Source: Ulota crispa (lineage: Eukaryota; Streptophyta; Bryopsida; Orthotrichales; Orthotrichaceae). From it: 64,000 nucleotides of DNA. The notes below the pieces were generated by a model. It saw nothing but the letters and a program-made list of their open reading frames with translations, made no database searches and was not told the origin of the DNA. Shown here in pieces: positions 1 through 64,000 of this stretch. The stretch spans positions 1,798,001-1,862,000 of the forward strand of contig OY987247.1 in assembly GCA_963920765.1 (NCBI GenBank). The letters run 5' to 3'. Position numbers and translations under genes: made by a program. Numbering within the stretch: position 1 is the first letter of the stretch; each line of letters begins with the position of its first letter.

Positions 1-2417
1 ATCATGACACATCCTACACAAACATAGCAAACCCTTATGCTTGCTCTTATGAAAGCTGTTTTACAAGTTGGCCAGCACTTTTCTTCTATGCAAGAGCTCC
101 ATCAACATGTTATGATGGTGGTAATTGCAAGCATAGAGTGTAGCAAAACAAGGAAGATGTAGCATGCGCACAAAGGAAGGAAGTGGAGTGCACAACAAAA
201 CAAACATCTGAAAACTGTGGTCAACCGTATTTGTGCAATTTTTGTAAAACCAATGATGTTTGTACAAATATTGCAAACTTGAGGGGTATTCATCAAAATT
301 TCCCAAAATTCAAAACTAGCACTAACACGATACTCATTAAAAGGGGAAAAGGCTTACAAAGTGGGACTTTTGAAGAATTAGGGTGGTCACCTGAATCCAA
401 GCTCTAGAGTTTTTTTTTTTGGTACACGTGGCCTCACCTAAGAGGAGGAATTTGAGAGGAAAAAAATCTTAGTGACTCACACTAAATCTGATACCTTCGA
501 ATCTGGTTTAAGGTGGCTATTTTGGATTAAGGTGAAATACAAAATGATACACATGTTTTTCCCTTTTTAATGAATATTGTGTCCACTGTGATATTCAAAG
601 TTTTGTGGCTTTTTTGGAAATAGTGATAGAGGTAATAGTGCCGGAATTGTGCAAGCTGCTATGGTGGATTTTTCACCAATTTTTCTTATTAACAAAACCG
701 CCTCTGGCGGGTCCGGGGGCGCAACCCCACCAAGCCCAAAAAGGCATTTCTATGCTATGGTGGATTGAGCTTTGCTATGTTTCTCGTGAATAGTACTTTT
801 TGCTGAAGGAAAGAGAAAGTACTTTTTGTGGCAGGGGGCTCCCAGAAGAGCTAATATTTGAATCTATTGGGCAGGTGGGTCGACTTAGCACAGCATGGAT
901 CTTACATGTCTGATGAGAAGTGATCAGAAGGGGTAGCTAGCATAGCTTGACCCTGCGGTTTTGCCCTTTTTTACTGCAGTCCAGCAAAGGGCAGAGGAGC
1001 GACCTGCCATGGTCGGACTCATAAATGCAAGTGTTGCCCACTATGCTGTGATGGGTATTAATTACTCGCACGCATTTTGAATCGAGACTTGGGAGCAGCA
1101 GGGCTGCCATGTTTGTACAGGGCTATGTTGGTCCTCCTGACCAGGTAGACCAGCATTCACAAATGTGGCAAAAACGAAAAAAACAAAAAAACAGAAACTT
1201 GATTTTGCTATAAAATATGCAAATACTGTACACACAGTCATTTTTGAAATTTTAATACTGTTGCAGCGATTGTAGCAACACGAGCTAATTAATAAATACC
1301 GTATTTGGGACCATGGCTTGTGGCATGGCTTATGAGGAATGTTACCTGCTCGCTTAGGATTAGAAACCGCTGGGAGGAACTGTAACTCAATCAATTAGGG
1401 TTTAGGTCAAGAGCAGGATGGCTGACCTAAGCCTTTGATTCTAACTACAAAAAGGTCAACTTCTTTTCCTTTTGCCATATTTTCATCATATTTGGTTGTG
1501 AAGTATTGTCGTGTGTTGTTTGATGAAGGATTACTTGAATGGTAATATCATACAAGAGCCACTTGTGTGTTTCCCTTGATCACAACGAACAGTTGGGTAT
1601 TGGTAATCTCCATAATCCTTGCTATGGTTGACAACCGAGTCATGTAACAATTAGAAAAGAGATTCTAAATGAGTTTCAATAGACTATAGAGCTTTCTTTA
1701 ATACTTGGTATACGTAAAAGGAGATAACAAGTGATGTGAGAATTAATTCTTGTCAATTGAATAACGTATTAACAAGGTAACTTGCGCGCTCACAAACAAA
1801 CATTCAACTTGAACAAGCATGTGGAAGCGTTGCTATGCAGCATGTGTCACAACAACAATGTACTTGTCCAGTCCTCATTTTGAAATTTTAGCGCACTTTG
1901 CAGAGGATTTGTTAACAGTATGCGCAAATGATGAATTGGAATTGGAGACCATGACTTGTGACATGGCCTTTGTGTAGGGTTTTTGTTGCCTGTGGAAGAG
2001 CTGTGCTGCAGCAGATGTCATAACAACAAGAGACTTGTCCTCTAGATTAATCCCAGTACTTTACCCGCAGTCTGCCAAGCTCCCAGGACGCACATCATGG
2101 ACTAGACTCTATCTCTCTGCCTTTCAACATACTACTCTTGTGGGGGGGTGCCTCAGTGGTACATCCTGGTTTTCCTTAAATTTGACAACAATTTTGAAGC
2201 ATGCCACAGCTCTGGCTACGGTGCCAACTGAACAGACTCCTCTACTCCCATGTAAAGTGGGGGCGACGCATGATTAGATTGATCTCCTTGGATTGACAGG
2301 GCGCTGAAACTCTGCTCTACTCCAGGACGCTCTGAAAGCAGGGGATTTAATTATCTGGAGTACCTCCTGTCTATGTCAAAAAAAATCGGAAACCCTAAAA
2401 AAAATTAAAACTCTTAC
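1..2417. other. AT-rich intergenic DNA, no gene recognised
   Basis: Short open frames on both strands show no recognisable domain. Around 282-305 a segment ending in AAAATTTCCC resembles one arm of the hairpin repeat at 24371-24672, so a fragment of that family is probably present. A short GC-rich patch at 690-745 (CTCTGGCGGGTCCGGGGGCGC) looks like part of a dispersed repeat rather than a gene. Nothing else is supported. Confidence 0.5.
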
Positions 2418-2780
2418 GGGTAGTTTACACTACGTCCCAGGTCTCATCTCTGCAAGTCCCAGCTCAATGCGAGATCCCATCTTTGTTGAGTTATTAAGGG
2501 TAAAATGAGCACTAAATAAAGTTATGAGTATTTTATGAAAAAATGTTAGTGGGACTTGGGCTGAAAGTTGGGTTGAGAAAAATGGTCAATCCAAACCTTG
2601 AGTGTAGTCCCACCTTCTTTGTTGCCATATCTTCCAAAAATTGTTACCTTATAAGTAGAATGCAATGAATTAGAACATGGAACTTGGTATTTAGTATGAA
2701 GCATTCAAGTCCCAACTTTTGACTCTACACCAATCTGGTTCTTAGATTTCAATGAGACATGGGACAGTGTGAATTGCCCC
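2418..2780. mobile_element. Inverted-repeat (MITE-like) element, about 363 bp
   Basis: The left end reads GGGTAGTTTACACTACGTCC and continues CAGGTCTCAT. The reverse complement of the right end reads GGGGCAATTCACACTGTCCC and continues ATGTCTCAT, so imperfect terminal inverted repeats of about 30 bp are visible. The interior has no coding potential. No convincing target-site duplication is seen, so the superfamily is undetermined. Confidence 0.45.
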
Positions 2781-3679
2781 TTGTTGCTACTAACAATGTA
2801 AGCATCATAGTGAAGTTTTGGCACTGAATTTTTTTAGCCACTTGAGGTACTTGTTGAGGTAGATGCTAAAGGAGTCCTTTTAAGGTCTAATCTGGCTTTC
2901 TATAAGACTTGCACATCTCTAAACAACTTTCAGTGAGTTCCTCTTGAAAGGAAATTGGAAGTTGCATTATGATTCATTTGTTTTGAACTTTGGTAGAATT
3001 AGTTATGAGTTCTATAGTTGGAATGGTAGAAGGCTCTAAAAGCATTGTCACCTTGAAATATTTACCATCAACGCAGTGAAGAAGCCCATAATGTATCTTT
3101 GTGATAGGCAATGTTTTTAGAGTCCAAATTGTTTTAGCACCTCCTACATGTGCTCCGTATTGTGGACTTAAGCTAGCTAATGTAGAGATGGAGAAGAATG
3201 GACACACATGTGAGATTATAATTATCAACTCATGACACCCTTGCTCAAAGATTTATTTTTATTTTTTAAATTAGTCAAACAACACGCACCCCAGAACGCA
3301 AAAAGGTAAGGAAATAATGAATGGAATCATCCAAGTGTGCATGATCATCAAAAAAACATCAGTTGGTGGCTTTCATCCAATTAGTCGCCATCTTAATGTT
3401 TCTTTGAGAGGGAACTTAGCAATATATTGTACGGTTTTTCACCCAAGTTTATTTAGTACTAATGTAACTAGTGTCAAAATGAGGTAAGTCTCTACCAAAC
3501 ATTTCCCCAAAATAAATTACTGCCTGAGACTGGTACGTAGACTATATATGATGATGATGGCCTAGATCACCCATAGCAGTGAATTTTGCATGCATTTTTA
3601 GTACCAGCTACTTTCTAACCTTTGGGGTAACATTAACACCCTTCTTTTGAGAGGTAATAAGGAAACAGTTCAAATATAT

Positions 3680-3916
3680 TTAATCATTAAAGGACGGAGC
3701 TACTATAATACATAGTATATATTGTATAATTGGCATTTGCTACCAACAAAAAGTTTTAATTTGGGATTTTGACTACCTCACTAGAACAACATTGATTTCT
3801 ATTCTAACTTCTTTGTTGCTCTCAAAAGTAATAAAGGTGCGGATGCACTCCAAATACAAAAAAAATACATTGTATTGTATTGGCCGCAAAGGGCTGCATT
3901 GTCATTTAGGGGTTAA
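3680..3916 (+). mobile_element. TTAA-flanked MITE, family A copy 1
   Basis: The element is bounded by TTAA on both sides and ends in ATTTAGGGGTTAA. Its whole length aligns by eye with the segments at 37051-37284 and 48762-48995 (inverted). Shared internal blocks include TTGCTACCAA, TTCTTTGTTG and ATTGTATTGG. It has no coding capacity. The TTAA target and CCC-type ends are those of piggyBac-like elements; the class assignment is inference. Confidence 0.6.
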
Positions 3917-6347
3917 GATCTTGTTGTTTGTGTGTTGAGAAGGTTCTTAAGACAAAATTTGGTACACTTATGGAATTGGGCTCCAAATTGTTGTTTTAGG
4001 GGAAAGTTGTGGTATTAGTGATTCCGTGACCCTCTATTGTTATCATTCATTTACGCATTTTCAACTTGGTTAGAATTGATGAAAGAAGTAGCAAGGCATA
4101 TGAAAACACAACATGAGTGATGTTGAAGAAAGCTTGGTCACATTTTGTGACAAAATTAAAGTGAATTATGATTGGTGGAAGAGTGCGGTTATTTTGAAAC
4201 CATCAATGTACTCATAAACAATGAGAATCTTCGCCTATGAACAATTAAATCCGTCATCTATATAGTCAAATTTGAGTTGCCTTACTAAAAGATCACATCC
4301 AAATACAATGTCTTCACATATAGAATGTTTTATCTGGCACTATGTTGAATTCAATTTTTGAAAGGGAAGCTAAGAACCAATAAATCTATCATTGTTCTAG
4401 AGTTTACTCAATAACTTTAGCCATCCCTCAACTTTTACTACTGTAAGATGTAGAAGGATGCAAATCCCAACACCACATGAGTATACAATAAAGATGCAAT
4501 TATGTTGATTCTCTACAAAGGATAAAACACATTTAACTGATTAAAATAAGTAGGTCTTTTTTGCATTTGATTTTGTGTCTATTTCATGAAAATTGTGTTA
4601 TTAATATTATGTGATTAGTCATTACAACCCAACCACAAACATACTCCACACCTCTGTTTGCTCAAAGATGAGTAAAGATGTGAATTCTACATGTAGGGTT
4701 TCTATTAACAACTTTTCCTATTGTTATCACCTTTTCATACTTTAGGTATTACCTTTTCATACTTTCATACTTTAGGATATTGTAGTGTCTAGGAAAATTT
4801 TGAGCTTCTTTCATACAAATCCTACATTTCTCATTTTCAACCATTTCCTTCAGTACATGCATTGAATATTGCCTGTATCCGTATACTCTAATTAGACATT
4901 TCCCACAAATCTAGCCCGGTTTTTGTGTGGTTCACTCAAATTTCAACCCGGTTTTTTGACATTTCACTTGAATGACTTTCTATACATTTTCGGAACTCCT
5001 CGCTCGTTGTTCTAGGATATCATGACTCGTTACCAATAAATATCCACTAATGATCATGATTGCATGCGAAAGGGCCTAATTGCATATCCCTTTGAATCCA
5101 CGGAGAAATGTTGAGGAATGGAATTTTGGTATTGTCCAAAAGAGTTCTACGAGGTCAAAGTCGATTCAAATTTCAGTACAATAGTTGCAATATCCAAGCG
5201 TTGAAAGTTCTGTAAGGAGTATCTGACTAATAAACTTAGATTTTATGAGGGCAGGCTGTCTGGAGGAGATCCTACCATATAATGTTGGACCATTGGGTTC
5301 TCTTGCGGTCAAGCGTATAAAAAAAACTTAAGCATCTTTGGTAATACCATAAAAAAGGGGCTCCACTACGTTGGGGGACTCCATCGTCCTCAGTCCTCAC
5401 AACTCCACACACAAGCTGGTCACACAGGGGCAGGGCAGCAGCAGTCATTAAGACTCCTGCGTACAGCACCCCATCCCAGGACTCTCCCACACCTTTGACA
5501 TGGACTCAGTGCTTGCAGCAGTTAGCTCAGCCAATGTGCTCGCCACAAAAGCTAGGCAAAGGTTTGAAAAATCAAAAGTAGCCTCTGTTACCAATGATGT
5601 AGCAAAAAGGGAGAAATGCACGCCGTCCTGAGTAAGTAACTACCCCATGTAAATGTCAGTTAGGTACTCTGGGAAAAACATAATACATGTAAGGTAACCT
5701 TACCCATACCCGAGCATTTAAGGGTTTAGGGTACTTCAAGGTCTCCGAATATTCAAGAAAAAAATCCATAGGATTGGACTTTCAACAAGCTATTTTGGAG
5801 CGTAATTTTTGTGGAAAAAAGTATTGTAAATTATTTTATATTAAAAGGCAAAGTTGCAGCTCATAGGGTTCTTATTAGCAACTCTAAACTACCTCTGAAG
5901 CTGCTTGGATGTGATTATTTGATGGTCCCAATCTCAATCCTCCCAAATTAATTCCTAAGTTGACATGTGACAAGATTTGCTTATGTAAGTGACATTCACT
6001 GCTCCACTTTGAGTTCAAGAGTGTGTGAAGAACACCCAAAATGTAGAGTGCAGCATTGGGAACCGCTCAGGTATGGGGTAAGTTACCTTAGATGAAATGC
6101 CTTTTGCTTAGGGGATTCTGGTCGTCGGACTCACTAGTGGTGGTTTAATACTGGAAATGCATGAAATAAGGGGTAAGCAATAATGATATACACCATTTTT
6201 GTAGAATAAAAAGAGGGGCCAAAGAACATAAGAGAAAAAGGAAAAATTGCAAAAATAATCCCAAATGTAATTTCCACACCCTACTCTCCTCTTACTAATA
6301 ACATTGAACACCATTCTTAATAAATTGAGGAAATATCCACGTTTTGG
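3917..6347. other. AT-rich intergenic DNA with a dispersed repeat
   Basis: No gene is recognised. The segment at about 4795-5015 matches segments at about 23230-23450 and 43150-43355, with shared blocks such as TGCATTGAATATTGCCTGTA-like sequence, TTAGACATTTCCCA and GACATTTCA. A GC-richer patch at 5250-5520 carries a 72-codon minus-strand frame with no recognisable domain. Confidence 0.4.
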
Positions 6348-6483
6348 CACTACAAGAAAACACAGTGTTCAAGTGTCCAAATTGACACATTCAAATTGAC
6401 TCATCCAAATTGACAAAAAAAATTGATTGACACATCCTAATTGACAAAAAAAACTTCCAAATTGACATTGTTCCTTTGTAATG
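6348..6483. mobile_element. Miniature CACTA element, 136 bp
   Basis: It starts with CACTACAAGAAAA, the canonical plant CACTA (En/Spm) terminus, and ends with TTCCTTTGTAATG, an imperfect complement of that end. The direct repeat TGG flanks it on both sides, matching the 3-bp duplication of the superfamily. The interior consists almost entirely of subterminal repeats of the type CCAAATTGACA. It cannot encode a transposase and is a non-autonomous derivative. A second member lies at 32699-32859. Confidence 0.75.
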
Positions 6484-6660
6484 TGGTAATCAAGTTCAGA
6501 AAGAATGTAAATTGTTGTATAATCTCCAAAGGTAGCCAAACTTGGAAGATGCCTTTTCATTTTGTTGAATTGTAAAATTGCAAACAACAATTATATTGGA
6601 ACTTGTTAGTGCACGAAAACTTTCCCGAACTAATACTTCATGAAGTAATATCTACCCTTA

Positions 6661-6782
6661 GGTTATGTTCACACTTGGTGTTAGGAGGGGTATTAGCAAT
6701 ATGAATGTATTCTAAGGGTGTGTCCAAATGCATCTAATTATCCATAACTACTACCACTCTTAACACCAAGTATGAACATACC
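6661..6782. mobile_element. Small hairpin element, about 122 bp
   Basis: The left arm GGTTATGTTCACACTTGGTG is mirrored by the right end, whose reverse complement is GGTATGTTCATACTTGGTGT. The arms are about 40 bp with a short loop. It resembles a minimal MITE. The superfamily is not decided, because the flanks (TTA left, AGA right) do not give a clean duplication. Confidence 0.5.
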
Positions 6783-6904
6783 AGATGTCGATCCCAACAT
6801 GACCCACCCCTCCCCACCTCACTCTGTGAACTAGTAACCTTCATAAATTAATATGAACTACTAGGTTCCAAGCATATTAGTTAGTTTAGATAGGTTTTAC
6901 TGTA

Positions 6905-7230
6905 AGGTAAGAGGCTCGAACTCCATTTGGGCAGTAATACCGCTCACCTCCCCAAATGAACTCCACATGTACATGCCTTATTCATAGCCTTTCAAAAATG
7001 TACAGAGAGCATACATTTGAGGAAGTGATCCATTTTAGAGCCCTATGACCTTTCCACTTCAAAATTTCATAGCTAATTCCACATTGCTTTGAAAAATACA
7101 AAATAACTCAAGTTAGATGCCAGTTCCTCTTGTCTTTCAAGAAAAATTTACTAAAAAATATATCGAGAAGTTCCACCTCCCCAAAATTCAGTTTCAGCTC
7201 TTAGATGGTCGGTTTACGGGCCTCTTACCT
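6905..7230 (+). mobile_element. TA-flanked MITE, family R copy 1
   Basis: This is one of four homologous elements of about 320 bp (also 43372-43687, 48016-48339 and 49216-49541). The best-preserved copies have ends reading AGGTAGTGTGCTCATAAAC, with GTCCA following, and their inverse. Flanking TA dinucleotides fit a Tc1/mariner-type target. This copy has diverged ends (AGGTAAGAGGCTCGAA and its partner CCTCTTACCT) but keeps the conserved interior, for example CCAAAATTCAGTTTCAG. Confidence 0.6.
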
Positions 7231-7480
7231 GAATTCCGTTTTTAGAGCTTGGAATTTTCCTGATTTACTGGATATGGTAGTTGCTGCTAAATATATCTTC
7301 AAGTTTAACGCTTTCATATTTGCATTGTTTTGTACTAGAAATCAAGGTTTTAGTTTGATGTTTTCTAAATTTCGCCGCGTTTTATAAACATTGGTGAAGA
7401 GGAGGAGATGCAATAACTGAACTGATGATATGTCCTCGTTGGCCATGGACCTGGGTGCTGTAGTATCTTATGATTGAGAT

Positions 7481-7596
7481 GGGTGGTGCTTAACCCTAAT
7501 TAAGGAGTTGGGTGGTGCTTAACTCTAATTAAGGAGTTGGGTGGTGCTTAACTCTAATTAAGGAGTTGGGTGGTGCTTAACTCTAATTAAGGAGTT
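7481..7596. repeat. Tandem repeat, four 29-bp units
   Basis: Four consecutive 29-bp units begin GGGTGGTGCTTAACYCTAAT and end TAAGGAGTT. The units differ only by one C/T change in the first copy. The start of a fifth unit (GGGTT) follows. Near-identity of the units indicates recent expansion. No open frame spans the array. Confidence 0.9.
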
Positions 7597-7881
7597 GGGT
7601 TTTGTGATGTTGCCTTGGAAATGGGTTTGTTGGCATAAGAACAAGAGAATTATGTGAGGTTGGGCTTCAGGTACGTGCCCTTATGAGTAAGTGTTGACGC
7701 CCGGGTTCTGGTGGGTATTGGGTCAACTAGGAGGAATGTGATGGACATGGCAAACTCCGGACAGAGGTAAGAAAGAAATATTAATGAAAATTACTCGAAG
7801 TGTTTGGGAACAATACAATTTTTTTGCTTTTGGCATGTTGTTATATGGTTTTGCAAGAAAAAAGGGTTACAAGCTACATGT

Positions 7882-7961
7882 TTAACCCTTAAATGTTAAA
7901 TGGCTTGCAATATACTCACAAACGGAGACATGACAGGTTACGTCTAACGTCTAAGGATTAA
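7882..7961. mobile_element. Short TTAA-flanked element, 80 bp
   Basis: It starts TTAACCCTTAAATGTT and ends AACGTCTAAGGATTAA, giving approximate inverted repeats bounded by TTAA. Its right TTAA (7958-7961) is also the left boundary of the next, larger element, so the two abut with a single shared target sequence. Confidence 0.5.
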
Positions 7962-8893
7962 CTCCTAAAGGGCCATTGTCCCTTCGGGGGACAAATGAGA
8001 TTTTGGGCATGTACCTATGACTAAACTACTTTGTGTGATTTTTTGAAACTTTAATTGAAGATGTGGAATTCAAAAATTTGCGTGGGCATCTAATTTTTTC
8101 TTCATTTCGACAATTATTGAAGAAATTATGCATGAATTTCTGACTAACAAGGGAGAGCATGCAGCCAAATTTTTTTTTCTTAAACATTTTTTCAAAATAA
8201 AAATCTGAAATTGGTTCTTTAGATTTATACATATGTGGGGAGCCTTGAATCATTCAATTTTGATTATGAGTGAATTTTTGTAGTTTGTGGGCAAGTACGG
8301 GACTCCCATACCTCCATTCCTTTTGCCTTTGGTGCTTCACTTTTTTGTGCTCTTTGTGATTTGTTTTTTGACTTCTCCTTTTTCCCAATTGTAGTAAACT
8401 AAGATTCCTTGGTTTTAACCATTTGGATCAAAGTAATTCATATTTTTGGATTCTACACAAATCCTCCAATTTTGCCTAGTGTATATACAAAGTTGATGGC
8501 CTTACGACATTGCAAGATTTTACAAAGTGTGATTCGCATCTCCAATTCATTTGAGAATTATCCCATGCTTACCTTACTTGGTCTTCTACATGGAAAAAAT
8601 AAATCTCAACTTTGCATAGAGCAATTTCTTTGATTTAGGGGCAATCAAAGGCTTTTGCAATTTTTGGGCAGTAGGAAAAAGACCTTTTTTTTTCACTTCA
8701 TGTCAATATCTCACTCCTCTACATCTAGAATGAGCTGATTTTTTTTCCACGAGTACCTCCCATAGTCTAGGGCAAGATTTTACGGTTGGATTTCCAAAAA
8801 TAATTTTTTTTCCTACCTTTATACTCATTCCCCCAAAAGCAGCAATTTTCAGTAACTTTCATTGAAAAAATGGCTTGGTCCTTTAGGGGTTAA
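7958..8893 (+). mobile_element. TTAA-flanked element, family B copy 1 (936 bp)
   Basis: The left end is TTAACTCCTAAAGGGCCATT; the reverse complement of the right end is TTAACCCCTAAAGGACCAAG. The interior matches the segment at 13598-14643 in the opposite orientation, for example the block around CCTCCCATAGTCTAGGGCAA. The short open frames inside it show no transposase motifs. It is a non-autonomous element with piggyBac-like target and ends. Confidence 0.6.
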
Positions 8894-8922
8894 GTAATAA
8901 CATGTTGCATGTACGAGGAATG

Positions 8923-9170
8923 CTATTTTGTGAGTAGGGATCCTAGAGACATGAGCCTTGAGCTTGGATTTTTTTGTCAAAATAATATTTCATAAGTTCC
9001 ATCTATAATTGTGTACATAGGGCCCTATAATTGTGGACTACAAACTTTCGTCTCTTGAAAAATTTGCCATTTGTTAGAGATTTTATTGATTTAGAACTTA
9101 AAATTGGTTCCCACTCACAAAAATCTTGGCTCCATGCTCACACCTCACCATTCTACGCTCACAAAATAGT
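8923..9170 (+). mobile_element. MITE family U, copy 1 (about 248 bp)
   Basis: Terminal inverted repeats are CTATTTTGTGAG at the left and CTCACAAAATAG at the right. The interior aligns with 23450-23692 and 42107-42302 through shared blocks such as TTTCGTCTCTTGAAAA, AAAATTGGTTCCCA and AATCTTGGCTC. No coding region is present. The superfamily is unassigned. Confidence 0.55.
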
Positions 9171-10333
9171 GTCCTCCCTTTGCCTTTTGATATTGTATTG
9201 CAAAAATACACATGGAAAGGTCCCTCAAGGCAATACTAGGGATCACATCCATGTGCTCACTATGAACAGTTTTAATCTTTTAAATTTGTGAAGTACATGG
9301 CACTTGCAAAATGCCATATTCTATTGCCATTGGAGTTAAATAGAGGGGACATTTCCTCCTAAATGGCAACTTCTAATATGATTGACACTTCTACATTCTT
9401 GCTATGAGCATGGATAACTCTCCATTTTACTATGCCATCATGGAGCATGCCCGTCCACGCTGTATATAGGGCTTGTTTGCCTTGGATTCCTCTAACTTGG
9501 AGGGACTTCCCACACATCTCCAATCAAATAGACCAAATCTTAAAGCAAGGTTGCACAAGTGAGCACTATAAGTTCATACAAAAACATACATGACTCTTAA
9601 AAAAGGTTTAAAGATATTGACGTTTTTCTTATTCATCATTTTTGTTTTTGTAGCTCATAATCATTGAAACTATCAATATGCATTTTTTCAATTATTTAGG
9701 GACCAAATGCGTGATTAAAAACCCATGTGCAAAAACACAAGAGTTATTCAGAGGAGTGGGGTCTCACACGGCTTCACATTCAAGGAGTGGGTAATTGCAC
9801 AAACACAAGACTTCTGAAGGGGGTTGGGGTCATCACTTCACATTAGGCACAAGCCATGCCAGTGTGGAATGAAAGGCTTTCATGTGAAGAAGAAGACGCC
9901 ATGATTTTCGCTGCCTTGCAGTCAATGTTTACTTGGCTACTGCTGCCTAATTTCAAGTACAATTGAGGGGGTTGGTTCTAATATGTGTCCTTAATTTTGA
10001 GGCTGAGATTTGAAGGTCCTAATCTCTTAACAGTTGAGGTCTGTACAGAAAGACCCCCAATTAAGACATGTCACCAAATAGTTAATTACGCACTCAGGAT
10101 AGGACAGTAGTAGGGGCTCATTCTGGTTTTATCACATCATGTTGTGAAAAGCCTCTGTTCGTAGACTTCAGTACCACCAGAGCTCACCCCTTATCTGTGG
10201 CTCCTTGCTCTCCTTTGCATTTACTTTCCCCTCCAGTTTGTGTACCTAATACGTGACTAGATTGTGATGATGCAACTTAGCTTAGCCCTTCATAGTGTCA
10301 CTTGGTTTTAAAAATACACTGAAAAACCTGCCT
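9171..10333. other. AT-rich intergenic DNA, nothing recognised
   Basis: Only short, unconvincing open frames are present, and I see no inverted or tandem repeat of note. The G-rich text around 9740-9840 repeats GGAGTGGGGTC-like and GAGTGGGTAATTGC-like wording imperfectly, without clear unit boundaries. Confidence 0.4.
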
Positions 10334-10363
10334 GAGGAGCTTGGTGTGACGTTTAAGGATTAA
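10334..10363 (-). mobile_element. Solitary TTAA-element terminus
   Basis: The text GGTGTGACGTTTAAGGATTAA resembles the right end of family A and of the element at 63252-63463 (GACGTTTAAGGGTTAA). No matching left end was found upstream, so this is probably a truncated copy. Confidence 0.35.
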
Positions 10364-10611
10364 TGTTTGTTCCACCCATAAGAAAAAGGTTAACTCCAAT
10401 CTAAAATGACCAGCTTGAATGAAGCGTTTGTTGGAGTGGTTCAATTATCTAAGCTGCATAGACCTAGATGATGAAACTCGTTTTTGAATTCTCTATTAGA
10501 CCTTATAAAGAATCAATATGTTTCTTCCCCTAATAAATTTTCTAAGTCCCCTTGTGACAATAAGGTCAGTTTGACACCCCCAATATTATTGGGTGTATTA
10601 TGATGGTAAGC

Positions 10612-10692
10612 ACCTTGTCAATATTTGGGTTAGAATTCATGATCACTGCATCGGTGTGCCAAGGCCAAAGCCACTAAGCCATGGTCACAAAC
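10612..10692 (-). repeat. tRNA-derived SINE relic
   Basis: On the minus strand an A-box-like TGGCTTAGTGG is followed about 35 nt later by GATCATGAATTCTAACCC, which resembles a B box plus T-arm (GGTTCGAACCC) with a few substitutions. The spacing fits a RNA polymerase III internal promoter. The acceptor stem is not preserved, so this is a SINE head or tRNA pseudogene rather than a working tRNA. Confidence 0.4.
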
Positions 10693-11646
10693 ATCTTTTG
10701 TTTCATCCACAATAGTTCAATTGAATATCAAGAAATTAGAAGTGCATTGAAATAGGAAGCAAGGCCATTTTGCACTACAAATCTAGGTTGTTTTATACAA
10801 CAAGTCAATCACACTTTGTATAAGATGCAATTTTACACTACAAGTGTTAGTTTATCTTGCATTTCAAATTGATATTGTTTGGAATTAGGATTTTAAGTTT
10901 TTTGCATTAGAAGGCAAGATCATCATGCATACGGAGTTGAGTTGTTTTTTTGATCCAAAGAGGTTTCAATCTATGTTTTTCATTGGTTGGATTTTTGAAA
11001 CAAATCTTGAGGCTTTTATTTTAAAAGTCAAGGTTGCAATTTTATAAGTTTTTCTAACATACAAAGGACAAGATCTCACTATCATGTTTTAATATTAAAA
11101 AATCCTTGTTCTAAAAATTTCTTTTTGAATGAGATAATCAGTGTTGTACAACACAATGAAGACCCCAATGGCCTTACCTTACCTCTGTTTTTTACTTTGT
11201 TTTTTAGAATTTACAAAGGGTTATCAACATGGCCTTATATATATTGGCCTTAAGGATTTTAGATATGAGAAAATAGGTCCCGTAGATTCATTATGTTAAT
11301 AAGTTTTCAAGATTATATGAGATAAAAACTTGGCTAAACAAGCCAAAAAATTGATGACCCAACTCCCAATAAATTTCCCTTTGTTTTGCCATGTACTACT
11401 TTCTTTGCTCTAAAATTTTCTGCATTTCTATAAGAATTTTAACAATTTCCCATGTCACTTGTGGTTAGTGTCAACGAGATGCAAAAGTGCCCTTCTAATG
11501 TGTGGTTATTCAATAAACTTGTGTTGAATTTTGCAACCAAATGCAACCATTATTTCTTCATTATTCATATTGAGTTGTGAGAACTTGATTGGAACTATAA
11601 AATTTAGCAAAAATACTAGTATAATTAAATAAAAAAAATTGGTAGT

Positions 11647-12548
11647 TTAACCCCTAAAAGACCAAGTTGCATTTTCACCAAAAACTCTTCAAAACTGCCA
11701 TTTTTAAAGTATCAATCAAGTTTGAATTTTTTTTATGCATATATAATCATAGGATCTTGTTGTAGAATAATTTTCAAAGATGTGGAAAAATTTATAGAAT
11801 TTTCCACCACATGGATTGGAAGATAGAAAAACTTAAATATTTTGATATGTTTTTTGGGTCCTATGAAAAACTAGGCAACTACCCTTCACAAGGTGAAATT
11901 CTTAAGGAAAAAGGTTGTGGAGGTGGTGCTTCTCTAGATTCCTTATTCCACCTAAGTAGGGTACATGTCAAAAAAGTTTCAAATCATTTGAAATTGTACA
12001 ACAGCATGGGAGAAAAATAGTTAGTAAATATTCAATTGTTAAGAATTTAACTATGGAAATTAAAATTTCCAACCCATGTGGTTATAATGTTGTAATAAAC
12101 AATTTACATCATTAGGTTTGGTTCTTTTTCCAAAATATTGAAAATCGAGTCAAATAAAGGACTTCAAAGATTATTTTAGAGTAGAGAATCCATAACTGCC
12201 CGCAAACAAAAACTTCTCATAACTTTCATATCATTGATAAAAAACAAAATGATTCAAAGCTTTCCACATGCACATGACCTTTAGGAACCATTTTAAATTT
12301 TTTATTTTTGAAAGCAACTTTTCTTTTAAAGCTGCCCGGACTGCCTACCAATTGAAAAAAGCAAAATATTAGGCCATGACTTTATACTCATAATTCCAAA
12401 TGTCATGAACTTTAGTGCAAATGACAAACATTCCTTGTCCCCACATTTTGTTAGATTTCAACCTAAAAAATGGAAATTTTCAATCTCAAGTACTTGCCCA
12501 AAAATACTATGTTGCCAAAAAAAAGCAGCTTGGTTCTTTATGGGTCAA
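11647..12548. mobile_element. TTAA-type element C (about 902 bp)
   Basis: The left end is TTAACCCCTAAAAGACCAAG with TTGC following. The right end reads GCAGCTTGGTTCTTTATGGG then TCAA, the imperfect complement. The right TTAA has decayed to TCAA. The inverted termini extend about 22 bp. The interior is AT-rich; its longest frames (69 and 76 codons) show no transposase features. Confidence 0.6.
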
Positions 12549-12739
12549 AGCCATCATTATTTGCTTTGACTTGATAAAACTTAGTACATCAATAATTCAG
12601 GTTGGGTACAACAGAAAAAAACTAGTGTTTCCTTTTTATCAATGAGCATATAGTTTATGGTGCAGTTCTTTTAGCTATTAAAGCATTAATTTTCTTTAAC
12701 CCCGAAAGGCTCAAGCCTCTTTTTTTTTGTAAAAGTCAC

Positions 12740-13601
12740 TTAACCCCTAAAGGAGTTGATCCATTTTGAAATGGTCAAAATTCATGTTTAAGCTCAATTT
12801 TGTCTTTTAAAGTGTGTTCAAACAACAATTTTGTATTTCTATTGCTTGGAACTATGAATGATATATCACTAGAGGAAATTTCAATTTGTTTCATGAAAAT
12901 TTGTAATCCTTATAAAAAAATGAACATAAATGAACATAAATAAGTTAAAATAGCAAAAAAACCAAATTACTTGAATTTATTTTCAAGAGGTACAAGCAGC
13001 ATTAAAGATTAGTGTGACAAAATTCCAATTGGTTATTTTATTTTTTACACCCAAATCAGCCACAACAAAGAATTCAAAATCAAATTTGACTCTCACACCA
13101 AATTTATCCTTATCTTTAATTAAGTTATAAAAATTTGATATTTTTTCTAGAAGACACATTCAATTTCTATTTACATTATTTTTTTCAAATTTTTTAAGGA
13201 AATTTTGAATTACTGTGATTTTTTAAAGCTAAATGTGGAAATAAAATCATATCAACTATAATATATATTTTAAAAAATCTGTAATTTCTACCATAAATGA
13301 ATGGTAGAATAAGAAACATAGTTTTGTAGTTTAAATTTTAAAACGCATTTAAAAAGTAGAAAATTTGAATGAAAAACACACCATATTGTGTTATTTGGAT
13401 TCTAACACTTAGAGCTTTCAATGACAGTAACTTTTTCATTTTTTGACATTTTCCAAAAAAAATAAAAGGAACAAAAAGAAAACTTGTCAAGCTTTAGTTT
13501 CTTAGTTTGAACCACTCACCAAAAATTGATATTTTGAAAGTTACAATTAGGGTTGACCAAGGCGCATTCACTTTTTGGATGCACAAACCTTTAAGGGTTA
13601 A
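12740..13601. mobile_element. TTAA-type element D (about 862 bp)
   Basis: The left end is TTAACCCCTAAAGGAGTTGA. The right end, reverse-complemented, is TTAACCCTTAAAGGTTTGTG, and TCCA occurs at a comparable position in both. A further solitary end (TTAACCCCGAAAGG) lies just upstream at 12696. The element abuts the next one at a shared TTAA (13598-13601). No coding capacity is recognised. Confidence 0.5.
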
Positions 13602-14643
13602 AATTGCCATTTGTAGAGGAATGAGTTGAAAAGTAGGATTTTTTTGTTTTTGGAAATCCAACCATAGGGTGTTGCCCTAAACTATGGGAGGTACTTATGG
13701 GCAAAAATCAGCTCATTTCATAAGGCAAAGAGTGAGATACTTTTATTTGAAGTAAAGAACAAAAGTTTATTTTCTTCCTACCCAAAAATTTCAGAAGCCT
13801 TTGACTGCTCTTATTTCAAAAATATTGCTCTACTCAAAGTTGAGGTTTATTTTATCCATGTAAAAGACCAAGTTAGGTATGTGTGGGAGAATTTCCAAAT
13901 GAATTGAAAGTGTACACTACCTTACCAAAAAGATTGTCACCTCTCATAATATTTCACTTTTTTCAAAATCATTTTTGGCAATAAAAATATTCAGTACATT
14001 ACTTTTTTTATTTTAACAAGTTGCTTATTGGGAAGCAATAATGTTTTTGGCAGGCCACTATACAACATACTTCAAAAACCTTTCAATTCTGAAAGGTCAT
14101 GAAATTTGCAAGTGCACTAAGCAAAATTGGAGGCTCTATGTAAAATTCAAAAATCTAAATTACTCTCATTCAAATGGTGAAAACCAAGGAATCTTAGCTT
14201 ACTACAACTTGAGAAGAAAAAAAACAAAAAAGCAACACATAAACCACTCAAAAAATTAAAGTACCAAATTTTACAATGGGCAAAAGGATTGGAGGCTTGG
14301 GAGTCCACCAAGACGGGCTCCCTCCACTCCACTCCCCTTTGCCCAAGTGTCAACAACTTGTGCTTGTAAGAGTTGACCCTTTTTGGAATCAACACCCACT
14401 TACAAAGGAGAAGCCCTACCTATGGTGCCCCTTCTCCCATAGTTTCAGAAAATTCTTGATAACTTCTTTGTCAAATGCTGGAATGAAAAAAAAAAAAAAA
14501 AAAAAAAAAGTCCATGTGGGTTTTTCAGTTCCTTACCCTCACAAAAAGTTTCAAAATATCACTCATATTAGTTTAGCTATAGGTACTAACATGTTCAAAA
14601 TCCATCTGTCCCCTTGGGGGACACTTAGGCCTTTAGGGATTAA
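13598..14643 (-). mobile_element. TTAA-flanked element, family B copy 2 (inverted)
   Basis: This segment is an inverted relative of 7958-8893. Matching landmarks include GGAAATCCAACC, the block TATGGGAGGTACT, AAAGTTGAGGTTTATTTTA and the right end CCTTTAGGGATTAA. The end next to element D has lost about 50 bp compared with copy 1. A run of 24 A residues (14486-14509) lies inside. Its 145-codon frame at 14276-14713 runs across the A tract and out of the element, and is not credible as a gene. Confidence 0.55.
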
Positions 14644-15885
14644 ACTCGAAGCACAAAACATGGCTATTTATTGTTGTACTCCATTGTCACTCATTTGCAA
14701 CCCCGTGCATTAGATTTATATTTTATTTTACATTTGTGCTTTTCATCTTTCTTTTTATGAAACCAAAAACATGATCATCATAGATACATAAAATTTGGAG
14801 CATCATCAAAAGCAATTTTAGGAAATTTGTAGCTCATCTTGTAATATGTACTTAGCCACCTACTATTGAAAGGGCAAAATATTTGAAACTTTCAAAAAAA
14901 TCGTTATGGAAATTTTGAAGCATTTGAGCTTAGTACAAAAGGTTGAAGGACTTGGAAGTTGTTTGAATCAAGGTTTATTTTTCTTTTCACCCAATTCCAT
15001 TTGCATCCAATAATGTATCTTGTAAGGGCAACTATGTTCACAAAATTATTCAAAGAGACCATGTAACAACTAAAGTCATCTATCGATTCTCTAGTTTTGA
15101 ATTCTACGTTGATTTTTTTTGCACTAACAGCTATCATTTTGAACAAGATTTGAAGAATTTTAAAGGTTTTATTTTTATTTTTACATTTAACACTTTTTGC
15201 CTTAGTGGCCTACAATTGTGACTCAGTTCCTTCAACAAATTGTGCCAAAATAACATCCTCAAGTAATTCATTGAATTCTTACACGTATATTTTAGAAACC
15301 TGTTCTAATTTCCAATTTGTGACTGATTTGTGCATCGATTGACATAATTGATATGAATAAAAAGATTGAACCTAAAGTACTGTTCTTTGCAATTCGTATT
15401 TGAAGCATGTCTGAGCATGAATCTTTCAAAAAGAAAATGGAAAACGCTTACTATATGCTTCTAAATTTCACAATCAAAATTAGCACAACTACTTTCCACA
15501 CTTTTCTTCTTCACTATCTAAACGTGATAAAAAAAAACAAAATAAAAGGAAAAAAAAGGTTGTTTTTTTATTTATTTTTTAATTTTTTGCTTCTTACAGT
15601 ATGGTTGAGATGTCCCAAGTTACAATAAAATTTCAATAATCATACACCAAATAAGGACATACTTCCAGTTTTCCATGAGTCAACAAATGTTAGAAAAATG
15701 TATGAGAAGACAAAGAAATCTACCAACTGTTCACATGACAGTGTAACTCAGCCAATACAAGAAAGGCAGGAAAAAAATACATTCAACATGATACAAAGAT
15801 GAATACCACATTCACAATACCCCCTTGTCATATTGGGTAGCAATTTGACTAAGTTTAGAAACCTACTTTTATTTGCACTAGAAAG
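14644..15885. other. AT-rich intergenic DNA, nothing recognised
   Basis: There are no credible frames, no inverted repeats and no matches to the families described elsewhere in the window that I could detect. Confidence 0.4.
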
Positions 15886-15930
15886 TCATAATTAGGGTGG
15901 TCATAATTAGGGTGGTCATAATTAGGGTGG
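15886..15930. repeat. Tandem repeat, three 15-bp units
   Basis: Three exact copies of TCATAATTAGGGTGG occupy 15886-15930. The last GGGTGG is also the left tip of the inverted-repeat element that follows, so the repeat probably arose by slippage at the element edge. Confidence 0.9.
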
Positions 15931-16331
15931 AAGCACCCATACCCGATAACTTAAGAGATTTTGCAACAATCTATAAATAGCTTGAGGCCAAAAATATATT
16001 TTTCCCATACAGGAAAAGAAGGTAAGAAATATTGAGATTGTAAAATTTTCATACTTTTATGTGCAAAACTAAAATTACGGTGAATTTTGGGAGTCAAAAA
16101 GTGTTCTGGGCCCATGACCAATGTCTAGATGTATGCAATTCCACCAATAGCCAAATTATTTTCAACTCATTACTTCCTACCTCACTTTGGGATATGTAGC
16201 AAGATTTAAGTCGCTCCAATCTTAAAAAAGACAAAAAAATGCATTCCAAAGCACCTATCCTTGCTCATGATGGAAATAGCACACCTTATTAGTTAGGTAT
16301 GGAGAATTGGTAGCAATGGGTGCTTCCACCT
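15925..16331 (+). mobile_element. TA-flanked MITE, family S copy 1 (about 407 bp)
   Basis: The left end is GGGTGGAAGCACCCATACC. The reverse complement of the right end is AGGTGGAAGCACCCATTGC. TA dinucleotides flank both ends. Related termini occur at 40480-40933 and 55195-55583. The interior carries no coding region. The TA target suggests a mariner-type transposase in trans; this is inference. Confidence 0.6.
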
Positions 16332-17215
16332 TACATTGTAACATGATGTGCTTGAACCAAAAGATTGAATTTAGTTCCTCCTTGAATGCATGATATGTCA
16401 TTTAAAAAGGTTTTATTTAAAAGATTGTTCAACGGTATGTTATGCATTTAATCTTAGGTGAAATCATCATGCATGAGATTTGTTGGATAATTGACAAGGT
16501 AAGTTGACATCACAAGACTTGAGATTCTGTGACAACAAGAAAATCCTAATTCACCCTTAACATTCCTCAGTAAAATATTATGCATCTATCATAAGCTAAA
16601 AGTTTAACAATAGATAGGTAGAAAAAATGTATTAACATCACGTAGTCAACAAGCATGTTACTCAAGTATCTATTATGAAATAATATCTCTTATCAATTAT
16701 ACATGCCCTCTTCCCCAAAAGAAAATTTCATATTAGCGAATGAAGTACTTCATTTGATGAACCCAAAGTCACTCAACTAGCGTTACTCAAGAGTGTTATG
16801 TTGCTTCTTTTCTTCCTACCCACATAGAAATGATCTACAAGATTTTACAAAAACATTGAACAATAAACAAATTCTAGTTCGTGAACGTTATCCTACTTTT
16901 GTGCTTGCACATAGAAATCTCCTCCTGAAAAATGATAAATGCGCAAGGTCAACTAGATCAAATGGTACAACATATCCGTTAAAACATACCTATCAAAGCA
17001 TGAAAATACGGTTCCTATAAAAATAAAAATAAAAATATATTGGGTCTTGTTGGCAATCAAATTGAGATTATCAATTCTTATAGCATGCATTATTTGGACG
17101 TGGTCAATCACAACTAAGTTAAAAGCACAAAACTCAAATTTTGATTTCTACCCCCAAAATGAACCCTAACCTCTCATGTTTAGAAAAGTGACCATGCTAG
17201 CCAATAATCTCTTAG

Positions 17216-17530
17216 GGGTCAGGTCTCCAACGGGTGTTTTGTGCAATTGGTTTCCTTAATCCTAAGTTTAGCCTTCAACGGTGGTCTGCGTACAAGCATG
17301 CAAGGGATAATTGGGGCGAAAGAGGTGGATTGGATTGCCAGGTGGCGTCAAATTGGCGGGAGATGCATGGTCCTAAACCAAGTCTTTATTGTGATGGTCT
17401 CTGGGGTAGAGAAACCCAATTCAAAAGTATTATAAAAGAAATTGAAACTAAATTAGCTTCCGATCCAACTTGGGAAGTTGGACCCTTGATAAGAGAATCT
17501 CTGAATTATTACATTACGGGTATAAACTAG
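17216..17530 (+). CDS. Unidentified open reading frame, about 104 codons
   Basis: The frame is open from just after a stop at 17213 to a TAG at 17528-17530. No ATG lies near its start; possible first codons are non-ATG or a splice junction. Composition is less AT-rich than the surroundings, and the translation has a balanced amino-acid content including WREMHGPKPSLYCDG and, near the end, TWEVGPLIRESLNYY. That looks more protein-like than neighbouring random frames. I do not recognise the family. It may be an exon, a gene remnant or part of a mobile element. Confidence 0.3.
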   Translation, partial: GSGLQRVFCAIGFLNPKFSLQRWSAYKHARDNWGERGGLDCQVASNWREMHGPKPSLYCDGLWGRETQFKSIIKEIETKLASDPTWEVGPLIRESLNYYITGIN

Positions 17531-17750
17531 GCATTCATTCATTAGAGTACCCCAAGTTAATTAGATGATTGATATCCAACGGTTTTAGGGTCAGAGCCAG
17601 CCGTCCCCACTCCCTACGGCTCCATTTGGGGCAAGTTCACACCGAGTTAAAAACCAGGATTTGCCATGGAGCATGGGATTTTATTTAGTTTAAAAATATT
17701 TTACACCGGGTTTGCTTTTGATGAACCCCTCAACAACTTGAAGTGCCTTT

Positions 17751-18431
17751 TTAACCCTTAAATGTCGAAGTAGCCATTTTGTGGCTTTTGGATGACTAAA
17801 AAGTGCTTTGACAGTGGAATAACATTGTTTTTCATCCAAGATTTCATTGGATATGAAGAATGCAATGTAGAGCATGTAGATAGATAGTTTGCATGCACAA
17901 TGTTTACAAAAGGGTCCCACTTGCCAATTGAGTAGTAAAAATGCACCACCATATAGTGTATTTTGAATTTTGAGGATTTTTTTACCAAAACTCAATATGG
18001 GTTATTAAAATCATGTGTTTTTAGTTTGAGCATAACTAGCATTAGAAAGTTTACCAAATCTAATTTCTCCTTGTACTTTAAGATTTTGAACAAATTTAAG
18101 TTTTGAAATTGTTATTACTGTCACAAGTTGAGTACCTATTACCATGGAGTAGTTACTTTTTCTAATTTTACCGACATGGGAAGAAAAATTCCAACATGAT
18201 GATCTTCATCATGATTCAAATCCATGATTAAAACATTGGCATATTTGAATACATTTTATAATTAATATGAATTTCTTTAGCATTTTCTTTACACATGTAA
18301 TATGCACATACCTTCTTTTACTAAAATTATAATATTGAATTTTGATGTTGATTATTGCCAAAATAACTTCTAGAAGATGATTGCAATTCCATAGAAAATC
18401 CTTGGTTGTAGGCCCATCTTTTAAGGGTTAA
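17751..18431. mobile_element. TTAA-flanked element E (681 bp)
   Basis: The left end is TTAACCCTTAAATGTCGAAG. The reverse complement of the right end is TTAACCCTTAAAAGATGGGC. TTAA is intact on both sides. The left end resembles that of the element at 31399 (CAACCCCTAAATGCCGAAG). Overlapping minus-strand frames of 76 and 101 codons show no known domain. Confidence 0.55.
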
Positions 18432-18519
18432 CCCTGTGTTTTGGCTTGTCTCCATTGTATCTTTCTATTCTGATCCCATTGTATTTGAATATTTTATTAC
18501 ATTTGAACTAATACATTTG

Positions 18520-18775
18520 TATTGCAATGTATAGTGCAAGACACCATATACCAACAACTTATTGGTCAAAGATGTCAAAGATTTGTTAATTTTGAACACA
18601 TCTAACTTATTTTTTTGCAAACTTTCACAACTGTTATTCTAAACCTTCCTCCTTATAGTTCCAAAGAGTTTCAAGTTATTGAAAAGTGCTATGAACATCT
18701 TATATGGCTTTTAGATGGCTTTTAGATCATTGTTGATTATGCTGTCTTCCACTGTACAATGTTGTTAAATGACTA
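18520..18775. repeat. Dispersed repeat CC, copy 1
   Basis: This segment aligns by eye with 57245-57500. Shared blocks include CAAAGATGTCAAAGA-like text, TTTTTTTGCAAACT, TTATAGTTCCAAAGAGTTTC and ATGATGTCTTGCA-like text. Neither copy has recognisable ends or coding potential, so this is an ancient dispersed repeat of unknown class. Confidence 0.4.
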
Positions 18776-19263
18776 GATTAGGCTAGTTGACTTAGTAGTT
18801 ATTATTGAATAAAAAAGAACAACAAATGTACCAACTACCATTTAGGATTTAGGTCTTGGACTAGACAACTGATATAAATCCCAACTGTAACTATAAATAG
18901 TTGATTTCCATAGAGTAGGCTCTTTTTTCCTTCAAGACTTAATATAGATTACATTTGGTTGTAGTAATTATGTGTAAACTACCAAGTGATTGTTTGTTAT
19001 CAATATTGTTTGAGAGCTTCTATTTATATCGTAGATCCAATGTGTTAAGTGTAGCATGGAAAATATTGGTAGTACTTCTTATTTTCCTAAGTAGTTGAGT
19101 CCTTACCCTAAGTTGAGTGAGAGTTTGAGATTACATTAATGCATTACATAGTATAGTAGAGAACACCAAGAAATATTGATGTAGATAGTGGAATTGTATA
19201 GTAGTATTTTTGTTGATTAAACCACCAATAAACAAATGTATTTTTATGTAGAGTCTTATTGTA

Positions 19264-19668
19264 GGAAATTGATATATGCACACCGGGAGGTTGATATTTG
19301 CACATCCCGGGGTAAGTTTTAGATTTCTACCATCATAAAGCTGAATTTGAAAATTTTGAACTCAGATTTGGACTTAGAGACCATGATTTAGTCTAAAACC
19401 ATAAAAAGAGTTGAAATTTAACAACACCCAGTGAAAGAGTTTAGCTAGGGGAAAAGTGTTAATTATACTTTTGTTTGTAAAAAAACACAAGCTTTTTCAT
19501 TGGATGTTGTTTTTTTGCAACTTTTTTTATGGTTCAACACAAAATTTTGGTCTCTAACTCCAAATCTGAATTCAAATTTCTCAAAATCAGCTTTATGATG
19601 GTAGAAATCTAAAATTTACCCCAGGAGGGTGTGCAAGTATCAACCCCCGGTGTGCATATATCATTTCC
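19264..19668. mobile_element. Mutator-type hairpin element, copy 1 (405 bp)
   Basis: The element runs from GGAAATTGATATATGCACAC to its complement GTGTGCATATATCATTTCC. It is nearly one long palindrome, with arms of roughly 180 bp around a short loop. The 9-bp direct repeat CTTATTGTA flanks it exactly (19255-19263 and 19669-19677). A 9-bp duplication plus long inverted repeats is the mark of Mutator-like elements. It is non-coding. Its arms are homologous to those of the 20599 element. Confidence 0.85.
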
Positions 19669-20598
19669 CTTATTGTATTATACAATGCAAACTTAGTGAA
19701 GGTTGAGGTGAAGGTGCATATGTTCTATACTCTTAAAATGCTATTCCTTTACCATTAATACATGTATCAATGTTTATAAATTAAATTTAAGAAAGTTCAT
19801 TCTAAGTTTTGGATTTCACTAGGTCCCTTCAACTGTTTATGGATTTATTTGTAATTCTTAGTGCAAAACCTCCCAAATTCTAAAGACATGATAGCTTTTG
19901 AACAAATAATGTCTACAAATCAAATATTCATGAAGGAGTAAGGCTCCACTAGTCAATAAGAGATGAAGGAATAATACATTCATGGGTGAAAGGCAAAAAA
20001 AATTTATAACCAACAAACCTTAAATGGAGACAAAATTCTATTTTTTGTGGCTCTAGAGGAGAATGAGCTTGAAGGAAAATTTCAGTGTCTCCTACTTTTT
20101 CCTTCAAATCTTGGCGCGTTACCACCTTACGGAGAGTCTAAACTATTTTGCTTCTTCAATTTTGTTCATTGAGATGTAGTGATTGTTTTTATTAGCAAGA
20201 TATAATGAGGTTTGACTTTAATTTTAGAATGATGTGACAATGACTTTTTATCGTTGGTATATACATGCCAAAGTTGACGGCAACTACCTACCTACACTTT
20301 TCCATCAACAAAATGGTTACAAATCAAATTCAACTTTCTCTTATTCATACCAATAAAAAGTGATAAGGGTTGAAACTTAGTGACATAGTGCCATAGAAAA
20401 CATTAACAAATTGCAAACTAGAAAATAGTGGTGGCCTAGAATTTATAAAAAAATCTAATAAAACAGTAACAAAGTGAGAAATTATAGTCTACACATATGA
20501 ATTAGTTTTTTCAATTTAAGAGTAGTGATATAATTTATTAGTAAAATGCAAATATATCTATATATGTGTAGTTTGTTTTTGTTGTTGCATATTTATAT

Positions 20599-21032
20599 GG
20601 GAATTGATATGTGTACCACACCCTTTCAATTTTTGTACCACACCCTTTCAATTTTTGTACCACACCCCAAAGTAAATTTAAGATTTCTACTATCAAAAAG
20701 TTGAATTTGAGAATTTGGAATTCACATTTGGACTTAAAAACTATGGTTTAGTCTAGAACCACAAAAAAAGTTGCAATTCAACAACACCCAATGAGAAAGT
20801 TTAGTTAGAGAGAAAAGTGTTACTTTTACTTTTATTTGAAAAAAAAAAAAGGCTTTTTCATTGGGTGTTGTTTAATTGCAACTTCTTTTGTGGTTCTAGA
20901 CTAAATCATGGTCTTTGAGTCCAAATTTGAATTCCAAATTCTCAAATTCAGCTTTTTGATGGTAGAAATCTTAAATTTACTAAAGAGGTGTGGTACAGTA
21001 ATTGAAAGGGTGTGGTACACATATCAATTCCC
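20599..21032. mobile_element. Mutator-type hairpin element, copy 2 (434 bp)
   Basis: The termini are GGGAATTGATATGTGTACCA and its complement. Perfect 9-bp direct repeats TATTTATAT lie at 20590-20598 and 21033-21041. The left arm contains a short internal duplication (CACACCCTTTCAATTTTTGTAC in about two and a half copies) that the right arm lacks. Arms of about 190 bp pair almost throughout. No coding region is present. Confidence 0.88.
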
Positions 21033-21841
21033 TATTTATATTAGATGATACATAATGTTTGTACACATCAAGAATGGTCAAGTAGATAGTGTTCTCTTGT
21101 CTGGATTGAAATCCAACTAATATCAAAAGGCTTCCATGTCAGAAGACAAAAACACATCACTGTAAATAAGCATGCAATGGTTATACAAAACGTTGTGGTG
21201 CATACATCAAGTATAACATAGAATGGAGGCTTGGTCAAGCAAAAAATATTGAAAGGGAAGTCAGTGTAGAATTTAACTCTCAAACTTGAATTTCCTTATT
21301 TGTAACTTAAACTTGTATTTTGCTTGCTAATCACCAAATAAAGAAAAAGGGAATTTCAAAATTTTACTCTTGTAGAGTCATCCAAGAATCACCTATGATA
21401 GTCCATTATTATTTTGCATAAGCATGTCTTTTGAAAACATGAACTCTTCCTCAATTACCACATCCTAGAGGATGTTGGAAAATACATATAGAATATCTTT
21501 CTCTAAATGTTGTTGTCTATTATCATCTTTTTATTGTCATGGTTAATTTTTTTGTTCCTCGTACAAATAATCTTAACTGGTTGCCTTTTGTCTTATGTTT
21601 TGAAGAATTTTCTAAAAAAATGTATAAAGAGATTGACTTCTTTTGAAGTTATTTTGCAATTAAAAAAAGATATATTATTATACAAATCCTTACAAATAAC
21701 TTACAAATAAGGTGAAGCACAATGGTTTACAAGTGAAGGTCTTTTTCATAGGATCACTCATATTTGTATGAAAGCTTCCATGTGGTAAAAAGTTAAACAG
21801 TTTTTTTCACATTCTTTTCAAATTCACAAGATTTGCAATAA

Positions 21842-21877
21842 ATACTGAATATATATATGTATGTATGTGTGTATATA

Positions 21878-21913
<36 letters not shown>

Positions 21914-21960
21914 TGTATATATACATATACATACATATACATACATATACATATACATTT
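21842..21960. repeat. TATG/TA microsatellite, partly palindromic
   Basis: Runs of TATG and TA on the left are followed by ATAC and CATATA runs on the right, so the tract can fold back on itself. Long overlapping open frames read from it on both strands are simple Tyr/Val/Cys or Ile/His repeats and are not genes. Confidence 0.9.
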
Positions 21961-22180
21961 ATGTAAATTTTTTGAACATGTGCAAATCACTTTGTTACCA
22001 ATGATCAGTTTGACGTTTAGATTCTCAATCATTATCAATCTTTTGCTCATGGATGTTCAACAAACATGTATTACATGCTTGAGGAAAAAGAATCTTGTAG
22101 AAATTGTTATTTTTCAAACCACAAGAATTAAAAAAGAGAATCTAATTTTTGACTCAAAATTTATCAACAAACATGGGTAG

Positions 22181-23229
22181 GTATGATGGCGGATCCAAAC
22201 ATATGGATTCAATTTTTCAATGGATGAAATATTGCCAATTTGCATCAATTAAATAAACATGATTACAATTGAGACAAAATTAAAATTGCATTGTCGAACA
22301 AACATCATTTTCTATTGTAATATTGGACAAAATTGCAAAATACATATGAATATAACATATGGACAAACTAACAATTTCTATGCAAAATAGATACGAACAT
22401 TCAAAAGCTGTTGCTTAGCTGTAACATTCATTTTTAGCTTTCTAGAATTTTAGAAAAATATACAAATAAAAAATAAATCAAATGGATATGAAACATGAAA
22501 TGTGGATCACATTCTAAAGCTTTCAGTTAAAAGTCATTATTTAATTAACTTCTAAAGTGCCTTCACCCATCTATACGTTTTGAAAATATAGATTACCGCT
22601 TGTTATTAAATATATAAAAATTTAACTTATTGAGTCATATACTCCTACAGTAGTCATCGTGATTAAACTAAAGGAAAGACTAGACAAAAGAAACTTTGAG
22701 ATCTACGGCAAAAGAAGCAAAACCTGGCAAGAAAGTTAAATTCAAAACTATTGTAAAAACGACATTTATCCTATGTTCTCAATGTATTGTTAGATGGTGA
22801 AAAGGCAATAAAAATAAATCCATTGAACTTTGAAAGTACAGCTAAAAAACCAATCACCTTTAAAAAAACCACCTATACTATAAACAGTTATAGGCAAGTG
22901 AAAATTTGAGAAATGAAGGACATTAGCAAGTGAAGTTTTAAAACATTACATGTAACCATCTAACAAGCAATTTCAACTAAAAGGGAGACCCCGTTATTCA
23001 CTTCATTCCTCCTCAAACATCATATTTGTTATAATGAGAGATTGGGGACCTCTCAAAATAACTATGTTGATCTCAGCCTAAATCAGTAATTTCCATTAAA
23101 ATGAGAATTTTCAACTCAAATTGAGTTGAATTGACATAACACCTTTCGTTGAATTTCCTTTAAATTACCTCATTCAATGGAAAACTCTCACTTTAATGAA
23201 TATGATGTTCTCAATGTCCGTGGAGATTT
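22181..23229. other. AT-rich intergenic DNA, nothing recognised
   Basis: No credible open frame, no clear repeat boundaries and no RNA gene is visible. Confidence 0.4.
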
Positions 23230-23449
23230 TGAGCATCCTTAGCAAAAATCCTACCTTTTTCATTTTAAACTAAATTTTTAGTGCATGCACTAGATATTGC
23301 CTATATAGTTACATTACAATTAGAAACTTTTTAAAAAACATAGCAGGTTTTTATCTGTTTGGTTCAAAACTTCAACCATTTTCTTTTTACATTTCATGCA
23401 AGTAACTTTTTATTGTTTCTTGGATCTCCTGGCTCATTGTTTGGGGAAT
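23230..23449. repeat. Dispersed repeat EE, copy 2
   Basis: This segment matches about 4795-5015 and 43150-43355, sharing GAGCATCCTT/GAGCTTCTT-like starts, a TGCACTAGATATTGCCTATA-type block, and an AACC..TTTTTTTGACATTTCA-type block ending near GCTCATTG. It lies directly against MITE U copy 2. Confidence 0.4.
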
Positions 23450-23692
23450 GCTAAACCGTGAGCAAGATATGTGAGCTATGAGCCGTGGCCTAGATTTTTG
23501 TTTGTCAAAATACTAAATTTCACTAACAATTTTGTACGTAGGGTCCTCTAATTGTATATTTCAAACTTCCGTCTCTTGAAAAGCTCGGTGTTTATTTAGT
23601 TTCTCCATTGATTTTGAGCTTAAAATTGATTCCCATCCACAAAATCTTGGCTCACAACTCATAGGCTCACTATTTTACGCTCACAAAATAGC
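23450..23692 (+). mobile_element. MITE family U, copy 2 (about 243 bp)
   Basis: It begins GCTAAACCGTGAGCAAG and ends TACGCTCACAAAATAGC, with an interior homologous to 8923-9170 (for example TTCCGTCTCTTGAAAA and AAAATTGATTCCCA). Non-coding. Confidence 0.5.
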
Positions 23693-24035
23693 TTCATCCC
23701 TCATAGTTCCTCATCTTTATTCAATATAGTCATCCTAGTTCATTCAATGAAACATGACCGCGTACATCAAGTAGTAAGTTAGTGTGTTTATGAGGCAAAC
23801 AGTCACTGTTGCTTGGTTTTGGTGGCAGCATTGTTGACTTGTGCATTGAAATCCAGCAACTCCTCTAGAGCCCATGTTTGATGTGTTCGTCAAGACCCTT
23901 CCATGGTTTTATTGGGCCTGGGACTGAAAACTCAGTATTGATGAGCAGTTACATTCAGTCTCAGAAAAACAGAATGCATCAAATGACAAGCAGTGCACTC
24001 ACCCTACATGCACTCCTACCGTGGTAATGGCATAA

Positions 24036-24200
24036 GCTTACCCAATCTTTGAAACGACACTGAGGGGGGTGGAGTTAGGAGAAATACTGAGTTTACCCAA
24101 TCTTTGAAACGACACTGAGGGGGGTGGAGTTAGGAGAAATACTGAGCTTACCCAATCTTTGAAACGACACTAAGGGTGTGGAGTTAGGAGAAATATTGAA
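24036..24200. repeat. Tandem repeat, three 55-bp units
   Basis: Three units of exactly 55 bp begin TTACCCAATCTTTGAAACGA and run through GGTGGAGTTAGGAGAAATA. The first two are almost identical and the third is slightly diverged. The array expands part of the dispersed repeat whose other copies follow at 24700-25560. Confidence 0.9.
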
Positions 24201-24370
24201 AGCGTCCTTGCACTTTTGCTTAACATAGAAAGATGTCCCTATGCTTTGGAACTATCCAAGATTCATGCAAGATGCTTATGCAAAAAAAAAGTACTTTGCC
24301 TTGCATCCTCCATTGCTTTTAGCATTCATCAATACTCTATCCTTTACATGTATTACAAACATCCATGTTG

Positions 24371-24672
24371 TGAAAATTTGATGGATACCTCTTAAATTTG
24401 CAATATTTGTACATATGTCCCTAGTTTTTTAGAAATTGCACAATTGTCTTTAACACACTTTCATAACTACAATTATCAAAGGTGCATGTTATCTACCAAA
24501 AAGTTGAAAGGTTGATTATAGCACAAGTCTTGCCCATATGTACTTTTGATAATAATATAAAACTTTATTTTAGCAATTATGAAAGTATGTCAAGGGTAAT
24601 TGTGCAATTAAAAAAATCAAGGACATTTGTACAAATATAACAAACTTTAGGGGTATCCATCAAATTTCCCCT
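24371..24672. mobile_element. Hairpin element, about 300 bp
   Basis: The left arm GAAAATTTGATGGATACCTC is mirrored at the right by GGGGTATCCATCAAATTTCC. Pairing extends through GCACAATTGTCTTTAA on the left and its partner GGTAATTGTGCAATTA on the right. Arms are about 95 bp. A clean target-site duplication was not found. A fragment of the same family occurs near 250-305. Confidence 0.55.
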
Positions 24673-24699
24673 AAAATAAAATCTAAAACATATATGTTT

Positions 24700-25560
24700 G
24701 CTTCATTAGGCCCCTTCAATTACTTGGAGATTATAAATTTGAGTGTAAAACTTCCTCAATCTAAGTGGTACGATGATTCTCAAAAGAATATGCCGCTATT
24801 GTCACCAATCAATTATAGATGAGGGGATAAGGTTGGGTGTTCAAAAATCAACTACAATTAAAGGAATACATACACTACAATGGTAATGACATGCCCTCTA
24901 TTTGTAACTCCATTGGGGGAGGGGGTAAGAAGAATACCAAAGACGTTTTTATAATTTTGCAAAACATGAAAGATGTGTTTTGGAACTGTCAAGGATATTT
25001 GCAAGATGTTTAGAGTGCAAACATATGTAAAAGAAAAACAAACTTTGCATAACAACCTCGCTTTGTAGCCTTCATCAGTGAGCTATCCCTTCACATGTAT
25101 TACAAACACCAGCATTTATAAATTAAAACCTAATACACAAATTAATGTTTAAAAATCCAAGCTATAGATTTCTCCATGCCCCCTTAGCTATTTGAAAATT
25201 GTAAACTTTAGCACAAAACATCCTCAATCAAAGTGGTACGATGATTCTAAAAAGAATATGGAGCTAACGTCCTCCGTTCACCAGTCACATACAGATGAGG
25301 GAATAAATTTGGATGTCCAAAACTCAATTACAAATGAAGGAATACGTACACTACGGTAATGGCATACCCTCTATTTGTAACTTCAGTGTGAGGGAGGGGG
25401 GACTTTAGAGAAATTAAAAAAAAAAAAAAACCTTTGTAATTTTGCATAACATAAAAGATATCCCTATGTTTGAGAACTATTGAAAATACCCAAATATATA
25501 GAGTGTGCAATATATGCATCATGCTTGCTTTCTTTTATAGCCTCAATTGCCTTGTGGCCT
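24700..25560. repeat. Two consecutive copies of dispersed repeat FF
   Basis: Segments about 24700-25070 and 25180-25560 align along their length (GTGGTACGATGATTCT, CCCTCTATTTGTAACT, AACATGAAAGATG-type blocks). A third, partial unit surrounds the 55-bp array at 24000-24310. Weaker copies appear near 19795-19990 and 59680-59870. No ends or coding region are recognisable. Confidence 0.5.
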
Positions 25561-26339
25561 TCATCATTTTGTAGCAGATGTCACTGCTTTGTAAGCAAAA
25601 TCAAATTTAGCATAAGCAGTATGCACAATACTTTGGGGGTAAATTTGTTGTTTTTGAAAACACGAGGGTAATTTTGATATTTTTCCTTTTGTTTCTATTG
25701 TAATAACCATGAAAAGAAGACTTCCATGATCAAGCATTTGGAGTTTTCAAGGAAATTTGCATTTCATAAAATTTGATTTATGATATAGACATAGCAGAGA
25801 CTGAAAAGATCAATGTAAAAAGAGAAATGACCCCTAGGAGCTGAGGGTTGAGATGACGTGGCCAATCCTACACGGCGGTATTAGACTGAAACCTTTTGTA
25901 ATATTATTAAAATGTGTTCGAATTACATATTATTGAAACTACTGTGTTACAATACTTGTAGACATTTAATATAATACTTGAAGCTTGTAGATGGTGAGAG
26001 GAGGCATGCGTCATATGATTTTCATGGGTTGGCGATTCAATGCAGAGGTGAGATTCATCTAGTAAGTGAGCGTTTACAAAATAATAATAAAAAGAATACA
26101 ATTAGAATAGGCCTGAAATCCTCACAAAGAACAACTAACCGAAGCAATAGTTGAGAAGGAACTAAAAAAATAATGAATGAGTGCACATGAAAGGGGACCT
26201 AAGCTTAGTTGTCATTAGGGGGGCTTAGGGTAGCTGCCCTCCGCCCTAATACAAAATTAAACGTGTATCTATGGATTCCGAAGATTTTTGAACTAAACTC
26301 CACTTCAAGGCCCTAATTCTGCTGCCCCCAAAGCCAGCT
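25561..26339. other. Transition from AT-rich DNA to the gene island
   Basis: No gene or repeat boundary is recognised. Composition shifts from AT-rich to GC-richer towards the right, where the XRI1-family gene region begins. Confidence 0.4.
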
Positions 26340-28398
26340 GGGCCTCGTTCCCCTTAGAGAAAGGTGGGCCAATAACAGACGAATTAAATTTAGAAAATGA
26401 TGGGCACTAGTGCCATGGTGGCACGAGGTGAATCTGGCACCGCCCCGCGGGAATGTATTTCATTAGCCCGGCTAAAAAGACTGTCCACGTTGGATGTGAT
26501 GAATGAACAATGATGTGGATTGACTACACGAGCCAATGGGAGGGGCAGTAATGGCGGGAGTAGGCGCCTGTTATTTTCCGTTGAGCCAAAAGGGAACTCG
26601 AAACCGCGGGAGAGCTCGGGCAGAGCGGATAACACAAAAGCGCGGGATTAGGACCCTTTCGTGAGGTGGCGGGGCACTTGCCGGAGTGCGCATCGGGCTC
26701 CGGCCGGGCCGGGCCCGTAATCCAGGCTTGTCTTCTTCCTTTGAACGTCCACTGAACAAGGGGAGGGAAGAATGGAGGCACTCTGTTTTTGGGGCAGAAA
26801 CGTTTGTGGTAGTGTCCATGGAGCCGTTTGAGTGATGCATTTCGTCGCTGCTGATGGATGAATCGTCAACGGGTTGAGGATGCCTGTTTTGGCGTCCGAT
26901 CCCGTGCTTCAGCGCGCCATATAGTGCTGTAGAGCGATCGTTTCAGGCTCCTGAATGAGAGGATTGATGAGCTTGTCTGCTTTCCGGAGTTTTTCCGATT
27001 GTTCCCGTTGCAGTAGACCGAGCTTGAGAGGTTTTCCCGGAGTGAGAGGGCCGGCGGTCGAGGTGGCAGTGCAGGTTGAAGTGACGAACGTCTGGCATTG
27101 GGAGATGGTGACAACGACTGCGGTGTGAGGAAGACAAGTTTGTGCAGGTCGGTTGGTTGATCTGTGCTGTGGAGCTTGGTGTCTGCTGCGTGGTCGGAGA
27201 GCGTGCCAGTAGTGTGTAGAGGAACGGTTTCAGGGAGAGATTTACATGTGAGAGATGTGTGTATTGGATGAGTGTTGTCGGTTTTCGAGTGAGCTGAGAG
27301 CGAGGGGTCACAATTTCCATCTTTTGGTGCTCTGCCTGAATTGCTTTCCGTTAGAGATGGCCTTCACTTCATTGAGATTGTAGTCTCCGAACTAGTTCAC
27401 ATGTGTGAGAGCGCTTTCTTTGCGCAATTTTAACTTTTCGAAACATCTTTAGAAGGCCTCTTGATGCTTGTCGGATTGTCCCTTGTGGTTTTATGTAGTG
27501 TTCTGTGCTTCTCTTGACGCCTTTGCATTTCAGAGCCGCTATAGTTTAGTTGACGAAGTGGAAAGGATGTTTGTTCATTGAATTCCTTTCAAGAGGGATT
27601 GAATGGACGGTTCTTGTTCTCCGCCTTGGAAGTCATTTAGCTAGGATTCTGTCAGTTGAGTGCCTCGTGACCTTGAGCGAGAGTGATTGTTGATCCGCTA
27701 TTGACTCCTCTGTGGCATTAGCCTCGAAGTGCTCGGATTCTTGTTTCTTGCCTCTCTTCTTGATCCTCGCTTGCAAGTGCAATGACGGGCGCACGACCGG
27801 TTCTCGAGATCCAAAGCTTTGCTGTCGTGCACTCCCAATGTCTGTGTGTGTGAGTAGTAGACGTGTACCGTAAGCATCAGAGCGTCGTTTAGGGCCTTTC
27901 TCTGTATTTTCTTGAGAATTGTTCACGCGCCGTCACGAAGCTATCGTCTACGGCTTGCATGTCTTCAGGGAATGTATAGTGCTGCGAACACAATCTTCTC
28001 CAGATCATCTCGCGAACTGTCGTGCTCTCTCGTGAACCGGTGGTTGCAGATCTGATGAACCTTTTCGTTGTAGTGTGTCGTGAGCTCTTCCTGGTAGGTT
28101 TTTTGCGAGCTTCTGGTCGTCGCTGCCTCCTAATGAACGAGCTCCTCAATCCTTCCCGCCGTAAGATTTAGACCCGATTTGTTACTATCGTTAGGGTCCT
28201 GCTGTTACCGTATACGCTCTCTCTCAAAAGACACGTAACTCTTTCACTTTAGCACGTCCTACGTATCACAGTGTGCGCGTGCTTATGGCCGTAACCTAAT
28301 TTCTACTTCTATTGTTCTACAGGAGGTTGGATCTCCGCGAGGGAAAAGCCCCGGGCAGAAATCACTCTGTTTCTGGAATTTGTCTCAGCAATCAAGAT
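26340..28398 (+). promoter_or_regulatory. GC-rich promoter and 5' leader of the XRI1-family gene
   Basis: About 2 kb of GC- and CpG-rich sequence precedes the start codon, in strong contrast to the AT-rich surroundings. No plus-strand frame here looks coding. The longer minus-strand frames (for example 26943-27320 and 27633-27926) are low-complexity Ser/Thr/Arg-rich shadows. The transcription start cannot be placed from sequence; a TATA-like CCATATAGTG lies near 26917. The stretch probably combines promoter, long 5' untranslated sequence and at least one leader intron. Confidence 0.5.
28161..28322 (+). other. Predicted intron in the 5' leader
   Basis: A donor GTAAGA follows TTCCCGCC at 28161, and a strong pyrimidine-rich acceptor TTCTATTGTTCTACAG ends at 28322. 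The predicted length, 162 bp, agrees with the coding introns. Splicing here would place the exon boundary 76 bp before the start codon. Confidence 0.5.
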
Positions 28399-30201
28399 AT
28401 GGACATAACTGCGTTTGATGACCTTGCTGCCATTGACAATCAAATACCAGTGAAAGAGAACCCCGATTCTTGGCTCTGGGCGGAGGATCCTTTCAAGTTG
28501 GACTCGGAATCTCATATAGGTCAGCAGACGACTCTTTGAAAAGCACGATGTCTTGTAAGATGCTGTTGTTTGCACTCTAAATGGTCATTACTTGGCTGGA
28601 ATTGTACACATGTTACTCTCCATCTATGCAGGCTTTTTATGTCTTCTGATTTCAGGTTTTTTTTGAACCACGTGTTGCAGAAATCGCCAAGTCCTTCTGG
28701 GATGATCTAACACAGAATGATGAAGAGATTTTTGCCCAGACTCCACCAATTGCGGATGAGAGGGAGTCAAGCCCTTCGTATTTTGCCGAGTGCAGTCAAG
28801 GTACGGACCGCTATTTCTTTGATGCAGTGTTCCTTGATTCTAATTTCTAGGATAGATTTCGAATCTGCAGGGACGTGAATTGACTGCCACCTTTTCTTGC
28901 ACAGAAAGTGATAGCATTAGCCCTGCTAATCATGATGCTGAGAACTGTGGACGAGTTAAGAGGCGTCGGATGCTGCACTTCTCCGGTACTGGTGAGGAGT
29001 GCGTGCCTGCCTCCTCTCCAGCTTACGAATCTACCGCTGCAAGCGATCCACCGTTTGTGGTACGCCACGTTTACCATTGTTTCTCCCAATTGTCTATTTT
29101 TGAAGCTGTTCAATGAACGATCCTGAGGTTCTGAATGTGCCTGCAGAGTTGCGTGAGTTCAATAGTTTCTGAAACTGATGAGTTTCTGATGCCGGCTCCG
29201 TCATCACCAAGTAACATCTGGTGCCCTAATGGTATGTCAGCAAAACCAACTTACATGGATGTATTTACTCTGGTCATGCTGCCCCTTACTCCCCTGCCAA
29301 GTACAATTAACATATTGTGTTGTATGTCCTCTTCAATGCAGCATCGGAGGAAGCTGGAAGGGGCACAGACGACAAATGGCTATCGAAATGCCTGGAGCAC
29401 AATGAACCCCATAGCCCATCCGATCGTCCGTAAGGCACAATTTGACGACTGGCAGTTCATTTCCCGTCTGCTGCATACTGAATTTGAATCTTTTGCAATC
29501 ATTCCAGCTCTAGAATACCGTGGTGTGGAATGTAATGTGCGAAATGTCATCTGTTTCAGGACTATTGGGATGCGAAACGCCAGTCATAGTGATGCCTCAG
29601 GTACTGTCATTGATATTCTGGATTTCGTTAAGGACTTTCAGGTTCATTGTCAGATTTCGTGCTTCGCTGACATCTTTCAATGTGGAAGTCTTTCCGGTAC
29701 CGAGGTATTGAGATTGTTTGTGCAATCGTTTGCAGCTTTATCCGTACAGTCATCACCATCGTCTGAAGGCGAGGTTCTACAAGGGCCCCTTACACCATTT
29801 TCCAAGGGTTCTACTCCTGGTACATCTCTCTTAGACTCTTGGTACGCTCGAATAGCCGTTCATGAACCTTCATGATTTTGTAGTGCATCCTTCTGACGCA
29901 TTTGTACATGGCAGGGTGGAGACCAAGCCCGCTTACAAGGTTTCGAGTCAAAGCAACGCCTGTTGCATACCCGTTCAATTTGGTGAAACCAAATAGTGCT
30001 CATGGAGATGTTACATTAAGTGACATTAATCAGCGAATCAGGAGTCCATCTCCAAGGCCTTCACGCCGTCTGCCTCCAATGGAAGAACAGAAATCCCCAT
30101 CCCAATCTGGGTCAGGATTGTCTGGCAAAGCTGTCGTGGCTTGCACCAAGATCACCACAGAAGGCAATGGTACCATTACTATCATGAGAACCAGAGGATA
30201 G
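28399..30201 (+). CDS. XRI1-like: XRI1-family protein (X-ray induced transcript 1-like), eight exons, 326 aa
   Basis: Predicted exons are 28399-28519, 28681-28800, 28905-29059, 29147-29231, 29342-29429, 29560-29600, 29736-29819 and 29915-30201. All introns are GT-AG, and the coding length of 981 nt stays in frame. Family landmarks appear in order: an N-terminal Trp block (SWLWAEDPF, residues 24-32) followed by KSFWDDLTQN (44-53), a basic KRRRML motif (99-104), a KWLSKCL block (172-178), and the conserved C-terminus with AYPFNLVKP (249-257), GDVTLSDINQRI (262-273), LSGKAVV and a final GTITIMRTRG. In Arabidopsis, XRI1 is a nuclear protein induced by ionising radiation, needed for meiosis and pollen development, and reported to bind MND1. 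A role in meiotic recombination or DNA repair is inferred here by homology. Length is close to the usual ~300 residues. Exon 6 is the least certain; an upstream AG at 29507 would put a stop in frame unless a 28-nt intron followed. The gene looks intact. Confidence 0.88.
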
Positions 30202-31130
30202 AGTGCTCAGTAATCCATTTTTGCTGGCCCCAAAGCTTAATTTTTGGGAGAAAGTTCCTTGTAAATTGTCTATCTCTACTCAGAACAACGATATACCGTA
30301 TTTGTCAACCAGTCATACCAGGATTCGTCCCCAAGCGAGCAGAACTGGCGGCCTGATGTCTCGCAGGGAGCGAAGTGGACTGAGTTGAGTGTACATTACG
30401 AACGCTAGCTAGATAGGGAAAAATTCCGTTCCAGAAGCCCTGACACTTCTAGTGTATTATACAGGTAGCCCTACGGCATCTTCCAACCATGTTGGAGATT
30501 AGAGACATGTACAGTATGGTTCTGAGATATTGTCTTCCAAGGGCCTGGACTTGCAATACATGATCAATCTTGTCTGCAAACTTTGCAATGTATCGCTCAA
30601 ATTCTTTTGGACTCGATGCTGGTCGTCGGTTCATGGCTAGTATTCATTTCCTAATACACAATACAAATTTGTTGCTGAACTCTTGACTTGTACCGTAGTG
30701 CTTGCTTTGCCAGATGTCTTCAGAATTTATCTCGTTACAATTGGACTACATTGCTGTTATTCCATACTTCTTAGTTTCTTACTAAGATAACACTGCTGAA
30801 TGAGAGTTTTATTCTGTTCTAGAAAGAATGCTTGTAAATGCATGATGATTTTGAGAGGGCATTGTTGCTTTGAGCCTTTGCAGGTAAATCGTGCCATCCA
30901 TGTGGTCCTCCATGGCAGAGACCGTGATGAATGCAGAAGGGAAGGTTCTTCATGGGACTGTCAGCCTTGCCTCCACGTCTAGCCAGAGACAGTAAAATAA
31001 CGACTAGTGGTAATTTCTGAGTTTCTGACCCCCATTTTTTTAAGTTACTTTTAAATTAGAATTAAAAAAATTAGAAGTTGAGTGGTCTGCATCTCTGTTT
31101 GTAGAATTTAGAAAGGGCTAAAGAAGGGAC
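30202..31130 (+). other. Probable 3' untranslated and downstream region of the XRI1-family gene
   Basis: After the TAG the sequence remains moderately GC-rich with no further family similarity. Short frames (61-71 codons) show no domain. A precise polyadenylation site cannot be chosen from sequence. The composition returns to the AT-rich background near 31.0 kb. Confidence 0.4.
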
Positions 31131-31398
31131 AGCGTGTATTGTCTACCGTGGGACCAGATCCGAGTGCTACTTGGTTGGACTGGCGTGGCGCAACACTGGC
31201 CATTCCCGGCAAAACTGAGCACCCATTTCAAATTTCCCGGCAAAACTCGCTGTTCTCAATTCAAAAAGTACGCTCCAAGTGGCGCGTCATGCCAACTCAC
31301 TTGAGCAGGTTCGTCGCCATCACTTCGCGCCAGACGAGGTGGGGCCCTTACGCGGAGACTGGCTCACTGGCCCCATATTTAACTTTGTGGTAGGCTCC

Positions 31399-32064
31399 TC
31401 AACCCCTAAATGCCGAAGAGGACGCTTTTCGTCCCCTGTATATCGTAGGATGGAAAAAAAGTCATTTTTCTTCTGAATGTTTTTAAAAAGTGGTCATAGG
31501 GCTGAGGTTAGATGGCATGCTGTTAAGTAGGGCCAGGGTAGAAAATTCCAGCTTTTTCACCACACATAAAATGTGAGCGTTTGGATATTTACTATCATGA
31601 GATTGAATTTGGGAATTTTGAATTTAGATTTGGATTTAAAGACCCTAGTTTAGTATGAAACTCCAAAGAAGTACATCATTGACAATACCAAAATAGGGGG
31701 CAAATTGTATTTTTTCTTAATTTGTAAAAACGATGGAATTTTGCCTCTCCAATCTCACCATTTGGCATGTCATCTAACCCCAACCCTAATCATAGATACA
31801 TGGTCCATCATGGAAGGCAAAAAACAACTTGATTGAATGCACTTAAAGTTTTAGGTAACCCAATTATGAGAAGATTCATAGACACAGTGTTAGGTCTCAT
31901 CAGTCCCATGTTGCCCATTTTGTAATTTTTAGTTAGGCAACATGCACTATTGACTTTTGCAGCTTTTGGAAATAATATCATAATGGGTGGGCACTTGCCA
32001 CACCAGCGTGTAAAGAATTGTTGAGCTATTGTAAAGAGATATTTGTGGTAGCTTTAGGGGTTAA
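31399..32064. mobile_element. TTAA-type element F (about 666 bp)
   Basis: The left end is TCAACCCCTAAATGCCGAAG (TTAA decayed to TCAA) and the right end is GCTTTAGGGGTTAA. The interior at about 31595-31700 resembles the arms of the Mutator-type hairpins (GAATTTGGGAATTTTGAA and TTTGGATTTAAAGACC), so it may hold a fragment of that family. It is the first mobile element downstream of the gene. Confidence 0.45.
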
Positions 32065-32193
32065 ATATTTGCATGAGATCCCCAAACCTCAAATTGAAAA
32101 ATACAAAATTGCAATTAATTAGTAATGAGACCTCAAATTCTGCCCTTGTTGTATTCAAACCACAAACAACAAGACCTCCACTAATAATGATAT

Positions 32194-32606
32194 GGGAATT
32201 GATACATGTACCACCCTTTTTCAACTATTCTACCTCACCTATTATGTATGGCCAATGTTTATGATATTAAAGTAGGTGTGGACCATACGAAAAACATCAC
32301 TAATTTGAAAATATAGCTTGACATAGAAATTGCAACTTTGATTTTGTTTTTGAGCTCTTAACCTTGTCCACAGTATCAATTCAAAAAAACCAATATTAAA
32401 AATAAGCATAATAAAGATTTTTTGATTGATACTATGAGCAAGATCTAGAGCTGAAAAGCAAAATTAAAGTTGCAACTTCTATGTCAAGTTATATTTTCAA
32501 ATTAGTGATGATTTTCCCACAATCCTCACCTACTTTAATATCATAAATATTGGCCATATATAGTAGGCATGGTAGAATAGTCAAAAAGGTACATATATCA
32601 ATTCCC
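32194..32606. mobile_element. Mutator-type hairpin element, copy 3 (413 bp)
   Basis: The termini GGGAATTGATACATGTACCA and GGTACATATATCAATTCCC match the two hairpins at 19-21 kb, but the arm sequence is different (GTTGCAACTTCTATGTCAAG on the right arm, its complement on the left). Perfect 9-bp direct repeats TAATGATAT flank it (32185-32193 and 32607-32615). Non-coding. Confidence 0.88.
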
Positions 32607-32698
32607 TAATGATATTAGTTCTGGCAACACTAATTACAAATTGTAACATTGAATGCTACTAATGTTATCAACACTAAATATTAACATAAATACTATTT

Positions 32699-32859
32699 TG
32701 CTACAAGAAAAACTATCTGCACAGACATGTCCTAATTGATTAAAATGTTTGATATGACAAATTTTTGACAAAAACATGTCCAAATTGACAAAAAATAGTC
32801 CTAATCAATGCGCCCTAATTGACAAAAAATGTCCAAATTGACACTGCTCCCTTGTAGTG
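32699..32859. mobile_element. Miniature CACTA element, 161 bp
   Basis: It begins TGCTACAAGAAAAAC (one or two changes from CACTACAAGAAAA) and ends CTCCCTTGTAGTG. TTT on both sides fits a 3-bp duplication. The interior repeats TGTCCAAATTGACAAAAA-type units, as in the 6348 copy. Confidence 0.65.
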
Positions 32860-33269
32860 TTTGTTAACTAAAGTTCCACCAAAATTTTCAAATTAGTATC
32901 ATAATTGTTTAGCTTGCACCAAAATAATATCCAATATTAACACTAAATTGTCTAACATGAACATTACTTGTCAAGTAAATGCATTGATGTGAGCTAAATG
33001 ATAGGACAAACAACACTATAAGTACCACAACACTAAGTATCATTAATATAGTGGCTAAATCATGTTACCCTCACTATGGTGACAATAAATGGACAGTTTT
33101 TTTTTTTTTCAATAATAAAAGTCTTTATGTTTGACCTTTAACCCTAAAATTATGAGACCTATTTGAAGGAATTACAACTCCTTCATTAAACTATTTCTAT
33201 ATTCATCACATGAACTAACCTTGTATTTACAAATTCTAAAGAAGAATAAGTTACAAGCTATTCTTCTAC

Positions 33270-34183
33270 TTAACCCTTTAAGGACCACACAACCATATTT
33301 TGGTCGTTGGGGGTAGTTTTTGGCATGTAGGTTGAAATTGCTTAATAAATTGGAATTTGGTTTTGAAAAACGCATGTCATCATAAGAATTTTGCATCCAT
33401 CTAAAAAAATAATGATGCAATTGGGTATGTGAGTTGATAAATAATGGTGTTTATACAGCATGGTTTCAAAATACGTATCCATTTTTTGTCAAAGATGGAT
33501 CAAAGCAACAACACAATACATCAAGTGTGCAAGAAGAATGTCAAATTTCAATTGCACAATTCTAAAAATTTCAAATTGCTTAAGAAATATGCTTGTATTG
33601 TTTTCCTATACGGTAGTAGTATAATTGTAGTATTTGAAGATCTACTAAAATGGTGTTGTCATTTTGGCTTTAAACTTTGTCATCCAACATTTAGGGCCTA
33701 TTCTTGATTGTCTTCACCAATTGGATTTTCTAGAGTAATTATCAAATTTCTTGTAGAACCATTTTAGGGTAGCAAAGAAAGTGGGTTTTTTGACCCTTTT
33801 TGTCCACTTAGCTACACCTTGTGATTGCTATTTTTGTCTATTTTGTCTGAAACGAGTCTTATTGTAAAGGTGGGAAATCGTGCTTTCTAGAAATGCAAGG
33901 CTCTTCTCAATCCAAGCTTGCATGAAGCGTTGACATTCAAAACCACACAAGCATGAAATACTATAGATTTTCCGCATACGGCTCACTCAATCATCATAAT
34001 GTTTCACCTTCAATGGTAGATCTAGCTGAAATTTTGGTGCTTTACAGTAAACAAGGTGTGTTTCCCATTTGTACAGTTGGATTATTGAAAATGGGTCCAT
34101 ATTTGAGTCAATTGCACATCTAAGCTTACATCCCTTGTTTTTAGTGGATTTTGTGAAAACGGGTGTGGTCCTTAAGGGGTTAA
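33270..34183. mobile_element. TTAA-flanked element G (914 bp)
   Basis: The left end TTAACCCTTTAAGGACCACA continues CAACC. The right end, reverse-complemented, is TTAACCCCTTAAGGACCACA and continues CCC. The inverted repeats are about 24 bp with one or two differences, and TTAA is intact on both sides, making this one of the best-preserved members. Internal frames of 71-87 codons have no transposase motifs. Confidence 0.7.
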
Positions 34184-34618
34184 ACCGATCCAAAATATTC
34201 ACAAATGAACATGTTCCATCTGATTTCTCTTTGTATTCATGGATATGTTGGAAAGACTATATATATGCATTTTTCTTTTCAATAATTTAATTTGTCATCA
34301 TTTGAGAGGTATATAAGCACTAGCAATTAGTGCAAGACTTTGGGTATTGCTAAACCATTGCACACTAGTTTGGGTGAATTTTGTCTAATGGGCTCTCATT
34401 CTTTTACATTATAACCGATCTAAACCAATATATTTGGAATCGGGTGGTTGATATTAATTTATGAAGGTTTTTACTTTACACACTTTGGTAGAGAGGGATT
34501 GGGGTTGTTGGAAATAACGTCTAGTATTCTCTGACAAAGAATATTTGTTTATGTAATATTAGCTTATACATGTTCTAATGTAGAAAGGGTTTTTGTCACT
34601 CCCTATTTGCTAACCTTA

Positions 34619-35070
34619 AGGCTTGTTTCCACTTGCTTGTAGTAAAAAGTTATAATTTTTGTTAAGAATAACAAAGTGGGTGCACAAAGAGTACTTCCAC
34701 CTAGTAGATGTTGTAGGCTCCATTTAGCAAGAATGAATAGTATTTTTGGTACTTGTTGTCCACACCATTGGCAAAGTTAAACCCACTAGTATTAGTTAAT
34801 CCACCATCCTCACCAATTTTACATAATGCCATGTTTAGTATTATCAAATCTTTGTTTTTCTTGATTTTGGATTTTAATATTTTAGCAAAGTATTATATGT
34901 GTGTTCATAGTCCACTAAAATTTCTACATACTAAAATCAATGCTATTTACTATCACTAACCATGTCAACTAGGTTTGGTAATAATTACCAACTTAAGTGA
35001 AAATGCCAATTAAAATTAACCATCTAATACTCACCTAACACCACTCGTAAGAGCAAATGGAAACAAGCCT
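34619..35070. mobile_element. PIF/Harbinger (Tourist-like) MITE, about 452 bp
   Basis: The left end AGGCTTGTTTCCACTTGCT is mirrored on the right (AGCAAATGGAAACAAGCCT), with TTA directly on each side (34616-34618 and 35071-35073). A TTA duplication with such ends is typical of PIF/Harbinger MITEs. Non-coding. Confidence 0.7.
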
Positions 35071-37050
35071 TTAGCTATCAAATTAATGAAGCACCCTCCA
35101 TAACGCAGCATCCTTCATACAGTTCCAAGCTAGGATAAGTGCTTGCAAAACCTCCTTAGAATTCATGCCACCTAATCACATTCTTCGAAATGGTATTCAC
35201 ATATTGTAGCCCACAATAGATTGTATGAATGTAAATTGCTGTATAGGCTCACCTAACAAATTCACATATTTATTGAATAAGTGCCTGTTAATCTTATTGG
35301 TGTGGGATGCAGTAATTAAAACAACTTGTGTAGTTTCTTATATTGATTATTACAATTTCTGATGGCCGCCGTTATTTGCATTAATGAACCCAGATGAACA
35401 GTAGGGCTTTTCACCTTGGGCAGTTTTGAGGAAAAATAAAAAAAACTTTGCCTTTTGGTGGGCTAGAACTTCGTTGTAGTCGTGTTACTTTGACGACTGG
35501 TCCACTTGGTCTGCTGGTTCTTTTTCTTTTTCTTTTCAATTTTTGTTTTTTGTTTTCTTTTGTCAACTCTTACTTTTTGTGTAATTCTGTGGAGAATTTG
35601 TCCGTAAATTGTACTTCCACTTGTAAGAATAAGTGTACATCTAAAGTAGACTACAATTCCATTTCTACGTCAGTACTACCTCGTTTCAAAAATACGAAGA
35701 ACTTGGGCACCCTTTCCTAACCATTATTCAGGAGGGCTGGAACTGGAAGCTTTTCACAATCAGGGTCAACTCATCAAAACTTTGGGTTGCTTGTACCAAA
35801 ATTACAACCCGCTTTGTTTGAAAAGTGGCCTTGAGCACTTATGGTAACAACAATACAATAAATATCATTTCTTTTACATCTAAGGCCTTGAGGTAAAAAA
35901 CGAGGTCAAGAAGGATGCAATCTTTTTCTCTTGTTGATTAAATATAGGAAATCAATTCCATGGTCTTCACATTAGAAATCACTTCCTGTAATAGCCATGA
36001 TAACTCTAGGAAGGCAAGACTTGCCAAGACTTGGAAATGGATACTTTTAAATAGAAAGCTAGTTGGTTGTCACAAGCGAGTGGTCATACTTCATTAAAGT
36101 ACTGTTATCTGAATATATTTTTGTTGTATAATCAACTCTAAAGATTGAAGCTAAAATCTCAAAGATTTTAATATTTTTACTTTTATTTTTATTTGTTTCT
36201 TCCAATCCGTCTCTTATGAAATCTTCAAGAAGAGATTTAAAATGCTTAAAATTGTGACCTGAATTTTTTTTTTCAAGATAATGGGAGAAAGGGCATGCAT
36301 TATATTCTAATTATAATGAGTGATTGAGACCATTCTTGGTGCCATATGGGTAGAAAACTTGAAAAAACAAACCGCTATTCTTGATGACCTCAACTTCTAG
36401 TGCAAATTGGCCTGTAGTCCCTTAGGGGTTGTTCATTCAAATATTGAACAACTAATGAATACAAATATGTTTCATGTATATAAAAGCTTAATTTTTTAAA
36501 TTCATCTACAGGTTATTAAATTCTTGTATTGAATATCCAACAATTATACAATGTAGGATTCTAAAAATGTCCTTCAAAACATTCTAGTATTCAAAAAGTC
36601 CTTGTCTGTCTCACCTAAAAAGACTAATGCTTACGGTTTAAAACCCAACTATTGAAAAATAGTCTCAAGCATAAGGATGTTGAAAATGAATTAAAGTCAC
36701 CACATGTACAACTTAAGAAAAAAAAAAAAGCTGGGAAGATAATAGAAAAACAAACAAAGATTTGTAGTTTTCATTTCAGGATCTATTAATTAGAAATTTT
36801 GAGAGAATTATTTAAAGTTGTGATTGATAAAACTAAATGAGTGCAATAATAGATCCAACTAAACCAACACTATTTATAGGTCATAATCTAAAATTGTTGT
36901 TTGAAAGTCATCAATTAGTTATTCTTTTAAATTTCTCTTTATAAGGCATCTTCACATTTTTGAGAATCAAGATGTTTCCTAGTTGTTGAGGAGTTATAAT
37001 GATTTTCAAATCTACCTCGATTTCTAGTATAAATCCGTACTTGAATGGTT
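35071..37050. other. AT-rich intergenic DNA, little recognised
   Basis: The only landmark is a solitary TTAA-element-like end at about 36408-36432 (GTAGTCCCTTAGGGGTTG) without a visible partner. The 90-codon frame at 35448-35720 is Phe/Leu-rich with no known domain. Confidence 0.35.
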
Positions 37051-37284
37051 TTAGCCCCTAAATGTCCCATGAGCATAATAGATGCTTTGCCATATACTTG
37101 GCATTTTCTACCAACAAGAAGTTTTAACTTGGGATATTAAATGGCTCACCAAAACCACGTTCATCTATATTCAAGCTTCTTTGTTGATTTCAAATGTAGT
37201 AAAAGTGTGGATCCATTTCATATACAAGAAAAACACCTTATATTGTATTGGCAGCAAAAACACTTTCAAACGTTCAGGAGTTAA
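37051..37284 (+). mobile_element. TTAA-type MITE, family A copy 2
   Basis: It starts TTAGCCCCTAAATGTCCCAT and ends AAACGTTCAGGAGTTAA. Length and interior match 3680-3916 and 48762-48995 (TTCTACCAACAAGAAGTTTT and TATTGTATTGGCAGC). The left TTAA has decayed to TTAG. The 92-codon frame that starts inside runs past the end of the element and is not a gene. Confidence 0.6.
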
Positions 37285-37856
37285 AAACCAAGTTTTAAAA
37301 CAACCATTGTACCATCCAAACCAGAAAATTGAACATCTAATGTCAGTAGTTAGTAATTAGTATGGCCAACACTAAACAAAATAATTTGTGCAGTCCTGAA
37401 TGATCTGATCCCATGTTTTCTTGTAAGGGGGGTTTTGAGCGTTGAGTATGCCATAGTACTTCCCTTCTTTTCCATGCCAGAAATATTGGGATTCCACCTA
37501 ACCCAGATTGCTATACCTCTTTGTTTCTTTTCAAATTTTCAATCTTAGTGCAGTTGACTAGTCCACCCATTAGTACTAAGCTTAAACATTAGTACTAAAC
37601 ATGATTTGTACATAATAACCTGCTTTGGAGGTAGCTCCTCTTCATTCGGTACTCTGTAGTGTTGGTTATAACGCATGCTTCAAGGGTCAGAGCACATCAT
37701 ACCTAAAACCTCGCATACTTGCCTGAAACACCCTCGGCAAAATAGGGGAAAAGGAGCCCTTAGTTGAGGCACGATAAGAGCCTTGGAAACAGTAAAAGGA
37801 GGACCTTGTTAGGTGTGCAACTTTTGTGGCAAGTTTGATGAGGAATATGCACCCTT

Positions 37857-38041
37857 AGGGCATCCTTTCATGTGAGGGGGTGCTCGGTGAATCTAATAAA
37901 AGGCAATCAATAATTGGTCGGATCAGGTTCCAAAAACTGATAATTGGTCAGATCTGGTTCTGGTTTTCCCATAATTTGATTTGACCAATCATCAATCGCC
38001 TTTTGTATTAGATTCACCATGCACCCCCTCACATGGAAGGG
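37857..38041. mobile_element. Hairpin element, about 185 bp
   Basis: The left arm includes CATGTGAGGGGGTGCTCGGT and GAATCTAATAAAAGGCAATC; the right arm repeats the complement (GATTCACCATGCACCCCCTC). The arms are about 70 bp and well matched, with a loop of about 50 bp. TTA-like flanks suggest a Harbinger-type MITE, but this is uncertain. Well-matched arms imply a fairly young element. Confidence 0.6.
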
Positions 38042-38744
38042 TGCCTTCAGTATGCGGCTAGCTTTGGGAACTCTAACACACTCATGTAAACCTATTGCTT
38101 TTTGTCAAGAGAGAAATCCTCCTCTTCCTAGCTAAAAGGGAGTTGGTTGTTTGGATTGGCATCAACTCTTCAAGCTTTGCAAGTTTGTTTCAAGTGTTGG
38201 CCATGATTGCTCTTGTGCCAAGGCCATGAGTTTCATGTTTGGCTTTGGGCTCAAATTTCTCCAAATACATTTGGACCCACATCCACTATATAGTAATTGT
38301 CCCATATTTTGGTTGGACTAAGGACACCCTTATATTGCACATATTAGTAGGAAAACTTCAAACCAATACAATTGTGATGACTGTTACTTAAACTTGGAAA
38401 GTACTTGTAGATTGTTGTTAATGGAGTAGAATTGCAGCAAGGTGGAGGTGCTAGAGGTGCTAAAATTGCCATTGAAAAGGACTGATTTTTTTAAATTTGA
38501 TTCATTTCAAGAGTTCCTAACCTTGACATACTTTGCAAGATAATTTCCTTAGAAGATTTAAGGATAAAGTAGGAAATTATGCTTTGTTCATATTTTTTGG
38601 ACTTTTGTAAAATTGGTCATAGAGATGTTTTTATTTATTTATTGTGGATGCCATTAATATCAAGTATTTCTGTATTAGAAGGTGGATTTAGAAACGAGAT
38701 ATGTTTAAGAATGTCTACCTTCTAATCTTGACTCTTAACCCCTC

Positions 38745-38814
38745 AATGCCCCAACGGCAAGAACTGCGCCCCATTTCAATGTTATTTTCAATAACCAAGG
38801 CATTGAGGGGTTAA
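38745..38814. mobile_element. Minimal TTAA-flanked element, 70 bp
   Basis: It starts TTAACCCCTCAATGCC and ends with the exact complement GGCATTGAGGGGTTAA. It is therefore a perfect 16-bp inverted repeat (including TTAA) around a 38-bp centre. This is the smallest clear member of the TTAA group. Confidence 0.6.
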
Positions 38815-39476
38815 TGATGAGTGACTTGCATTCCTATAATTGATATGTGGGAGAGGCTCATTGGGAATTTGATCTAGCCGCTTGGAAGAATGCATCTAGT
38901 CCAATTATTACATAATGCAAACATGTAAGATGGATATTTATCCAATTAAAGAAGTAGGAAAAGAGGATTTGAGGATTTCATTTCATAGCCATACTTTAGT
39001 AGGGTTGGATGTTCTCTATGCAAAATCTCAAAGAACAAAATGATTTTTCAAGCTTTCAAAATTCAACAAACATGTTAAAAATGATGAAAAAACTTGCATT
39101 CACAAATTGATCCAAGTCTTAAATAAAAACTACTAGTAGTTGCTTTGAAAAAGACCTTTAAGTCATGCAACCACACAAAAGAGGAACGGCCCTTATTTTA
39201 ATGTATAAAGTATTTGTTTACACTAACTCACACAACATCCTAGCTCCATTGTCGCTTAGAATCTTGTTTCTACTAAGCTTTAACATGTTGTTAATCATAA
39301 GGAAGTAATAAAATACAACAAGAATGGAGGACCTCCTTTGCTGGACTGAAACATAATTCTCTTCACTCAAAGTTGATGGCAATTCTTTGCATAAAATTGA
39401 ATTGCCACATCTATATTATAAAGTGTGGGTTGTTTGCCTCATATAATTTTCAAAATTTTCTATTTACATAGATGTT

Positions 39477-39650
39477 CAAAATTCTCTATCATAAACCATT
39501 AGGTGTCTATCCATCACCCAAAATTTGAAATTCAAAAAAGGGAGGGAGAGGAAGAAGTAGGGAAAGGGAGGGTGAAAATTCATGGGAAATTCATCTTGAG
39601 AGGGAGAGGAAAAAGCATGGAAAGGGAGGGTGACAGTTCACTTCAAAATT
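39477..39650 (+). repeat. Purine-rich dispersed repeat, copy 1
   Basis: The block TCTCTATCATAAACCATTAG, then ACCCAAAATTTGAAATT, then a GGGAGGGAGAGG purine tract recurs at about 54303-54460, 56377-56500, 56630-56765 (inverted) and 59350-59500. The purine tract itself is duplicated here. No ends or coding region are defined. Confidence 0.5.
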
Positions 39651-40479
39651 CAAGAGAAATATGGTGCAAGGAACATGCAAGGAATTCTTGTTCACATGTT
39701 ACACAGATTAACCTATCAAATGATGCCATGTGACAAACTTTCAAGCCAAAAAAACAAAATTAGTACTTCCATTTATGAGGTAATGATAGCATTGGGTATT
39801 TCACTTGACAACGTTACATGAAATATGTTAGGCATTGTTCACAAACATCAAACTTAGCAAAAAAGAAATTCTTTTTTTGTTGGGAAGTATAACAATGTGT
39901 ATAAAGACATAGACGTAAAGTCATAGTCCTTTTTAAAACCCTTCCACACATTCAATTCTTCATCAAATTTAAAAATGATTATAGATTTGAAAAGCTTGCT
40001 ATGGAGGATAAAATGTGTTAGAATTTGAAAAGTGGATTATTTTTATTTCATGCTTTTAATCCATGCCGAAAGTGATTTTGCACAAATAAGTATGTCATAT
40101 TTATCAACTTTTATCAACACCATCAACATCTTTGTGGATTTTAATTGCTTTTAAGAACTTGAAATTGTCTCAACTTAAGCAAGCTTGTTGTACATTGAGA
40201 ATAGATTGAGAATATATTGGTGGTAAATCATTGACAAACTTGTAGTGATTTTACAAGCATTTAAATCATAATTGGTTTTTTTAAATGTTTTTTTAATATT
40301 TTTTAATGTTAATTTTCTAACACATCTCCTGATTAGATTTATGTCAAAATTTAACATAATTGCTCCTTTTTCTAAATTTTTCAAATATGTAATTAGTTTT
40401 AGATTTGGTAAAGTAATAATTGTGTGAGAGTTTTTTTTTAAAGGGCTACGACTTTTTGTCCAAAACTCTATATCACATA

Positions 40480-40933
40480 AGGTAGAAGCATCCAAAATTT
40501 ACAATGTAATTAATATCATTACTTTCTACACAAGGTGGTCATTCTAAAATTTAAATTTACACCAAATAGTGCATTTAGGTTGCCCCACACTAATTTTCAT
40601 ATCTTACACTTCTACTGCTGTAAAAATGATTTTCATCACTAATTACTACAAGAAAACAAATTTTAAAGGGCTTTTCAACCACTACAAAGCTGCCAAAAAA
40701 ATAAATTAACAAAGTTCAAGTTGTAAATCATGTGAAACCCAATTGTTGTCAACCATTAGTGTGGGGCAACCTAGATGCACTATTTGGTATAGATAAGTTA
40801 TAGATAACTTATCATTTTGATTAACAATAATAAGTTATTTATGCCTTACCTAGATTTAAATTCTAGAATGACCACTTTGTGTAAAAAGTAACAATAATAT
40901 TAGGTACGTTATTAGCATTGGGTGCTTCTATCT
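40480..40933. mobile_element. TA-flanked hairpin element, family S copy 2 (454 bp)
   Basis: Left arm: AGGTAGAAGCATCCAAAATT, then ACACAAGGTGGTCATTCTA, then ACCAAATAGTGCATTTAGG. The right arm contains the complement of all three, and TA flanks both ends. The right arm also carries about 65 bp not present in the left (around 40785-40850), a small AT-rich insertion. Non-coding. Confidence 0.65.
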
Positions 40934-42106
40934 TAGTTAAGATTTGAAAGCAGAGCACACTTAGGGGGACTTTTGAGGAACTTGAGGTAATTATGAGAGT
41001 CACACTTGGCAGGAGTGATGTGCAGAGGGATTCCATCCTTACAAAGATGATTAGCAGGCAAGAAAAATCTTTTTATGTTGATACCCTGGGGCCTGGGCAG
41101 CACGCCCCAGTGCAAATATCATCCTCACACCACTTCCAAAATTGTGGTTATAATAAGTTATATGGTAGGCACAAAAGTACCAAACCTACAATAAACATCT
41201 GGCTAACAAATCTCATTCATTTGTCCCCCTCCCCTACCCCTGAAAACACTAAAAAAAATAAAAACAACAACAAAAAAAACCAAAAAATGAGAGAGTTAGG
41301 GGTAAGTGCAGTTCATCTAGAAGTGTGCTGCGTTCTTCAAGCTTCAAACTCCCCTTCTGATTTGAGGCAAATATACAGCGCCATTATTGTGCTGCCAGGA
41401 AATTGGAGGTTATTCGGTGTAAGAGCAGCTCCAATCCTTTCCCACAACAATAAAGGTGACCAAAGATTTGGAGAGCAACTAAGCGGGTCAGTTAGAGTAG
41501 GAGGTCCACAATCTTTAAATCATTCTCATCGCACTCACACTAACCTTGTTCTTGTCAGAATCTTCTAGCTTCTTCTGTCCATCATTTTTCAATTATAATT
41601 AGAGGATTTGAGTCCTTCAATAAGCTATAACGTGAATGTGCAAGACCTGCATAATGGCGTGACCAGAAGTTTGTAGCGTCTCTCCGAGTTCTTTGGAGAT
41701 TAGTAGCGACTGTGTGGTGGAGGCCAAAACTAGAGGTCCTCCCGCAAAGGTTCACGTTAAGTGAGCCTTTCTATCTATGATGGCATTGCTCTAAGATGTA
41801 ATTTAGGGTTCCATGTAACTCTACAATTTTAGCATTTTACTAATTGAATTTAGGGGGATTTATAAGTATGGGCCACAAAATCACAAAATAACTACAAAAA
41901 AACATACATACTTTAAATATAATTACAAACATGGGCATACCCACGATGCTAACATTGGTCTTGCTCCTTTGTTCATCATCCTTTGTTCACCACTTATAGC
42001 CACTTGCCAAAACCCACCCACATGCTAAATGCCATGTGCAAGACTTTCATTGCACAACATTTGATTTTCACCCACCCACACCCACACCCACAATGCCATG
42101 GGAATG
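40934..42106. other. Intergenic DNA with the longest non-genic frame
   Basis: A 191-codon frame (40993-41568) exists, but its translation has no recognisable domain and includes a Lys/Asn run from an A-rich tract. Composition is mixed. I do not call it a gene. Confidence 0.35.
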
Positions 42107-42302
42107 CTATACCATGAGCAGGGAGCCGTGGGCCTAGATTTTTTGGTCAAATAGGCCCCTATAAATGTGCATTTAAAATTTTCATTTCTGAAAATTTTGT
42201 CTTAAAAAAACAAAATCCATTACCTTTGAACTCAAAATTGGTTCCCAGTTACATAATCTTGTCTCACTGCTCATGGTTCACCATTTCACGCTCACAAAGT
42301 AA
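42107..42302 (+). mobile_element. MITE family U, copy 3 (about 196 bp)
   Basis: It begins GCTATACCATGAGCAGGGAG and ends TTTCACGCTCACAAAGTA, aligning with the copies at 8923 and 23450 but with internal losses. It is the most diverged of the three. Confidence 0.45.
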
Positions 42303-43371
42303 TGTTGTCCCACAACACCACTCACATATGCACATGTCGCAATCCTCCTTTGCTACATTTTTTCACCGTCCACTTGATTGTTCACAACATTTCTTCAATA
42401 CCAAAATGCAAGCCTTCTTTTGTTTAATTTACCATCCTGTTTACAATAACAATATTGTGATTGTGCCCGTATTTATAATTGTTATTTTGTGCTGTTGCTT
42501 GTAAATTCCCCTCAATTATACATTCAAGTTTTCCTTTTATTGTCCAGCTCTGATCCCATTAGCCTGGTATCTAGGGCAAGAGAGAGGAACATTGACTACA
42601 AATAAATACAATAAAATACACCAAGAATTGTTGTGTATTGGACGTGACAAATACAACCTGAAAAAAATAGCACCGGCCAAGCTTGCCAGAAGGCTGAGTA
42701 GGATAAAAGCACCCCCTCCAATTTCTAGCCAACGAAAGGTCTTCTGTCAGCCTGGGTAAACTGATTTTTTTTTTCTGCAACGACAGATAACCATTGACTA
42801 TGCATTTTAGTATTTAGTCTCGAGGGTCCTTTTCGCTTTGCACATGTTTTTGAATTCTCCAGGAGTCCAGGTTATAACATGTGCGCACAAAAAGCCACTT
42901 TCTTTACCTCACGTACAGTCGGCCTGCATACATACATTGGATGCTTTTTCTTTTGGGAGTTTACAAGAAAGAACACAAAACATAGAACAAAGGCACAGTT
43001 TGAATGTATTTACAAACAAGGGCACATCAGCAACGTCAACCCATATTAGTTTGCTTGTGGTTTGTGTTTGACTAGCAATAGCTTAGAGCTCATCATTCAA
43101 CCTCTAGTAAGTTATACACACAAATTGCTCACTACTCAACGGCAATGTTTGAGGAGAATTTGAGCTTCTTCAATAAAAATGCAACCGGTTATTTGAAGTG
43201 CATGCACCCAATATTGCGTTCATAGTAATACTGTATTTAGACATTTCCCAGAAATCTGGCTGGTTTTTATCTTGTTTATTCAAATTGCAACCAATCTTTT
43301 GACATTTCATTTGGCTAATTTTCTAATTTTTGTAATTTCCCCGCTCATTGCTCACCAGTGTGTGCGCAATA

Positions 43372-43687
43372 AGGTAGAAGGCTCAAAAACCGTCCAGGCT
43401 CTAAAATCGCTCACCCTCCAAAATGTTCTCATTCTGTACATATATTTTTTCATAGATTTCAAAATGTACAAGTGGTGTGCATTTGAGTTGGTGAGTGGTT
43501 ATAGAGCCCTATGCCACTTTAGCTTCAAAATTTCATAACTAATTCTACAAAATTTCAAAAAACATGAAACAACTTGGGTTAGATGTCAATTCTTCTTGGA
43601 AATTTTACTGAAAAATATTTCAAGAAGTTCTACCTCCCCAAAATTCAGTTTCAGCCCTTAGATGGTCGGTTTTTGAGCCTTCTACCT
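43372..43687 (+). mobile_element. TA-flanked MITE, family R copy 2
   Basis: The termini AGGTAGAAGGCTCAAAAACC and its partner GAGCCTTCTACCT are bounded by TA. The interior matches the other three copies (TTGGGTTAGATGTCAATTCT and CCAAAATTCAGTTTCAG). Dispersed repeat EE lies just upstream (about 43150-43355). Confidence 0.65.
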
Positions 43688-45927
43688 TATGTCCCCAACT
43701 TCTCCAGTGCACTTGACTTTCTACCATTGCTTGTTGATTTTGAAGGTTTCCTAATACGTTAACCAACTGACCAAATGATAGGATTACAACAATATTGTGT
43801 GAGTGTACATTGTTTGTAACTACTTTTGAACCATGCGCATATCTTATACATATTTTGTGATTTTATGCTCTTATTTGTAAGTTCCCTGTTTGTTTTTTTC
43901 CCCCTTCAGTTGGTTCTAATATGTGGCATATAATTGGAGTACACAAGGTTCACGCAAATCAAAACCACAGCCTACAGTCCCAGTTTCAAATTCCACACAA
44001 CTGAAGGTTGATAAACAGATTTAGGTACCCCCACTGCCCTGGAAATCATGGATTGCGGTGGTTGGTGTCAGCAGGGTGCTTTTAGTCTCAGCTTGCAGGC
44101 TCTCACCTGTTTTTCCTAAACTCACCAGACTTTCAAAACCCGTTGAAACACAAAAAAGGGCCCCAAATCCTTGATTAGTGTCAGATTGTCCCACACCTCT
44201 CATTAATTGGGTGCTGGGGTGCTGGAGCCTGAGTTGGCCTTCTGCTGCTTTGCTTGGAATCCGGTTCTCCAGACTCCTGGGCCAGCACAACTGCCTCGGT
44301 ACCAGGTTATCTGGGCTCTTCTATTGGACTTTGGTTCCCTCCCCAGCGAGTGTCTGCCTTCTAGTTTATCCTGACTCCCTGGCTTGATCAGTGAGATCCT
44401 AATCCTGATTTACATAACTAATTAAAGTGGCTAAACACACATGCTGAACGTGGTAAGAGCAACCTCAATGGCTGCGCAATATGTGAGTGCCTAATAAGAC
44501 AGATAAGGTAGGAGGGCTTGAGTTTGGTTTTGGCATTTAGAACAACTCATGTAGGGTTGTAAAAAACAGCGCACGGAGCTTTTTAAATGAGTCACATTTT
44601 CTATGTTCTAATATTGTATTTGTGCATTCATGGTTAAAGAATTTAAGAGAGTGACATGAGATGCTGCTCAATGTGCTTATTTGTTATAATTATGTTGAGA
44701 TTTGTTTTTGAGTAAAATTTAGATGTATGTCATACTAAAATAAATGAAAATGTGTTTTCAATCATAATTTGAATATTAGAATATGGAATGAGTACTTGCA
44801 AGCTTTAAGGGCCTTCTTGGAGCATTCTCATCTTTGTAGCAGTTGCTTTTTGGACTCATGTGCTCCATTTACAAGCCTCCTTTGAATCATGAATGCTACC
44901 ACCTATGATCAAGAATAGCTACCTATGCACCTTTTGCTTTGATAAATTGTAGTTAATCCATACTAACTCAAAAAAAAAAAAAAGTTTAAATGGCCATATG
45001 AATGTCTCTTCTTTGGCTTCCTACCAAAAATTTCCATTTAGCCAAGCTGCCTTGACTTTTCCAAGGAAGGGCACTTTCCCTTAGATGATCAATTCACAAA
45101 CCTCCTACCTTAGTGTTAGAATCTTGGGCTCCTGTGGTTGAAGTGCAAAATTTGGGATGGAGGGATTCTACAATAAACTTTTTAAATATGAACTTTATGG
45201 AGTTAGCTTAGATAATTGACAATGCAATATCCCTATAAGTATATAAATTTGGGCCCACTTGTTGCCACAATGTTGTTGATTGCATTTCTTGCTTCACTTT
45301 ATTTTTGTGGCCAATGACAATCTTTGACAAGAGATTCTGGTAAATTAACATACACGTATCAACATTGCTAATGATTGGGTTTGGTGTCAAATACAATCTA
45401 CATGATTGTCTCAAGTTGCTTATGCATGATAGTTACTTGTGCCTGCAAAACAAAATCTAGGACAAACATGTTTGAAAACATAGTCCCTAGTTTTACAAGG
45501 TCTTTTCTATTGCTATTGAAGGGCTTCCGTATAATGTCTAGTGCAAAACCTCATGAATCCATATAATGTGATATTTTTTGAAAGAAAATGAGGCTAGTGC
45601 TTGGGGGGATCACACCCTTTTACAATTAGATACCACTTGTGATAATGGGGTAATTAAATGAGGGGTATTTAGATTTTTAAGGTAAAATTTTTTTCCCTTT
45701 ATTTAGATAAAAAGCTACTTTTGTGTATTTTACGATACCTTGTGCTTATTTTTAAATGGTTATATGACTTAATTTTTCAAACCTTATTTTTTTTACAAAC
45801 ACAAAAGTATCATAAGAAAGAGTTATGCGTATACAATGGGTTTATAGAAGACTTTGGCCCTTACAAGCATTTGAATTACAAAAAACACCTTTGAATGAGA
45901 AAAAGCAATAAAGAACATGAAGTTGAA
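43688..45927. other. Intergenic DNA, no gene recognised
   Basis: A GC-richer patch at 44000-44400 has overlapping frames (89 codons minus, 69 plus) with no recognised domain. The remainder is AT-rich with short frames only. Confidence 0.35.
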
Positions 45928-46045
45928 GCAAACAACCAATCAGTCTTACACCACGCACAATTTTATGCAAACAACCAATTACAGTCCCCCACCACACAGA
46001 AGCTTAAGCAAAGAACCTATCACAATCCCGCATCACACACAAGCT
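45928..46045. repeat. Degenerate tandem repeat, three units of 39-41 bp
   Basis: Units starting at 45928, 45967 and 46008 begin GCAAACAACCAAT or GCAAAGAACCTAT and contain a CACCACRCA-type core. The units have diverged by substitutions and small indels. Confidence 0.65.
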
Positions 46046-48015
46046 TGCATGCTCCAACTTAGTTGTTGAAATAATTTTGAACAAATTTCCCTCCATTCTT
46101 TTCAAAACTTGGACATAACATACTTAATTTTTCATTAAAATTTGTTAAACAATAATAATCAAACTCATCCTACTAAACACTTTCTAGAGGATTCTATGTT
46201 TTCCACCCTATTTTTTTTTGACAGACTTCTAAAATGAATGCATTATTCACCACCCTATTTTACATATAATGAAGTAGTAGACATATTTTAAGTGCTATGG
46301 TATTTCTAACAAAAATATAAGACTTACCTCCAATGAATAAAATTGACCCTATTTTTACCTCAAGTAGTTTACTAAAAATTGGAGAGTGACTCCCCGAGAG
46401 TTAGTGTCCACAAATCAATTACATACAAAGGGATAAGGTTAAGAGTCTAAATTTCAATTACAAAGAAAAGTGTAGCTAAGACTGCAATTTTTAATAAATG
46501 TAGCATTTTGGTATTTAGTTTTATGTTCAACATATGATTGAACATCTCTCAATTGTGTGCTTTGTTGAAAATAGAGAAGATCCTTTCTTGCAATATTTTA
46601 CTAATGTCAATGTAATTTATAGGGGTTTCGTTGAGTTCCTGTAATTCATAGGGAATTATGGCAAATTATAGAACAAAATTTAAAGCTAATGTGGATATGA
46701 CAAATTGCTATAAGATTCCTTCATTCAACTAAGGCAATGCATCCCCTTAGAATTGATTAGAGCGTTGTGTTTATGAACTACACTTAATATAATGATATAA
46801 TGCAGTTTGAATTTCATTATAGCATTGTAGAACTCTATCTAGTGGAACATGAGTTGTACATGTGTCACCCTTGCCTTGCAGGAAGGACAAGTGGGCTTCA
46901 AGACAATCTTTGACATTATATCCAGAACTTGGTATATGAAAGTGATCCAATCAAGTCTTAGAGTACCTCCACTGCAAACAACAAGTGATACTTTATCAAT
47001 ACTTTAGGAGGAAGATTTGTACTTTGGGACTCCACCCCATCACTGTTATTGATTTTTGTACTTTGCTAAAAGATTCTACAAGGTTCCATTCTGCCTATTG
47101 TGCAAGTTTTTTGAGACCTCACTAGAGCTCACACAATGACTCAAAGTTTGTTGCTATCACAAATGAGGTGAGAGGCAGCGCATTTTTTTTCGTTCGCCAG
47201 ATTCTGCGTGTAGAGGGAGGATTGGAGAAAAAATGGAGGGATTGTCCCAGACTTGCGAAAACCTATCAGTTTTTTGCTAGTCTGACGACGGTTTGCTATG
47301 AAAAAAATGCCCTCGTGAGAGGTAGATTCACAACCAGTGCCATAGATGGGTGAGAGGGAGGTGCAACACAAATATCCTAGAAAGAAGATGCTACTCAAAA
47401 TGGCCCGCAGTCCCGCACCATGACTCTTCAAAAACCTTATTGCATTCTATTTGAAATGAAAGCAGCAAAGCTGCTCTTAGAGAGGAATGCATAAATCAAG
47501 TAGAAAACATGTTTATTGTCAGTTATTTATTCATGGGTCAGTCAGTGGGTACGTAGATATCCAGGTTTCTATAAATGCTCAGACTGCCCATGGCTAGACA
47601 ATTGTATTACTCATTTTATTTCGTCAATTTTTGGTCTAGTGAAAGTTGTAAAATAATTACAAGTTTGGTATGTTCATGGATGCAGAAACTGGTCACGGCT
47701 GGGACTGCTGATGAAAATACTTGCTTGCATGTGAGAGAATGTCATTTTGAATGTAATGTCACAGCTTCAGAGGCTTGCAGCAAATTAGTGCACTGCTTTG
47801 GAAGCCCATTAAAGAGGGTTAAGGTACACAAGGTACACTAATTGAGAGCATTCCCCTGTCCAGCTAAAGCAGTTAATGGAACATCCATCACCCTTGCCTT
47901 CTTGCAGGATATGGGGACCTGGGTTAGAACCCCGACCTAACAATGCTGTAAAATTTGACATCCTCAAATTTTGAATATGGTAATCAGTGAAAATATTTTG
48001 GATGAGGTGGCCTTA
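46046..48015. other. AT-rich intergenic DNA; a possible tRNA-like relic at 47865-47938
   Basis: No gene is recognised. At 47865-47938 the text GGGGACCTGGGTTAGAACCC resembles a tRNA T-arm and B box (GGTTCGAACCC), preceded by CAGCTAAAGCAGTTAATGGA at roughly A-box distance. This fits a tRNA-derived SINE head, weakly supported. The 96-codon minus-strand frame at 47141-47431 has no known domain. Confidence 0.3.
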
Positions 48016-48339
48016 AGGTAGTGTGCTCATAAACCGTCCATCAAAGGGCTGAAACTGAATTCTGGGGAGGTGAAAATTCTTGAATTATTTTCAGTAAATT
48101 TTCCTTGAAAGACAAGAAGAATTGACATCTAACCCAAGTTATTTCATATCTTTTGGAGTTTTGAGGAATTGGGTATGAAATTTTGAAGTGGAATGGCCAT
48201 AGGTCTCTAAAATTGCCCACCTCCTGAAATGTACACTCCTTGTACATTTTGAAAACCTATGAAAAAAGCATGTACAATAAGGGAACATTTGAGAAGGTGG
48301 ACAATTTTATTGCCTAGACGATTTATGAGCAAACTACCT
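48016..48339 (-). mobile_element. TA-flanked MITE, family R copy 3
   Basis: The ends AGGTAGTGTGCTCATAAACC and GATTTATGAGCAAACTACCT sit between TA dinucleotides. Compared with the copy at 49216-49541 the interior is reversed, so the element is inserted in the opposite orientation. Confidence 0.75.
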
Positions 48340-48761
48340 TAGCTTTTCTTCAAACCAAAAAATGGTTGAGTAGCATGGATGGCTACATTTTTTTTACAGA
48401 TGTAAAGTTGGATGCTTTCAAACTTTCATCAAAGTTAAACCTCATAATGGTTTTGTGATGAGTAGGGTGAGGCAACATCAAGTGGAACCCTGAAAACCCG
48501 TGCTCCTACTCTAAACCTGTGTATAAAAGTTGGCTAAATATTTTATATTTTTTCAAGAATTACTATAGGACAATTAGCCACACCAATTTTTGTGTAGCAA
48601 AAAAGCAATAATTAGCACAAAAATAATTTCATTGATGGAAATACACAAGTTGAAACTAATATCCTCTCTAAGCTGATATCAAATGTTGGTCCCAATGTAA
48701 GTCCCATATTTAATTTAATAAATATCTATGTTGTACACCTCCATGTAAGTTAATTATCTCC

Positions 48762-48995
48762 TTAACCCCTAAACGTCTGAGAGTGCCGATGCAACCAATA
48801 CAATACGGGGTATATTTCTTGTATTTGGAATGGATCCACACCTTTACTACATTTGAGACCAACAAAGAAGTTGGAATATAAATAAACATGGTTCTAGCGA
48901 GCTATTTGAGATCCCAAGTTAAAATTTCTTATTGGTAGCAAATGACAATTATAGGTCAGCATATATACTATGCCCTATGGACGTTTAATGGTTAA
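48762..48995 (-). mobile_element. TTAA-flanked MITE, family A copy 3 (inverted)
   Basis: TTAACCCCTAAACGTCTGAG forms one end and GGACGTTTAATGGTTAA the other, with TTAA intact on both sides. The interior is the reverse complement of the copies at 3680 and 37051. The three copies are nearly equal in length (234-237 bp), so they derive from one defined element. Confidence 0.7.
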
Positions 48996-49215
48996 ACCAA
49001 TATGAATCGACTTGTTTCAATTGCTTTAGTTTAGACAAACTCTATTGTAGGGTTGCAGTTCCATTGTATATCCGGTTATCTTCTTTTAAAAGGTTTCCGG
49101 ATTTTTTCCCCACATGGGGTTTTTTTTTTAAAGAGCTTGTGCATTCAAGCTTTGAATTAATAAAACGAAATACCGCGGTCCCGGTTTTTTTCCGTAAGGG
49201 GTTTTTTTTATTGTA

Positions 49216-49541
49216 AGGTAGTGTCCTCATAAACCGTCCAGGCATTACAATCGTCTACCTTCTCAAATGTTCTCTTATTGTACATGCTTTTTTTCATAAG
49301 TTTTCAAAATGTACAAGTAATGTACATTTGAAGATGTGGGTGGTTTTAGAGACTTGTGACCTTTTCACTTCAAAATTTCTTACCTAATTTCACAAAGCTT
49401 CAAAAAAATATGAAATAACTTGGGTTAGATGTCAGTTCTTCTTGTCTTTCAAATTTTTTTTACTGGAAAACAGTTCAAGAAGTTTCACCTCCCAAAATTC
49501 AGTTTCAGCCCTTAGATGGACAGTTTATGAGCACACTACCT
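49216..49541 (+). mobile_element. TA-flanked MITE, family R copy 4 (326 bp)
   Basis: The ends AGGTAGTGTCCTCATAAACC and CAGTTTATGAGCACACTACC are followed by T and a flanking TA. This is the best-preserved copy with 49216 orientation; it lies about 0.9 kb from copy 3 with a TTAA MITE between them. Confidence 0.75.
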
Positions 49542-50281
49542 TAGAGTTTCAATTAAGGCCATGCCTCAAGCACTCCCTTGAATTCAATATTTCACTAAAA
49601 TTCATCTTGGACTAAATGACTCAAAAAACCTTGTTTTTTTATGAAACAATTATGTTGTTTTACAAAAAAAGGTGAAAATAAAATTTTACCCCTTGTTTTG
49701 GAGTTGGTCAGTTTTATTTCCTTCCTAAATTTTAAGACAAAATTTGGATTTTGAATACAAATGTGAACTCAAAATTCCAAATTCAGTTTCTCGATGCTAG
49801 GTTTCCAAGCTCTTACATTTTCAAGCAAGTAAAAAATCAAAACTTTTCCACCCTGGCCCCACAAACAAGGTGTCAAAGTCATGCAGTCTAAAGTGAGCTT
49901 TAGTGTTCTCGGATTCTCAAGATTCGGTTGGATAAAAAGTAAAAGACTAGGACTTTTGACTCCATACCATGTCCAAAGATTCATTGAATTCTCAAAATTT
50001 GATTCTCTGAGAGGTTTAAAATTGGAATGTACATCTTTGCACTATGCTTCAAGTCTTGATCCACACCAAAATGCCCACATGACAACATTGTTTGAAAATT
50101 TTGATATCAAGGAAGTGAGACAGCTAGATTGCAAAATCTAAAATTTCGGAGTTTTCAACATCTTCTTGGCTCAAAACAATCAATATTTTAGTGTTCCTTT
50201 TTGCTTCTCTACAATGCAACATGTCAAAGTGTGCCTTTGGTGAACCTCCCCTATGGGTGCATCGATTATGAGATACTTTAA

Positions 50282-50693
50282 GGAAATTTACAAATGGGGA
50301 CACAAAAATGAAAAATATTACAAATAGAGGCATAATTTCAAAATAATTACAAATAGGAGCATAATTTCAAAAGAATTTGTATATTATTTTAACTTTTGTT
50401 AGTTTGGACAATGTTTGATTTAGATACATCACATTGAATGTAAGTTGATTTTCAAAAAAATTAAGAGTCTCTCCAAATCAAGCCTAAATAAAGAAATTTT
50501 AGTAAAGGGATGGCTTTTTCTTGGAGAGATTTCCAATTTTTTTGAAAGTTGGCTAACATTTAATGTGACGTATCATGTATCTAAATCAACCAATGTCCAA
50601 ACCAAAAACAATTACAAAGATATACAAATTATTTTGAAATTGTGCCTCTATTTGTAATACTTTCACTTTTGTGCCCCTCTTTGTAATTTCCCC
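50282..50693. mobile_element. Hairpin element with GGAAATT ends (about 412 bp)
   Basis: The left arm GGAAATTTACAAATGGGGAC, then ATTACAAATAGAGGCA, is mirrored on the right (TGCCTCTATTTGTAAT, then CTCTTTGTAATTTCC). The ends resemble those of Mutator-type hairpins, but no exact 9-bp duplication is visible. A second matched pair lies inside (TTTAGATACATCACATT and ATGTATCTAAATCAA). Confidence 0.5.
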
Positions 50694-51028
50694 GAGATTT
50701 TATGTTTGTTTTGGTTAATTCACTTGACAAATTTTTGTATTCTTATGATAGCAAGTGACACGGTGTACCAAAATCTCCATTTTACCATAAATAAGAATCG
50801 TTTGACATTTGGTGAATTCAATATGAGAATTTCTGTTTTATACAAATTGTATTGATTATGAGGTTCTTCTGTTTTTGTACAAAACTCCCTTCAAGCATCC
50901 TTTGTACGTAAATTTTCCTCATTGTATACAAATGGTGTTGTTTTGAAAGACATTACGCAAGGTTAAAGCAGTTTAAATTTAAAAAATAAAATAGAGACTC
51001 ATTAGTGCACAATAAATTTCTTACGTGC

Positions 51029-51119
51029 TTAACCCTTAAGCGCTAGGGGTCACCGTGGACACACACCCTCCATGTATGAGCGGGGACGGTTTTTGTCCCC
51101 GTGGTCCTTTAGGGGTTAA
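51029..51119. mobile_element. Short TTAA-flanked element, 91 bp
   Basis: It starts TTAACCCTTAAGCGCTAGGG and ends GTCCTTTAGGGGTTAA, with TTAA on both sides. Inside, CGGGGACGGTTTTTGTCCCCG forms a GC-rich hairpin, unusual in this AT-rich region. Confidence 0.55.
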
Positions 51120-52170
51120 GACATGCTTACAACTCAACCCCTAAGTGTTTTGTTAAGAAATTTTAACATGATTCCAATATGAAACCTTGAGCACATTCTC
51201 TAAAGTTTTGAAAAGTTGAACAAGTAACCACATAATTCAAACCGGTCCTTCTATTCCCAGCTACAAACCAAATGTTTAAAACCAATTTGATTTCAAATCC
51301 AAGTAAATTTACAAAATCCCCACTGTTGAGAATCTCATATTTGTCAATTTGGGCAGCAGTTCACAATATGGATTTTGGATTTTGACTTGATATTTTTCCA
51401 AAAAAATGATTCACCTATTGGCTGATCCCATGAGATTGTGTTTAGCTTTATTTGATAGAAAAAAAACTCCACAAATGGAAAAAAAACTCAAAAAGATATG
51501 GATGTTCAAAGTAACTAGATCCCACAAGCTCCTTACTTTAGAACTACAAATACCTTGTCCAATATAAGATAAGAAAAAGCACACATTGCCAAAATTCTCC
51601 CTTGTACAAGAGGGGTACATCAAGCTTACCAATTACCTATTTCAACCATTTAGTTTTTTTGGTGAAACATGGAGTATAATTGGAATCTTTTTGTTAAATT
51701 TTTTATCATTGCATCCTTATGCAATACCAAGCAAGTGCACAAAATTTCAATTCCTAAAAACCAAAACTCCATTTTTGGTGAATTGTTTTGTAAGAAATTC
51801 ATGGTTTTACATGATAATTTATTGAAAAAATTTGGTGAGGAATTTTTGAGATTTGATTTCACGGATATGTAGGAAACATCCATATGCACATCTTCCATGC
51901 TAAAAACAACCCCTGAAGTAAAAAAAACTTTATCTACAATAGATTCAATGAAACTTGTGATAGGCCCAAATTTTGTAAAATATATATTTTTCTATGTCAA
52001 TCAAATTTTGTTGTTCGACTCAAATATTGTAACTAAGTTTGTATCTCTAAGCATGATGTTTTGTTTACTTGATGAAAAGCTAGTTAAAAAATAAATATGT
52101 ATATTTTACAAAATTTGGGCCTATCACAAGTTTCATTGATTCTTTTGTAGATAAAGTTTTTGTTACTTAA

Positions 52171-52574
52171 CCCTTTAACGAGTGGTCGACCAATTCTTGG
52201 TCGATTTTGACTCTTTTCAATTTGTAGAGAGAGCATGCCAAGGAATTTGATGACGTGACAAAGGGGACGGGTCTGGGGAATTGGAAAGTGAAGAGTTTAG
52301 GACAATAATCATGCCAATCTGAGGTGGCATGTGGCTAAAGGGTTGAAAAAACTAAAAGAGTACTGGCTGAAAATACACCAATAAATGCAAAGAAATGGCC
52401 ATAATAACTAAAGAGTGAGCATAATTCATGATGCATAACACTAAATGTTGCAATATACTTCCATCTGTACGGTCAGATCTGTAATAGACATCTATATTCA
52501 ATAATCCTAAAATGTCCCCCAAATGGAAATACAAAGGATTGCCCACCCCCAAATCAACCATGGTCGTTAAAGGG
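52171..52574. mobile_element. TTAA-flanked element J nested in K (404 bp)
   Basis: The ends are CCCTTTAACGAGTGGTCGAC and, reverse-complemented from the right, CCCTTTAACGACCATGGTTG. TTAA lies at 52167-52170 and again at 52575-52578. The opposite arm of K carries the equivalent uninterrupted site, ACTTCAGGGG against ACTTAAGGGG here, showing that J was added precisely with duplication of TTAA. Non-coding. Confidence 0.8.
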
Positions 52575-52742
52575 TTAAGGGGTTTTTTTTAGCATGGAAG
52601 ATGTGCGTATGGATGTTTCCTACATATCCATGGATTCAAATCTCAAAAATTCATCACCAAATTTTTTCAATAAATTATCATGTAAAACCATGAATTTCTT
52701 ACAAAACATTTCACCAAAAATGGAGTTTTGGTTTTTTGGTAG

Positions 52743-53459
52743 TTGCAAGAAACACGTCACAGTTTTGTGTCAAAACCCTTCAAAAAAGTAGTATTATGTA
52801 ATACCTATGAGCTTTTGAAATAATTTTAAAAAAATAAAAATAAAATATGGACAATTTGTAAAGCCCTTAAAATAGCATACTCATGAAAATTCAGACCTAG
52901 AAAAAAATTATTCTAAAAGTTATGCACAAAACAAAATCACCAACAAAAATCCAATTACTTTCTTGTTTTTTAGAAAATAGTAAAAATTCTCAAAAAGTTA
53001 AAAAAAAAAAAAAAAAAAAAGCCATTTTGGTCCATTGTGAAGAGCATGACTAATGCAAATCATTTTTCAAGAATGTTTGTTCCCAAACCCTAATGCTTGT
53101 CCAATGGATGCCCACTTTGAGGGAAAGTGGAGGGCATATAATTTACAAACTCCTCAGCAAATCCATGTAATATTCAATGATGAACAACTCCCCAAGTTTG
53201 TGACATCAAATTCCTTTTTTTCGCCTCAATGCAGTACTAAAAACCCACAAAATAGCCAAAGTAGACATATTATTGGAATCCATTTAAAACTAGCAAATGA
53301 TTTTTAAAAAAACCCAAAAAAACACAATAGGTCAATAATTTCAATGTGAACCTTCCTCTAAATTTTCACATGAAGAGAAGTTAGTAAGCAAAAGATAAAC
53401 CCCTAAAACCACATACCATACAGCAAGGGGACAGAAAGCAGGACAAGTATTTCTTGCAA
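52743..53459. mobile_element. Second insertion nested in K (about 717 bp), class unknown
   Basis: The inverted ends TTGCAAGAAACAC and GTATTTCTTGCAA enclose AT-rich DNA containing a run of 21 A residues (53000-53020). It splits the right arm of K within the site corresponding to GGTTTTTAGGAATT in the left arm. No clean target duplication is evident. An 84-codon frame inside has no known domain. Confidence 0.5.
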
Positions 53460-54870
53460 TCACCCTTTTAGGAATTGAAATTTTGTGCACTTGCTTGGTA
53501 TTGCATAAGGATGCAATGATAAAAAATTTAACAAAAAGATTCCAATTATACTCCATGTTTCACCAAAAAAATTGAATGGTTGAAATAGGCAATTGGTAAG
53601 CTTGATGTATCCTGCCTCTACAATACAAGACATGGAAGCACCCATCCCATCTGCTCTCTAAGCAGCTTCCTTTGATTGCCCAAGGACATTCTTCTCCTAA
53701 TTGTTGAAAAAACAAAAAAAAATCCATATTCCTTGTAGAATTTAGAGCAAAGCAGGCACTTCAAACTAACAACAAGCCAATCATCTTTTTTGTTGGACTA
53801 GATACTCCATTTGCACTTGAGTGGTAGACCAAAATTGGAGCTCAAAATGCCTCTTTTGTCTACCTTCACAGCTCCAAGCACCCCCTTTGGCCATGTTGGG
53901 CTTTTTAGACGCTTAGGGGTTAAGCAATTTTCCTAGTTAATATGCAAACTGGGTAACTCTAATTTCTTACTACAAATAATTAGAAATATTGAAGAACTGT
54001 TCCTTAAATAGTGTTGAGTTAGGGCCTAGCTAAAAATAAGCAAAATAGTATCTTTGCAATTTCCACCTTTGGCGCTTGCTATGCTACGCATTCACTATTA
54101 GAATTTTGTTAGGATTTTCACATGTTAGATAGAATGTGATATTAAAAAATTTGGGATGTGATATTACAGAGGCCAACATGATATTAGTAGTATGATAAGA
54201 ACTATGGGTTGGCCCATTCCCCTACACAAATTCATGCAATCTATTTTATAAAGCTTCATGTGTCAATTAGTCACGCAATATAATTCTTTATGAATATTAG
54301 AAGTTCAATATTCTCTATTATAAAGCATTGGGTGTAAGGTATTGAGTGCATGTTAGTTACCAAAAATTTGAAATTTAGAAAGGGGGAGAGAGAAAAGATA
54401 GGGAAAGGGAGGGCAAAAAAATCATAGCAAAGCACGTACTAGGCATACTTGTATATATGAATTACTTATTCCCAATCGTTTTGTGTCTCAAAGAAGAGAT
54501 GCTACGCGTCTTATAAAAAATATCCCATAGTATGAAATGTTAATGGATTCCAAATTATCTAGTCTACTATACGTTTTTTTAATTTTCCTTTACCCTATTA
54601 TTGTGCATACTTATTGCAATGAATATCTAACTCTTGCAAAATGAAAGTTTTCATAACACAATAGCACATTAATTGTCCATGCATGCATACGGAAATAGTG
54701 AGAGTGAAACTAGTGTTGCTTGTTGGTTTCTATTTAGATTTTTTTTTTTTTTTTTGTCTTTGGTTCTTTACGACCTCTAAACGTATTCATTGTTGAACAA
54801 TATTATGCTAAAATTGATATGATTCGGACTGAAACTTTCAGAGTAAATGCAGGATATGACTTTCTTGCTG

Positions 54871-54985
54871 TACTCGTGTGCTAAGTTGGTTGAGAATTGG
54901 CTATGCCAGTTTGAACCAGTTTCAGGTATTTACTCTTTAGTAGCAAAATCTTAAGACCCAGGGATATGAATCCTGGCCTCAGTTG
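54871..54985 (+). repeat. tRNA-derived SINE relic
   Basis: GTGCTAAGTTGGTTGAGA resembles a tRNA D-arm/A box, and GGGATATGAATCCTGG resembles a T-arm/B box about 80 nt downstream. The wider spacing suggests an insertion or intron. It is unlikely to be a functional tRNA. Confidence 0.35.
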
Positions 54986-55194
54986 CACCCTCTTGTTGCC
55001 TTCCCTTGGCTGGGGTGATTACCACATCTCTTGCAATTCTAGCATAACCGCTTACTCAGAGTATCTTCCTACTCCTGTTGGACACAAGTTCAAGGATTAT
55101 TTATATTACGGTGCAAGCCAGCATAAAGCAACAAAGACCTAACCATATGAGTTTTTCATTATGCCCCTCAGTAAGTTGAAACTCTTTGTAACTA

Positions 55195-55583
55195 AGGCAA
55201 AAGCATCCATAGTCAACAACATCTCATATCCAACTAATAGGGTGCACTATTTTCAATATCAAATTTTATAAATGCGTTGGAATGCGTTCTTTTGTCCTTT
55301 TCAAGGTTGGAACCGCTTAAGTCATGCCACGTGTCCCAACATGAAGTAGGAAGTAATGAGTGGAAAGTAGTTTGGCTAGTATTGGAATTGCATAAGCCTA
55401 AAGGTCCAAAGCAAATTTGGACTCCCAAAATTCACAGTAATTTTAGTTTTGCAAATAAAATTATGAAAAATTTGCAATCCCAATATTTTTTATCTTCCTA
55501 CATAATGAAAATACTTGTTGCCTCAAACTCTTTGCATTTTGTTGCAAAATTGCTTAAGTTATTGGGTATGGGGGCTTCCACTT
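55195..55583 (+). mobile_element. TA-flanked MITE, family S copy 3 (about 389 bp)
   Basis: The left end AGGCAAAAGCATCCATAG and the right end GGGGGCTTCCACTT are diverged complements of the family S terminus (AGGTGGAAGCACCCAT), with TA on each side. An open frame of 103 codons overlaps it without recognisable content. Confidence 0.5.
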
Positions 55584-55677
55584 TATAAGCAAGAAGGTTT
55601 TAGAATAAAAATTACAAAAACAGATTTGAATTATCATTTGCCCAGCAAAAGTTATGAGCATTCAAAGTTGGCAACTA

Positions 55678-56258
55678 CTCCCTCTGTCCCACTATAAAGC
55701 TCCAAATTAGGCATAGTTCTTGTCCCACTAAAAAGTGCCCTTTTGCTAATTTCAATTGTTTAGAAAGCGTTTGTCATGTTCAATGATCTCATGGGGGCAA
55801 GTTAAGCAATTAGAGAGCATTCCTCTCCTAACAAGCTTGGCATTGTGCATATGAGTACCATTGTTGCTACTAATCTTTAAATCATCAATAATGAGGAGCT
55901 AGCAACATGCACAAATATGGTACTTTTTGCATGGAATTTGGGTGCCCAAATGGCAACATCAAAGCTGGAGATTTTGCATACATTTAGTAGATGGTATATA
56001 GATTCTAGAATGCATGTGTCATTGGTACAAAGACTAAAATAATGAGGAGTTGGCATCATTCACAAACTATGTACAAATATGATATTTTCAACATGGAATT
56101 TGGCTGCTCAACCGGTGGCTTTAAAGATCAAAGATTTGCATACACCTAGCAGATTAGTTACTTATTTTGAAAGGCATGTGTCAATAGAAAAATTATTGAA
56201 AATACAGTTTATCCCTCATGGAGAAGTTTTTTGGAGATTTATAATGGGACAGAGGGAG
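55678..56258. mobile_element. Stowaway-type MITE (581 bp)
   Basis: The left end CTCCCTCTGTCCCACTATAA and the right end TTATAATGGGACAGAGGGAG match the classic plant Stowaway/mariner terminus, and TA flanks both sides (55676-55677 and 56259-56260). At 581 bp it is longer than typical Stowaways. Non-coding; a mariner-type transposase would be supplied elsewhere. Confidence 0.85.
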
Positions 56259-57888
56259 TATTAAACATTTTGGCCAATAATTTGTTGATTTATGGTGTCT
56301 TGCACTATATAAAAGAGTTGATGTCTATTTGTCACAAAAAAAAATTAAAAACTTCTATTAACATCAAAAGTTAAAAATATTCTATTACAAAGCATTGGAT
56401 GTCAAGCATTGAGTATTTATCCACACCCAAAATTTGAAATTAGGGTGTAAGGAGAGGAAAAAAGCAAGGAATGGGAGGTGAAAAATGCAAAGCGCAAGCA
56501 TTCAGCATTAGTAAGCAAGCAGTATTAGTATGTCAAAAAATTCAATTAAACATAATAAATGTCACATTATAATTAGTTACAAGTATGCCTTGCAAAGAGT
56601 TGCCTTTTTAAAACATTTCAACAACTTTTCACTCTCCCTTTTCTTTTTTTTTTCCTCTTCCTTTTCCTTTTTTAAATTTCAAAATTTGGGTGATAGATAG
56701 ACACCTACTGCATGATACCTAATGCTTTATAATTGAAAGTTTTGAAAATTTGGTGCTAATAGAAAATTCCAAATATTGCGAGAGACAAACAACCCACACT
56801 TAATAGCATAGATAGAAAGAAGATAGATAGATAGACCATTCATGTAATTATGAACTTTTTGTGTCCTTTAAACATTGGAAAATTGACTAGTATTTTGAGT
56901 AAGTCTATGTCAATGTTATGCATGCATTATATGATTTGGATGTATATTTTCCCATGTTTTGTAAGAATATCTATGTTTTGCAAGCATCTTGTATTATTTT
57001 GAAAATCAAAGGAGTTTCTTAATTATTGCTTATTGACTTTGGATAGTCCATATTGAGTTGAATGTGTCATAGTAAGTTGTGTGCATCACATGATCATAGA
57101 GCCTTGAATAGATCTATGGATGAGGATTAAGTTGGATGTGTTTGGGATACATAGCATAACCAATTCATCACCACTTTGAGACTCCATTGACAATCTAGTG
57201 CATTATTGCAATGCATGTCAATCCAAAACTACTTTGATCAAAGACTCTAATGAGCTATAGTGCAAAACCCCACAAACCAACAAATAATTGACTAAAAGTG
57301 TCAAAGAGTTGCTGACTTTGGATGTCAATAACTTTTTTGGCAAACTATAGATCCAATGTGTTTTTATAACTTTTATTCTAAAAGCTTCTTGCTTATAGTT
57401 ACAAAGAGTTTCAACTTATTGAGGGGTGCTATAAACAACTCATATGGTTGTTAGGTTTTTGTTGGTTTATGATGTCTTGCAGAATAATATCACTTCTTCA
57501 AGTCCATCAAAAATGTAAAAGATTTGCAAACAATCTATGCCCATTTAAAAAAAATCAACACCAATATTACATTCTAACATGTGTTGCCCAAAAATTGGTT
57601 AGTTTTCTCAACTTTTGAATTACTCTCAACATACTTCTACTCCCAAGTAGTACTTGCTCTTTATTATATGCTTTTCTAAACAAAATATCAAGTAAACATG
57701 CAAATTTTGTATATGAACATTTTATCTAATATCCATAACAATATTCAACAATAGAGATACACTTGAAGGTTGAAACGAAAAATGGACATGTAGGCAATGG
57801 ATTTTACCCCTTCATTTTATCAACTCTCTTGTTGCTATTTTCTCATGTCATTCTTATATTGACCTACAGGGTACCTTCCTACTACTAC
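56259..57888. other. AT-rich DNA with dispersed repeats
   Basis: It contains purine-rich repeat copies at about 56377-56500 and 56630-56765 (inverted), a short GATA run near 56820-56837, and dispersed repeat CC copy 2 at 57245-57500. No gene is recognised. Confidence 0.45.
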
Positions 57889-57916
57889 TTAACCCTTGAA
57901 CGTCAAAGGTTTTTCA
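57889..57916 (+). mobile_element. Solitary TTAA-element terminus
   Basis: TTAACCCTTGAACGTCAAAG matches the left end of the 63252 element (TTAACCCCTGAACGTCTC). No partner end is visible downstream, so the copy is probably truncated. Confidence 0.35.
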
Positions 57917-60858
57917 AAAAATCAAAATCATGCTCAGGTTCACAAGACTTCCATTAAATAGAGATTCGGGCAAAACAAACACGACTTCAAAAAGGGGAAA
58001 TTATTCCAATAACTTACCTTGCTTCCATACCAACAGTCATTGTCACAAGACAGAAGTTCAGTTTATGTGCAACGAATACACCTAACCTCAGGTTTCCGTG
58101 ACAGAAATTTCCAGGTCCTGGATGCTAAAAAACTAATAATAATGTATAGCAAAAGAAAGAATCAGAAATATTGGTTATGAAATGTACCCTTCCAACAATA
58201 AGAATTGATGAATCCTGCAGAACTAAAGAGTGTTTTGAGGCGCTAGTATGTAAAACATGCATAATTTTTTTACAGCCTCGTCACTCTAAAAATGATAAAT
58301 CTGTGGTGTTTGCCTGTTGTCTGTACCTACTATTTTTGGCTGAAAAAATAATAATCGTCCATGGCTGCAAATAAGAGTGGCATCCTTCCATGGGTCTCGT
58401 TTTGCATCTTGTGACATGAGCAATGTGCCTATCACCTAATACAACAAAACAACCAAAAATTGTACATATTAGTCCGGTTCTTCAATTGAATGCAGTTTAT
58501 TCAAAGATAAATGCACTCACAGAGGTTGCATTATGTAAGATATGTAATACAAAAATCACTAGGGAACTAATTGAATTGGAGCCGGTTACTAGCAGTAATT
58601 CATATATTCATGCACTTGGTTTGACTTATTCGAAAGTGGTGTCAGCATGACTTGGTTAAAAGACCATGTCTGCAGATATTTGACAATGAAAAATGGTGTT
58701 GTATTTGGTACTGATCTACAACCTTCTGCTTTGAATAATTCCACAAGGAATTCATTCATAACAATATAGAACTTCTTTTTCTTTTTTTGTTGGATTTGGT
58801 TCTTGTACTCAAAGTTATCTCCATAGCGCTACCAAAGATCACACGCTAACATACGTTAAAGTGCTTTAAGTGACAAACGGCATCCTCAACTTTTTTCGGA
58901 GCAATATCAAAATCATAGCCTTACGATAATGTCAATCACCTTCTTATTGCAAGTGGTCTAGTGAGCTACAATATGTGAATTCCAAGACACTCAGCATGTC
59001 ACGTTACTGAGGTTGGTTGCACTAACTAAGAAAACAACTCCCATGACAGGGGAAGCAAAAGGATTGATAGATTATAAAGTACCAGCTCATGAAAATTGCA
59101 AAAAAACCAGCACATTTTTATATTCTTCAACAGACCTTAAGCTTAAAAACAGTTAACTTCCTCTGAGTCCCCTGCTGAATTCTTTGAGTTTTTCTGACTT
59201 ATTAGGTTGAGTGTATCTAGGAGTGTGCAGTGTCTAGGCATGATTTTCACAAAGACCAACCGTTAGATGTGAAAACAATATCCACTCTTGAATGCAGATC
59301 TCATAGCCTTAGGTGTCTAGAATGCACATGATTATATGGATTTTTAAACATCTCCTGTATAAAGCAGCAGGTGCTTGGCAGTCACCAAAAATTTAAAGTT
59401 TGGGGGAGGGAGAGGAAAAGATAAGGAAAGGGAGGGTGAAAAGTCACCAGAAATTAAAAGAGATAGAGCAAAGCGCAAGCAAGGCATACTAGTTACATTA
59501 ATGTTTAGGATTGTGAGCGTCAAAAAGGTGGTGATCTAGAGTCCTATTAAGTGGTGACATTCCTTGTTATCACATTTAGGTGCACATTCCTTAGGTTGGG
59601 TAAGAGAATATAGGATGTGATGTTATCACTTCACCTATATTTTAGACACCAATGTCTAAAAAATAAAATCTAGGACACGAATGTTTTCTAGACTTCAAAA
59701 CGTCCCCTTCAACTATTAAAAGATTTATTTGTAATTTTTGGTACAAAACTTCTTAAATCCAATTGGTTTGATAAAACTCAAAAGAATATGAGAATGATGT
59801 TCAGAAATCAATTTTAGATGAAAAGCTAAGGTAGGGTATCCACAGAACCAATTACAGATGAAAAAATAGGTAGTGATATCAAAAAGATCTAGGGACAAAT
59901 CAACACATTTTGAGGTTTTGACCTCTTTATTAAAGAATCTCCAACACCATCTACAACTATGAGAAAGAAAAATGTAACATGACCTTAAAAATATTAGAGT
60001 TGAGAAAGATATCGATTTATATAACCTTGTATTAAGGTCAAGGGTTATTATACAAGGCCACAAGTTACATGGGAAAGAATTAACCTCCTCAATTTTGCAA
60101 ATTCGAAATGCACACTTGTTCCTCGAGGGAGTTGCAAAGTCAACTTACCCCATACAAACTTCTAAACAAGCATGTTGAGGGAGGGGTCTAAATGTACATA
60201 TTTACTACGGTAAAGTGTACATCTTAATTTTGTCTACTGAACAATTATGGCTTCCCAAACACTTTGTGGAAGCTAAAATTTGAATTCTTCGAACCGTGTA
60301 GCGAAACAACTGGGGTGTTTGTGTGCAAACATTCAGTTATAATTATTATTATCATCATTTTTACTTTCTATTGTAAGTCATTTGCATTGCCAACCTTGTG
60401 CAATACTAAACCCCACATTTTAGAAAACAATATTAGTCCTAATGTTTGGTCCCAAGACGTACTTGAAGACTGTTCTTAAGGTTCTTAAGGTGGACTTTCA
60501 TGGTGATTGTTCTTAAGGTGAACTTTCATGGTGACCCCACAATCAGAAAATGCAAACACAAAAAACATTACACTGCAAACTTGTTTATCAAATCTACATT
60601 TTGCAGCTCCAAACTAGCATGAAAGTTCACCCTTGTTATAGAAACAGTTTTGACACTTGTGAGGAACCTAGAAGGCAATGGCATGTTCCAAACGGGGGCT
60701 CCACACTTGAGACCAAGCCACAAAAGCCAAGATCTCATCGGTCAAGCTAGGGCCGGTTTCAAGTGCTCAAAATCAGTGTTCAGGGAGATTCTAAGCATTT
60801 CCAACCAATTTTTGGAATGCTTTCACTAAATATTGCATTTATCTTTGTGCCACGATTA
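57917..60858. other. AT-rich intergenic DNA, no gene recognised
   Basis: It holds a purine-rich repeat copy at 59350-59500, an FF-like fragment at about 59680-59870, and a short tandem duplication at 60471-60536 built on TTCTTAAGGTGAACTTTCAT. Open frames of 60-112 codons have no recognisable domain. Confidence 0.4.
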
Positions 60859-61191
60859 AGCCCGGTTCAGACTAGCGAACGCACGAAAATATCTCAAACC
60901 TCATTGGTTGAAATATCACTTTTGTCCATTGAAGTGTTCACACTTAGGGTTTGTCCAATATTTCAATTTGTCATGGCACCAACCAATATAGACACGTTAG
61001 CTGACAAGATAGTGAAGTTTTGGGGCTTACTATGAGGGTGGTTCCAAATTTATCTAGTAGATGAACACTCCTACTTTGCAGCAACTTTCTTCTCCAACAC
61101 TCTTGAATGATGTGGAAGTGCTTTGGAGGATGAAAGACTAGACAAAATGCTACTTTTTTTGTTTTGTCCAATAGCTAGTTTGAACCGTGCC
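60859..61191 (+). mobile_element. PIF/Harbinger-like MITE W, copy 1
   Basis: The left end AGCCCGGTTCAGACTAGC and the right end GCTAGTTTGAACCGTGCC are imperfect complements; TTA lies at both sides. The interior is homologous to the neighbouring copy (ACCAACCAATATAG, CAAGATAGTGAAGTTTTGG and CACTCTTGAATGA). Confidence 0.65.
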
Positions 61192-61194
61192 TTA

Positions 61195-61499
61195 GGGCCC
61201 AATTTTGATTAGCAACCGTTTGATAATTTCTTAAACATGATTGGTTGAAATTTGGCTTTTCTCCACTGCTAGGTTTAGACTGCGGGTTTGTCCGATACTT
61301 TTACATCCATCTTCACCAACCAATATAGCCATGTCATGTCAGCGGCCAAGACAGTGAAATTTTGGAGCTTGCTCCAAGGGTGGCAACAAACTTGTCCGAC
61401 ACTGGCACACTCTTGAATGACACACTATTACACGGAAAAATTTCTTGCGGCCCAAGAACCGTTTTGCCACTTCGTCCGTCTGGTAGTCTGAACCGGGCC
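61195..61499 (+). mobile_element. PIF/Harbinger-like MITE W, copy 2
   Basis: It starts GGGCCCAATTTTGATTAGC and ends GGTAGTCTGAACCGGGCC. TTA lies at 61192-61194 and 61500-61502. The left TTA is also the right boundary of copy 1, so the two copies are joined head to tail at one TTA. Confidence 0.7.
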
Positions 61500-61732
61500 T
61501 TACACGTTATAAAAAAAACTAACCGGATTTTATTCAATAGATTCAAACTTTGACCGGTTTTTTTGCCATTCCATTCGGCTAACTTTCCTATTGTTTTTTT
61601 CGACTCCACCTCCTTGCTCAGAATTTGTGAAGTTTTTTAGCTTGGCCCAAGTAGAAAGCGGCAGAAAGCGGCACGAAGCAAGTTCAGGAGCAGCTCAGAA
61701 GGGAATTGGCTTAACTTACAGGAATGCGTGGG

Positions 61733-61879
61733 CTAAGCAACGCGGAGGAGCTCGATGTCCCCCTCGCGGAGCGCGTCCGCCACGATGACGGCCGTGTACA
61801 GGCAATTCGCGATCCACCGCATTAGCGGGCGACATACCGTGCCCGCTACCCAGACCAGAAAATCCCACCCGTGCTTCAT
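61733..61879 (-). CDS. Possible 48-aa small protein, hypothetical
   Basis: On the minus strand an ATG at 61879 opens a 48-codon frame ending in TAG at 61733. The translation begins MKHGWDFLVWVAG, has a hydrophobic central part (MRWIANCLYTAVIVADAL) and ends REGDIELLRVA, so a membrane-associated micropeptide is conceivable. A good splice donor (GTAAGT) lies about 15 bp after the stop, and short uORFs precede it. I do not recognise the family. It could equally be the start of a longer spliced gene read in another frame, or chance. Confidence 0.35.
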   Translation of the reverse strand: MKHGWDFLVWVAGTVCRPLMRWIANCLYTAVIVADALREGDIELLRVA

Positions 61880-62588
61880 CTCGCTCACTCTCCCCTGCCG
61901 CTGCCGCCACACCCGCGGCGCTTACGGCGCTTACACGACCTCTCGACACACTCCTTCGATCGCCCAGCCCCAGTCGATCCGTCACTACCTGCACCCCACT
62001 TCCGCCGTCGCCATGCCTCCCTTCACCGCACGCTCGCCAGTCCCAAATTTAGACCCCCAAGAATGCAATGGCCATGGCCGACGGTTCGCAGAGAAATGGA
62101 GAGAAAACAATGGAACAAACGCTCTGGCTATGGCGCGCAAGTGTGCACTCCACGGGACGAGATTAATCACGGCGCCAGAAAGCTCCACAAGCGCTCCTAC
62201 AAGCGAAAGCGACAAATTAAATGGATGCGTGTTGCAGAGGAAATTTTAACGAAAAGCGTGAAGAAATCGATACGGGAATTGGACGTCGAACGCGATTCCA
62301 GGAACTGGAATTGGCAATATAACTTATAAGCGCTTTTCTTTTTCCCATGATTGATGCCAATTCCAGGGTCCCACACACCCCACCAGAAACTCAAACCTCA
62401 AAATCCCTCCATTACGCACTCTTCGTTCCTTGCTTTCCGGCCTCCCTCCAGTTGCGTCTTTCGGTTGACTTCCCTTGTCCCCAGTCCCCACCAAACTTCT
62501 GCTAACGAACATTTAAACTGAAAGGGGATGAATCTAGATGGGATTCTGAGGAAAACTCAATCAAATCATCACCAAAGTGCACCGTAAT

Positions 62589-62607
62589 TTTAGGGTTTAG
62601 GGTTTAG
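62589..62607. promoter_or_regulatory. Telo-box-like TTTAGGG repeats
   Basis: The text TTTTAGGGTTTAGGGTTTAG holds more than two plant telomere-type units. Such telo-boxes are known in plant promoters, especially of translation and cell-cycle genes. Here it lies in the CpG-rich island, supporting promoter function. An interstitial telomeric remnant is the alternative. Confidence 0.5.
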
Positions 62608-63251
62608 TGTCCGTTCTGTGGCGGGACTTGGTCGCCATTGGTAGGCGAGCTTTGAGAGAGAGAGCGAGAGACTTGTCAAATGCATGGCTAAAGCTGTGGA
62701 AGAAGATAGTTTAATAAAATGCCTGAAAGATTAGCACACCGAGGTTTGTTTGTTTTATAAGTTAGAGTCCCAAGGCGGCTATAGGATTCTGTGTGTCGTT
62801 GCTAAGGCACGTGACGACTCGATCTATGGCGTTTGACGTGATCAGAAAAGTTCAAAGGGGAAAAAGTTTAGACTAAGTAGCTTTGGAAGAATGTGATCCC
62901 TTGATTACGTGAGGAGATTAGAGAATTTAGAGTAGAGCCTCCGTGCAATTGAATGATCGAGAGACGCACATGATTTCCGTTGTTTCTACGCGGAGGCGGC
63001 TACCGATTCCTGCAACAGTGGATTGTTGACGTGTTGCTTCCGAGGTCTACTGCGACGGCTGTGACCTGCAGCTTCATGGCGAACGTGCGTGATTGTACGT
63101 TTTGACAAACCTTTATAATGTCACATATTAGATATCACACACTATTTTTCCTCGACGACCCATATACCCGACCTCTTTAATGGCACCTTCTCAAATGTTA
63201 GGGCCACTTCACACTCTGGCCAAAGGTCAAGAGGTTGTGTGTTTTCACCAA

Positions 63252-63463
63252 TTAACCCCTGAACGTCTCAAACATCCTTTGTGGCTGTATGTATGGCCGT
63301 ATTTACAGACGTATTTGAGCTATTATGAGGGCTTTCCAAAAAAATTATGCATTCATCATCATACAACCTTTCAATATGTGTGGTTGTAACACTTGATTTT
63401 TATATTGGTTGCGATCGTATTTGGTACCATATCTCAAGAGGCCAAAGGACGTTTAAGGGTTAA
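63252..63463. mobile_element. TTAA-flanked element L (212 bp)
   Basis: The left end is TTAACCCCTGAACGTCTCAA. The reverse complement of the right end is TTAACCCTTAAACGTCCTTT. TTAA is intact on both sides. The ACGTC subterminal motif is shared with family A, but the interior differs. Short plus-strand frames overlap it and show no domain. Confidence 0.65.
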
Positions 63464-64000
63464 GGTGGGTAGCTCAAAAAATGACACTTTAAGGATTGAT
63501 ATGCTTTTTCATGGGCATTTTGAGACAAGAAAATTTTATCTAATTTTTAAACAAAGAGAAATGGATGTTAAATGTAACACAATTTTTTTCATATTTTTTG
63601 AAGCATTATTGAATTGTTGATGAATTTTCAAAGCTTTTTATAGTAGACACCTACTTGTGACTCTAGGTCTCCCATAAACTGTTCCCTTGCAACTTATGAA
63701 AGGATGAAGTGAAATCAAGGAATATGATTGGCTCTTGCAATAGAATACACCTTTTTTTTATGATTTAAAGAAATCCATTCAAGAACCACCTCATGTCTAT
63801 TCTTGAACTACCTATGAGATGCTTTTCAAGAGAGGGGTTGCAATTTGAGCTACCTACCTCAAGAGAATTCCCATGTGTGTTGACACCTAACACGTCTCGG
63901 ATTAATTTTTAGGGGCGGCTCACACCAAGTCCCATACCCAGTAAGTTCTAAAACTTGGTTTGGTTGAAAGGTTGAAAAATGAGACTTGTTCAACATATTT

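Follow-up and report, generated by a model that had tools for sequence, protein, structure and literature searches.

The 64,000-nucleotide stretch analysed here (the window) carries a series of segments bounded by short inverted ends next to TTAA (Table 1). The initial annotation listed 16 starts, of which 13 were accepted (3680, 7958, 11647, 12740, 17751, 31399, 33270, 37051, 38735, 48762, 51029, 52167 and 63252), starts 38745 and 52171 being shifted to 38735 and 52167. Two starts (7882 and 51134) are uncertain, and one (13598) was misread. The stretch 13598-14643, previously taken as an element of its own, is the right part of the host element 12696-14643, which is split by the nested 12740-13601; paralogs of the host align across the insertion point. 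Ends at 13601 or 14643 for the element starting at 11647 were also rejected, because its match to locus L002 over 903 bp (69.7% identity) puts the end at ~12548.

Table 1. Elements of the window and coding elements elsewhere in the genome. Compared sequence includes the window, sequence from C1 and C2 and the extracted (L-numbered) loci.
Feature	Position	Strand	Description
Element, left end decayed	3680..3916		237 bp; ~235-bp family; right end an exact 12-mer; 8 other family matches in compared sequence
Possible element, uncertain	7882..7961		80 bp; TTAA in common with next element; 12-mer exact on the left, with 2 mismatches on the right
Element	7958..8893		936 bp; both ends; same family also elsewhere in the window and in C1 and L001
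Element	11647..12548		902 bp; right end TTGACCCATAAAGAACC; matches L002 2400-1500
Host element, 7958 family	12696..14643		ends at 12696 and 14643; split by nested 12740-13601
Nested element inside 12696-14643	12740..13601		862 bp; 8 paralogous empty sites
Element	17751..18431		681 bp; both ends exact 12-mers
Element	31399..32064		666 bp; both ends; interior matched in part in C1 and C2
Element	33270..34183		914 bp; ends CCCTTTAAGGACC and CCCCTTAAGGACC
Element, same family as 48762-48995	37051..37284		234 bp; 78% full-length to 48995-48762
Element	38735..38814		80 bp; matched CCCCTCAATGCC ends
Element	48762..48995		234 bp; two C1 copies, 83-85% identical full-length
Element	51029..51119		91 bp; left end 1 mismatch, right end exact to 12-mer
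Possible larger element round 52167-52578, uncertain	51134..53923		ends TCAACCCCTAAG, TTAACCCCTAAG; left end weak; inverted-repeat region
Non-autonomous element	52167..52578		412 bp; TTAA CCCTTTAACGAG...GGTCGTTAAAGGG TTAA
Element	63252..63463		212 bp; both ends; full-length relatives C1 98252-98484 and L005
Coding element	C1:1176510-1184004		CCCTTGCAYGWCC ends, transposase inside
Coding element	C2:15046195-15051296		CCCTTSACCGCC ends, transposase inside
Coding element	C8:19568194-19573849		bounded at both ends, transposase inside; 5656 bp, locus L040

The interiors had been described as unrelated, which is only partly right. Elements 3680, 37051 and 48762 belong to a single family of ~235 bp, with 78-80% identity across 166-236 bp, 7958-8893 has three stretches in common with the host 12696-14643 (73-77%), and relatives of 33270-34183 (81-88%) run full length in C1, C2 and L039 and to the locus edge in L037 and L003. 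Altogether, 10 of the 16 parts have relatives in the compared sequence, where no second copy of 12740-13601, 17751-18431, 38735-38814 or 51029-51119 and no other copy of 7882-7961 was found. TBLASTN of the transposases described below gave no match in the window, the seven of its 17 stop-to-stop frames of at least 110 codons that were submitted to Pfam gave no family, and Rfam at gathering thresholds found nothing in the window or in L009-L016.

The ends of the window elements extend to TTAA+CCCYTAAANGNCC, with a terminal inverted repeat of 13 bp, CCCYTNNANGNCC; in the main class of the window the repeat starts CCCC or CCCT (exact CCCYTAAA ends). The exact 12-mer TTAACCCYTAAA occurs 39,919 times genome-wide vs 792 times reversed, and the exact 17-bp TTAACCCYTAAANGNCC 19,465 times in the 275-Mb genome vs once in the reversed control. 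At up to two mismatches, TTAACCCYTAAA is found 50 times in the window, a number reached by none of 100 shuffles (26.2 ± 5.1), and the 17-bp profile TTAACCCYTAAANGWCC 29 times in the window and 61 times in 200 kb of contig C1 (reversed, 0 and 3). Pairs of elements with one common TTAA occur at 573 places, vs none in the reversed control. A genome-wide search for inverted pairs of TTAACCCYTAAA had been proposed as a check: the ends are abundant genome-wide, where they were counted singly, and pairs as such were examined in the compared sequence. Among neighbouring ends at most 3.5 kb apart, the -/+ control arrangement stood at 6 vs 9 in the window and 12 vs 15 in C1; since the control arrangement also occurs, confidence is lower for isolated pairs of ends that lack a second copy. 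A passage of PMC2872659 gives terminal inverted repeats of 12-19 bp starting CC[C/T]T as a piggyBac hallmark; the 13-bp repeat is of this type, its CCCC form departing from that wording.

A search of the genome for DDE_Tnp_1_7 (PF13843) gave at least 120 matches in ~116 loci (best E 1.3e-73; scored out of 528 candidates, all matches listed lying above the cut-off). Thirteen loci were read. A piggyBac-like end lies on the expected side in six, and the other seven gave no convincing downstream end within the flank examined (1.5 kb for six, 4.4 kb for L038). In three coding elements, of 5.1, 5.7 and 7.5 kb, the transposase lies between two recognised ends; an early view of the PF13843 loci as devoid of matching ends was dropped, because the coding elements exceed the 1.5-kb flanks examined first. 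The C8 (TTGACCC) and C5 (TTAATCC) ends have one base changed in TTAACCC, and the L029 end, with two mismatches, could be due to chance, the background being ~2 per 10 kb. Rare ends were also compared with the transposase matches listed (120). Two sets, 19 exact CCCTTGCA ends and 13 24-mers from the right end, each added a single locus in which the end is correctly placed and oriented (C9:1316677 with C9:1317368-1318120, and C4:2140470 with C4:2142848-2143741). Another CCCTTGCA end, C1:20181030, lies 1.7 kb from a transposase match on the wrong side, and no locus was added by the 28 CCCTTSACCGCC ends among the matches listed. The transposase with the same ends that the initial annotation called for was found as relatives with CCCTTNNA-type ends; between exact CCCYTAAA ends none was seen among the 13 loci, of which L030-L033, L035 and L036 have short flanks and L038 has no end.

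All six transposase frames examined belong to DDE_Tnp_1_7 (2.5e-63 to 5.4e-8), and the frames match the solved structures of piggyBac (6x67, 4.1e-20) and piggyBat (9c0f, 3.6e-18). In the C4 copy, two aspartates align to piggyBac D268 and D346 by hand count, and by our own reading an Asn stands where the third catalytic Asp is expected. In the C8 copy, all three acidic motifs align to piggyBat at what we take to be its catalytic positions, and this copy is predicted to carry the three catalytic aspartates. Seven of 13 loci have a Cys-rich motif that follows the DDE domain at a distance of 182-208 nt (antisense control, 0/13); in the six loci where it is absent, decay or a frameshift is possible. 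Pairwise identity among the transposases is 28-77%.

One window element can be connected directly to such a coding copy. The left 215 bp of 52167-52578 correspond to bp 1-215 of the 5656-bp C8 element (68.5%, E 8e-17), and its right 120 bp to bp 5536-5656 (70%, E 6e-6), colinear with the left match. Since the two termini of the 5.7-kb copy are both represented in it, 52167-52578 is, judged by this alignment, an internal-deletion derivative of a transposase-bearing piggyBac element. The other window elements showed no convincing match to five coding elements.

On these grounds, we regard it as highly probable that the segments, which lie in a moss-like plant's nuclear genome, are non-autonomous piggyBac superfamily members, MITE-type and deletion-derivative. 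The observation made initially is partly confirmed, and its reading as piggyBac is supported by the ends, the target and the DDE_Tnp_1_7 elements with the same kind of ends. Kolobok and Sola3 are also TTAA-target superfamilies, and one of them might move the CCCYTAAA class (CCCCTAAAGGACC), piggyBac having made only the CCCTTTAA, CCCTTGCA and CCCTTSAC classes. Although the lack of a transposase gene between exact CCCYTAAA ends in the sequence examined would fit this explanation, we consider it very improbable, as the classes agree in the form CCC-Y-T-NN-A-N-S-N-CC, in length and in target, and 33270-34183, with its CCCTTTAA and CCCCTTAA ends, is intermediate between them. The palindrome peak described below was measured on the end classes pooled and so does not separate them.

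The target site bears on a second alternative, slightly less probable still, in which the CCCYTAAA elements stem from a Tc1/mariner-type family that targets TA but strongly prefers TTAA, and in which their inner ends really begin with A. The initial annotation had noted that the outer T of TTAA is retained and favoured TTAA over TA on this basis, and the genome-wide counts bear it out: the outer T is lost 860 times, the inner T 858 times and the inner A 541 times, vs 19,465 intact ends. Free outer bases, as expected of a 2-bp Tc1/mariner TA target, would give more non-T than T. Because losses of the outer T do not exceed those of the inner T, a TA target was rejected; constraint on the outer base equals that on the core, and the 4-bp TTAA target is strict. 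The mariner-like alternative has thereby lost its target-site argument, and the same end form bounds piggyBac genes. Filled and empty sites are compatible with it, since TTAA is palindromic and they look identical for a TA or a TTAA duplication. The 18 paralogous empty sites, for five elements, therefore cannot by themselves separate the two; five are exactly TTAA, and 13 are one or two bases or a gap away. The eight sites of 12740-13601 are TTAA variants (TGAA, TAAA, TCAA, TAAC, T-AA), none exactly TTAA, and two of the four sites of 52167-52578 are arms of one inverted repeat. Two further candidates, C1big 85184-87898 (one row) and L001 1501-2717 (four rows), were dropped as their ends were mispaired.

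That the segments are programmed-elimination or introner-like elements with TTAA ends by chance is extremely improbable. Short conserved ends around many different interiors, in a genome with piggyBac-like proteins, do resemble ciliate internal eliminated sequences, but ten of 16 parts have relatives, paralogous empty sites are known for five elements, the transposase of the coding relatives is located within the element, and rbcL and tRNA-Arg(CCG) mark one contig of the genome as plastid. Separately, we observed that this plastid contig is without rpoA, which is present on a nuclear contig; this combination points to a moss.

Under the piggyBac interpretation, each segment would be a cut-and-paste transposon with 13-bp inverted ends inserted at TTAA. 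Coding copies would have supplied a DDD piggyBac transposase in trans, which would have bound these ends, excised the elements by way of hairpins carrying TTAA overhangs and placed them in other TTAA sites. The copies have diverged (pairwise identity 28-77% for the transposases and mostly 70-88% within window families), which suggests that the insertions are mostly old.

A minority of ends carry a palindrome near element bp 25, where palindromes of varied sequence form a position-specific peak of enrichment. The strength of hairpins at positions 13-55 is above shuffles (p 3e-5) and not above the neighbouring positions 58-100 (p 0.19); a general hairpin excess near the ends was therefore rejected, and only the position-specific peak is claimed. 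The Trichoplusia ni piggyBac transposase binds a palindrome near element bp 25, according to a passage of PMC7351741, and by analogy the palindromes may be putative binding sites of the C-terminal cysteine-rich domain. More speculatively, mosses might harbour an old, deeply diversified piggyBac community whose end combines a near-fixed 13-bp cleavage repeat common to all families with a palindromic recognition site at ~bp 25, reinvented per family and tracking changes in the Cys-rich domain. If true, this two-module end would account for the division of tens of thousands of ends, all with the same tip, into separate mobilisation groups.

Animals are the best-known hosts of the piggyBac family, and some bryophyte proteins have been annotated automatically with a piggyBac transposase domain. 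Among the matches listed from the open-access literature, no title or abstract start dealt with moss or bryophyte piggyBac transposases. Passages of PMC10140906 and PMC8086355 go no further than stating that piggyBac occurs in plants, one in PMC12732532 calls it occasional in plant genomes, 'e.g., red algae', and one in PMC10004981 counts PiggyBac among seven angiosperm MITE superfamilies. The superfamily is known, and its members are unusually abundant here for a land plant: with 19,465 exact 17-bp ends, ~116 transposase loci and identities of 28-77%, piggyBac would be a major and long-standing component of this genome. Such a genome would offer piggyBac transposases and ends of plant origin and a natural test of divergence in end recognition, and it warns repeat annotation that bryophyte TTAA MITEs may belong with piggyBac.

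Compared with known systems, the elements resemble T. ni piggyBac (6x67, 6x68) in the TTAA target, the CCC-type ends, the DDE_Tnp_1_7 transposase and the C-terminal Cys-rich motif, and in a palindrome centred near bp 25 (PMC7351741), here in a minority of ends. They differ in the plant host, in a palindrome sequence that varies by family, in a transposase that is distantly similar, and in the length of the coding copies (5.1-7.5 kb vs 2472 bp for piggyBac in a passage of PMC10803768). PiggyBat of Myotis lucifugus (9c0f), which the transposase matches at 3.6e-18, is described with simple 15-bp ends in a passage of PMC8086355. The coral elements AmiPB1-6 and their CMITEs, as presented in part of PMC2872659, likewise use TTAA and have MITEs beside coding copies, and nearly the same letters recur in AmiPB2 CCCTTTAACGCCC and CCCTTTAACGACC at window position 52578, and in AmiPB5 CCCTTAGAGACCTA and CCCTTAGAGACCAC in L039. 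In the coral CMITEs, however, the interior is more conserved than the ends, whereas in the elements of this moss-like host the ends are conserved and the interiors vary. For the angiosperm PiggyBac MITEs, the passage of PMC10004981 names no plant transposase, whereas here coding relatives with matching ends reside in the same genome.

The PF13843 search for the piggyBac transposase domain DDE_Tnp_1_7 yielded at least 120 matches at about 116 loci, the best at 1.3e-73, with scoring that took in 116 of 528 first-look candidates. The 14 control genomes gave no match, a weak control because those named are bacteria and archaea. Pfam assigns DDE_Tnp_1_7 to all six of the frames tested, and similarity to the solved piggyBac and piggyBat transposases was found for two frames tested. 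In 7 of 13 loci the domain is followed, 182-208 nt downstream, by a Cys-rich motif, CxxC...CxxC...C...C; the antisense control gave none. Many transposase copies contain internal stops, and their pairwise identity is 28-72% in alignments of at least 250 residues and at most 77% in shorter ones. On the expected side, 1.1-2.0 kb downstream, a TTAACCC-type end was found in six of the 13 loci read, and three coding elements are bounded at both ends (table). The search for a transposase with matching ends, proposed in the initial annotation, thus finds relatives of that type at these three loci. In 7 of 13 there is no convincing downstream end within the flank examined, and none of the 13 loci read gave a coding copy with exact CCCCTAAAGGACC ends. 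One locus, L038 (G000:C2:34594948-34595949), has both a DDE_Tnp_1_7 match free of interruptions and the Cys-rich motif, and convincing ends are absent from its 9 kb, with one weak candidate at 8263; it might represent an old element copy or a gene that has been domesticated. We also observed oppositely oriented pairs of equal or near-equal-scoring transposase matches, 15-110 kb apart, which point to inverted segmental duplications or to errors of assembly.

The connection between the window and a coding element is provided by 52167-52578: its left 215 bp align to the first 215 bp of the C8 coding element, and its right 120 bp to the last 121 bp. This alignment to both ends marks it as an internal-deletion derivative of a piggyBac element. 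Its right end also aligns to the C4 and C5 elements. The remaining window elements are tied to piggyBac through the form of their ends and their target, not through interior similarity. The flanks of 52167-52578 (window 51602-52739) belong to an inverted repeat, with near-identical copies (93-95%) within 1-2 kb.

In the sequence compared, relatives were found for 10 of the 16 window parts. Copies 3680-3916, 37051-37284 and 48762-48995 form a family of about 235 bp with more copies in C1, and 7958-8893 shares three stretches (73-77% identity) with 12696-14643. Element 33270-34183 has full-length relatives in C1, C2 and the cut-out locus L039, and others in L037 and L003 that reach the locus edge, all at 81-88% identity. 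The initial description of unrelated interiors is therefore only partly right. Five elements have no second copy in the sequence compared: 12740-13601, 17751-18431, 38735-38814, 51029-51119 and the doubtful 7882-7961. Element 12740-13601 is nested within the host 12696-14643, whose paralogs align uninterrupted through the insertion point. Short tandem arrays of 29-bp and 55-bp units, 94-97% alike, occur at window 7476-7600 and 24035-24199.

With up to two mismatches, TTAACCCYTAAA occurs 50 times in the window, compared with 26.2 +- 5.1 in shuffles. Alignment of the ends lengthens the motif to TTAACCCYTAAANGWCC, which at the same tolerance has 29 matches in the window and 61 in a 200-kb stretch of contig C1; read backwards, it has 0 and 3. 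In the full set of 157 contigs (274.8 Mb, with the window at C6:1798001-1862000), exact copies of the 12-mer number 39,919 versus 792 reversed, and those of TTAACCCYTAAANGNCC 19,465 versus 1. Adjacent plus/minus end pairs account for 7.8% of the window sequence and 4.6% of the C1 stretch, figures that are only rough because the pairs were not all checked; the opposite arrangement of neighbouring ends is also present (6 vs 9 in the window, 12 vs 15 in C1).

To examine the target, the two flanks were joined for each of 168 candidate pairs, seven of which gave matches across the junction. Two of the seven were dropped as mispaired ends, and the other five elements have 18 paralogous empty sites (table). 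Five of these sites read exactly TTAA, none of them at 12740-13601, and 13 are variants. Since TTAA is its own reverse complement, TA and TTAA duplications look alike at empty sites. The two targets can be separated by the genome-wide loss counts: among ends that match the motif at every other position, 860 lack the outer T, 858 the inner T and 541 the inner A, against 19,465 intact copies. The outer base is constrained as strongly as the core, confirming the earlier reading that the outer T is kept.

Locations of coding elements, empty sites, shared TTAA sites and opposed transposase pairs (C, assembly contig; L, cut-out locus)
Feature	Location	Length	Ends or sites
Coding element	C1:1176510-1184004	7495 bp	CCCTTGCAYGWCC
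Coding element	C2:15046195-15051296	5102 bp	CCCTTSACCGCC
Coding element	C8:19568194-19573849	5656 bp	CCCATTAAGGATC and CCCTTTAAGGACC; right target TTGA
Coding element	C4		left end decayed
Coding element	C5		right end only, TTAATCC
Coding locus	L029		right end only, two mismatches, possibly chance
Empty sites (4)	window 52167-52578		TTAA x3, TTCA x1; two of four are arms of one inverted repeat
Empty sites (8)	window 12740-13601		0/8 exactly TTAA
Empty sites (2)	C1 159034-159922		TTAA
Empty sites (2)	C1 143567-144489		TAAA, TGAA
Empty sites (2)	L008 1501-1742		TTGA
Shared TTAA	L040 7347-7350		
Shared TTAA	C1:1097597-1097600		
Shared TTAA	C1:1186538-1186541		
Shared TTAA	C1:1194558-1194561		
Opposed pair	G000:C2:36765124-36766008 and C2:36779670-36780554		
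Opposed pair	C10:676128-677234 and C10:785346-786452		
Opposed pair	C7:18203169-18204302 and C7:18223004-18224137		

Genome-wide, two back-to-back elements have one common TTAA at 573 places (control 0), about 2.5 times the roughly 228 expected under random site choice by a crude calculation from TTAA density.

Palindromes in the ends were first noticed by eye, and the piggyBac repeat was already in mind before the first count. We counted perfect stems with a 3-9 base loop centred at bp 25 +- 2, a range fixed after seeing the peak and after reading PMC7351741. Stems of at least 6 bp occur in 8 of 72 end families (background mean 1.0, maximum 5), and stems of at least 5 bp in 12 of 72 families (3.6, maximum 10) and 31 of 125 ends (6.6, maximum 18). 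Most of the 72 families have no perfect palindrome there, and where palindromes are present their sequences vary from family to family. In T. ni piggyBac (PMC7351741), a dimer of the Cys-rich domain binds a palindrome that spans bp 17-33 and has its centre at 25. The position of our peak agrees with that centre; we infer that these palindromes may be functional.

Contig C157 (112.5 kb) is plastid DNA, since it carries rbcL, tRNA-Arg(CCG) and a frame that we take to resemble the start of accD. Another contig has a further long match to rbcL, within an open frame of 964 codons (G000:C97:118173-118940), in organellar or transferred plastid DNA. Nuclear contig C2 carries a plastid-type RNA polymerase alpha domain; C5 gave two weak partial matches, and none was found on C157, which may be incomplete. 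According to PMC5877570, moss plastomes are typically marked by the absence of plastid rpoA, and two mosses have nuclear copies of the gene. The host is therefore most likely a moss.

Elements of this kind are already known. The published ends of coral piggyBacs are almost letter-identical to those described here (PMC2872659). In plants, piggyBac is described as occasional (PMC12732532) and as a MITE category (PMC10004981), and repeat tables give 1230 piggyBac copies for C-fern and 1 for Stipa. No paper on bryophyte piggyBac transposases was among the matches listed in the open-access literature. What is unusual is the abundance and depth of piggyBac in a land plant, together with coding relatives.
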